A stretch of DNA of 36,981 bases from Pseudomonadota bacterium (GTDB lineage: Bacteria > Desulfobacterota > JAPLJL01), in NCBI GenBank assembly GCA_026388655.1, contig JAPLJI010000072.1:1-36981 (forward strand). The letters are read 5' to 3'. This document shows, piece by piece, positions 1 to 36,981 of the stretch (positions are counted from its first letter, which is position 1; every line of letters begins with the position of its first letter). The notes beneath the pieces were generated by a model, which did no database searches, was not told the DNA's origin, and worked only from the letters and a program-made list of their open reading frames with translations. The position numbers and the translations under genes were made by a program.

Positions 1-1
1 C

Positions 2-199
2 TCTCACGCCGGTTTGGCCCGGAAGCTGAATGAATTGGAGAGGAAATACGATGCACAGTTCCGGGTAGTTTTCGACGCGATCCGGGAGCTAATGTCCCCG
101 CCAGAACTTCCGGATCCGGAGCCCCCGCCCCGCCGCCGGATTGGCTTCAGCGCGCGTGAAAAGGCAGGCAAATATTCGGCTAAGCGTGAAAGGCAGTAA
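2..199 (+). CDS. C-terminal part of an ORF6N-type (phage-antirepressor-like) protein
   Basis: The open frame enters from the left edge and stops at 197-199, so only about 65 C-terminal residues are visible. The stretch containing [20 protein letters not shown], followed by a proline-rich PPRRRIGF tail, is the typical end of chromosomal ORF6N-domain proteins. These have an N-terminal DNA-binding-like domain shared with phage antirepressors, then a coiled helix. The DNA-binding domain itself lies outside the window. A TTG at 14 could be read as a start, but the frame is open upstream of it and homologous proteins are longer, so I treat this as a truncated gene. Such proteins are usually scattered accessory genes of unknown role. 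The identification comes from recall of the C-terminal pattern. Confidence 0.6.
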
Positions 200-312
200 T
201 TATTTCAAATGTCAAATAATAAAGGACGTCCCCGAAATTCGCGTGAGGGGTCGGGAGTTGGCCGAGCAAACTCCGGGGTTTTTAGGAGAAATAGAGAAGG
301 GGGAATAGTCTT

Positions 313-512
313 TTGAACATATCATCAGCGTCCCCTAAACACGACAAGTTGGATCATCAATAGATCCAGTTTGCCCAACATGCAAATCAACTATGGTACA
401 GGATCCAAAAGGAAAGACGAGCTCGGCAAATGTACATTGCCCAAAATGTAATATTTCTTTTGGTTTAGTCAATTCTGACAAATGCCCCAAATGCGGAGGC
501 CCTTTTTCATAA
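313..512 (+). pseudogene. possible frameshifted small zinc-ribbon protein
   Basis: Two overlapping short frames look like one broken gene. The first starts at TTG 313, behind a purine-rich GAGAAGGGGG, and stops at 359-361. The second is open from 339 to 512 in another frame and has no good start of its own. It encodes CPTCKS, then VHCPKCN, then KCPKCGGPFS and a stop, giving three CxxC knuckles typical of a zinc ribbon. Joining the frames near 340-350 would give a protein of about 65 residues. It could be a pseudogene, a sequencing error, or only a remnant. No function can be assigned. Both frames and the cysteine spacing are seen directly; the joining is inference. Confidence 0.35.
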
Positions 513-589
513 AGATAAATCCTTGAATCAGAGCCTCAGAATTACTTCGAAGTATTGCTAGATAAAGAGCGTGGACGACAAAAAGAATC

Positions 590-613
590 GGGGCATTGGT
601 TGCCCAATACCCC
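590..613. other. isolated hairpin in the gap before the NYN gene
   Basis: A 10-bp stem with one mismatch (GGGGCATTGG and CCAATACCCC) closes on a four-base loop. No T-run follows, so it is not a clear terminator. I see nothing else in 514-740 apart from AT-rich sequence leading to the ribosome binding site of the next gene. Confidence 0.4.
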
Positions 614-740
614 GGATTTAATATGCCCATGTTTGCCAAGCAACCATGGGGATTTAATTCTTTAAATTTTATTCTCTATTTGTAAGTTAATTTAACCATT
701 AGACTTATTTATGTCAAGTATTAAATAAAGGGGGAGGGAG

Positions 741-1289
741 ATGGAAGAAAGGGTAGCCATTTTCATCGACGGCAGCAATTTTTATCACACTCTGAAAGAA
801 TTGTTTGGCCGGGCATCAGTGAATTTTTCAAAGCTATCTGTAAAACTTACTGCCGAGCGGAAATTAATTAGAACTTATTATTACAACTCTCCGATAAATA
901 AAGAGACCGATTCAATAAAATATTCAAACCAGCAAAGATTTTTTGAAAATTTGAAAAGAATACCATATTTCCAAATATGCCTGGGCCGGCTCGAAAAAAG
1001 AACTAACTATTTTGATTTTAAAGGGGAAAAGCTCCAACACAATTATTTCATTGAGAAAGGGGTCGATGTCCATATCGCAACTGACATTTTACATTATGCA
1101 TACCTGAATAGTTATGACACGGCAATTTTGATAAGTGGTGATGGAGATTTTGTCGATGCGGTTATGGCAGTTAAATCACTCGGGAAACATGTGGAGAATG
1201 CTTTTCCAAAAAGATTTTATCACCTGCCTCCGGCTTGCGATAAGTTTATTCATCTGGACGATAAATTTCTCAGCGACTGTTGGATGTAG
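741..1289 (+). CDS. NYN-domain (LabA/DUF88-like) putative ribonuclease
   Basis: This 182-residue protein has the PIN-like NYN fold signature: VAIFIDGSNFYH near the N-terminus with Asp10, KGVDVHIATD around 106-115 with Asp109, and AILISGDGDFVDAV around 128-141 with Asp134 and Asp136. These acidic residues form the metal site that cleaves RNA in PIN/NYN nucleases. The length matches single-domain LabA-type proteins. A strong GGGGGAGGGAG ribosome binding site precedes ATG 741. It stands alone between accessory genes, with no visible partner that would show its RNA target. Local base use is AT-richer than in the metabolic genes downstream, which fits an acquired gene. Substrate and role are unknown. 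Confidence 0.85.
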   Translation: MEERVAIFIDGSNFYHTLKELFGRASVNFSKLSVKLTAERKLIRTYYYNSPINKETDSIKYSNQQRFFENLKRIPYFQICLGRLEKRTNYFDFKGEKLQHNYFIEKGVDVHIATDILHYAYLNSYDTAILISGDGDFVDAVMAVKSLGKHVENAFPKRFYHLPPACDKFIHLDDKFLSDCWM

Positions 1290-1579
1290 ACGAGGGGGAC
1301 GTAGTTCCGTCCTCCTGCGCTAAAGCTTCTGACTACGCCAAGGCTAAGTCGGACAGGCCGAAGGACAGGAGCTTCGAAGGATAAATTAGTTCCGTTATTA
1401 TTTTGCCCGCGAGAGTTCGTTAAATAATTGACGATTGAAAGCTGGTAGATAGAAGATGGGAGATAGGAGATAGCAGTAAAAAATGAGATTGCCGCGCCCG
1501 TTATCAAGGCCATTTAGCGGAGTTTAAAGTCTCAGTTCACCGCAATGACGAGATGAAATATCAGAAAATTGAGCGTTTA
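1290..1579. repeat. repeat-filled gap between the NYN gene and the toxin-antitoxin pair
   Basis: No gene is visible here. It holds an 8-bp hairpin directly after the NYN stop (GGGGGACG with CGTCCTCC, about 1296-1318). A CCAAGGC/GGACAGGCCGAAGGAC repeat relic follows at about 1336-1367, then a heptad tract at 1443-1477, and then a copy of the GAGATTGCCGCGCCCG ... CGCAATGACGAG repeat (1485-1552), which occurs again at 2235-2274. Confidence 0.6.
1443..1477. repeat. 7-nt period tract (TGGTAGA/TAGGAGA type)
   Basis: Five consecutive 7-nt units can be laid out as TGGTAGA, TAGAAGA, TGGGAGA, TAGGAGA and TAGCAGT. It is one of a set of heptad tracts, each with a different unit, found in most gaps of this window. 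Confidence 0.75.
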
Positions 1580-1601
1580 TTTGTATGGTATAATTTACAA
1601 A
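1580..1601 (+). promoter_or_regulatory. extended -10 promoter and palindromic operator of the toxin-antitoxin operon
   Basis: TATAAT at 1589-1594 is preceded by TG one base upstream (1586-1587), an extended -10 that needs no strong -35. The box sits inside an inverted repeat, TTTGTA (1580-1585) and TACAAA (1596-1601). Repressors made by type II antitoxins commonly bind such palindromes over their own promoter. The predicted start of transcription is about 20 bases before the antitoxin ATG. Confidence 0.6.
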
Positions 1602-1622
1602 ATCAATCGGAGGGAAAAGACG

Positions 1623-1868
1623 ATGAAATACAAGGTCAAGGAAGAAGCAGCGCAGTACGTTATTGACAAGAAAGGTAAGCCCAAGGCAGTGATCCTCCCG
1701 GTAGAGGAATATCAAAGAATCCTCGTCCTTATTTCGGAATTGACAGACCGGAAGGAGTCAAAAAATCTCTCTCGATCCAGGGAATTTAAAAAGCTGGTCC
1801 GGAGAGGTTTAAAAGAAATCAAGGAAAAGAAAGCAATACCCTGGGACGAGGTTTGGAATGAATTATGA
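1623..1868 (+). CDS. antitoxin of a type II toxin-antitoxin pair (Phd/RelB-like)
   Basis: This 81-residue protein has an N-terminal part (KYKVKEEAAQYVIDKKGKPKAVILPVEEYQRIL) that matches the Phd/YefM-RelB style of antitoxin. Such proteins bind DNA as dimers through the N-terminus and wrap the toxin with a charged C-terminal tail, here about residues 45-81 and rich in Lys, Arg and Glu. I chose ATG 1623 over an in-frame upstream start at 1569 because a CGGAGGG site lies just before it and the -10 box at 1589-1594 falls between the two. The gene overlaps the toxin by 11 bases, the usual arrangement for translational coupling. The operator at 1580-1601 suggests autorepression. Confidence 0.8.
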   Translation: MKYKVKEEAAQYVIDKKGKPKAVILPVEEYQRILVLISELTDRKESKNLSRSREFKKLVRRGLKEIKEKKAIPWDEVWNEL

Positions 1869-2208
1869 AGTCCGTTTGACCGACACTCTTCAGAAATCTT
1901 TAAAGATTCTGAAGAAAAAATTCCCTCGGATTAAAGAAGACCTTCTCCCAATCGTTCAATCGCTGGAAAAAGAACCATTCTGGGGCGAGCGAATTCCCGG
2001 CTGGAAGGGTGAAATCTGGAAAATCAGGGTAAAAAGTTCGGATCTTCAAAAGGGTAAAAGCGGGGGATTCCGGTTGATTTATCGCTGGAAGGAAAAAGAA
2101 AAGGAGGTCTTTCTTCTTACGGTTTATTTCAAAAGCGATAAACCGGATATCTCAGGCGCCGAAATAGAGGATATTCTCAAAAAGCTGAATAATGAATTAG
2201 AGAAATAG
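1858..2208 (+). CDS. RelE/ParE-type toxin
   Basis: This 116-residue basic protein has YEVRLTDTLQKSLKILKKKFPRIKEDL at the start and a core of IWKIRVKSSDLQKGKSGGFRLIYRWKEKEKEVFLLTVYFKSDK. That beta-sheet core is typical of the RelE/ParE superfamily. RelE members cut mRNA at the ribosome and ParE members block gyrase; the sequence alone does not decide between them. It overlaps the upstream antitoxin by 11 bases, so the pair forms one operon. It is slightly longer than the usual 85-100 residues because of a C-terminal helix (EIEDILKKLNNELEK). Family assignment is from fold pattern and context. Confidence 0.78.
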   Translation: MNYEVRLTDTLQKSLKILKKKFPRIKEDLLPIVQSLEKEPFWGERIPGWKGEIWKIRVKSSDLQKGKSGGFRLIYRWKEKEKEVFLLTVYFKSDKPDISGAEIEDILKKLNNELEK

Positions 2209-2508
2209 TTTTTTGCGGGAATAAGCGTAAGATCGAGATTGCCGCGCCCGCTTTAGCGTGCTCGCAATGACGAGTTGAAATTATGACCCCCTCACACCCC
2301 CCGCCCCTCGACTCCGCTTGGGTCAAGCCCTCTCCCACGGAGGGGAGAGGGGATTCTATAAAGGAAATGTAGATTGAAGAAAATTAATATCGCAGCCTGA
2401 AGGCTGCGGCTACCTTGAACCTTGCCTCCGGCCCGTATGGGCCTAGGGCCCGGAGGGAACTTTGAACCTTGAACCCTGAGCCTTGACCTTTGAGCTTTGA
2501 GCTTTTTA
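2209..2508. repeat. gap made of four different repeat types
   Basis: No gene is visible. In order it holds the GAGATTGCCGCGCCCG ... CGCAATGACGAG repeat (2235-2274), a CCTCTCCC/GGGGAGAGG repeat (about 2290-2354), a hairpin GCAGCCT-GA-AGGCTGC followed by GGCTAC (2392-2413, also at 5129-5150 and, inverted, 21249-21271), a GGCCC-rich palindrome (about 2427-2455), and a heptad tract (2458-2506). Confidence 0.7.
2458..2506. repeat. 7-nt period tract (AACCTTG/AGCTTTG type)
   Basis: Seven perfect-length units follow one another: AACTTTG, AACCTTG, AACCCTG, AGCCTTG, ACCTTTG, AGCTTTG, AGCTTTT. The tract ends two bases before the acsE stop codon (2509-2511). Confidence 0.85.
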
Positions 2509-3430
2509 TTACGCTTCCAACCAGAGGTGTGAGTAGACGGTGTGACCCAGAAGGACGCGGGCGGTTTTGTAGTACTTGAGCTCGATCTCCGAAAGGGAGT
2601 TCTTGTCCACGGACTCGCCGTCCATCAGCCGGTGGATGAGCTTCTCGATCTCAGGTTTCTTTCCCCGGGCGATCTCGATCAGCTCCTGGTCGAATGAATT
2701 CACGATCGCGGAAGACAGGCCGTAACGCTTGAGCATGATGAAATAGGTTTTGTCCAGCCAGTGCCGGAGCTCGGCGGGTGCGCCGTTCGAGATATTGGAT
2801 AGCCCGCAGGTGGAGCCGCAGCCCGGGGCGATATCGGCGAGCAGGCTCTGGAAGGTGAGGCAGGATTTGACCTGGTTGATTTCGACGCTGACCGGGGAGA
2901 TGATGGGGTCAATCAGGATATTATCGTTGGGAATCCCGAATTCGGACGCTTTCTGAAGAGATATTATCGTTGGGAATCCCGAATTCGGACGCTTTCTGAA
3001 GAAAGTCCACTGCCATTATGGCCCGCTCGTTTTCGTCCCGGGGCATGCCTTCCGCCCCCCAGAGAAGGGCGATGACATAGGACCCGTGTTTTTTCGCGAG
3101 CGGCAGGAGCCGTTCCGCCCGGCCGGGCTGGAGGGAGACGGAGTTGATGATCGCCTTGCCCCGGTGGGCTGCCAGGCCCGCCTCCATCGCGTCCATGTTG
3201 GTGGTGTCGAGGCTCAGGGGAAGGATGACAACTTCCTGGATGGTTTTCACCGCCCAGCCCAGGAGATCAGGCCCGTCTTTCCGAGCGGGGCCGATATTCA
3301 CGTCGATATAATCAATCCCGGCCTGGACCTCGGCCCGGGCCATGTCCTGGATCGGCTGGCCTTTTCTTTCCTTGAGCGCCGGGCCCAGGGTCTTGGACAT
3401 GATGTTAAGATTCTCACCGATCAGAAGCAT
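2509..3430 (-). pseudogene. acsE: methyl-tetrahydrofolate:corrinoid/iron-sulfur protein methyltransferase, frameshifted
   Basis: AcsE moves the methyl group from methyl-THF to the cobalt of the AcsCD corrinoid protein. The N-terminal frame (ATG at 3430) reads MLLIGENLNIMSKTLGPAL, then DYIDVNIGPARKDGPDLL and LSLDTTNMDAMEAGL, the pterin-binding TIM barrel of the DHPS-like family. It breaks near 2960. The C-terminal frame contains SPVSVEINQ, APGCGSTCGLSNISNG and the end HTVYSHLWLEA. An exact 43-nt tandem duplication (2917-2959 and 2960-3002) causes the shift; removing one copy restores a 292-residue protein. The start has a good AAGGAG site and the gene is last in the CODH/ACS run. It may be a true mutation or an assembly error. 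Confidence 0.85.
2917..3002. repeat. exact 43-nt tandem duplication inside acsE
   Basis: Two identical 43-base copies lie head to tail, beginning GATATTATCGTTGGGAATCC and ending CTTTCTGAAGA. Because 43 is not a multiple of three, the acsE frame shifts by one. Confidence 0.95.
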
Positions 3431-3445
3431 GGTTAACTCCTTATT

Positions 3446-3494
3446 GATTGGTCATAGGTCATAGGTGATAGGTCATAGGTAATAGGGAATAGGG
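3446..3494. repeat. 7-nt period tract (CATAGGT/AATAGGG type) upstream of acsE
   Basis: Seven units: GATTGGT, CATAGGT, CATAGGT, GATAGGT, CATAGGT, AATAGGG, AATAGGG. It lies 15 bases upstream of the acsE start. A hairpin repeat beginning GTCATCCTGATCCCG and ending CAGAATGACAAG follows at about 3527-3582. Confidence 0.85.
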
Positions 3495-3593
3495 AAAAAC
3501 CGAGATTCTTCGCCCTTCGTTTCTTGTCATCCTGATCCCGTCTCTGACGGGAGAAGGATCTCGAAGGGCTCAGAATGACAAGAATAGTGTGTT

Positions 3594-3670
3594 CTGCTTA
3601 CTGTCTTATACCCTATGCTCTTTGCCCTTTGCTCTTTGCTGGTTACTGCCTACTGCCTACTGCCTACTTC
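3594..3670. repeat. 7-nt period tract (TTGCCCT/CTACTGC type) entering acsC
   Basis: Eleven units can be read in register: CTGCTTA, CTGTCTT, ATACCCT, ATGCTCT, TTGCCCT, TTGCTCT, TTGCTGG, TTACTGC, CTACTGC, CTACTGC, CTACTTC. The last unit contains the acsC stop codon (3664-3666), so the tract runs into the coding end. Confidence 0.85.
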
Positions 3671-5007
3671 AATTCTTTGAGGAACGGTGTGATGTGTTGC
3701 GCTTCCCGCGGGCCGATAATAATCTTCCAGCCCGCCAGCTCTTCTTCCAGCTCCCCGCTCAACCCCGCCACCATCCCGGGGATAACCAGGCGCTGGTTGG
3801 AGACTTTCTGGTCGATCCCGCATTTTTTCACGTAAGCGGCGATCCCGTCGGCGGCGAATTTCCCGGCGGCCCAGGCGGTGACCACGGAAAGACCCTCGGT
3901 ATTAAAAACGATCAGCCAGGCCGGGAGCTTGGAGTTCTCCACCTCGCCCGAGACGATGAAGTAGGTTAAAGAGAAGTTGGTGGTGATCAGGACCGGGGAA
4001 TCCGCCGTCGGGCCGTTGATCTCATAGATGCCGGGGCTGGTGGCCATGGGGCGCTGGGGATCGGTAAAGATGTTCATCCGCTCCAGGAGAAGCGGGAAGA
4101 GAACCTCGCCCGGGACGTCGGAAAGGGTTACGATCCCGGCATACTTGGCGATGAACACCGAGGCATAAAGGGCTTCCTTGAGGAGATCATCGGTCATCAG
4201 GCAGGGAAAGGTGATTGTCGGGAAGCCCAGGGCCTTGTTCTGGGCGGCAATTACCGCCCGGCGGATCATCACCTGTTCCTCGAAAGCTTTTCCGATGGCT
4301 CGGGTGCCGGTATCCAGCACCAGGTCATTCAATCCCGCCGCCTGGAGTTCACTGGAAAGCGCGACTAACGATTCCAGATCTTTCCCGTGGACGATCAGGG
4401 GAAGACCTTTGCTTTTGGCGATCTCCGCCATGGCCTTGGAATTCTCCGTGGTGGCCGGACCGACCAAGGGTTTCCGGTTTGCCACCTTTTCCAGCCCGGC
4501 TTTTAAGACCTCGGGGTTTTCGGACCGGAGGATCAAAGGAGCAAGGGTGAGCCCGGCGACTTTTTGGACGAGGGCGGCAAATTTCTCCGCGTTCCCGCTT
4601 TCCGCATCGATCAGGACGAGGTCGGCCTTGAGCTTGAGCCCCACCCGTTCGTAGACATTCCGGTTGAAATTATTCAGCTTGGCCTCCACCAGGGAATCGG
4701 GCTCTTTATCGGTAACCCGCAGCGCGATGCCGGTGGGATTATAGAAGGTTTTTTCATGGCGGAACTGGACGGTTTCCCCGCCGACCTTGACGGTTCTTTC
4801 CCCCGCGCCGATCGTGACCGTTCGGATCGGGGGGGCGGCGGCATGGGAAAGCTTGGCCTTGGATTCCTCGGAGACGTGCGGGCACAGGGAAAGCTCGGCC
4901 TGCCCGGAAGCCAGCTTCATCGCGAAAGCCATGCAGGTCGGCACCCCGCAGTCCTTGCAGTTGGTTTTCGGCAGGAGTTTGTAGATTTCAATTCCGCTCA
5001 AAGCCAT
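3664..5007 (-). CDS. acsC: corrinoid/iron-sulfur protein large (gamma) subunit
   Basis: This 447-residue protein carries the methyl group on cobalt between AcsE and AcsB. The N-terminal [4Fe-4S] motif is seen as Cys17, Cys20, Cys25 and Cys42 (TNCKDCGVPTCMAF ... LSLCPHV). This cluster reductively reactivates the cobalt. The middle part is a TIM barrel (for example KPLVGPATTEN and IVHGKDLESL) and the C-terminal third is the corrinoid-binding domain. Length agrees with Moorella-type AcsC. The start at 5007 has a GGGAGGA site. It lies between acsB and acsE in the transcription order, separated from acsB by a 200-base repeat-filled gap. It forms a heterodimer with AcsD, encoded further upstream in the same run. 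Confidence 0.95.
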   Translation of the reverse strand: MALSGIEIYKLLPKTNCKDCGVPTCMAFAMKLASGQAELSLCPHVSEESKAKLSHAAAPPIRTVTIGAGERTVKVGGETVQFRHEKTFYNPTGIALRVTDKEPDSLVEAKLNNFNRNVYERVGLKLKADLVLIDAESGNAEKFAALVQKVAGLTLAPLILRSENPEVLKAGLEKVANRKPLVGPATTENSKAMAEIAKSKGLPLIVHGKDLESLVALSSELQAAGLNDLVLDTGTRAIGKAFEEQVMIRRAVIAAQNKALGFPTITFPCLMTDDLLKEALYASVFIAKYAGIVTLSDVPGEVLFPLLLERMNIFTDPQRPMATSPGIYEINGPTADSPVLITTNFSLTYFIVSGEVENSKLPAWLIVFNTEGLSVVTAWAAGKFAADGIAAYVKKCGIDQKVSNQRLVIPGMVAGLSGELEEELAGWKIIIGPREAQHITPFLKELK

Positions 5008-5023
5008 TTCAATCCTCCCTCAT

Positions 5024-5058
5024 TATCAATTACCAATAACCAAGCTCCAATAACTAAA
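5024..5058. repeat. 7-nt period tract (TACCAAT/AACCAAG type)
   Basis: Five units, TATCAAT, TACCAAT, AACCAAG, CTCCAAT and AACTAAA, lie just upstream of the acsC start. A CAGATTGC ... CGCAATGAC repeat follows at about 5061-5093. Confidence 0.7.
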
Positions 5059-5105
5059 TTCAGATTGCTTCGTCGCTTCGCTCCTCGCAATGACTAACTT
5101 GATAG

Positions 5106-5125
5106 CCCGATAAATCGGGCAACTA
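5106..5125. repeat. 20-nt fragment of the MITE-like element
   Basis: CCCGATAAATCGGGCAACTA is the exact reverse complement of 11181-11200, the inner end of the element at 11165-11291. It suggests a decayed copy. It is followed by the hairpin GCAGGCT-GA-AGCCTGC plus GGCTAC (5129-5150). Confidence 0.7.
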
Positions 5126-5153
5126 CGCGCAGGCTGAAGCCTGCGGCTACCAT

Positions 5154-5209
5154 CTGCTTACTGCTTGCTCCCTACGCTCTGCTCTATGCCCTATGCCTAC
5201 TGCTTACTT
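5154..5209. repeat. 7-nt period tract (CTGCTTA/CCCTATG type) entering acsB
   Basis: Eight units: CTGCTTA, CTGCTTG, CTCCCTA, CGCTCTG, CTCTATG, CCCTATG, CCTACTG, CTTACTT. The final unit includes the first bases of the acsB stop codon (5208-5210 on the plus strand). Confidence 0.8.
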
Positions 5210-7412
5210 ATAGCATCGGCGTCATTTCGATGGCCGGGTGCTTTTTCTCCATCAGAAAGGGCAGGATTTCCTCTTCGCTGGCGCCGACGGTTTCATCGGC
5301 AATCCGATCCAGGAGGTCGGGAATTCCCAGGGCCTCCCCCCGTTTCTTCATCCGCTCGGCGATTTCCTCCTTGAGCCGCTTGGGCATCCAGACGATGCGC
5401 TTGGTCCCGCCCTCGGCGGACAGGTATTTGGGGCTGGTGATGAAGAATTTCGAGTGGCCGACGAACCCCGGCGTCACCTGCCCGCCCCCGACCGACCCGG
5501 CCAGGGTGGTGAATTTCATCCCGCTCGGGGTCATCCCGGCGAAATCGCGGTCCACGACCATGACCCCGTTGGCCAGGGGCAGGATCGCGGTGATGCATTC
5601 AAAACAGCCGCAGGAAGTCATGGGCGCCCGCATGATCCCGTAAGTGTCCATTGCTTCCACCTTGCCCCGCGAGGCCTTGCGGACGAACTCGTTGACGCCT
5701 TTCCACTGCCCGTAGACCGGGTCGATCGTCTCGCCTTTGATCACCGGCTGATTGGGCCCGGTGGGGTTGATCTCGTTCGAGGCCTTGCAGTCCAGCCAGT
5801 TGTAGGCCCCGCAGAGGCCGGGGCGCTCGGGGGTGACCACGCAGACGTGGCTGGGGGCGAAGGACTGGCAGAGGGTGCAGGAGTAGAAGGTTTCCACGGA
5901 TTCATCTTTCATCCCGGCCAGGCGCTCATCGCGGTGCTGGTAAACCGCGCGGGCCTTCTCGATGATTTCCTTCACCTTTTCCGGCTGGGTATAGATTTTG
6001 ACCTGGACCTTGTCGAAGACCGTGCCGAAATCGGAGTGAAGCTTGGAATGAAGGATGGACCCGAGGTGGGAGAGGCGGAAGCCCTTTTCCACGGCGGATT
6101 TGGCGATCCGGACCCAGGCGATATCCCGCTGTCCGATGTGCATCAACCCCTGGGCGTAATTGAGGAGATGATGGATCTGCCGCTCGAGGATGGGCTCGAA
6201 GTCGTCCTGCATGCTTCTCCCGGCTACCTCCACGACAATGGCCAGGGGCAGGCGCGAGGGGGCTTTGACATCGGTAATCTCGGGCCCGATCACCTCGATT
6301 TTGCCGTCCTCAACTTCGGTCATGTCCCGGGTGGTGAGCCATTCCACGGCCTGGGTTTTTCCCCCGCCGCATTCCAGGTGAATATCCTCCCCCCGGACCC
6401 GCTCGCCCTCGAAGGCGGCCCCGTAGGCCACGGGGATGGGAACCTTGGTGATGGTGACCTTCAGGCCCCGGACCTCGACGCACTTGGCCACGATCTCGGA
6501 GTGGGGGATGTTGGAGACCACGTGCTCGTAGGTGCAGATCCCGGTGGGCAGGATCTGGGGGATGGGGGTGTCGGCGATGACCGGGAAGCCGTAGTTGATC
6601 GCCCCGGCGGCGGTGGCGTACCATTCGTCGCTCACGTAGCCGAGGGCCAGGACGAAGGCGAAAACCCGGTCCTTGTTGTAGATCAGGATTTTTCGGAAAT
6701 CCCCGGGCTTGATCCCCCCGAAGCTCATGGCCGCCCGGGTGGCGAAACCCAGGGCGAAGACGGCGGCGCTGATGTCCGGCCCGAAGGGAACCAGCCGGGT
6801 GGGCCAGCCGATCTGGACCCCGGCTTCCACCAGCTGCTCGGAGAAGCGCCGGCCTTCGTTCTCGGCGCACATGAAGACATAGAGATTTTTTTCCAGGAGC
6901 TCCTGGGCGATACGGGCGGCCACCTGGGCGTTGGGGGCGGCGCCGGCGATGGCGGCGAAGCCGGGGGCGGTGCCGTCCACGAACTCGACCCCGCGCTTGC
7001 GGAGGATGACGTCATCAGCCGCGCCCAGCCAGAGTTTCCCCTCCTTGGGATCTTCCGCCGGCAGGTAAAAATCCGGGGTTTTCAGATAGCGGATGGCCTC
7101 GATGATCTCCTCGGCGAAAAGGGTGCCCATCCCCGCGTCCAGGGCCGGGGCCAGGTATGGCAGGTTAAGGGTTTCCTTGACCGGGGGAGGGGTCAGGCGA
7201 TGGCACCATTCCAGGACCGGCTTGATGTCGCCCAGGTTTTTGACCGGGAGGCCCAGCATGCCGTAGATGATGGGCAGGTAATACCCGGTGTTGGGAAAGC
7301 CGACCTCCTGCTTGGGACCCCATTTTTCCAGGGCTTCCTGGTATTCCTTTTCGGCCCGGGCCAGGATCTTGTTGGCTCCCCGGATGGCCGCCGCCGCGAT
7401 GATTTTGGACAT
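5208..7412 (-). CDS. acsB: acetyl-CoA synthase (CODH/ACS alpha subunit)
   Basis: AcsB joins a methyl group from the corrinoid protein, CO from CODH and CoA to make acetyl-CoA at the nickel A-cluster. The 734-residue length matches full bacterial AcsB (729 in Moorella), with the N-terminal CODH-contact domain present. The A-cluster cysteines are visible as Cys512, Cys515, Cys524 and Cys534 (YSCTLCQSF ... SHVCVVTPERPGLC), a constant +6 shift from the Moorella positions. The Cys-Gly-Cys site for the distal nickel is at 601-603 (TSCGCFECI). The AAGGAG site before ATG 7412 supports the start. A heptad tract lies between this start and cooS. Confidence 0.97.
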   Translation of the reverse strand: MSKIIAAAAIRGANKILARAEKEYQEALEKWGPKQEVGFPNTGYYLPIIYGMLGLPVKNLGDIKPVLEWCHRLTPPPVKETLNLPYLAPALDAGMGTLFAEEIIEAIRYLKTPDFYLPAEDPKEGKLWLGAADDVILRKRGVEFVDGTAPGFAAIAGAAPNAQVAARIAQELLEKNLYVFMCAENEGRRFSEQLVEAGVQIGWPTRLVPFGPDISAAVFALGFATRAAMSFGGIKPGDFRKILIYNKDRVFAFVLALGYVSDEWYATAAGAINYGFPVIADTPIPQILPTGICTYEHVVSNIPHSEIVAKCVEVRGLKVTITKVPIPVAYGAAFEGERVRGEDIHLECGGGKTQAVEWLTTRDMTEVEDGKIEVIGPEITDVKAPSRLPLAIVVEVAGRSMQDDFEPILERQIHHLLNYAQGLMHIGQRDIAWVRIAKSAVEKGFRLSHLGSILHSKLHSDFGTVFDKVQVKIYTQPEKVKEIIEKARAVYQHRDERLAGMKDESVETFYSCTLCQSFAPSHVCVVTPERPGLCGAYNWLDCKASNEINPTGPNQPVIKGETIDPVYGQWKGVNEFVRKASRGKVEAMDTYGIMRAPMTSCGCFECITAILPLANGVMVVDRDFAGMTPSGMKFTTLAGSVGGGQVTPGFVGHSKFFITSPKYLSAEGGTKRIVWMPKRLKEEIAERMKKRGEALGIPDLLDRIADETVGASEEEILPFLMEKKHPAIEMTPML

Positions 7413-7433
7413 TTACATTTCTCCTTGATAAAT

Positions 7434-7511
7434 GATCAGGTTCAAGGTTCAGCGTTCAAGGTTCAGAGGTTCAGAGGTGTCAACCGTGAACGTTGAACGT
7501 GGAACAGTTTC
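7434..7511. repeat. 7-nt period tract (TTCAAGG then CGTTGAA type)
   Basis: Units run GATCAGG, TTCAAGG, TTCAGCG, TTCAAGG, TTCAGAG, then after a one-base slip TTCAGAG, GTGTCAA, CCGTGAA, CGTTGAA, CGTGGAA, CAGTTTC. It occupies most of the gap between cooS and acsB. Confidence 0.8.
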
Positions 7512-7550
7512 GATTTAACCCTTTATGTTATTCCAGTTCCCTTCTCATGC

Positions 7551-9440
7551 TCATGTCGTAAAGCACCCGTTCCCGGGATTTTTATCGATGTGCTCAATCA
7601 TTATCTGAGCCGCCTTTATCGGGTCTGGCTCGAAGGCCCACTTTCCCCCCAAGGATTTTTCCATCCGCTCGAAAAGAAGGTCTTTCATCCCCTGGCTTCC
7701 AGTGATCGGGAAGGTGACCCCGAAAACCGTGAAGACCCCGGAGGCGACAAAGTATTGGCCGATGGAAATGGCCTTCTCGCTCATCCACTCCGGGGCCGCC
7801 CCCGCGGCCGGGAGGTCGGAGATGTCATCGCCCAGGCCGCCCTGTTTCACGACCGCGGTCGCCGCCATGAGGATCCGGGAATTGTCCACGCACGATCCCA
7901 TGTGCAGAACTGGGGGAATCCCCACGGTTTCACAGATCTCGGCCAGGCCCGGCCCGGCGAATTCCCGGGCGGATTCGGGGGTCAGGAGGCCCGCCTTTCC
8001 GCAGGCCAACGCCCCGCAGCCGGTGGAGAGCACGATGACATCGTTCTTGATCAGCTCCCGGACCATGGCGAGGTGGGCGGAGTCCTGCTCGACCCGGGGA
8101 TTGTTGCAGCCGACCACCCCGGCGATGCCCCGGATCCGGCCGTTGATAATGTTGTCATTAAGGGGTTTGTAGCTGGCCCGGAACATCCCGCCCAGGAGGT
8201 AGTTGATCGTTTCGTGGCTGAACCCCACGACCATGCCGCAGGTTTTGTCCGGGATGCAGACCCGTGCCTTCCGGCGATTGGGGAAGTTTTCCACGGCGGT
8301 CTGGACGATCTTCCGGGCGGTTTTCAGGGCGTCGTGTTCGTCAAATTCCAGATGCAGGGCGCCGGTGATCTTGGCCTTGCTGGAGGTGGTAATCAGCTTG
8401 GTGTGGAAGCACTGGCTGAGTTCGGCGAGCCCCTGCATGATGCACTGGACGTCCACGATCATGGCCTCAACCGCCCCGGTGACGATCGCCAGCTCCTGGT
8501 GGAGGAAATTCCCGGCGATGGGGATGCCGTGGCGCATGAGCATTTCGTTGGCGGTGCAGCAGATCCCGGTCAGGTTGATGCCCCGGGCACCGACCTTCCG
8601 GGCGAGCTCGCGCATTTCCTGGCTCCGGGAGGCCGCCACGATCATTTCCGAAAGCAGGGGTTCGTGCCCGTGAATCACGATGTTGACCTCGTCTTCCCGG
8701 AGCACCCCCAGGTTGGCGGCGCTGGTGCGGGGGACCGGGGTTCCAAACATGACGTCCTGGAGCTCGGTGGCGATCATGGAACCGCCCCAGCCGTCGGCCA
8801 GGGCGCAGCGGGAGCCCTGGAGCATCAGGTTGTCGATATCCTGGTCCACCCCCATGTTGGTCCGATGCATGATCTCGACCACCTCCCGGTCAATCCCCCG
8901 GGGCGTGATCCCCAATTTCCTCCAGATCTCCTGCCGCTTGAGCGGGGCCCGTTTAATGAATCGGAGCTCGCCCTCCTGCCTCCCGAACTCGGCCAGGAGT
9001 TTCTTGCCCACTTCCAGCGCGATTTCCTTGACCGGCTTTTTCCCGATCTCGATTTCGAGGTCCAGCGCCAGCTGGTAAAGTTTCTGCTCATCCTTAATCT
9101 CGTAGCCCGGGATCTTGCCCTCCGCGGTAAGAAGAAAAACCTCGGCCACCGACCTTCCGTGGTCGGAGTGGGCGGCCGTCCCGGCGGCGATCATCCGGGC
9201 GAAATTCCGGGCGGCGATGGTATCGGCGGTGGCGCCGCAGACCCCGGCCTGGGCCTTTTTCCCGATCCGGCAGGGTCCCATGGCGCAGAGCCGGCAGCAG
9301 ATTCCCTGCGCGCCGAACCCGCAGCTCGGTTGCTGGGCCTCGTAACGGTCCCAGGACAGGACCAGTTTTTCTTCACTGCAGCGGGTCAGGAGCTCGCAGG
9401 CGGCGGGATCAGCGCTGCGTTTGGTGGTCGCTTTTTCCAA
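7551..9440 (-). CDS. cooS: Ni-dependent carbon monoxide dehydrogenase catalytic subunit
   Basis: This protein (acsA in acetogen naming) interconverts CO2 and CO and feeds CO to AcsB through a tunnel. In its 629 residues the D-cluster cysteines are Cys40 and Cys48. The B-cluster set is Cys49, Cys52, Cys57 and Cys68 (CCRLCAMGPCRIG ... GVCGAT). C-cluster ligands appear at His259 (HGHEP), Cys295 (GICCTANE), Cys333 (VQC), Cys445 (VGCNNPR), Cys475 (STGCGALAC) and Cys517 (HMGSCVDNS), close to the Carboxydothermus numbering. All catalytic ligands are intact. The start is TTG at 9440 behind a strong AAGGAGG site. It sits between acsD and acsB in the locus, so the ACS-associated role is much more likely than a stand-alone CO oxidation role. 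Confidence 0.96.
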   Translation of the reverse strand: MEKATTKRSADPAACELLTRCSEEKLVLSWDRYEAQQPSCGFGAQGICCRLCAMGPCRIGKKAQAGVCGATADTIAARNFARMIAAGTAAHSDHGRSVAEVFLLTAEGKIPGYEIKDEQKLYQLALDLEIEIGKKPVKEIALEVGKKLLAEFGRQEGELRFIKRAPLKRQEIWRKLGITPRGIDREVVEIMHRTNMGVDQDIDNLMLQGSRCALADGWGGSMIATELQDVMFGTPVPRTSAANLGVLREDEVNIVIHGHEPLLSEMIVAASRSQEMRELARKVGARGINLTGICCTANEMLMRHGIPIAGNFLHQELAIVTGAVEAMIVDVQCIMQGLAELSQCFHTKLITTSSKAKITGALHLEFDEHDALKTARKIVQTAVENFPNRRKARVCIPDKTCGMVVGFSHETINYLLGGMFRASYKPLNDNIINGRIRGIAGVVGCNNPRVEQDSAHLAMVRELIKNDVIVLSTGCGALACGKAGLLTPESAREFAGPGLAEICETVGIPPVLHMGSCVDNSRILMAATAVVKQGGLGDDISDLPAAGAAPEWMSEKAISIGQYFVASGVFTVFGVTFPITGSQGMKDLLFERMEKSLGGKWAFEPDPIKAAQIMIEHIDKNPGNGCFTT

Positions 9441-9756
9441 GTTAACCTCCTTAATGAGGATATTCCTAGTTATTTAATTTGCTTTTTATATGGACTGCAT
9501 CGGCTTGCCGATGCGTTGCCGAAGTCCCTCCATTGTCGGGATAAACAAGCTTCTGCACTCCATAAAAGAATGTGCGTCGCATTAGCAAGCTAATGCACTC
9601 CAAAAAAACATCCGTTTCTTTTTTGTCATCCCCGTGCAAACGGGGATCCAGGCGTCGTCCCCGCGAAAGCGGGGAACCAAAATATAAAATCTGGATTCCC
9701 GCGTTCGCGGGAATGACGAGAAAAACAAAAGAATTTTTATCGTTTAGCATGTTGCT
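9441..9756. repeat. gap between acsD and cooS holding several hairpin repeats
   Basis: No gene is visible in these 316 bases. The cooS ribosome binding site is at the left end. The middle has GC-poor short palindromes (GCATTAGCAAGCTAATGC at 9577-9594). At 9626-9720 there are three hairpins of the GTCATTCCCGCGAAAGCGGGAATCCAG type: CCCCGTGCAAACGGGG, CCCCGCGAAAGCGGGG and TTCCCGCGTTCGCGGGAA. These are REP-like elements found in many proteobacterial genomes. Confidence 0.75.
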
Positions 9757-10698
9757 TTACCGGGCCAAGAGTTCTGAAATAATTTCCCGGACCAGCTTGA
9801 CGGAATCGGGATGGCGCAGGATGACCAGGTCGGAACCGGCCAGGAGGAAGCAGACCGCGGTGATCGCTTCCATCAGGATCCCCCGGTTTCGAGCTTTTCC
9901 CAGCCTGGGATCGTCCGGGGTCTTGGCTTCCTTGGTTTTCCAGGTTTCGATCCCGACGTAATTGACGAGGGGAAATTTGAGCTTTTCATCTTCCTGGATG
10001 AGGGCGGCCATCCGGTCGCGCTCCATCACCGAGTACGAGTATTCCAGCCCGTAGCCCAGGCCGCCGGTGGTGGGATCCATCAGGGTCTGGTTTTCGGGCA
10101 CGCCCAGGTTGGAAAGAAGGATGTTGAGCTGCTTGGCCAGGTTGACATCAATCGGGGTAGTGGCCAGAACCCGGTGGGCGAAACCGATGGCGCTGGCCCC
10201 GATCTGCTTGTAGGTTTTTTCCTCGACCGGCCCCAGGACCAGGTTTTGCCCCGTGCATTCCTCGGCCACCTTCTTTAATACCTCGGTGTCCTTTTCCGGG
10301 TTGCCGACACCCAGAACCAGGACCGGAACCGGGACCGCGGCGGCCACCGCCTTCACCAGGGGAATGACCTCGCCGGCCGGACGATTGGCCCCGTTGGGAT
10401 CGGTGGAGGTGAGCCTGAGGGCGATGGCATCGGCGCCGTATTCGGAAACGCATTTTTTCGCCCACGCGGCCGGATCATTCAGGACGTCACGAAACGGTTC
10501 GGTGGCCGCATCGGGCCAGTCGGGGGGAGGGGAATCATGCACTTCCATGGCGATCCGGGGAGGGTGGGGGATTTCCCCTTCAAACAGGTAGAAGGGGAAG
10601 GCGGTTTCTCCTCCCAGGGTGATGGCCCGCTCGCCTTTCCCGATCGTGACCTCCTGGATTTTGCCGGTATATTTAAGTTTCGGAATTGCCAATGCCAT
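9757..10698 (-). CDS. acsD: corrinoid/iron-sulfur protein small (beta/delta) subunit
   Basis: This 313-residue TIM-barrel protein pairs with AcsC and holds the cobalamin at the dimer interface during methyl transfer. Seen features include the start MALAIPKLKYTGKIQEVTIG, the barrel strands PVLVLGVGNPEKD and LVLGPVEEKTYKQIGASAIGF, and the region MDPTTGGLGYGLEYSYSVMERDRMAAL, all typical of AcsD/CdhD. It has no iron-sulfur cysteines, as expected. ATG 10698 follows a perfect AAGGAGG site. It is followed by cooS and preceded by the 73-residue unknown gene. The gap to cooS is unusually long for an operon. Confidence 0.95.
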   Translation of the reverse strand: MALAIPKLKYTGKIQEVTIGKGERAITLGGETAFPFYLFEGEIPHPPRIAMEVHDSPPPDWPDAATEPFRDVLNDPAAWAKKCVSEYGADAIALRLTSTDPNGANRPAGEVIPLVKAVAAAVPVPVLVLGVGNPEKDTEVLKKVAEECTGQNLVLGPVEEKTYKQIGASAIGFAHRVLATTPIDVNLAKQLNILLSNLGVPENQTLMDPTTGGLGYGLEYSYSVMERDRMAALIQEDEKLKFPLVNYVGIETWKTKEAKTPDDPRLGKARNRGILMEAITAVCFLLAGSDLVILRHPDSVKLVREIISELLAR

Positions 10699-10757
10699 AT
10701 TTTCCTCCTTAACTTTTACTCGAAATTACCTTTTACCTGACTTCGAATTTATCGCTT

Positions 10758-10858
10758 TTCGTCATTCCGCACTTGATGCGGAATCCAGGTTTCTAAATCA
10801 ATAATTCCCAACTTTTGTGAGGACTGTGTCTGGATTCCTGCTTTCGCAGGAATGACAA
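10758..10858. repeat. two REP-like hairpins upstream of acsD
   Basis: GTCATTCCGCACTTGATGCGGAATCCAGG (about 10760-10788) and GGATTCCTGCTTTCGCAGGAATGACAATC (about 10831-10859) are inverted copies of the same hairpin family seen at 9626-9720 and 24786-24854. Confidence 0.75.
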
Positions 10859-10866
10859 TCAAACAT

Positions 10867-10908
10867 TTCTTGCTCTTTGCGCTATGCCCTTTGCCCTTTG
10901 CCGCTTTT
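10867..10908. repeat. 7-nt period tract (CCTTTGC type)
   Basis: Six units, TTCTTGC, TCTTTGC, GCTATGC, CCTTTGC, CCTTTGC and CGCTTTT, end one base before the stop codon (10910-10912) of the 73-residue gene. Confidence 0.8.
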
Positions 10909-10909
10909 G

Positions 10910-11131
10910 TCACGCCGGATTTTTCCGCTTTTCGCTCCCGAACCATTCCTTCGAGAACCAGTAGCGTTCGGCGGTCTCCAGGTATTTGAGCATCTCTTCC
11001 CGGGTCTTCAGTTTGTTCCGCCAGGGGTGGGGTTCGGTGGGGGTTCCGGGATCATAGTCAGCCCCCACGATCTTCACTTTTTTCCCCTCGAAATCAATCC
11101 GCTCCTCCTGTTTCTCTTTTTCCTGGGCCAT
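10910..11131 (-). CDS. small protein of unknown function in the CODH/ACS locus
   Basis: I do not recognise this 73-residue protein. It is hydrophilic, with a Lys/Glu-rich start (MAQEKEKQEERIDFEGKKV), a centre with VKIVGADYDPGTPTEPHPWRN, and an aromatic C-terminal helix with LETAERYWFSKEWFG. There are no cysteines, no signal peptide and no membrane segment. It has a clear GGAGG site before ATG 11131 and lies between cooC and acsD in the same direction. That argues it is a real expressed gene linked to CODH/ACS assembly or function. The role is unknown. A short regulatory or assembly factor would fit the context, but this is only inference. Confidence 0.7.
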   Translation of the reverse strand: MAQEKEKQEERIDFEGKKVKIVGADYDPGTPTEPHPWRNKLKTREEMLKYLETAERYWFSKEWFGSEKRKNPA

Positions 11132-11164
11132 TTATCCTCCGTTCGTTTCAAACCTTACCGAATA

Positions 11165-11291
11165 TGTCCGACGTTCATTGTAGTTGCCCGATTTATCGGG
11201 CGGAAAATATTTCCCCCCAGTCCTTTAACTTGGTTTGGGACAAGCCTCATAAATGAGGCAACTACAAAATCACCCAAAAATCCGTCGTTGG
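11165..11291. repeat. MITE-like element, copy 1
   Basis: The left end TGTCCGACGTTCATTG-TAGTTGCC and the right end GGCAACTA-...-CCGTCGTTGG are inverted with respect to each other and match the ends of the element at 13110-13263. The inner 8-bp inverted repeat is TAGTTGCC (11181) and GGCAACTA (11257). The interior is shorter than in copy 2. No coding capacity is seen. Confidence 0.6.
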
Positions 11292-11307
11292 GCTGCTCCT
11301 GTTTTCT

Positions 11308-12060
11308 CTACAACAATAAATCGCAGATCTCGGAGAACGCCCGGGCCGCGGACGATTCCCGGCTCAATTCCGTGATCGGGAGATCATGCAAATCCAATCC
11401 GGTGATTTCCTGATCCTCGGGAATCACGCCCAAAAGCCTGGCCCCGAGTCCGTTCAGGTCCGCTTGGATTTCCGGGGGGATCCCTGACCGGGTTCGGTCC
11501 ACGACCAGGGAATATTCCGGGATTTTCAATTGGAGATCCTGGACCAGCCGGATCAGGGACTTAACCGATTTGATCCCTCTCCGGCTGGGATCGGAGACCA
11601 GGAGCAAGTGATCAACCCGGGGGAACGTTCCCCGGGAAAAATGCTCCATCCCGGCCTCGTTATCCACGATCAGATAGGGGTAATTGGTGGATAGTTTCTC
11701 GATAAATTCGCGGAGCAGGTTGTGGACCGAGCAATAGCACCCCGGGCCTTCCGGGCGCCCCATGACCAGCAGGTCCACCCCGTTTCTTTCCGCGATGGCG
11801 CCGTTTAAAAGGATTTCCAGGTAGCTGGCCTTGGTCATCCCGGGGGGAATCTTCTCCCGGGCGTTCCGGAATTCCTGCTCGACCGCGCCGATGGTATTTT
11901 CCACCTTGATCCCCAGGAAGGGACCCAGGTTAGCGACCGGATCGGCGTCAATGGCCAGGATCGGGACTTTTCTTCGGTTCTGCAGTTCGCGGATCAGCAA
12001 GGCGGCCACGGTGGTTTTCCCGCTTCCGCCCTTGCCCGCGACCGCGATTATTTTGGACAT
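11308..12060 (-). CDS. cooC: CODH nickel-insertion ATPase
   Basis: This 250-residue MinD-like P-loop ATPase helps load nickel into CODH (CooC) or ACS (its paralogue, AcsF). The deviant Walker A motif GKGGSGKTT spans about 9-17 with the signature lysine Lys10. The dimer-interface metal motif Cys108-x-Cys110 (GPGCYCSVHNLL) is present, which is diagnostic for CooC. The NEAGMEHFSRG segment is also typical. It is followed by the 73-residue gene and acsD and preceded by folD with a 35-base gap. The bases upstream of ATG 12060 show no Shine-Dalgarno sequence; they are taken by a GAAACTC-like heptad tract. CooC and AcsF cannot be separated from sequence alone. Confidence 0.92.
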   Translation of the reverse strand: MSKIIAVAGKGGSGKTTVAALLIRELQNRRKVPILAIDADPVANLGPFLGIKVENTIGAVEQEFRNAREKIPPGMTKASYLEILLNGAIAERNGVDLLVMGRPEGPGCYCSVHNLLREFIEKLSTNYPYLIVDNEAGMEHFSRGTFPRVDHLLLVSDPSRRGIKSVKSLIRLVQDLQLKIPEYSLVVDRTRSGIPPEIQADLNGLGARLLGVIPEDQEITGLDLHDLPITELSRESSAARAFSEICDLLL

Positions 12061-12072
12061 AACTTTATCGTA

Positions 12073-12100
12073 AACTCGAAACTCGAAACCCGAAACTACT
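12073..12100. repeat. 7-nt period tract (AACTCGA type) between folD and cooC
   Basis: Four units, AACTCGA, AACTCGA, AACCCGA and AACTACT, cover the intergenic space and reach into the folD stop codon (12096-12098). The same heptamer reappears at 22700-22740. Confidence 0.75.
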
Positions 12101-12983
12101 TTTTTTCGGCCGCGAGCCTGGCGGCTTTAACGGTGTTGGCCATCAGCATGATGATGGTCATCGGGCCCACCCCGCCGGGCACGGGGGTGATCACCGAGGC
12201 GATTTCCTTTACCGCTTCAAAATCCACATCCCCGCAGAGCTTGGCTTTTCCTTCCGGGGTCATGCCGATCCGGTTTACCCCCACGTCGATGACCGCCGCT
12301 CCCGGCCGGACCATGTCCGCGGTCACGGCCTTGGGTTTCCCGGCCGCCACGATCAGGATATCGGCCCGCCGGGTGTGGGAGGCCAGGTCCCGGGTCCGGG
12401 TGTGACAGATGGTCACGGTGGCGTTGGCTCCCGCCGCTTTCTGCAGAAGGATATTGGCGATGGACTTGCCCACGATATTCGAGCGCCCCACCACGACGAC
12501 CTCGGCGCCGTCGATCGGCACGCCCGCGCGGATCAGGAGCTGCTGGATCCCGGCGGGGGTGCAGGGGAGGTAGTCCGCCTCGCCGATCATCAGCTTGCCG
12601 AGATTGACCGGGTGGAAGCCGTCCACGTCCTTTTTCGGATCAATCGCGTAAAGAATCCTGGTCTCGTTGATATGCTTGGGCAGGGGGAGCTGAACGAGGA
12701 TCCCATGAATATTTTTATCCCGGTTATATTTGTCGATCAGTTCCAGGAGCCGGGCTTCGGAGATGTCCGCCGGCTGGGTGTCCTGAAGGGAATGAAAGGC
12801 GAGCTCCTTGGCGGTTTTCTGCTTCCCGGTCACGTAGCTGACCGAAGCCGGGTCTTCTCCCACCAGGATGGTTACCAGCCCTGGGGTAATCCCGTGTTTT
12901 TCCTTCAGGGAAGCGACCTCTTTTTTCAATTCTTCCCGGATTTCCTTGGCGACCTCAGTCCCCAGGATAATTTTTGCGGTCAT
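12096..12983 (-). CDS. folD: methylenetetrahydrofolate dehydrogenase/methenyltetrahydrofolate cyclohydrolase
   Basis: FolD interconverts methylene-, methenyl- and formyl-THF in the methyl branch of the Wood-Ljungdahl pathway. In 295 residues it shows the catalytic Tyr50 and Lys54 (ASVSYVTGKQK), the QLPLPKH segment, the nucleotide-binding VVVGRSNIVGKSIA, and the C-terminal PGGVGPMTIIMLMANTV signature. All match the bifunctional cytosolic family. A GGAGGGAAAAGA site precedes ATG 12983, and a sigma70-like promoter lies upstream. Its place directly before cooC makes it a member of the carbon-fixation run. The formyl-THF synthetase is not nearby. Confidence 0.96.
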   Translation of the reverse strand: MTAKIILGTEVAKEIREELKKEVASLKEKHGITPGLVTILVGEDPASVSYVTGKQKTAKELAFHSLQDTQPADISEARLLELIDKYNRDKNIHGILVQLPLPKHINETRILYAIDPKKDVDGFHPVNLGKLMIGEADYLPCTPAGIQQLLIRAGVPIDGAEVVVVGRSNIVGKSIANILLQKAAGANATVTICHTRTRDLASHTRRADILIVAAGKPKAVTADMVRPGAAVIDVGVNRIGMTPEGKAKLCGDVDFEAVKEIASVITPVPGGVGPMTIIMLMANTVKAARLAAEKK

Positions 12984-13020
12984 TCTTTTCCCTCCGTCTG
13001 TCTGGAAAAAACAAGTTAAA

Positions 13021-13049
13021 AGAATAAAACATGCGGTAATAACTGTAAA
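13021..13049 (-). promoter_or_regulatory. putative sigma70 promoter for folD and the CODH/ACS run
   Basis: On the minus strand TTTACA (13044-13049) is followed after 17 bases by TATTCT (13021-13026). Transcription would begin near 13014, about 30 bases before the folD start. One mismatch in each hexamer and ideal spacing make it a reasonable candidate, not proven. Confidence 0.45.
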
Positions 13050-13109
13050 GAATCAGCCGAGGAAATATATAATCGTCCATATCAAAAAAATCCCCCTAGC
13101 TTTAAAGGC

Positions 13110-13263
13110 TGTCCAACGATTGCGTAGTTGCCCGATTTACTTGTCCCGACTTCAGAGGGATTTATCCCGACATCGGGAGGGATCGGTCTGAGAAAATATC
13201 TTCACCGACGGTGCCTCATAAATGAGGCAACTACAAAATGACCGAAAAATCAACCGTTGGACA
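13110..13263. repeat. MITE-like element, copy 2, with 13-bp terminal inverted repeats
   Basis: The ends are TGTCCAACGATTG (13110-13122) and CAACCGTTGGACA (13251-13263), which pair at 12 of 13 positions. Just inside are TAGTTGCCCGATTTA and TAAATGAGGCAACTA. The 154-base interior has no gene. It shares its ends with 11165-11291 and a 20-base fragment at 5106-5125. I see no obvious target-site duplication. A CTCTCCCCTGAGGGG ... GGGAGAGG repeat follows at 13273-13327. Confidence 0.7.
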
Positions 13264-13361
13264 TCTTCTTTAATCCTCTCCCCTGAGGGGTTCATCCTGA
13301 AGGGCTTCACCCTGAAGGGAGAGGGGGGTTACTGAAACGATTATCGAGGAAAGGGATTTGC

Positions 13362-14501
13362 TTAACTCAATTCCAGCTTTTCCGCCAACTGGGAAAGCCC
13401 CGCGAGGTCATGAATCGGCTCGGCGAGCTCGGGGACCAGGAAAATCCGGTCACCGGTTTTGGCGGTTTTTAAGAGTCGGTTGATCGCTTCTTTTTCGTCC
13501 TGGTAGCGGGCCTGAACTTCCATCAGATTTTGCCAGAGCCGCTTTTCAAAATCCTTCCCCTCGATTCCGGGAGCCAGGTTTTGGGAAAGGAGCGAAGATA
13601 ATTCCCGGGATTCTTGGGGGAGCGGTTCCGGGCAGGTTCCCATCCGGTTTACGAAGAATCCCCCGAAGGGAATCCGGGCTTCCCGGAGACGATCACGGTA
13701 GATCCGCGCTTCCTGGAGAAGATCGGAGCGGGGGCGGGTGGCGATGAAAAAAACGCTCTTTTCATCCCGGAGCAAGGTTTGCACCTTTTCCGCCCGGGTT
13801 TTGAACAATTCCAGGATTTCCTCGAAGTCCAGGGCCAGCTCGGCGATCTCGCGCAGGATCTCCACCCCCACCAGCCGTTCCGCCGCGGAGGCCAGGATCT
13901 CGCCCCGGTCCCGGAAGATTCCGAAAGCTTTTCGGCCCAACTTCAGATAGGGACGGACGAGCATTTTGAGTAGGCCGCCTTCAAGAATGCTGACCACCCG
14001 GCTGGGCGCAGTCAAAAATTCCCAGGCCGAGCGGGTGGGGGGGGTGTCGAGAACAATCAGGTCCAGGTCCTCTCGACGGTTGAGTTCATAGAGTTTTTCA
14101 ATCGCCATGTAATCCTGCGATCCTGAGACCACCGTGGACAATTGCTGGTAGTAGCGGTTTTTCAAGATCCGGTCTCGCACCACCGGGTTGGGGGCTGACT
14201 TTATTACCAGGGTATCGAAGGTGCTCTTCATATCCAGCATCATGGCCCGGAGAAAACCGTTCTTTTTCGTCCCGCGGTCCCCGGGGGCGGCTTCGGGGAT
14301 GAGGATTTCTTCCCCCCCTTTTAATTTAATACCCAGGGCATCGGCCAGCCGGCGGGCCGGGTCGATGGTCAGAACCAGGGTTTTTCGGCCGCTCCGGGAC
14401 AGCGCGAGACCCAAGGCGGCGGAAAGGCTGGTTTTGCCCACCCCTCCGCTCCCCCCGATGATAGCGATCTTCTTGCTTTTTAAAATCTCACCGATTTCCA
14501 T
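13362..14501 (-). CDS. ArsA/Get3-family ATPase, member 1
   Basis: This roughly 379-residue P-loop ATPase has the nucleotide-binding motif IIGGSGGVGKTS at about 14-25 and LDTPPTRSAWEFLTAP, the ArsA-type signature with switch residues. The signature lysine of the deviant Walker A (normally just before GGxGKT) is replaced by serine. The next gene has the lysine, so the two may form an unequal pair, as in the actinobacterial BagA/BagB-like ArsA pairs. I chose ATG 14501 because the motif follows at the usual distance; a GTG at 14525 is also possible. Arsenite-binding cysteines of true ArsA are not seen. Its job here is unknown; ion or metal-centre handling for the nearby enzymes is inference. Confidence 0.8.
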   Translation of the reverse strand: MEIGEILKSKKIAIIGGSGGVGKTSLSAALGLALSRSGRKTLVLTIDPARRLADALGIKLKGGEEILIPEAAPGDRGTKKNGFLRAMMLDMKSTFDTLVIKSAPNPVVRDRILKNRYYQQLSTVVSGSQDYMAIEKLYELNRREDLDLIVLDTPPTRSAWEFLTAPSRVVSILEGGLLKMLVRPYLKLGRKAFGIFRDRGEILASAAERLVGVEILREIAELALDFEEILELFKTRAEKVQTLLRDEKSVFFIATRPRSDLLQEARIYRDRLREARIPFGGFFVNRMGTCPEPLPQESRELSSLLSQNLAPGIEGKDFEKRLWQNLMEVQARYQDEKEAINRLLKTAKTGDRIFLVPELAEPIHDLAGLSQLAEKLELS

Positions 14502-14537
14502 AAATGTTAAAATTAACCTTTCCACCCTCTCCCATTC

Positions 14538-14608
14538 CCTCTCCCCTGGAGGCCTCCGGCTCTGTAGAGCCTCTGGCTCGGAGAGGAGAGGGCGAGGGTG
14601 AGGGGGAC
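14538..14608. repeat. long CTCTCCCC-type hairpin repeat, copy A
   Basis: The 55 bases from 14538 are identical to 27698-27752, and the following AGGGTGAGGGGGA also matches after a one-base difference. It has nested inverted repeats (CCTCTCC with GGAGAGG, GGCTCT with AGAGCC). It fills the gap between the two ArsA-like genes. Confidence 0.85.
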
Positions 14609-14639
14609 AATAAATGATTTTCTAAAATCTTTGATATGA

Positions 14640-15605
14640 TCATTTTCCTTTAATTTTTCCGGAGAACCCGGGGAACAGTTCGGGTCCGAGCAGGTTCCCC
14701 ATCTCCAGGAGATCTTTTTTCTCCCAATCCGGCTGAGAAAAGAGGGGAACCTCGACAAATTTGCCCCAGCGGATCTCTTCCTTGAGCCGGTTGATCTCCT
14801 CCCGCTGATTCTCCTCCCGGAGGATCCGGATCCGGGCGGGCTCAACCAGCCCGGCCAGAGGTTCCGGAATGCCCGGATGGCCGGAAAGCCATTTTTTTTC
14901 TTCCGGGGAAAAGAGGCCCGGAAGGACATTATTAATAATGAGGGGGCCGAGAAGGATATCGAGTTCATTTTTAGCCCTTTTCCAGTACTCGATCGCCTCG
15001 GAAACCGCCATCTCCTCCGGAATGGTCATGATCAGGAGCCGGGTCTGGGATTTATCGGAGAGGAGTTTCTGGATCTTTCTGGCTTCCATCACCACCGGGC
15101 CGAGCCGGAGGGTGGAGATGATCACCTCGGGCGCCCGGAGGAAGGGAATGCCCTGGCCGGTGGGGGGCGAATCCAGGATGATGTAGTCGTACCGCCACCT
15201 TTTTTGCCGCTGGTGCCCGAAGCGGTGCAGGTCCCAGATCTTGCCCAGGCTGAAAAGGTCGGCGAGACCGGGGATGGCCTCGATGACAAACTGGAAAAGG
15301 GGATGTTCGATCAGGGTTTCATACGCGAGCTTCACGATCAGGCGAATCTTCAGGTATTCCCGGGCGGCGTCCTCGCCGGTGACGCTGATCGAATAGAGGT
15401 TGGGGGCGATTTCCTTCTCGGCGTATCCGGCCGGGCTTTTTTCAAAAAGCGGCGGGATCCGGTTTTCCCCCCTGACCTCGACCAGGAGGACCCGCTTCCC
15501 GGTTCGGGCGAGGGCCAGGCCCAGGGCGGCGGAAACGGTGGTTTTGCCCACCCCTCCCTTGCCGGAGATTATGAGCAGAGGCGAATAGGTTTCTTTCCCA
15601 GCCAT
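14640..15605 (-). CDS. ArsA/Get3-family ATPase, member 2
   Basis: This roughly 321-residue ATPase has the complete deviant Walker A LIISGKGGVGKTT at about 11-23, including the signature lysine, and the ArsA-type YIILDSPPTGQGIPFL motif. It is transcribed before member 1 and after the molybdopterin enzyme. ATG 15605 is preferred over a TTG at 15653 because MAGKETYSPLLII starts right before the P-loop, as in relatives. No cysteine metal site is apparent. Paired ArsA-like ATPases are known from several bacterial groups without a settled function. Together with CooC, this locus has three related SIMIBI-type ATPases. Confidence 0.8.
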   Translation of the reverse strand: MAGKETYSPLLIISGKGGVGKTTVSAALGLALARTGKRVLLVEVRGENRIPPLFEKSPAGYAEKEIAPNLYSISVTGEDAAREYLKIRLIVKLAYETLIEHPLFQFVIEAIPGLADLFSLGKIWDLHRFGHQRQKRWRYDYIILDSPPTGQGIPFLRAPEVIISTLRLGPVVMEARKIQKLLSDKSQTRLLIMTIPEEMAVSEAIEYWKRAKNELDILLGPLIINNVLPGLFSPEEKKWLSGHPGIPEPLAGLVEPARIRILREENQREEINRLKEEIRWGKFVEVPLFSQPDWEKKDLLEMGNLLGPELFPGFSGKIKGK

Positions 15606-15664
15606 GTTCCAAAAATCCCAGGGAACGATACTATAAACCAAAAACCAAGGCAAAACCGGGTAGG

Positions 15665-15726
15665 ACGACCGCTGACCGCCGACCGCAGACCGCCAACAAA
15701 AATTTAGACGTGAGACGTGAGACGAT
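15665..15726. repeat. two 7-nt period tracts (CTGACCG and AGACGTG types)
   Basis: Units ACGACCG, CTGACCG, CCGACCG, CAGACCG and CCAACAA (15665-15699) are followed by AGACGTG, AGACGTG and AGACGAT (15706-15726). Confidence 0.75.
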
Positions 15727-15737
15727 TCTTTGCGTTC

Positions 15738-15782
15738 ATAGGGTTTATCGGGTTTGTTGGGTTTGTTGGGTTTGTTGGGTTT
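15738..15782. repeat. 9-nt tandem tract (GTTGGGTTT)
   Basis: Five units, ATAGGGTTT, ATCGGGTTT and three perfect GTTGGGTTT copies, form the only clear 9-base period in the window. It lies between the molybdopterin enzyme and the second ArsA-like gene. Confidence 0.85.
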
Positions 15783-15863
15783 TCAGAAACCCCCAAAGAA
15801 AAAAACAGCAGCAAAATCGAATTGTTTTGGAAGCGAATGCCTGACTGGAGGGGGAGTGGAGGG

Positions 15864-18023
15864 TTAAATAGATTCGGCGATTTTTTCCACCCGTACATGC
15901 ACACCGTTCAGAAGCGCCATCCCGGCGAAGGTTTCGAGGTCTTTCTCGTCAGTCAGCATGTTGGTGCAGGCCCCGGGAGCTTTTCCGGGAAGTTTATATT
16001 CTTCCACGGGAACCTGGGAGAACCCATGGGGGATGGAGATCACGCCGGCCATAATGTCATCGGTAATTTTAGCGGGGATTTCGACCGACCCGATCCTGCT
16101 TACCACCCGGACGCGCTCGCCTTCCGAAACCCCGACCCGCGCGGCGTCATCCGGATGAATGAGACAATCGTTTTCCCTGCCCTGGAGATGGGGAGCGTGA
16201 TGGAGCCAGCTGTTGATTGAACCCAGGCTCCGCCTTCCGATCATCAGCAGGGGGTATTCGGAATCAGTTTTAACCTCGGCATACTGCTTGAGCTTCTCCA
16301 ACTCGGCCTGAAATTCCGGCGGCACCAGGTTTAGTTTTTTTCCTTTTTTCCGAAATCTTTTTTCCAGCAGCTGGCCGGAGCGATTGGGTTCCAGGAGGAC
16401 CCCATGAGGATTCTTCTTTAACCGGCGGAGGGAAACCATCCTGCCGGAAAGGAGGAGCCCCGGGAGGAGCCAGCGGGGATGGAACCCGAGGTATTTCGCG
16501 ACCCCGGGAATTCTTCCAGCCCGGCGGAAGGGCTTGAGCAGAAAGTCCAGAGGTTTCTGTCCCATGAGGGGGAGCCCCATCCGCTCGGAAAGCCGGGCAT
16601 AGATCTCCCATTCGGGCAGTTGTTCCCCGTCCGGGGGAACAACTGCCTCAGTGAACTGGGCATAGGGGATCGGCTGGAAAGAGGTGGTGGAGATCGGCAG
16701 ATCCTCGCGTTCCAGGAAGGTGGTGGCCGGGAGGAGGTAGTGGGCAAGGCGGGAGGTCTCATTCTTATAGAAATCAACCATGACCACTAGCTCAAGCCGG
16801 GAGAAAGCCTCCTCCAGGCTCCGGACGTTCGGACAGGAAACGAGGGGATTGCCGGATGTCACGATCATCGCCCGGATCTGCCCCTTCCCGGGGGTCAGGA
16901 TTTCCTCGGCCATTATCCCGGCCGGGAAGGTCCCCATGAGCTGGGGGTAATTCCCGATCCGGCTGCGCGCCTGGCTCCGGCCCAGGCCGGAGAGGTCGAA
17001 AAGCCGGACCAGGTCAACGAATCCCGGATGAAAGACGGCTCCGCCGCGTTTGTCCAGGTTCCCGGTGACCAGGTTCAGGATGTCGATCCCCCAGGAGGTC
17101 AGGGTCCCGAACCGGCCCAGGCAGACCCCGGCCCGTCCGTAACAGGCGGCCAGGCGGGCCGAGGAAAACTCGCGGGCAATCCTGATGATTGTCTCGGCGG
17201 GGATCCCGGTGATTCCCGCCGCCTTTTCCGGAGGGTAGGGATCGGCCGCGCGTTGCAACGATTCGATCCCCTCGGTGTAAATGTTCAGGACCGACAGGTC
17301 CGCCCGCTTTTCCTTGAAAATCTGGTGAACCAGGGCCAGGAGGAAAAAGATATCCGTGTCCGGGCGGATGAAGACCTGCTCTCCCACCACCCGGCTGGTT
17401 TCGGTCCGGCGCGGGTTGATCATCACCACTTTCCCGCCCCGTTTTTCGATGGCTTTCATTCTTTCCGCGATCCGGGGGACGGTGGCGAAGCTCAGGTGGG
17501 AAACGAGGGGATTGGATCCGAGGACCAGGAGGTAATCCGTGCAATCAACATCCGGAAAGAGGTGAATCAAGGGGGAGCCGTAGAAAATCTGGGAGAAGGC
17601 GAACTTGTTGTTGCAGTCCTGGGAACCGGCGGTGAAAAGATTCGTGGTCCCGATTCCCTGTAGAAATCCCTGGGCGAAGGCGCCGTAGGAATAGGAGAAG
17701 GCGGCCGGGTTCCCCAGGTACATCCCGATGGCCTGGCTTCCGTGCTCCCGGCGGATCGCGGAGAGCCGGTCCCCCACCTCCGCGATGGCTTCATCCCAGG
17801 AGACCTTTTCCCAGCCTGACCCGGTGCGTTTCAGGGGGGCGCGGACTCTTTCCGGGTCATTCTGCACCTGGAGCATGGCCCTGCCCTTGGGGCAGAAGTA
17901 ACCCCGGCTGACCGGGTGTTCAGGATCGGGGGACAGGTTTACGAGGCGGCCGTCTTCCACCTCCGCGACCAGGCCGCAGAGACCTTCACAAATCCGGCAG
18001 TAGGTGATCTTCTTCTCGCGCAT
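15864..18023 (-). CDS. molybdopterin (DMSO reductase family) oxidoreductase
   Basis: This roughly 719-residue enzyme binds a bis-MGD molybdenum or tungsten cofactor. An N-terminal [4Fe-4S] site is seen at Cys9, Cys12, Cys16 and Cys44 (YCRICEGLC ... GYFCPKG). The Mo-cofactor domains follow (for example LVLGSNPLVSH and VMINPRRTETSRVV), then a C-terminal dinucleotide-binding domain with INSWLHHAPHL. There is no Tat signal, so it should be cytoplasmic. By eye the position of the formate dehydrogenase Sec/Cys ligand is alanine (about Ala141, in SQDCNNKFAFSQ), so true formate dehydrogenase activity is doubtful. The start at 18023 is preferred over a GTG at 18107 by homology of the CxxC distance. 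It opens the minus-strand run leading to CODH/ACS. Confidence 0.85.
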   Translation of the reverse strand: MREKKITYCRICEGLCGLVAEVEDGRLVNLSPDPEHPVSRGYFCPKGRAMLQVQNDPERVRAPLKRTGSGWEKVSWDEAIAEVGDRLSAIRREHGSQAIGMYLGNPAAFSYSYGAFAQGFLQGIGTTNLFTAGSQDCNNKFAFSQIFYGSPLIHLFPDVDCTDYLLVLGSNPLVSHLSFATVPRIAERMKAIEKRGGKVVMINPRRTETSRVVGEQVFIRPDTDIFFLLALVHQIFKEKRADLSVLNIYTEGIESLQRAADPYPPEKAAGITGIPAETIIRIAREFSSARLAACYGRAGVCLGRFGTLTSWGIDILNLVTGNLDKRGGAVFHPGFVDLVRLFDLSGLGRSQARSRIGNYPQLMGTFPAGIMAEEILTPGKGQIRAMIVTSGNPLVSCPNVRSLEEAFSRLELVVMVDFYKNETSRLAHYLLPATTFLEREDLPISTTSFQPIPYAQFTEAVVPPDGEQLPEWEIYARLSERMGLPLMGQKPLDFLLKPFRRAGRIPGVAKYLGFHPRWLLPGLLLSGRMVSLRRLKKNPHGVLLEPNRSGQLLEKRFRKKGKKLNLVPPEFQAELEKLKQYAEVKTDSEYPLLMIGRRSLGSINSWLHHAPHLQGRENDCLIHPDDAARVGVSEGERVRVVSRIGSVEIPAKITDDIMAGVISIPHGFSQVPVEEYKLPGKAPGACTNMLTDEKDLETFAGMALLNGVHVRVEKIAESI

Positions 18024-18152
18024 GGGTGCCGTTATTATTCCGTAACCGGGTTTAAAATGGAATATCCCTAAAGGTTCTTTTTTATGGTAAACACTTATGG
18101 TAAGCACTTTCCGGTTGCGGATTGAAATATAATTGTTATTATTTTTCGAAAT

Positions 18153-18167
18153 GCAGCCGCCGGCTGC
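18153..18167. other. palindrome between divergent genes
   Basis: GCAGCCGCCGGCTGC forms a 6-bp stem between the divergent molybdopterin enzyme and TPR gene. No T-run follows, so an operator or a repeat relic is more likely than a terminator. Confidence 0.35.
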
Positions 18168-18210
18168 TTCAAACGCAAGCCAGCGAATGTTTTAGGAAAA
18201 GAGAATCTTT

Positions 18211-18918
18211 ATGAAAAAAATCGTGATCATCCTGGTATTTCTTTTTCTCAGCGGATGGCAAAGCCAGGTTTTCGCGGAGGCGGCCGAAGAGGAAAAGATC
18301 CCCGACCTGGAGGTTACCGAAACTGAGTCGGGAAGGAAGGTCGATCTCGAATCCGCCAAAGCCCACCTGAAACGGGCCCAGGATTACTTTCAGCTCGAGG
18401 CCCTCGATAAGGCTCAGGAAGAATATCAGCAGGCGCTTAAAGCCAATCCCGGTTCAGCCGCGGCCCATTTCGGCCTGGGGTATTGTCAGGAAATGAAGAA
18501 CGATGTCCGGGGAGCGATCAAGGAATATCTGGCCGCCAAGCGGCTGGATTCGAAACATTTTGACGCTAGTTCCCGCCTGGCGGATATCTATGTCTCGATG
18601 GGTATTTTTGATAAGGCGATTCAGGAATACCGTTCGGCTCTGGAGATCGACCCGCGGTATTCACAGGGGCTGATCAAGATCGGGCTGGTTTATCGGAAAC
18701 AGGGTATGCTTGAAGAGGCGGCCGAGGCTTTCCGGACCGCCCTGGTGATCGATCCCGAGAGCAAAATCGCCATTTACAACTTCGCCGGCTGCCAGAAAGA
18801 CAGGGGCAACATCAGGGAGGCTTGCGAGGAGCTTGACCGGCTCAAGGCCAGGGTAAAGAATTCCGAAACCAAGAGGCTGGTAGACAAAATTCTGATCGAT
18901 CTTTGCATCGCTTCTTGA
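18211..18918 (+). CDS. exported TPR-repeat protein
   Basis: This 235-residue protein begins with a signal peptide (MKKIVIILVFLFLSGWQSQ, probable cleavage after VFA near residue 22). About five tetratricopeptide repeats follow from residue 48 to 217, with typical spacing such as AQEEYQQALKANPGSAAAHFGLG and AIQEYRSALEIDPRYSQGLIKIG. TPR arrays mediate protein-protein contacts; the periplasm or outer surface is the expected location. No lipobox is seen. It is divergent from the molybdopterin gene and about 110 bases ahead of a HEAT-repeat gene. The partner is unknown. Confidence 0.85.
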   Translation: MKKIVIILVFLFLSGWQSQVFAEAAEEEKIPDLEVTETESGRKVDLESAKAHLKRAQDYFQLEALDKAQEEYQQALKANPGSAAAHFGLGYCQEMKNDVRGAIKEYLAAKRLDSKHFDASSRLADIYVSMGIFDKAIQEYRSALEIDPRYSQGLIKIGLVYRKQGMLEEAAEAFRTALVIDPESKIAIYNFAGCQKDRGNIREACEELDRLKARVKNSETKRLVDKILIDLCIAS

Positions 18919-19030
18919 AGAAAGCCGCTCCCAAGTTGTTTCCGGGCCAATTTGTTGTTGCGTCGATTTGTTCCCCAGGTAAAAAAGACACTTTAATTTG
19001 GGTTGGTTTATTTTATACTTAGGTTAAATC

Positions 19031-21178
19031 ATGGAATCCTTTGAATTTCTAAAATCCAGGTTTAAATCCGAAGATGTGCCGAAAGTGATTCAGCTTTCCG
19101 AGCTTTCCCTCGGGATGATAAAGGCCATGCTCCGGAGCGGCTATTACGATCCCAGCCATCCCTCGGCCCTCTCGGCCAAGGTTGGGCTTTATGAGGAATT
19201 TACAAAATTGATCGGGGATCGGGAAAACCTGACCTTTATCCGCAAGGAAACCGGGGAAAAAAAGGATATCCTCATTGACGGGCTTTTGGCCGAACCGCTG
19301 GAACTTACCGGCATCGTGGCCAAATCCACGGCGGAATTGTTTGTCCCCCGCTTTCTGGACTTTTATGAGCGCAGGACCCTCCTTTCCTACACGGTCAAAC
19401 GGGATATCAGCCAGAAAGAGTTTGAGGCTTTTATCGACCTGATGAGCCAGCCCCCGGTCGCCTCCGCCCGGGTGGGGGAGGAAGCGGACCGTTTAACCGG
19501 GGCTTTTCTCGGCCAGGGCATCATCAATGTTTCGGTGATTTTCGCCGGCGACGTGGTCGGGTCCGATCGACATCTTCCCTGGAGGGTGGAACTGGCGCTG
19601 ACCCGCCTCTCCAAGGATCTCATGATGATTCCCCTCTTCAAAGGAGTGGATCCGAAGAAGCTGTCCCGGGCCAAGCGGCAGGTGTTTGAAGATATCATCC
19701 GCCCGGTTCGCCGTCCGGATTTTATCAAGGAAATTCTGATCAATTCCGACCTGGTGGTGGAAGCCGCCGGGGAATTTAAGGACATTAATATCGAAGCCGA
19801 GATCATTAACAACATTCCCGACAACCTGATGGTTTCCACCACCCAGGAATTAATAACTGATCTGGACCAGATTCGAAAAAGGGTCGAGAGCGTGGTGGGC
19901 CAGGAAGGTTTCCAGTGGCGGGAAAAGCGGCTGCTTTCCATCACCAAGCTCATCGTCAACCGCCTCCTGCGGGAATCCGTCCCCGAAGCGGAAGGAATTT
20001 TAAAGGATCTTTTTGCCCGCGGGCTCGTGCTTTTTGACGACCTGCCGAAACCGATCCAGGAGAGGATTATTGTCGAGCGATTGGTGGAGGAATTCCTGGC
20101 CGGCCGCTTGCCGATCGCGGAGAAGCTCCGGACGGCGGCCACGGGCAAGGATTACCTGAAGACCGCCAACGCTTTCGGGCGGATTCTCGCGGAGGTAATC
20201 AGGCGGGGCGCTTATGCCCCGGTTACCGAGGTCATCCAGCTTCTTCAGCAGCACAAAGAAAAGGCCGGCTCCGGATTTCCGGAAAGGGCGGAACTGGCCC
20301 GGAAAACCTGGGAGGGAATTTTCACCCCCGTGGTAATGGATGCGGTGTTGGAAAGGTTCGAAAAGGGAGGGAAGGAAGTCCGCCAGGAGGTCCTGAAACT
20401 GCTCGGGCCCCTGGGGACGGGAGCCATCCCGGTATTTCTCCAGCTCATGAAAGAAAGCAAGGACCGCTGGGTACGGAAGAGTGCGGCCACCGCGATTATC
20501 CAGATGGGGGACCTGGCCCTGCCCACGATACTAACCGAGGTTCAGAAAAAGGATTCGGAGTGGTTCGTAGTCCGCAACCTCCTCGGGATATTGGGTGAAA
20601 TCGGCAGAATGCGGGAAGCGGGGACCGTCCGCAAATACCTGGATTACCCCCAGGCCCGGGTGCGGGAAGAGGCCTTGAACGCCCTGGTCCGCCTGGTCAA
20701 GGAAGGAAGCGAGCCGGCCTTGATCGGGGCGATGATGGACAAGGAAATATCGGTCCGGCGCAAGGCCGTCGCCCTCCTGGCTCAGAATCCCTCCACCAAC
20801 CCCGAGACCCTGGCCCGCCTGCTGGATATCGTGCGCCGGAGGGGCAAGAAGGAACCGGAAGAGGATGAGGCGCTCCAGATCCAGGCCTGCATGACCCTGG
20901 CCAAGTATGCCCGGCCGGGTATGTCCGAGCGGATTGAAGAGGTGTTACTGGGGGCGGTTTCCCGGGAGAAGCGCTGGCTCCTTCCGGGGGCCGAGCAGGA
21001 AAAGAGCGACAAGGCCAAACTGGCGATAATTCAGGCCCTGGCCAAGGTGGGTTCGAAGGATTGCATCCCGGTGCTGAAGGATCTGGAAAAGAAAGGCGAT
21101 AAGGAAATCCGGGAGGCGGCCAAGGCCTCACGGGAAGAAGTGGAAGAACGGCTCAGTCAAAAAAACAATGACAGGTAG
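19031..21178 (+). CDS. large HEAT-repeat protein
   Basis: This 715-residue cytoplasmic protein has no signal peptide. The N-terminal 300 residues are helical without an obvious named domain (ESFEFLKSRFKSEDVPKVIQ). The C-terminal half has HEAT-like repeats from about 440 on, for example GTGAIPVFLQLMKESKDRWVRKSAATAIIQMG, VREEALNALVRLV and EISVRRKAVALLAQ. Such alpha-solenoids serve as scaffolds. Similar HEAT proteins in related bacteria are often near signalling or chaperone genes, but nothing here shows the partner. It follows the TPR gene on the same strand with a TATACT-like box just upstream, so it may be expressed separately. The stop codon lies within a heptad tract. Confidence 0.75.
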   Translation: MESFEFLKSRFKSEDVPKVIQLSELSLGMIKAMLRSGYYDPSHPSALSAKVGLYEEFTKLIGDRENLTFIRKETGEKKDILIDGLLAEPLELTGIVAKSTAELFVPRFLDFYERRTLLSYTVKRDISQKEFEAFIDLMSQPPVASARVGEEADRLTGAFLGQGIINVSVIFAGDVVGSDRHLPWRVELALTRLSKDLMMIPLFKGVDPKKLSRAKRQVFEDIIRPVRRPDFIKEILINSDLVVEAAGEFKDINIEAEIINNIPDNLMVSTTQELITDLDQIRKRVESVVGQEGFQWREKRLLSITKLIVNRLLRESVPEAEGILKDLFARGLVLFDDLPKPIQERIIVERLVEEFLAGRLPIAEKLRTAATGKDYLKTANAFGRILAEVIRRGAYAPVTEVIQLLQQHKEKAGSGFPERAELARKTWEGIFTPVVMDAVLERFEKGGKEVRQEVLKLLGPLGTGAIPVFLQLMKESKDRWVRKSAATAIIQMGDLALPTILTEVQKKDSEWFVVRNLLGILGEIGRMREAGTVRKYLDYPQARVREEALNALVRLVKEGSEPALIGAMMDKEISVRRKAVALLAQNPSTNPETLARLLDIVRRRGKKEPEEDEALQIQACMTLAKYARPGMSERIEEVLLGAVSREKRWLLPGAEQEKSDKAKLAIIQALAKVGSKDCIPVLKDLEKKGDKEIREAAKASREEVEERLSQKNNDR

Positions 21179-21254
21179 CCGGTAACCAGTAGCCGGTCGC
21201 CGGAAAAAATAGAAGAAAGTTGCCGGAGGCTTGGGTGACTGGGGACTGGTAGCC
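21171..21254. repeat. 7-nt period tracts (GCCGGTA and GGGGACT types)
   Basis: Units ACAGGTA, GCCGGTA, ACCAGTA, GCCGGTC and GCCGGAA (21171-21205) begin over the stop codon of the HEAT gene. After 28 bases GGTGACT, GGGGACT and GGTAGCC follow (21234-21254), then an inverted copy of the GGCTAC hairpin repeat (21249-21271). Confidence 0.7.
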
Positions 21255-21353
21255 GCAACCTTCAGGTTGCGAATATCATTTTTAAGTGCTGAAAAAAATA
21301 CTCCTTCTCCCCCCAGGGGAGAAGGCGAGGATGAGGGGGGAAAAAAATTTGAA

Positions 21354-21381
21354 CCCTTTGCCCCTTGCGCCTTGCTTCGGT
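21354..21381. repeat. 7-nt period tract (CCCTTTG type)
   Basis: Units CCCTTTG, CCCCTTG, CGCCTTG and CTTCGGT end a few bases before the stop codon of the YbaK-like gene. A CTTCTCCCCCCAGGGGAGAAG repeat is immediately to the left (21304-21342). Confidence 0.65.
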
Positions 21382-21389
21382 TGGGCCAT

Positions 21390-21872
21390 TTATATCGCTA
21401 CATTCACGGGGGTGGGGTTCAGGATTTTACGCAGATCCCCGGGCGACATCTCCGCCAGCAATCCTTTTTTCCCAGCGTTAATGTAAAGCTTGGGCAGGTC
21501 CAGGACCGAGGCCTCAATATATACCGGGAGAGGTTTTCTGGTTCCAAAGGGTGAGGTTCCCCCCACGATATATCCGGTATGCCGGTGGGCGTCTTCCGGT
21601 TCGCAGGGTTTTACCGATTTCACTTTCAGCAATCTCGCCAGGTTTTTCGTGGATACGGATTTGTTTCCATGCATCAGGATGATGAAGGGCTTGCCCTGGT
21701 CATCCTCCATCACCAGGGTTTTTATGACCATATATTCATCCACCCCCAGTTCCCGGGAGGCCACCTCGGTCCCGCCTTTTTCCTCATACTTATAAGGATG
21801 GAGGGTGAAGGTTACCCCTTTTTCTTTCAATTCCCGGATGGCGTGTGTGATGGGGGTTTTATCTTGAGTCAT
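21390..21872 (-). CDS. ybaK: YbaK/EbsC-type Cys-tRNA(Pro) deacylase
   Basis: This 160-residue protein removes cysteine wrongly attached to tRNA-Pro. Family features seen are THAIRELKEKGVTFTLHPYKYE at the start, VIKTLVMEDDQGKPFIILMHGNKSVSTKNLARLL with the key lysine in VIKTL, and YIVGGTSPFGTRKPLPVYIE near the C-terminus. The length matches the free-standing YbaK family (about 159 in E. coli). The window also encodes a prolyl-tRNA synthetase with an inserted domain of the same fold, which clears Ala-tRNA(Pro), so the two editing activities complement each other. It is on the minus strand after a metallohydrolase gene, about 24 bases downstream. Confidence 0.93.
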   Translation of the reverse strand: MTQDKTPITHAIRELKEKGVTFTLHPYKYEEKGGTEVASRELGVDEYMVIKTLVMEDDQGKPFIILMHGNKSVSTKNLARLLKVKSVKPCEPEDAHRHTGYIVGGTSPFGTRKPLPVYIEASVLDLPKLYINAGKKGLLAEMSPGDLRKILNPTPVNVAI

Positions 21873-21895
21873 TCAAGAATCAGGAGATATTTATT

Positions 21896-22519
21896 TTAAA
21901 AGAAGGGGTTGTGTTTCTTTTCGAAACCCACCGAGGTGTCCGGGCCGTGGCCGGGGCAGACCCGGGTGTCCTCGGGGAGGGTGAAGATTTTTTCCCGGAT
22001 CATCCGGATTAATTGGTCGTAGTCGCCGCCGATCAGGTCGGTCCGGCCGATGGAACCGGAAAACAGGGAATCACCCACGAAAATCACTTTTTCATTGGCC
22101 GCGTACAGGCTGATGCCCCCGGGGGAATGTCCCGCGGTCAGGTAAACCTTGAGAACAATGCTTCCGATTTTGATCTCGTCCCCTTCCTTTATATATTGAT
22201 CGGCGGAAGGGGGCAGGGAAGGTTTCATCCCAAACATGACCGCCTGGGCCGGGGAGGTTATCAGGTATTTGGATTCTTCCTTGTGAATCAGGATTTTTGC
22301 GTCGGTTGATTCCTTGAGCGATTTGGCCGCGCCGATATGATCGATGTGGGCGTGGGTGATGATGATATAAAGAAGTTTGAGCTTATGGCGGGTCAAGGTG
22401 CGCAGGATTTCGTCCGCGCTGAAACCGGGGTCGATCACCGCGGCTTCGCGGGTCTTTTCATCCCCGCAAATGTAGCAGTTGGTCATAAATGGTCCGAGTT
22501 CAAGCTTTTCTAAAATCAT
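21896..22519 (-). CDS. metallo-beta-lactamase-fold hydrolase (glyoxalase II-like)
   Basis: This 207-residue protein has the metal-binding motif THAHIDHIG (about 64-72), then AGHSPGG, GDSLF and CPGHGPDT, which together supply the two-zinc site. This small glyoxalase II-like group includes thioester hydrolases of broad and mostly unknown specificity. I chose ATG 22519 because a GGAGGT site precedes it at the right distance. A longer frame up to 22669 would add a membrane-like segment, but it lacks such a site and runs into repeat DNA. It is followed by the YbaK-like gene and may share its transcript. The exact substrate cannot be told. Confidence 0.85.
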   Translation of the reverse strand: MILEKLELGPFMTNCYICGDEKTREAAVIDPGFSADEILRTLTRHKLKLLYIIITHAHIDHIGAAKSLKESTDAKILIHKEESKYLITSPAQAVMFGMKPSLPPSADQYIKEGDEIKIGSIVLKVYLTAGHSPGGISLYAANEKVIFVGDSLFSGSIGRTDLIGGDYDQLIRMIREKIFTLPEDTRVCPGHGPDTSVGFEKKHNPFF

Positions 22520-22654
22520 CTTTTTTGACCTCCATGAATCAGTTGCCAATAACCAAATTCCCAGGACTAAAAAAATAACAACGGATCCCAACCCGATCAA
22601 TTTTTTCATAGGTAAACATGAAATTCTTTTCAGTGTCAGTTTCAGTTTGTTTTG

Positions 22655-22740
22655 ACGTAAATTCGTCAATCGTCATTCGTAAATCGTCAATGTTGTTTAA
22701 CCCGGAACCCGAAACTCGAAACTCGAAACTCGAAACTTTT
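22655..22740. repeat. 7-nt period tracts (ATCGTCA and ACTCGAA types)
   Basis: Units ACGTAAA, TTCGTCA, ATCGTCA, TTCGTAA, ATCGTCA and ATGTTGT (22655-22696), then ACCCGGA, ACCCGAA, ACTCGAA, ACTCGAA, ACTCGAA and ACTTTT (22700-22740). The second tract stops one base before the phosphohexomutase stop codon. Its unit is the same as at 12073-12100. Confidence 0.9.
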
Positions 22741-22741
22741 C

Positions 22742-24175
22742 CTAACCCAGTATCCACTTGTGCGCGGCTTTTTCCAGCTCCCGCATCTCTTTTTCCGATC
22801 GGCCGTCCAGGTAGATACGGACCACCGGTTCCGTTCCCGATTTGCGGGCCAGGATCCAGCTTCCGCCCTCCAGGATAAGTTTGACGCCGTCCAGTTCGTT
22901 ACGTTCGATCACCTTTAACCCGGCGATTTTACCCGGGTTTCCCGCCAGTTTTTTCCCGATTTCTTTTTCCAGCTGGGGGGTTAGAACCAGGTTGATCCGG
23001 TGGTTCAGGACCACCCCGACCTCGCGGTAGAGATCTTTCAGGAGCCGGCTCAAGGTTTTCCCGGTCCGGGCCACCATTTCCGTCACCAGGAGACCGGCCA
23101 GGATGCCGTCCTTGTCGGGGATATGTCCGCCGATAGACATCCCGTGGCTCTCTTCACCGATTAAAAATGCGCCCTGCTCGAGCATCACCCGGCCCAGGTA
23201 TTTGAACCCCACCGGGGTTTCGATAACCTTTCTTCCGTATTTTTCCGCCACCCGGTCAATCAGGTGGGAAGTGGCCACGGAGCGGGCCACGGGCCCCCGG
23301 GCGCCGCGTTCGCGGATCAGGTAATCGGCCAGGAGGGCCAGGATGTAATTCGGCTCGATGAATTTTCCGCCCCGGTCCACGATCCCGAAACGGTCGGCGT
23401 CGGGGTCGGCGGCCAGACCCAGGGCCAGTTTCCGGTTCCGGGCCAAGAGACCGCGCAGCTCACCCAGGTGATGCTCGCTGGGATCGGGCTGTAAACCTCC
23501 AAACCCGGGGTTGGCGTCGGAATGGAGCAGGGTCACTTCGGCCCGGGCCCGGAGCAGGATTTCATCCAGGTATCCCCGGGAGGTGCCGAAGAGCGGGTCC
23601 ACCGCGACTTTTATTTTTGCCTTCCGGATGGCGTCCAGGTCGATCCTGCGGGCCAGGGCCTTGAGGTAGGGTCCGCTGAAATCAGCTTCTTTAATCAGGC
23701 CTTTTTTCCGGGCGGCGTCAAAATCCATTTCCAGGAAATGTTCACGGCGGACAAGCAGGTTGGCCCGCTTTTCGATCTCGCTGGTTACCTGGGGTTCCGC
23801 CGGTCCGCCCCAGTCCGGGGAAAACTTCAGTCCACTGTATTCCGGGGGGTTGTGGCTCGCGGTGATATTGATCCCTCCACTGGCTTTGCGGTTCAAAATG
23901 GAAAAGGCGATGACGGGGGTGGGAACATCCCGTTTGGAAAGGACGCTTTTGATCCGGTTTCCGGCCAGGACTTCCGCGGCGGCCCGGGCGAACCGGTCCC
24001 CGAGGAACCGGGTATCGTAGCCAACCAGGACCTCGCCCCGGGACAGGCCCGAGCTTTTCAGGTAATCCGCGATGGCCTGGGTCACGACCTTGACCCTGGT
24101 GAAGGTGAAATCCCGGGCGATGACCGCCCGCCATCCCGAGGTTCCGAATTTAATGGGCGCGGTTTTTGTTTTCAT
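22742..24175 (-). CDS. alpha-D-phosphohexomutase (phosphoglucomutase/phosphomannomutase)
   Basis: This 477-residue enzyme moves phosphate between C1 and C6 of a hexose. The four domain signatures are present: the phosphoserine loop GGINITASHNPPEYSG with Ser107; the metal loop AADPDADRFG with Asp257, Asp259 and Asp261; the sugar-binding GEESHGMSIGGHIPDKDG; and the phosphate-binding RKSGTEPVVRIYLDG. Length is normal. The start is ATG 24175. The GEESHG motif fits both phosphoglucomutase and phosphomannomutase activity, so the substrate is open. It is transcribed toward the metallohydrolase, with a gap full of heptads in between. Confidence 0.92.
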   Translation of the reverse strand: MKTKTAPIKFGTSGWRAVIARDFTFTRVKVVTQAIADYLKSSGLSRGEVLVGYDTRFLGDRFARAAAEVLAGNRIKSVLSKRDVPTPVIAFSILNRKASGGINITASHNPPEYSGLKFSPDWGGPAEPQVTSEIEKRANLLVRREHFLEMDFDAARKKGLIKEADFSGPYLKALARRIDLDAIRKAKIKVAVDPLFGTSRGYLDEILLRARAEVTLLHSDANPGFGGLQPDPSEHHLGELRGLLARNRKLALGLAADPDADRFGIVDRGGKFIEPNYILALLADYLIRERGARGPVARSVATSHLIDRVAEKYGRKVIETPVGFKYLGRVMLEQGAFLIGEESHGMSIGGHIPDKDGILAGLLVTEMVARTGKTLSRLLKDLYREVGVVLNHRINLVLTPQLEKEIGKKLAGNPGKIAGLKVIERNELDGVKLILEGGSWILARKSGTEPVVRIYLDGRSEKEMRELEKAAHKWILG

Positions 24176-24392
24176 TTCTCCCCTGCCTTTTATTCAGACT
24201 TTCTTTATCCAAAGATACAGAATACCACTTTAAAAATAAACCAACCCCCTACTTTCCCCTCTCCCCTCAGGGGAGAGGATTGAGGTGAGGGGGAAAGTCT
24301 AAATTTGAACAAATATTATGATTAAGAATAAAATATTTATGCTAATATTTTAACAAGAAAAATTTTGGATCCGAAGAAAAAGCGGAGGAAAT

Positions 24393-24716
24393 ATGCCAAA
24401 GGAAATAAATCAGGCCAATTTTGATCCGGAGGTTCTGAAGTCATCAGAACCGGTGCTCCTCGATTTCTGGGCTCCCTGGTGCGGTCCCTGCCGGAGAATG
24501 GCCCCCATCTTGGATGAAATCGAAAAGGATTTTCCGGGCAAACTGAAGGTGGGCAAGTTAAATGTGGACGAGAACCCGGAACTGGCCCAGCAGTTCCAGG
24601 TCATGTCGATTCCGACCCTGATGGTTTTTAAGGGCGGGCAGGTGGTGGAGAAGATAATCGGGTTGACCCCCCGGGCTGATATAGTCAAAGTTCTGCAAAA
24701 GTACATTTCCCCATAA
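24393..24716 (+). CDS. trxA: thioredoxin
   Basis: This 107-residue protein has the redox motif WAPWCGPCRRMAPIL with Cys30 and Cys33, the buried LLDFWAPW strand, and the cis-proline loop MSIPTLMVFKGG. Length and motif match classical cytosolic thioredoxin, a general disulfide reductase. A GCGGAGGAAAT site is placed well before ATG 24393. It stands alone, about 220 bases ahead of the NuoE-like gene, with a REP-like hairpin pair and a heptad tract between them, so co-transcription is uncertain. An AT-rich region upstream (24301-24360) probably holds its promoter, but no hexamer pair is convincing. Confidence 0.95.
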   Translation: MPKEINQANFDPEVLKSSEPVLLDFWAPWCGPCRRMAPILDEIEKDFPGKLKVGKLNVDENPELAQQFQVMSIPTLMVFKGGQVVEKIIGLTPRADIVKVLQKYISP

Positions 24717-24785
24717 ATTAAAATATTTCCGTGGGCAGGAGCGAACTATACATAGCGACTTAAGTAATTGCGAATGAAAAAATTC

Positions 24786-24854
24786 TTGTCATTCCGGGCT
24801 TGACCCGGAATCCAGTCTGTTTTTCTGGATTCCCGCTTTCGCGGGAATGACGAT
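24786..24854. repeat. pair of REP-like hairpins
   Basis: GTCATTCCGGGCTTGACCCGGAATCCAG and GGATTCCCGCTTTCGCGGGAATGACGA face each other, the same family as at 9626-9720 and 10758-10858. Confidence 0.8.
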
Positions 24855-24889
24855 TGATGCGAAAATATTTATGACGCCGTATTTAATAA

Positions 24890-24924
24890 CGCATGCCAAC
24901 CCCTGACTCCCAACACCCAACTTT
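24890..24924. repeat. 7-nt period tract (CAACACC type)
   Basis: Units CGCATGC, CAACCCC, TGACTCC, CAACACC and CAACTTT lie 15 bases upstream of the NuoE-like start. Confidence 0.7.
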
Positions 24925-24939
24925 TTTAGCCTTAATATA

Positions 24940-25431
24940 ATGCTTAATCCCGAAGAAGAAATCCGTTTGATTCGGGAGGAAATCCTGCCCGGGTTCCAAC
25001 CCCCGGAACCCCGCTTTTTAATCCCCATTCTTCAGGAGATCCAGGCCCGCCTCCGATATCTACCACTGGCCGGTCTCCGGATCGTATCCGATTACCTGGG
25101 GATGAGCGCGGCCGCCGTCTGGGGCACGGCCACGTTCTACTCGCAATTCCGCTTCGCTCCCCCCGGTCAAAATCAGGTGAAGATATGCCTGGGAACGGCC
25201 TGCCATATCAAGGGCGGGGAAGCCATCCTGGAAAGCTGGGAGCGGGAACTCAAGATCAAGATAGATGAAACCACCCCGGACCGGGCCTTCAGCCTGGAGC
25301 GGGTGGCCTGTGTCGGCTGTTGCGCGCTGGCGCCGGTGATGGCGGTCAACGATTTGATCGTGGGCAAATCCAGTCCGATTTCGGTCAAAGGGGTTATCCT
25401 GAAATCCCAAATTCCAAACAAATCTCAATAA
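24940..25431 (+). CDS. NuoE-like [2Fe-2S] subunit of an NADH-linked oxidoreductase
   Basis: This 163-residue thioredoxin-fold ferredoxin subunit has four cluster cysteines, Cys83, Cys88, Cys124 and Cys128 (KICLGTACHIKGG and ACVGCCALAP), with NuoE/HndA spacing. The N-terminal helical part (YLPLAGLRIVSDYLGMS) is also typical. It is the first of three same-strand genes that together resemble the diaphorase arm of complex I or of HydABC/Hnd enzymes. No Shine-Dalgarno sequence is clear before ATG 24940. The last residues (SQIPNKSQ) are encoded by a heptad tract that runs through the stop codon, so the tail is probably not functional. Confidence 0.9.
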   Translation: MLNPEEEIRLIREEILPGFQPPEPRFLIPILQEIQARLRYLPLAGLRIVSDYLGMSAAAVWGTATFYSQFRFAPPGQNQVKICLGTACHIKGGEAILESWERELKIKIDETTPDRAFSLERVACVGCCALAPVMAVNDLIVGKSSPISVKGVILKSQIPNKSQ

Positions 25432-25471
25432 CTAAGCGCCGATAACCAAACAAATCCCAAAACTTAAAACA
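25402..25471. repeat. 7-nt period tract (AAATCCC/AACCAAA type) crossing a stop codon
   Basis: About ten units (AAATCCC, AAATTCC, AAACAAA, TCTCAAT, AACTAAG, CGCCGAT, AACCAAA, CAAATCC, CAAAACT, TAAAACA) start inside the last codons of the NuoE-like gene. The tract is degenerate. Hairpin repeats with GTCATTCTGAACCCCGCC and CAGAATGACATTC follow at about 25515-25632. Confidence 0.6.
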
Positions 25472-25673
25472 AGGAACCACATTGATTAAGAGATCGTCGC
25501 AAAACACCCATTTTGTCATTCTGAACCCCGCCTCTGGCGGGGTGAAGAATCTCTCTTCCGATGGAGAAACCAGAAAAACTAGATCCTTCACTTCGTTCAG
25601 GATGACATATAGCGAAGGACTCAGAATGACATTCAGTACATTTTGCGACGGTCTCATTAATAATGATTGAGCG

Positions 25674-27647
25674 ATGAAGCGGAATATCGCTATCCGGATC
25701 CAGGAGGCCTGGGAGCATCTGCAAAACCGGGTTCAGGGTGGAGAGGAACGGAAAGATATTCCCGAGATCCGGCTGGGGACCGCCACCTGCGGAAGAGCCT
25801 CGGGGGCACTGGAAACCCTGGCCGCGTTCCGGGAGGAAATCTCCCGGAATTCACTCCAGGTCCGTCTCCTCGAAGTCGGGTGCGTCGGCCATTGCTACGC
25901 CGAACCGATCGCAGTGGTCGCAAACCCGGGCTTCCCCCCCATCCTGTACGGATCCGTGACCCCCGGCGTAGCGCGCCGGCTGGTCCGGGATTTTCTGGGA
26001 GCGGGAGACCCCTGCCTCGAATTCGCCCTGGGAGCCGTGGAAGAAAACGAGAAGATTCCCTCGATTTTCGAACTCCCCCGGTTCCGGATGGAAAAAAAGA
26101 TCATTTTGGAGCACGCCGGCTGGATCGATCCCGCCCGCGGGGAGGAATACCTTCTCCGGGGCGGATACCGGGGCTTATTCCAGGCCCTGGGGATGGATCC
26201 GCGGGAAGTGATTCGGGCGGTCAAGGCCGCAGGGATCCGGGGCCTGGGGGGCGCGGGATTCCCCGCCGGCGAGAAATGGGAAACCTGCCGGGCTTTTCCC
26301 GGGAAACCAAAATATGTTGTGGGCAATGGTGACGAGGGCGATCCCGGGGCCTTCATGGATCGGGCCCTGCTGGAAAGCGATCCGTTTTCGGTGTTGGAGG
26401 GAATGACGATCGCCGGCTACGCGGTGGGAAGCCGTCGGGGGTTTCTCTACGTCCGGGCCGAGTATCCGCTGGCGGTGGAACGGGCTCGGGCCGCGATGGA
26501 ATCTTTGCGGGGATTAGGGCTTTTAGGAAAGGACATCCTGAATAGCGGGTTTGATTTTGAGATCGAGCTGGTGCGCGGAGCGGGGGCTTTCGTCTGTGGG
26601 GAATCCACGGCCCTGCAGGCCTCCATTGAAGGGAAAAGGGGAATGCCGAGGGTCCGCCCTCCCCATTCGGTGGAAAGGGGTTTATGGGGAAAACCCACCC
26701 TGCTGAACAACCTGAAAACCCTGGCCGTGGCGGCCCGGGTCCTGGACCAGGGGAGTCCCTGGTTCCGCTCCTTTGGCACACCCCGTTCGAAAGGGACCGT
26801 GGTTTTTTCCCTGGCCGGCAAGATTCAGAATACCGGTCTGATCGAGGTCCCCATGGGCACGACCCTCCGGGAGTTGGTTTTTGCCTCCGGGGGCGGGGTG
26901 CCGAAAAAGAAAACCTTGAAGGCGATCCAGATCGGGGGACCGTCCGGCGGCTGCCTCCCGGCGAGTCTGGCCGATACCCCGGTGGATTTTGATTCCCTGA
27001 ACGCCGCCGGGTCGATCATGGGATCGGGGGGGATGGTGATTCTGGATGAGGATGACTGCGTGGTCCGGACCGCCAGGTTTTTCCTGGATTTCACCCAGAA
27101 GGAATCCTGCGGCAAGTGCACCCCCTGCCGGATCGGCACCTACCAGATGCTCAAGATCCTGAACAATCTGGTTTTGGGAAAGGGATCGGACTCCGAACTC
27201 AAGCTCCTCGAGGATCTGGCTTTCGAGGTGCAGGAGGGATCCCTCTGCGGCCTGGGACAGACCGCGCCCAACCCGGTGCTTTCCACCCTGCGCTATTTTC
27301 GGGATGAGTATGAGGCTCATTATCGGGAGGGAAGATGCCCCGCCCGGGCCTGCCGGGATCTGATCGCCTACTATATCCTTCCGGAAAAATGTTCCCGCGC
27401 CTGCGAGGTTTGCGTCGGGGCCTGCCCGGTCGAGGCCATTGCCACCGGAGCGAAGGGGATCAAGGTGATTGATCAGAACAAGTGCGTAAAATGCGGAAGT
27501 TGTTACGGGGATTGCCCGCCGGAGTTCCAGGCGGTAATCAAGGTTTCTCCGCCGGCCAAGCTCAGGGAGTATGAAGCCAAGTCATCTTTTCCCCGAAAAT
27601 TGACGAATGACGATTTACGATTGACGAATGAAAACGAAAAGAAATGA
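25674..27647 (+). CDS. NuoF-like flavoprotein with C-terminal ferredoxin domain
   Basis: This 657-residue NADH-binding subunit has three parts. The N-terminal thioredoxin-like domain has Cys39, Cys70 and Cys74. The NuoF core has the NADH/FMN loops GLGGAGFPAGEKWE (about 190-203) and GAGAFVCGESTALQAS, and the [4Fe-4S] N3 site Cys479, Cys482, Cys485 and Cys525 (SCGKCTPCRIGTY). The C-terminus has a two-cluster ferredoxin with Cys573, Cys577, Cys580, Cys584 and Cys604, Cys607, Cys610, Cys614. The first ferredoxin set has a CX3C where CX2C is usual. This architecture is that of HydB/HndC subunits, which in some enzymes bifurcate electrons between NAD and ferredoxin. The last about 15 residues (LTNDDLRLTNENEKK) come from a heptad tract. 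Confidence 0.92.
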   Translation: MKRNIAIRIQEAWEHLQNRVQGGEERKDIPEIRLGTATCGRASGALETLAAFREEISRNSLQVRLLEVGCVGHCYAEPIAVVANPGFPPILYGSVTPGVARRLVRDFLGAGDPCLEFALGAVEENEKIPSIFELPRFRMEKKIILEHAGWIDPARGEEYLLRGGYRGLFQALGMDPREVIRAVKAAGIRGLGGAGFPAGEKWETCRAFPGKPKYVVGNGDEGDPGAFMDRALLESDPFSVLEGMTIAGYAVGSRRGFLYVRAEYPLAVERARAAMESLRGLGLLGKDILNSGFDFEIELVRGAGAFVCGESTALQASIEGKRGMPRVRPPHSVERGLWGKPTLLNNLKTLAVAARVLDQGSPWFRSFGTPRSKGTVVFSLAGKIQNTGLIEVPMGTTLRELVFASGGGVPKKKTLKAIQIGGPSGGCLPASLADTPVDFDSLNAAGSIMGSGGMVILDEDDCVVRTARFFLDFTQKESCGKCTPCRIGTYQMLKILNNLVLGKGSDSELKLLEDLAFEVQEGSLCGLGQTAPNPVLSTLRYFRDEYEAHYREGRCPARACRDLIAYYILPEKCSRACEVCVGACPVEAIATGAKGIKVIDQNKCVKCGSCYGDCPPEFQAVIKVSPPAKLREYEAKSSFPRKLTNDDLRLTNENEKK

Positions 27648-27659
27648 CAAATGACGATT
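27597..27659. repeat. 7-nt period tract (CGATTGA/CGAATGA type) inside and after the NuoF-like gene
   Basis: Units AAATTGA, CGAATGA, CGATTTA, CGATTGA, CGAATGA, AAACGAA, AAGAAAT, GACAAAT and GACGATT. The stop codon (27645-27647) lies within the tract, so the repeat encodes the protein's C-terminal tail. Confidence 0.85.
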
Positions 27660-27697
27660 TGCTAATAGAACTTGGGATTCGGTCCGAAAGTAAATAC

Positions 27698-27766
27698 CCT
27701 CTCCCCTGGAGGCCTCCGGCTCTGTAGAGCCTCTGGCTCGGAGAGGAGAGGGGAGGGTGAGGGGGA
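27698..27766. repeat. long CTCTCCCC-type hairpin repeat, copy B
   Basis: Identical to 14538-14592 over 55 bases, then diverging by one base before a shared AGGGTGAGGGGGA. A shorter relative follows at about 27846-27916 with CCCCTTGAGGGG and a GTCCTCCGAAGCCTTAGCGA segment that recurs at 32330-32356. Confidence 0.85.
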
Positions 27767-27916
27767 TTCATATTGTGAATGATTCTTCGGCCGTCCGAAG
27801 AAGGGAGCCCGTGGAAGGGCTCCCCTACGGTGTTATGGTTCAATGATTTTTCCCCTCCCCCTTGAGGGGGGAGGGTGGGGGCCTGTCCTCCGAAGCCTTA
27901 GCGAAGGAGGGAGAGG

Positions 27917-28564
27917 GTGAAGGAGTTAAAGAAAAAAATATCTCTTTCCATCGACGGGAAAAAAATCACGGCCCGGCCCGGGATGAGAATTCTCTCGGCG
28001 GCCCTCTCCCGCGGGATCTGGATCCCGAATCTTTGTTTCATTCCCGAGGCCGATCTTCCCTTCGGGGGATGCCGGCTCTGCTGGGTGGAGGTGGAGGGAG
28101 AAAGGGAGCCGGTCACGGCCTGCTCGCGTCCGGTTCGGGAAGGAATGGTGGTCCGGACCCGGGGGCCGCTCGCGGAAAGGTTGCGGAAGTCGGCTTTTGA
28201 ACTTCTCCTCTCCCGTCATCACCTGGATTGTCGGAACTGCCGGAAAAATAAAAATTGCGGATTGCAGGAGATCGCCCGCCGATGCCGTTACCAGCTCAAA
28301 CCAGGGCGTTTTACCCGGGAAAACCCCGGCCTACCCGCGGATGACTCTCATCCGGATTTTGTCTTTAATCCCAACCACTGCATCCTCTGCGGGAAATGCG
28401 TCTGGGTTTGCCAGGCCAAATCGGCGGGAATTCTCGATTTTTCCCGCCGGGGATTGGAGTGCCGGGTTTCCACCTTTGCCGGGGAGCCTTTGGGCGAATC
28501 AAAGTGCAACGGTTGCCTCAAGTGCGTGGATATCTGCCCGGTCGGAGCATTATTTAGGAAATAG
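27917..28564 (+). CDS. HoxU/NuoG-N-terminus-like iron-sulfur subunit
   Basis: This 215-residue protein carries four predicted clusters: [2Fe-2S] with Cys40, Cys52, Cys55 and Cys69; the His-ligated [4Fe-4S] with a histidine at 101-102 plus Cys105, Cys108 and Cys114 (HHLDCRNCRKNKNC); and two [4Fe-4S] with Cys155, 158, 161, 165 and Cys197, 200, 203, 207. It ends there, without the molybdopterin-like domain of NuoG or the H-cluster of hydrogenases, so it matches HoxU-type diaphorase subunits. The GTG start at 27917 has a GGAGG site supplied by the upstream hairpin repeat. It completes the three-gene diaphorase, and no catalytic partner follows. Confidence 0.9.
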   Translation: MKELKKKISLSIDGKKITARPGMRILSAALSRGIWIPNLCFIPEADLPFGGCRLCWVEVEGEREPVTACSRPVREGMVVRTRGPLAERLRKSAFELLLSRHHLDCRNCRKNKNCGLQEIARRCRYQLKPGRFTRENPGLPADDSHPDFVFNPNHCILCGKCVWVCQAKSAGILDFSRRGLECRVSTFAGEPLGESKCNGCLKCVDICPVGALFRK

Positions 28565-28580
28565 CGATTCCGGAAAACGA

Positions 28581-28609
28581 TTGACCAAGTTATCCTATTA
28601 ATATATTAT
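28581..28609 (+). promoter_or_regulatory. sigma70 promoter of the lysine-rich micro-ORF
   Basis: TTGACC (28581-28586) and TATTAT (28604-28609) are separated by the ideal 17 bases. Transcription would start near 28616, about 35 bases before ATG 28651. Confidence 0.7.
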
Positions 28610-28650
28610 AGAAAACAGTCAAAAAAGTTTTGTTCTAAAAGGAGGCAAGC

Positions 28651-28719
28651 ATGAGCTGTGGGAAAAAAGGATGTGGGAAGAAGAAGGCCGCGAAGAAAAG
28701 CTCGAAGAAGAAGAAATAG
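28651..28719 (+). CDS. 22-residue lysine-rich cysteine-containing micro-protein
   Basis: I do not recognise this very short gene. It reads MSCGKKGCGKKK, then an Ala/Ser/Lys tail ending in four lysines, and a TAG stop. More than half of its residues are lysine, and the two cysteines sit in CGKK repeats. The support is strong for so small a frame: a good promoter with 17-base spacing, a perfect AAAAGGAGG ribosome binding site eight bases or fewer from ATG, and a position between two well-defined genes. A nucleic-acid or metal-binding role is conceivable from the composition, but that is inference. Confidence 0.6.
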   Translation: MSCGKKGCGKKKAAKKSSKKKK

Positions 28720-28944
28720 GGAAGTATCCATCCCGATCAGATTAGTGGCTTGACCGCCAGCGGAAACCGCGAGGCGCGGCATATCCGTTAGCGGAAAGGA
28801 CGCAGTAAACGTTGCCTTCGGCGAAATGGGCCTGAGTGTCCCATTCCGCTGTCGAGGGTAACTTTATTTGTTTTCCTTCCCCCAAAGTCTTGACGGGAGA
28901 CGAGAAGGTAGGTATCCTTTCCCAAATTTTAGGAGTTTACGCCC
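28720..28944 (+). other. untranslated GC-rich stretch ahead of rpsR with hairpins
   Basis: No gene is visible. Several short stems can be drawn, such as GCGG-AAA-CCGC (about 28760-28770), CCG-TTAG-CGG, and GTCT ... AGAC near 28887-28901. A structured RNA or a leader of the micro-ORF transcript is possible. I could not match it to a known riboswitch or to SRP or tmRNA by eye. Confidence 0.3.
28890..28918 (+). promoter_or_regulatory. putative sigma70 promoter of rpsR-rplI
   Basis: TTGACG (28890-28895) and TATCCT (28913-28918) are 17 bases apart. Transcription would start near 28925, shortly before the rpsR start. Confidence 0.5.
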
Positions 28945-29214
28945 ATGGAATATCAAAGAGGAGCAAACAGGATGGAAGAGAAGGGCCAGTTTTATTTCCG
29001 GAAAAAGGTTTGCCGTTATTGTAAAAATCCCGAGTTGAAAACTGATTATAAAGACGCCCGGACGTTAAGACAGTTCATGAGTGACCGGGGCAAGATCCTG
29101 CCCCGGAGAATCACCGGCCTGTGCGCCAAACATCAACGCTCGGTAGCCGGGGAAATCAAGCGGGCGCGGGTCATGGCCTTGCTTCCTTTCACTACGGTGA
29201 CCACGGAAACGTAA
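28945..29214 (+). CDS. rpsR: 30S ribosomal protein S18
   Basis: This 89-residue small-subunit protein sits on the ribosome platform with S6. The core [45 protein letters not shown] is unmistakable. CxxC and CxxH in this core (about Cys23, Cys26, Cys60, His63) form the zinc-binding version of S18. Two starts are possible: ATG 28945 behind TAGGAG and ATG 28972 behind AGAGGAG; both are spaced well. It precedes rplI, as usual. The usual upstream neighbour rpsF is missing from this place. Confidence 0.96.
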
Positions 29215-29252
29215 GAAACGGTTCCGAAACCCAATCTTATAAGGAGGAAGAG

Positions 29253-29696
29253 GTGGAAGTTATTTTGCAGGAAGACGTTCATTCCTTGGGGAAAAGCGGC
29301 GAGATTGTTAAAGTCTCCGCCGGGTATGCCCGGAATTACCTGATTCCCCGGGGCCTGGCCATGCTGGCCACCACCCGTAATGTCAAGGTTTTGGAACACC
29401 AGAAACGAATGGTGACCCAGAAAATCAAGAAACAGGAGAAAAAGGCCCAGACGACCAAGGAAACCCTGGAGGCGCTCTCTCTAACGATCAGAAAAAAGGC
29501 AGGGGAACAAGACAAATTATTCGGGGCGGTCACCGCGATGGATATCGAAGAAGCGATTGCCAAGGAAGGGTATGCGGTTGACCGTCGGCGGATTGATCTG
29601 AAAGAGCCAATCAAGAACCTGGGGGTTTATGTGGTTCCGGTTAAACTCCACCCGGAGGTAATCGCGCAGGTAAAAGTCTGGGTAGTAAACGAATAG
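29253..29696 (+). CDS. rplI: 50S ribosomal protein L9
   Basis: This 147-residue protein has the N-terminal rRNA-binding domain EVILQEDVHSLGKSGEIVKV and GYARNYLIPRGLA, a long connecting helix, and the C-terminal domain KLFGAVTAMDIEEAI. It matches the usual length of about 148. The GTG at 29253 behind AAGGAGGA is the natural start; the frame is open further upstream but overlaps rpsR. The gene follows rpsR by 38 bases and is followed by dnaB, a common bacterial order. Confidence 0.96.
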   Translation: MEVILQEDVHSLGKSGEIVKVSAGYARNYLIPRGLAMLATTRNVKVLEHQKRMVTQKIKKQEKKAQTTKETLEALSLTIRKKAGEQDKLFGAVTAMDIEEAIAKEGYAVDRRRIDLKEPIKNLGVYVVPVKLHPEVIAQVKVWVVNE

Positions 29697-29840
29697 ATTT
29701 TTTTCTCTTCCTTAATTCAGGTATCCTCTCGTTTTTTTTGTTTAATAACTGGTTTCTACAAATCTCTCTTTTTTTGGAAACCAACGAATCGAATCAAATA
29801 AACCGCTAGAAGCAGATTTACCCTAGGATCGGAGCCGACG

Positions 29841-31241
29841 ATGCCTGATCGGAATGACAAGCAGTTTTCCCCGGGTTCGGAGCTTGCCAAGGTTCCTCCC
29901 CAGGTGACCGAGGCGGAACAGTCGGTCCTGGGCTCGATTTTAATCGAGAACGAATCCATCCACCGCGTGATCGAGGTTCTCCGGGTGGAGGATTTTTACC
30001 GGGAAGCCCATCGGAAAATCTTTCAGGCGATGCTGGATCTGAATCTGAAGGGCGAACCGGTCGATCTCCTGACCTTGAGCGAACTCCTCAAAACCAAGGG
30101 CGAACTGGATGAGGTCGGGGGTCACAGTTACCTGGCCCAGCTCGCGGATTCGGTGCCCACCGCGGCCAATCTTCTCTCCTACACCCGCTTGGTGAAAGAC
30201 AAAGCGGTTTTAAGGGGACTGATGAAAGTGGCCACCGGCATCGTTACCCGGGGGTATGAAGCCGACGCGGAGGTGGAACAGCTCCTGGACCAGGCCGAGC
30301 GGGAGATTTTCGCGATCTCCGAGAGAAAGTTTCGCCCCAGCTATTTCCCGATCAAGGAAATCATCAAGGAAAATTTTAAAACCATCGACCGTTTATACAG
30401 CCAGAAGGGGATGCTAACCGGGGTGCCGACCGGTTTGACCAAATTCGACGAGTTGACCTGCGGGCTCCAACCTTCCGAACTGATCGTGATCGCCGGCCGG
30501 CCCGCGATGGGAAAGAGCGCCCTGGCCCTGAATATCGCCGAGCACGCGGCGGTGGAATCAAAAATCCCGGTCGTGATTTTTTCCCTGGAAATGTCCCGGG
30601 AACAGGTTGGCTTGCGCCTGCTCTGCTCCCGGGCCCGGATCAACAGCCATAACCTGCGCCGGGGGATGATCGGCCGTCAGGACACGCCCCGCCTGGTTAC
30701 CGCCGCCGGCATCTTAAGCGATGCCCCGATTTTCGTGGATGATTCCCCGACCCTCAGCGTGCTGGAGCTCCGGGCCAAGTCCCGGAGGCTCAGGTCGGAG
30801 CAGAAGATCGGGCTGGTGGTCGTGGATTACCTGCAATTGATGAGATCCGGGCGGCAGATCAAATCGGGGGACACCCGGGAACAGGAAATCTCCGAGATTT
30901 CCCGCTCCCTGAAATCCCTGGCCAAGGAATTGAGCATTCCGGTGGTGGCCCTTTCCCAGCTGAATCGGATGGTGGAGCAGCGGAGGGACAAGAAGCCCAT
31001 TCTGGCCGACCTGCGCGAGTCGGGCGCGATCGAACAGGACGCGGATCTGATCGCCTTCATTTACCGGGATGAGGTTTATAATTCAGCCCCGGACAATCCC
31101 AAGCGGGGTATTGCCGAGATCATCATCGGGAAACAAAGAAACGGACCGGCCGGGATTCTCTTTGAAGTTGCTTTCCTGAGCGAATATTCCAGCTTCGTCA
31201 ACCTGGCCCGGGACGCAGGTGAAACCTACCCGGAGGATTGA
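29841..31241 (+). CDS. dnaB: replicative DNA helicase
   Basis: This 466-residue hexameric helicase unwinds DNA at the fork. The N-terminal primase-interacting domain begins near PPQVTEAEQSVLGSILIENE. The RecA-like domain has Walker A GRPAMGKS (219-226), and Walker B is seen in LVVVDYLQLM. The DRDE-type and LADLRESGAIEQDADLIAF motifs follow. No intein interrupts the P-loop. Length is typical. It forms a tight group with ispG, which starts three bases after its stop. Confidence 0.97.
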   Translation: MPDRNDKQFSPGSELAKVPPQVTEAEQSVLGSILIENESIHRVIEVLRVEDFYREAHRKIFQAMLDLNLKGEPVDLLTLSELLKTKGELDEVGGHSYLAQLADSVPTAANLLSYTRLVKDKAVLRGLMKVATGIVTRGYEADAEVEQLLDQAEREIFAISERKFRPSYFPIKEIIKENFKTIDRLYSQKGMLTGVPTGLTKFDELTCGLQPSELIVIAGRPAMGKSALALNIAEHAAVESKIPVVIFSLEMSREQVGLRLLCSRARINSHNLRRGMIGRQDTPRLVTAAGILSDAPIFVDDSPTLSVLELRAKSRRLRSEQKIGLVVVDYLQLMRSGRQIKSGDTREQEISEISRSLKSLAKELSIPVVALSQLNRMVEQRRDKKPILADLRESGAIEQDADLIAFIYRDEVYNSAPDNPKRGIAEIIIGKQRNGPAGILFEVAFLSEYSSFVNLARDAGETYPED

Positions 31242-31244
31242 TCC

Positions 31245-32291
31245 TTGCAGGCGCGCCGGCAAACCCGCCAGATCCGGGTCGGATCCGTCCCCGTAGGCGG
31301 CCAGGCCCCGGTCTCGGTTCAGGGGATGACCAAATCCGAGACCCGGAACCGCCGCCAGGTTCTGGCGGAGGTTCGCCGGATGGTCAGGGCCGGAGCGGAA
31401 ATCGTCCGGATCGGGATCCCCGACGAGGAATCCTTGGAGGCGGTCCGCTGGGTGAAAAGCCGGGTCGCGGTTCCAATCGTGGGGGATATTCATTTCAATT
31501 ACCGTCTGGCCCAGCAGGCGATTCGGGCCGGGGTGGACGGGATCAGGATCAACCCGGGCAATCTTGGCGGACCGCGCCGGCTGAAAGCGGTGGTCGAGAC
31601 CGCCCGGGAATTCGGGGTTTCCCTCCGGATCGGCATAAATTCCGGTTCGCTGGAGAAGGATCTCCGGCGGTTGCCGGTGGCGAAGGCCCTGGTGAAAAGC
31701 GCCCTCCGGGCGGTGGAATTGCTGGAAAGCCTGGATTTTTTCAATTTTAAACTCTCCCTCAAGTCCTCCAATGTTTCCGAAATGATTGAAGCCCATCGCC
31801 TGGTTTCCGCCCGGGTAGATTATCCCTTGCATCTGGGGGTGACCGAGGCCGGGCCGGGTCTAACCGGAATCGTCAAGTCGGTCCTCGGAATCGGGGTGCT
31901 ACTGGCCGAGGGGATCGGGGATACCATCCGGGTTTCTTTGACCGGCCCCTCGGATTTGGAGGTGAGAACGGCCTGGCAGATTCTCAAGGGCCTGGGCCTC
32001 CGCCACCGGGGGGTGGAGATCGTTTCCTGCCCCACCTGCACCCGGGACAGCCTGAAAATCAGATCCCTGGCGGAACAGGTGGAAAGGCGCCTGGCTCCGC
32101 GGGAGAAAGAAATCAAGGTGGCGGTTATGGGCTGCCCGGTCAACGGTCCCGGCGAGGCGTCCCGGGCCGATCTCGGGCTGGTGGGCAGCCGGGGGAAGGC
32201 CATCATTTATTTCCGGGGCCGCCCCATCGGGAAGCGGGACCGGGCGGAGGCGGTCAACGCGATTTGCGAACTGGTGGATAAACTAGATTGA
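31245..32291 (+). CDS. ispG: 4-hydroxy-3-methylbut-2-enyl diphosphate synthase
   Basis: IspG (GcpE) carries out the penultimate step of the non-mevalonate isoprenoid pathway with a [4Fe-4S] cluster. The 348-residue protein shows the N-terminal TIM barrel (VGSVPVGGQAPVSVQGMTKSETRN) and the cluster ligands Cys262, Cys265 and Cys297 with Glu304 (SCPTCTRDS and GCPVNGPGEA). The short bacterial form without the inserted plant domain fits. The TTG start at 31245 uses a CCGGAGG site in the end of dnaB, so translation is probably coupled. Confidence 0.95.
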   Translation: MQARRQTRQIRVGSVPVGGQAPVSVQGMTKSETRNRRQVLAEVRRMVRAGAEIVRIGIPDEESLEAVRWVKSRVAVPIVGDIHFNYRLAQQAIRAGVDGIRINPGNLGGPRRLKAVVETAREFGVSLRIGINSGSLEKDLRRLPVAKALVKSALRAVELLESLDFFNFKLSLKSSNVSEMIEAHRLVSARVDYPLHLGVTEAGPGLTGIVKSVLGIGVLLAEGIGDTIRVSLTGPSDLEVRTAWQILKGLGLRHRGVEIVSCPTCTRDSLKIRSLAEQVERRLAPREKEIKVAVMGCPVNGPGEASRADLGLVGSRGKAIIYFRGRPIGKRDRAEAVNAICELVDKLD

Positions 32292-32309
32292 TAATAAAGC
32301 TCCTGGTTC

Positions 32310-32360
32310 AGGACAAGTCTGAGCCGACTTGTCCTCCGAAGCCTTGGCGAAGGAGGAAGG
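32310..32360. repeat. palindromic repeat between ispG and proS
   Basis: GACAAGTC ... GACTTGTC (about 32319-32339) and TCCTCCGAAGCC ... GGCGAAGGAGGA (about 32331-32357) form overlapping stems; the second recurs at about 27883-27909. Confidence 0.65.
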
Positions 32361-32459
32361 GGCAGAATCTCGGAAAAAAATGTTTTGGATCGCTCCGACC
32401 TATCCAGAAAAATCTTTTCTCTACTTAAATGATAAAGAAAGAAAAATGGAGTTGAAAAA

Positions 32460-34193
32460 ATGAGAATGTCACAAGCTTTTCTTCCCACCTTGAGAGAGGA
32501 ACCCAAGGAAGCGGAGGTGGCCAGTCACCTGCTCCTCCTCCGGGCCGGAATGATCCGGAAACTGGCGGCGGGGGTTTATTCGATTCTCCCCCTGGGGAAA
32601 CGGGTATTAAGAAAGATCGAGACGATCATCCGGGAGGAAATGGACCGGACCGGCGCGCATGAGCTCTACCTCCCCGCCGTGCAGCCGGCCGAGCTTTGGG
32701 AGGAGAGCGGACGCTGGGCCAAGTACGGAAAGGAACTCCTGCGCTTCCAGGACCGACACGAGCATTGGTTCTGCTTCGGGCCGACCCACGAGGAGGTGAT
32801 TACCGATCTGGTTCGCCGGGAGATTAGATCTTACCGGGACCTGCCCCAGTGTTTTTACCAGATCCAGGTGAAGTTTCGCGACGAAGTGCGTCCCCGTTTC
32901 GGTCTGATCCGGGGGCGGGAATTTATCATGAAGGATGCCTACAGTTTCGACCGGGATGAGGCCGGGGCCGAGGAGAGCTACCGGAAGATGGTCCGGGCCT
33001 ACGAGCGGTCTTTTACCCGGATGAACCTGGATTTCCGGGTCGTCCAGGCCGAGGCCGGATTGATCGGGGGCAACTTTTCCCATGAGTTCATGGCCCTGGC
33101 TGCCACCGGGGAGGATTTAATCATCGTCTGCGATCACTGCGGTTATTCCGCCAGCCAGGAAAGGGCCGAGGTGGGTAAATCCGAGACCCCCGCTTCCGGG
33201 GGAGAAAAGGCTCTGGAGCGGGTGGCGACCCCGGGAAAAAAGACGGTGGAGGAGGTCTGCCAGTTCCTGGGGGCGGAACCGCGGGACCTGATCAAAACCC
33301 TGATTGTCCAGGTCCAGGGACAGCCCCTGGCGATTTTGATCCGGGGGGACCTGGAATTTAACCCGAATAAGCTGAAAAGACACCTGAGAGCGGAAGCGGT
33401 GGAACTGGCGGACGCGGAAACGATTGAACGGGTAACGAAGGCCCCGGTGGGCTTCGCCGGGCCGGTGGGGATTTCCCTGAAAACCCTAGCGGACCATTCG
33501 ATCCGCGGAATCAGCCGCGGGGTAACCGGAGCGAACGCCGCCGATTTTCACCTGATCAATGTCAAAATCGGCCGGGATTTCCCGGATCCGGAATACGGGG
33601 ATTTCCGCCTGGCCCGCGGGGGAGACGCTTGCAGCCAGTGTGGAAAGACGATGCGGGAAATCCGGGGGCTGGAACTGGGGCATAGCTTCAAGCTCGGGGT
33701 TAAATACAGCCAGGCCATGCGGGCGACTTATCTCGACCCTCAGGGGAAGGAAACCCTGATTGTGATGGGTTGCTATGGAATCGGGGTGACCCGGGCGATG
33801 GCCGCCGTCGTCGAACAGCATCATGACCAGGATGGAATCATTTTCCCGATCTCCGTGGCGCCCTATCAAGTAATCGTGGTCCCGGTGGAACTGGCCGATT
33901 CCCAGGTCCGGGAGAAATCCGAGGAAATTTATGAAAAATTAACGGAGGCCGGGTGGGAGATCCTCTACGATGACCGTGCGGAAAGGGCCGGGGCGAAATT
34001 CAAGGATGCGGATCTCCTGGGCATTCCTTTTCGAATCACGGTAGGGAAGCGGAACCTGGCCAATGGCCGGGTCGAAATCAAGCGCCGGGGGGAAAAGGCG
34101 GTGCAATTGGAGCCGACGGAGACGGTCTGCGCCCGGATCCAGGAATTAATCTCCGCGGCCCGGGGAACGGATCCGGCCGGGCCGGGCTCGTGA
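32460..34193 (+). CDS. proS: prolyl-tRNA synthetase (bacterial type with editing domain)
   Basis: ProS charges tRNA-Pro. In 577 residues, class II motif 1 (GVYSILPLGKRVLRKIE), motif 2 (RPRFGLIRGREFIMKDAYSF) and motif 3 (GCYGIGVTRAMAAVVEQ) are present. The INS editing domain lies between motifs 2 and 3, at about 225-385 (KTVEEVCQFLGAEPRDLIKTLIV), and removes mischarged alanine. The C-terminal anticodon-binding domain follows (PYQVIVVPVEL to GVEIKRRGEKA-like end). ATG 32460 is used; ATG 32466 is an alternative. A DUF4388 gene follows after 16 bases. Confidence 0.97.
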   Translation: MRMSQAFLPTLREEPKEAEVASHLLLLRAGMIRKLAAGVYSILPLGKRVLRKIETIIREEMDRTGAHELYLPAVQPAELWEESGRWAKYGKELLRFQDRHEHWFCFGPTHEEVITDLVRREIRSYRDLPQCFYQIQVKFRDEVRPRFGLIRGREFIMKDAYSFDRDEAGAEESYRKMVRAYERSFTRMNLDFRVVQAEAGLIGGNFSHEFMALAATGEDLIIVCDHCGYSASQERAEVGKSETPASGGEKALERVATPGKKTVEEVCQFLGAEPRDLIKTLIVQVQGQPLAILIRGDLEFNPNKLKRHLRAEAVELADAETIERVTKAPVGFAGPVGISLKTLADHSIRGISRGVTGANAADFHLINVKIGRDFPDPEYGDFRLARGGDACSQCGKTMREIRGLELGHSFKLGVKYSQAMRATYLDPQGKETLIVMGCYGIGVTRAMAAVVEQHHDQDGIIFPISVAPYQVIVVPVELADSQVREKSEEIYEKLTEAGWEILYDDRAERAGAKFKDADLLGIPFRITVGKRNLANGRVEIKRRGEKAVQLEPTETVCARIQELISAARGTDPAGPGS

Positions 34194-34209
34194 ATTCAAC
34201 GGTTGGGCT

Positions 34210-35544
34210 ATGGATCAGGACGGGGAAAAAATAATCACCATCAAGCCGGGAGGGATTCTGGAACTGCCCGCCAAGTTGACCCAATCCTTGGAACTCAAGG
34301 GGAACGATCAGTTTAAAGTGGTGGTGATGGGGAAAAAGCTAGTCCAGCTTTTGAAGGTGGACGAGGATTTTTCCCGGTTGATCCAGAATGACGACAAAAT
34401 CGTCATGACCGGCGACCTGGAGGGGGTGGGCATAACCGATCTGTTCTCGATTCTAAACATGTCCCAGAAAACCGGGGTCCTGGTCCTGGTTTCGGAAAAA
34501 GCTTACAAAGCCATTTACTTCCGCCGGGGCGAGATTGTTTTCGCGTCGTCCAATCAGCCCGAGGAAAGACTGGGCAATATCCTTTATCGAACCGGGAAAA
34601 TTTCCCAGGAGCAGAAGGAGGAGGCGGAACGCAGCCTGACGGGGGATAAACGTTTTGGCACGATCCTGCTGGAGCGAAAATTGATCTCGCCCAAGGACCT
34701 CTGGTGGGGGGTCAGGTATCAGATGGAGGAGATCATCTATTCTTCCTTCCATTTTCTGAAGGGATTTTTCTTTTTTATCGAGGGTGACCTAGCCGATGAG
34801 GATCTGGTGCGTTTTTCCTTTAACACCCAGAAATTGCTGATGGAGGGTTTCCGCCGCATGGATGAATGGCCGCTGATTTATCAGCTGATCCCCTCCCGCG
34901 ACGCCGTCCTGGAGATTTCCGCCGCTCCCGGGGCCGGAGAATTGAATCCCATCATGCAGAAGGTCTTCGAAATCGTGGACGGGAAAAAGAAGGTTGGAGA
35001 TGTTATCCGCCTCTCCCAGCTGGGGGAGTTCAACGCTTTTCGGATTCTTTACCAGCTGGCCAAAGCCGGGATAATCCGGGCGAAGGAGAAGGCCAGGGAA
35101 GTCAAACCCGACAAGGCCGAGGCGGACCGGAAAAGGATCATCACCGTGGTCGAAAAATACAATCTGCTCTTTCGCCAGATGCAGACGGCGATCGGCAATC
35201 GCATCAACCTGCCGGACGCGGTGGCGGATTTTTTCGGGGATCTCTCCCCCAGATTCAAGAAGCTTTTTGAGGGGTTGAAATTCGGCCCGGACGGCAGCCT
35301 GGATCCGGAGAAATTATTGGAGAACAGCCTCAAAGCCGGAATGCTGGAGGTCGGGGCCTTCCAGAAACTTTCGAGTTTCTGCGATCTTTTCGCTTTTCAA
35401 CTGGCCCTGGACGGATTGAACGAGTTTCTCAATTTCCTGATATTCTCCCTGCGGAACATCTCGGGGGATGACAAAGAGATCGAGGATGTGATCCGCCGGG
35501 TCCGGGCGGCCCAGAGCCAGATCCAGGGTAGAAAGAATTGTTAA
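34210..35544 (+). CDS. DUF4388 (PATAN-type) domain protein
   Basis: This 444-residue protein has an N-terminal AbrB-like stretch (IITIKPGGILELPAKLTQSLELKGNDQFKVVV, about 8-45). A DUF4388/PATAN domain follows (about 68-190: DLEGVGITDLFSILNMSQKTGVLVL and KAIYFRRGEIVFASSNQPEERLGNILYRTGKIS). The rest is helical without a known domain. PATAN proteins are common in deltaproteobacteria and cyanobacteria and take part in signalling and motility regulation. Here it lies between proS and pyrF in one transcription unit, and no partner regulator is seen. Confidence 0.8.
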   Translation: MDQDGEKIITIKPGGILELPAKLTQSLELKGNDQFKVVVMGKKLVQLLKVDEDFSRLIQNDDKIVMTGDLEGVGITDLFSILNMSQKTGVLVLVSEKAYKAIYFRRGEIVFASSNQPEERLGNILYRTGKISQEQKEEAERSLTGDKRFGTILLERKLISPKDLWWGVRYQMEEIIYSSFHFLKGFFFFIEGDLADEDLVRFSFNTQKLLMEGFRRMDEWPLIYQLIPSRDAVLEISAAPGAGELNPIMQKVFEIVDGKKKVGDVIRLSQLGEFNAFRILYQLAKAGIIRAKEKAREVKPDKAEADRKRIITVVEKYNLLFRQMQTAIGNRINLPDAVADFFGDLSPRFKKLFEGLKFGPDGSLDPEKLLENSLKAGMLEVGAFQKLSSFCDLFAFQLALDGLNEFLNFLIFSLRNISGDDKEIEDVIRRVRAAQSQIQGRKNC

Positions 35545-35560
35545 ACGGAAGGAGCGGGTT

Positions 35561-36295
35561 TTGACCAGAGGAAGCGGAAAGCTGATCTTCGCCCTGGACG
35601 GGGTCAAGGATAGAAAAGAAGTGGAGCAATGGGTGAAGCGACTTTACCCCGTGATCTATCGTTTCAAGGTGGGTAAGGAGCTTTTTACCCGGGAGGGCCC
35701 GGAGATAATCAAAACCATACAGGGACAGGGGGGGGAAATATTTCTGGATTTGAAGTTTCACGATATCCCGGAAACCGTGGCCCGGGCGGTGGAGGTGGCG
35801 AGCCGGCTGGGGGTGGAAATCCTGAATGTCCATGCCCTGGGAGGGAAGGAAATGATGAAAGCCGCCCGGAAAGCCGCCCGGACCGTCTGGGAAGAAAAAG
35901 ACGGAAAGGAGACCAAAATCGTGGCCGTTACGGTTCTGACCAGTCTTAACCAAGAAGATCTCCGGGAGATGGGATTGGAAATCGGGGTGGAAGGGCTGGT
36001 TCTAAACCTGGCCCGGCTGGCCCGGGAGGCAGGCCTGGACGGGGTGGTGGCGTCTCCCTGGGAAGCCCGGAAAATCCGGGAGGGACAGGGGGAGGATTTT
36101 ATCATAATCACTCCGGGAATTCGCAGCGGGCCGGGGAAAAATGACGATCAGAAAAGGGTCAGTACTCCGGAAGGCGCCATCGCAGCCGGGGCCAGCATGA
36201 TCGTGGTGGGAAGAGATATCCGGAATGCCCCGGACCCGGTGGGTCAGGCCCGGGTCATGGAAGAAAAAATTGCCCAATCGGGGAGAAATGGTTAA
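35561..36295 (+). CDS. pyrF: orotidine 5'-phosphate decarboxylase
   Basis: PyrF makes UMP in the last step of pyrimidine synthesis. The 244-residue TIM barrel has LIFALDGV at the start (Asp13), the lysine of RFKVGKELF, the catalytic Asp63-x-Lys65-x-x-Asp68 (FLDLKFHDIP), and the C-terminal phosphate site ITPGIRS ... IVVGRDIRNAPDP. All catalytic residues are intact. The TTG at 35561 is preceded by GGAAGGAGCG. It ends the housekeeping run, before the tRNA cluster. Confidence 0.95.
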   Translation: MTRGSGKLIFALDGVKDRKEVEQWVKRLYPVIYRFKVGKELFTREGPEIIKTIQGQGGEIFLDLKFHDIPETVARAVEVASRLGVEILNVHALGGKEMMKAARKAARTVWEEKDGKETKIVAVTVLTSLNQEDLREMGLEIGVEGLVLNLARLAREAGLDGVVASPWEARKIREGQGEDFIIITPGIRSGPGKNDDQKRVSTPEGAIAAGASMIVVGRDIRNAPDPVGQARVMEEKIAQSGRNG

Positions 36296-36343
36296 GGGAA
36301 AAAGCTTAGAAAAATGTTTTTCCGGATGGAAAAAAAGTGGGTA

Positions 36344-36371
36344 TTGACAAGAACATAGGTTATTTTATAAT
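36344..36371 (+). promoter_or_regulatory. consensus sigma70 promoter of the tRNA-tuf operon
   Basis: TTGACA (36344-36349) and TATAAT (36366-36371) are both perfect, with a 16-base spacer. Transcription would begin about seven bases before the first tRNA, as expected for a stable-RNA promoter. Confidence 0.85.
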
Positions 36372-36384
36372 AAATAATTTAACT

Positions 36385-36457
36385 GCTGGCGTAGCTCAGC
36401 AGGAAGAGCAGCTGACTTGTAATCAGCAGGCCAGGGGTTCGAATCCCTTCGCCAGCT
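36385..36457 (+). tRNA. tRNA-Thr (TGT)
   Basis: The acceptor stem GCTGGCG pairs with CGCCAGC. The anticodon arm GCTGA-CTTGTAA-TCAGC gives anticodon TGT, and the T-arm has GGTTCGAATCC. The CCA end is not encoded. Confidence 0.96.
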
Positions 36458-36483
36458 CTCTGGGATTTTTATTTTTTTTTAGA

Positions 36484-36565
36484 GGAGAGGTTCCCGAGCG
36501 GCCAAAGGGGGCAGACTGTAAATCTGCTGGCGATGCCTTCGGAGGTTCGAATCCTCCCCTCTCCA
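36484..36565 (+). tRNA. tRNA-Tyr (GTA)
   Basis: The acceptor GGAGAGG pairs with CCTCTCC. The anticodon arm GCAGA-CTGTAAA-TCTGC gives GTA. A long variable arm (GGCGATGCCTTCGG region) identifies a class II tRNA, as expected for bacterial tRNA-Tyr. Confidence 0.96.
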
Positions 36566-36599
36566 TATGAGGTGGGGCGAACAAGTTTGGTAGCACAAA

Positions 36600-36675
36600 G
36601 CGGGAATAGCTCAATTGGTAGAGCACGAGCCTTCCAAGCTTGAGGTTGCGGGTTCGAGCCCCGTTTCCCGCTCCA
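36600..36675 (+). tRNA. tRNA-Gly (TCC)
   Basis: The acceptor GCGGGAA pairs with TTCCCGC. The anticodon loop CTTCCAA gives TCC. CCA is encoded at 36673-36675. Confidence 0.96.
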
Positions 36676-36715
36676 ATGATTTATGAACGATTGAGGAGAC
36701 CGGAAAGTTTTTAAC

Positions 36716-36791
36716 GCCCATGTAGCTCAGTCGGTAGAGCACCTCCTTGGTAAGGAGGAGGTCACCAGTTCGATTCTGGTCGTGGGCTCCA
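36716..36791 (+). tRNA. tRNA-Thr (GGT)
   Basis: The acceptor GCCCATG pairs with CGTGGGC (one G-T pair). The anticodon arm CCTCC-TTGGTAA-GGAGG gives GGT. CCA is encoded at 36789-36791. It is followed by tuf, as in E. coli thrT-tufB. Confidence 0.96.
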
Positions 36792-36840
36792 GAGAAAAAG
36801 GCCGAGAAAATATATTTTGAATTCAAGGAGGCGATAAAAA

Positions 36841-36981
36841 ATGTCCAAGCAGAAGTTTAAGAGGACGAAGCCGCACATGAATGTGGGGACGATTGGGCAT
36901 GTGGATCATGGGAAGAGTTTATTGACGAGTGCGATTACGTTGGTGTTGTCGAAGAGTGGGTTATCGACGTATGTGCCGTTT
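36841..36981 (+). CDS. tuf: elongation factor Tu, N-terminal part
   Basis: The first 47 codons are visible and the window ends inside the gene. [26 protein letters not shown] is the EF-Tu N-terminus with the GTP-binding P-loop (GHVDHGK). The usual GKTTLTAAIT is replaced by [10 protein letters not shown], so serine replaces the first threonine and leucine the second; serine can still bind magnesium. A CAAGGAGGCG site precedes ATG 36841. Codons here end mostly in G or T, unlike the C/G-ended codons of neighbouring genes. The promoter at 36344-36371 probably drives it together with the four tRNAs. Confidence 0.93.

Follow-up and report, generated by a model that had tools for sequence, protein, structure and literature searches.

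The intergenic heptad tracts of the 36,981-nt stretch analyzed here (the window) and of the genome it comes from are, with a probability we put at roughly two in three, largely the arms, mostly gene-free, of intergenic relatives of rRNA intervening-sequence (IVS) elements, reshaped by unit-wise slippage. Such an element would consist of an arm, a center and an inverted arm, scattered through intergenic DNA as a small hairpin (foldback), with each arm probably repeating one short unit, usually of 7 bp but sometimes of 8–10, in ~4–9 degenerate copies. In a minority of elements the center would be one ORF for an S23p/IVP four-helix-bundle protein (PF05635, TIGR02436), and in most the ORF would be gone, leaving a hairpin or a lone decayed arm. 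We infer that movement takes place in the form of a DNA (or RNA) hairpin, aided by the four-helix-bundle protein or by a host enzyme, and hairpin-mediated template switching together with slippage would keep the arms of an element alike.

Tracts of period 7 prevail between the genes of the source genome and its sister species, far in excess of shuffled sequence, and are nearly absent from the genes themselves. Tract statistics refer to samples of each genome rather than to whole genomes, and genes were called in our scripts by a simple purpose-written gene finder. In a 287-kb sample of the source genome, autocorrelation of the intergenic DNA gave a match of 0.291 at lag 7, above all other lags from 4 to 11 (0.256–0.280), as the initial annotation had proposed to look for, with echoes at lags 14, 21 and 28; coding DNA of this genome gave 0.245 at lag 7, which equals background. 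Strong intergenic tracts in the window comprised 15 of period 7, with 1 for the remaining periods between 5 and 12 combined. The period holds genome-wide, as had been supposed: the source-genome sample outside the window contained 79 intergenic tracts of period 7 (0.4 in Markov shuffles), 15 of period 8 and 8 of period 9. One strong tract was found in 171 kb of coding DNA, and the E. coli control gave 0 period-7 tracts. The sister genomes G002 and G001 yielded 97 and 19, respectively. Heptads as a phylum-wide property were rejected, as 46/58 sampled relatives in the phylum had no period-7 tract and named Dehalococcoidia loci had almost none. A cyanobacterial plasmid region, tried as a control for short tandemly repeated repetitive (STRR) sequences, held only 1 heptad tract in its 50 kb.

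For the 15 places originally listed as 7-base tracts, TRF returned period-7 arrays at 12; the TRF-negative stretch at 5154–5208 was picked up by a separate tract scan, and 24890–24924 and 25402–25471 are weak as heptad tracts (lag-7 match of 0.50 and 0.48). The assertion that the period never differs does not hold, given a 9-mer array (GGGTTTGTT) at 15741–15782 and periods 8 and 9 elsewhere. Nor are the units unrelated, as had been stated: there are 88 distinct units across 161 tracts versus 147 by letter-shuffling (500 runs, minimum 137). The initial annotation was right that no single dispersed family accounts for the period.

Dispersed copies with fixed ends occur. In general, arms are complementary within an element and differ between elements, and lengths change by whole units. 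For gaps with at least two tracts, the first tract was compared with the reverse complement of the last (similarity of at least 0.65). By this measure 27% of multi-tract gaps in the source genus are inverted-paired versus 5.2% in a left/right-matched control drawn from other gaps (p = 0.02), the majority having no recognizable pairing; in other tract-rich taxa the figure is 67% (control 7.4%, p = 1.4e-7). Similarity of tracts in the same orientation within a gap was not raised. Three hairpins gave DNA fold z-scores of -3.4 to -5.4. One hairpin (L129:1977-2105) belongs to a family of 125–145 bp with heptad arms and fixed ends, and has 55 matches in the source genome, 69 in G001 and 1 in G002. 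Across 28 aligned copies the ends and the unit order are common and the center is variable. As in MITEs, the copies are short and numerous, with terminal inverted repeats and no transposase ORF, and no known transposase was found inside the elements. The same architecture also exists in 8-, 9- and 10-mer versions. By eye, and unlike REP/REPIN sequences with RAYT, the TAATTTC family has no GTAG/CGTC tag at its aligned ends, and a single arm is not palindromic in itself. In this family a TA often stands before the left end, though not the right one (also by eye).

The S23p/IVP gene, which encodes a small helical protein, is familiar mainly from ribosomal RNA inserts. PF05635 matches numbered 8 in G000, 6 in G001 and 7 in G002, TIGR02436 matched 9/9 aligned proteins, and PDB relatives are 2gsc and 2rld. 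Flanking inverted repeats, of heptad type, score at least 14 at 12/13 of the IVP genes in the genus (median 20; 4.1% for 579 control genes, 1.5% for 131 small ones; p = 1.2e-9). Plasmid IVP genes, mostly cyanobacterial, have inverted arms in 13/18 cases (mismatched-flank control 9.5%, p = 1.9e-6; 2/36 for ordinary genes of one plasmid); the 5/18 without them include L368, where the heptads are in direct orientation. At viral IVP loci (three, two of them inspected) the heptad tract is confined to one flank. Elements that differ in arm sequence carry related proteins. The inspected genus loci lie in intergenic stretches and the inspected plasmid loci between or beside protein genes, in both cases outside the 23S rRNA helix, so the elements work like 23S IVSs and are not filed as such. 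As in an IVS, the gene encodes an S23p-type protein and is enclosed by inverted repeats able to pair; the gene itself is missing from the ORF-less copies and from the window. The GxxExxY nuclease (PF13366) was rejected as a general carrier, there being none in the source genome. Separately, one PF13366 copy in a sister genome is flanked by 8-mer inverted arms.

Overall, 52% of source-genome tracts have a heptamer in common with the arms of seven IVP loci (17 ± 4% for column-permuted tracts). The AACCTTG tract at 2457–2505 has 23 heptamer positions in common with the arms of source-genome locus L328. Heptamers are also common to the arms of L339 and L327 and a tract drifting from GAGCAAA to GGCAGTA (3607–3668), to those of L339 and GGCAGTA/GAGCATA (5154–5208), of L327 and GGGCAAA (10870–10902), of L329 and GACCGCN (15667–15693), and of L330 and two AGTTTCG tracts (12072–12096, and 22699–22737 read on the minus strand). 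GATTGAC, at 22663–22691 (read on minus), is the arm unit of source-genome loci L340 and L343; it returns at 27601–27631 in the ordered motif ATTGACGAATGACGATTTACGATTGACGAATGA that other loci also have. The GGTCATA tract at 3447–3496 belongs to the unit family of compact hairpins L124 and L234 in sister genomes, and the tract at 5022–5050, compared by eye, looks like the CCAATTACCAAG arms of the L117 family. The TRF tract of unit AGATAGG at 1440–1476 has no heptamer common to the tested IVP arms. TRF further reports AGACGTG (15706–15724), in the same gap as the GACCGCN tract and the 9-mer array, and CCCCTTG (21354–21375), and a GGTAGCC tract (21174–21203) runs across a stop codon at position 21178. 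An IVP ORF is lacking in the window, and just one pair of tracts is clearly inverted, in the gap that separates acsB from cooS-like genes: a left arm of AGGTTCA (7438–7465) and a right arm of TGAACGT (7479–7505) inverted relative to it, with a DNA fold z-score of -5.4 for the hairpin at 7434–7511. Window tracts without a partner would be decayed copies.

The arms might instead act at the RNA level, as a transcribed stem that RNase III would cleave in the manner of the 23S rRNA IVS, the element persisting through its removal from mRNA and the heptads providing a stem that withstands slippage. The stem-bounded ORF has the architecture of an IVS (PMC4990558), divergent gaps are poor in tracts (1.3 per kb vs 3.1–3.4) and tracts are enriched by stop codons (36 within 0–15 bp vs 12.7 ± 3.3 expected). 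However, the transcribed strand has no G.U bias: arm mismatches show no sense-strand preference (24 sense and 35 antisense in the source genus, 24 and 25 elsewhere), and their transition:transversion ratio is random. Given this negative wobble test there is no sign of RNA-hairpin selection, and we regard an RNA-level role as rather doubtful. The supply of stop codons (TAACTGA-like) was also rejected as a function, since stops are only mildly above column-permuted tracts.

A replicative polymerase that slips most easily by ~7 bases in unconstrained intergenic DNA would require no element at all; loops of more than 4 nt would evade mismatch repair, and frameshifts would be purged from coding DNA. 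PMC4679880 and PMC4692102 credit Mrazek et al (2007) with the proposal of polymerase slippage involving a 7-nt contact, so the mechanism counting seven bases suggested in the initial annotation had been published. Slippage by units does occur. Neighboring copies are the most alike (similarity of 0.80, 0.59 and 0.40 at lags 7, 28 and 56), and one length difference between sisters is 70 bp, or 10 units. Loss of mismatch repair was rejected and is not needed, as MutS is present in the source genome and in G002. But slippage predicts neither inverted pairing and the reuse of units across gaps, nor hairpins of one family that keep their ends and their order of units, nor a tie to one protein family, and most sampled phylum relatives are tract-free despite a common general replication machinery. 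A counting-seven process does not explain the inverted pairs, the fixed-end family, the 8-, 9- and 10-mer versions or the tract pairs that flank PF05635 genes in several phyla, and we consider it unlikely to suffice.

At orthologous plasmid sites, ORF and arms are present or absent together. On Nostoc plasmids, L379 and L381 are empty where L378 and L380 have a 417-bp insert consisting of arm, ORF and arm; compared with L369, another Nostoc plasmid, they lack a 506-bp insert at the next junction of the same operon. At an nrd site, L383 is empty and L358 filled. It is thus quite improbable that four-helix-bundle genes merely target heptad hairpins that arose earlier by another route: tracts are far more numerous than genes (~1000 per genome by extrapolation vs only 8 IVP matches) and related proteins sit between different arms, but the empty junctions L379, L381 and L383 are heptad-free, and the arms come with the gene. 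Target-site duplication at the empty plasmid sites was not seen beyond 0–3 nt, and 7-bp duplications made by a known transposon were rejected as the source of the unit. L382 has a 182-bp ORF-less hairpin inside an IVP gene, and the same gap in two sister species holds an ORF with GACCGC arms (L133) or an ORF-less inverted pair (L128). No element was caught moving. Against the element reading stand this result, the target-site and transposase findings, the few genes relative to tracts, the mostly unpaired multi-tract gaps of the genus, the near lack of pairs and the lack of an IVP ORF in the window, the negative wobble test, the one-sided viral tracts and the plasmid genes lacking inverted arms.

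To our knowledge, heptameric intergenic repeats have had no account of their origin since their first description, and likewise the protein of 23S rRNA intervening sequences. The link between heptads and S23p genes, with arms and gene gained or lost together and in several phyla, offers both one testable explanation, namely a tiny mobile element without a recognized transposase. Mobile foldback elements would account for the inverted pairs, the position at gene ends, the fast turnover and the patchy taxa.

Among known systems, the Foldback (FB) elements of Drosophila likewise have long inverted ends made of short tandem repeats, but they are eukaryotic and have other unit lengths, and we know of no sequence in common. 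The BrickBuilt MITE of Porphyromonas gingivalis (PMC4596501) is also small and intergenic with terminal inverted and tandem repeats; it has one internal 23-nt repeat array, whereas here the inverted ends are the arrays and related copies have an ORF. Cyanobacterial heptameric STRRs are similarly tandem, degenerate and intergenic, with several units and high turnover. GGGAATC and GGGGA(C/T)T heptads are known from Xanthomonas and Nostoc (PMC4692102) and TAACTGA heptads from Beggiatoaceae (PMC4679880), and inverted pairs occur in Xanthomonas too (70 and 75; PMC4692102). In the literature searched, these heptads were never linked with S23p genes or hairpin elements; unlike their hosts, the source lineage has been sparsely sampled and is related to deltaproteobacterial genomes. 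The 23S rRNA IVSs of Leptospira and Coxiella share one four-helix-bundle ORF within inverted repeats, and that of Coxiella has 2–3 tandem heptads, variable in number between strains, directly before the S23p start codon (PMC4990558). The present elements differ in being intergenic or at operon junctions, in their many arm sequences, in mostly lacking an ORF and in having tandem 7- to 10-mers as arms on both sides. The two old puzzles, heptad repeats and the rRNA-insert protein gene, may be one and the same. Tentatively, and at somewhat less than even odds, the heptads of cyanobacteria, Xanthomonas, the Coxiella IVS and the source lineage would be a single phenomenon, the arms of widespread, very small mobile elements with at most one S23p four-helix-bundle gene, no known transposase and precise insertion at gene junctions, and rRNA intervening sequences would be the members that landed in rRNA.

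The intergenic period-7 signal is real, and its period is not invariant. The initial annotation had listed heptad tracts (degenerate tandem runs of 7-base units) in at least fifteen gaps of the window, with a constant period and unrelated units; 12 of 15 places were period-7 arrays according to TRF and one further according to our own scan. Autocorrelation bore out the expected lag-7 peak: in 287 kb of the 3.56-Mb draft genome to which the window belongs as one contig, the intergenic match was 0.291 at lag 7 versus 0.256–0.280 at the remaining lags 4–11, with echoes at lags 14, 21 and 28, and coding DNA of this sample gave no lag-7 signal. For the tract census, periods 5–12 were scored competitively. 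The window held 15 tracts of period 7 and one of any other period, and in the rest of the sample the counts were 79 for period 7, 15 for period 8 and 8 for period 9 (controls: 0.4 in shuffled sequence, 0 in E. coli). These results uphold the observation, but not the constancy of the period. Units of different tracts are also not independent, as 161 tracts use 88 distinct consensus units (147 expected by letter shuffling).

The seven-counting mechanism suggested for the tracts is not a new idea: it is the hypothesis of polymerase slippage with a seven-nucleotide contact put forward by Mrazek et al. (2007), as reported in PMC4679880 and PMC4692102, which also describe heptanucleotides as the commonest class of long simple repeat in most prokaryote genomes. 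The further apart two copies within a tract lie, the less alike they are (similarity falls evenly, from 0.80 at a distance of 7 to 0.40 at a distance of 56), as predicted by stepwise local duplication, and locus L033 compared with L032 shows an insertion of exactly 70 bp, or 10 heptads. We compared homologous gaps with the nearest named relatives, the drafts LacPavin_0920_SED1_MAG_56_8 (G001) and STA_72 (G002), as the initial annotation had suggested; these gaps do contain tracts, built of other units. Among 60 orthologous gap pairs, 19 had a tract in both, 26 in neither and 15 in one only (Fisher p=1.9e-4, uncorrected for gap length). Tracts were enriched next to stop codons and less frequent in divergent gaps. 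Independent slippage at each site does not describe the hairpin at L129:1977-2105, whose matches number 55 in the window's own genome and 69 in G001, with a single one in G002. The 28 copies that were aligned have sharp ends and heptad order in common (AAATTTCTAATTTCTAATGACGAATTTCTAATCAATGACC... at one end, the inverse at the other) around a variable centre, so this family is a dispersed element with degenerate-heptad arms. Another arm family, that of L117, is spread over all three genomes. A different kind of palindromic repeat (GTCATTCCGCACTTGATGCGGAATCCAG..., GTCATTCTGAACCCCGCC...) is dispersed as well, often between two heptad tracts of one gap; the window has it at 9601-9722, 10756-10862, 24782-24852 and 25490-25624.

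The best explanation, to which we give roughly two chances in three, is that heptad tracts belong in large part to intergenic relatives of 23S rRNA intervening-sequence (IVS) elements, relatives that have tandem-repeat arms and are mostly gene-less. The architecture is inverted: reverse-complement tracts within one gap reached 27% in the genus (left/right-matched control, 5.2%) and 67% in other tract-rich taxa (control, 7.4%). The window has such a pair at 7438-7465 and 7479-7505 (DNA fold z -5.4), and compact hairpins occur in the sister genomes (for example AGGTCATAGGTCATAGGTTTTAGGTTATGGGT-AAAA-ACCCATCACCTATGACCCATCACCTATCACCT at L124). Selection for an RNA stem is unsupported, since sense-strand G.U pairs were not preferred among arm mismatches.

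Because short ORFs were seen between inverted arms in some gaps, two families judged likely were searched, the 23S rRNA intervening-sequence protein (IVP, or S23p; PF05635, a four-helix bundle) and GxxExxY/PDDEXK_3, the latter chosen from an ORF between 8-mer arms in L129. PF05635 gave 8 matches in the window's own genome, 6 in G001 and 7 in G002, and almost all complete genes were flanked directly by inverted tandem arms (units GATTGAC, GACCGC, AGTTTCG, GGCAGTA, AAGGTCA, CGTAAGG, or 8-/9-mers). Inverted-arm scores of ≥14 were found at 12/13 genus PF05635 genes versus 4.1% of 579 genes. Plasmid IVP relatives were mostly cyanobacterial, plus Riemerella and Gemmatirosa; cyanobacteria are the classic organisms of heptad repeats. 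Inverted arms (units including AGTAGGG, AGGTGAC, AGGGAAC, AGGGTGT, CAGGAGT and GGTTTAA) were present at 13 of the 18 plasmid IVP genes inspected, versus 9.5% for mismatched flanks and 2/36 for ordinary genes. Several of these genes lie within operons, for example between nrdB and nrdA.

Other arrangements were also observed. In two distant cyanobacteria, plasmid IVP genes (L357, L368) separate cas6 from cas4 in CRISPR operons of type I-D. That of L368 (Pseudanabaena galeata) is flanked by long near-perfect AAAGCTA arrays of 15 units, which stand in direct rather than inverted orientation; at L366, the gene lies between two type III-B CRISPR genes. A period-9 tract family (GTCCATAGT/GTCCATTGT; L331, L333, L012, L125) forms inverted arms around an IVP gene at L331. 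At L129:2977-3603 (G001) and L349, a GxxExxY/PDDEXK_3 nuclease ORF sits inside inverted 8-mer arms (CACCAAGA / TCTTGGTG), the same arm architecture with a different protein family and period; the ORF is missing from the orthologous G002 gap. Three viral contigs (L384-L386), two of which were inspected, carry an IVP gene with a heptad tract (TTGGGAA) upstream only, possibly a phage-borne element.

Nostoc plasmids provide direct evidence that arm-ORF-arm is gained or lost as one unit. A 417-bp insert of this form occupies a gene junction in L378 and L380 and is absent from L379 and L381. At the next junction of that operon, L369 has another element with different arms and a different protein, and L358 against L383 is a third filled/empty site. 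The empty junctions lack heptads, so the arms arrive together with the gene. In L382, moreover, an ORF-less 182-bp hairpin with the same heptads lies within the IVP gene. For one gap of the genus, the G001 version (L133) has an element with its ORF and the G002 version (L128) an inverted pair without one. The data show dispersed copies, an inverted layout, a tie to a single protein family, and arms and gene that occur or are missing jointly. By inference, the elements would move as DNA or RNA hairpins, aided by the S23p/IVP protein or a host enzyme, and template switching would keep their arms alike.

Heptamers in common with the arms of genus IVP elements were found in 8/16 period-7 tracts of the window and in 52% of tracts in the sampled genome (17±4% after column permutation). 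As the window has no IVP gene, its tracts are probably ORF-less or decayed arms. Elsewhere in the window, a short pterin-binding, acsE-like ORF (2921-3430) has at its end a perfect 43-bp tandem duplication (2917-3002; 43 mod 3 = 1), which may shift the reading frame of the gene or be an assembly error, and four tRNA genes cluster at the contig end (36385-36788).

Open-licence PMC papers yielded no link between S23p genes and heptad repeats outside rRNA. S23p relatives of solved structure include XCC0516 of X. campestris (2gsc), and Xanthomonas heptads form inverted pairs (70 and 75; PMC4692102). In Coxiella, 2–3 tandem heptads (GACAGAT) directly precede the S23p start codon in the 23S rRNA IVS, these heptads differ between strains, and the IVS ends are inverted repeats (PMC4990558).
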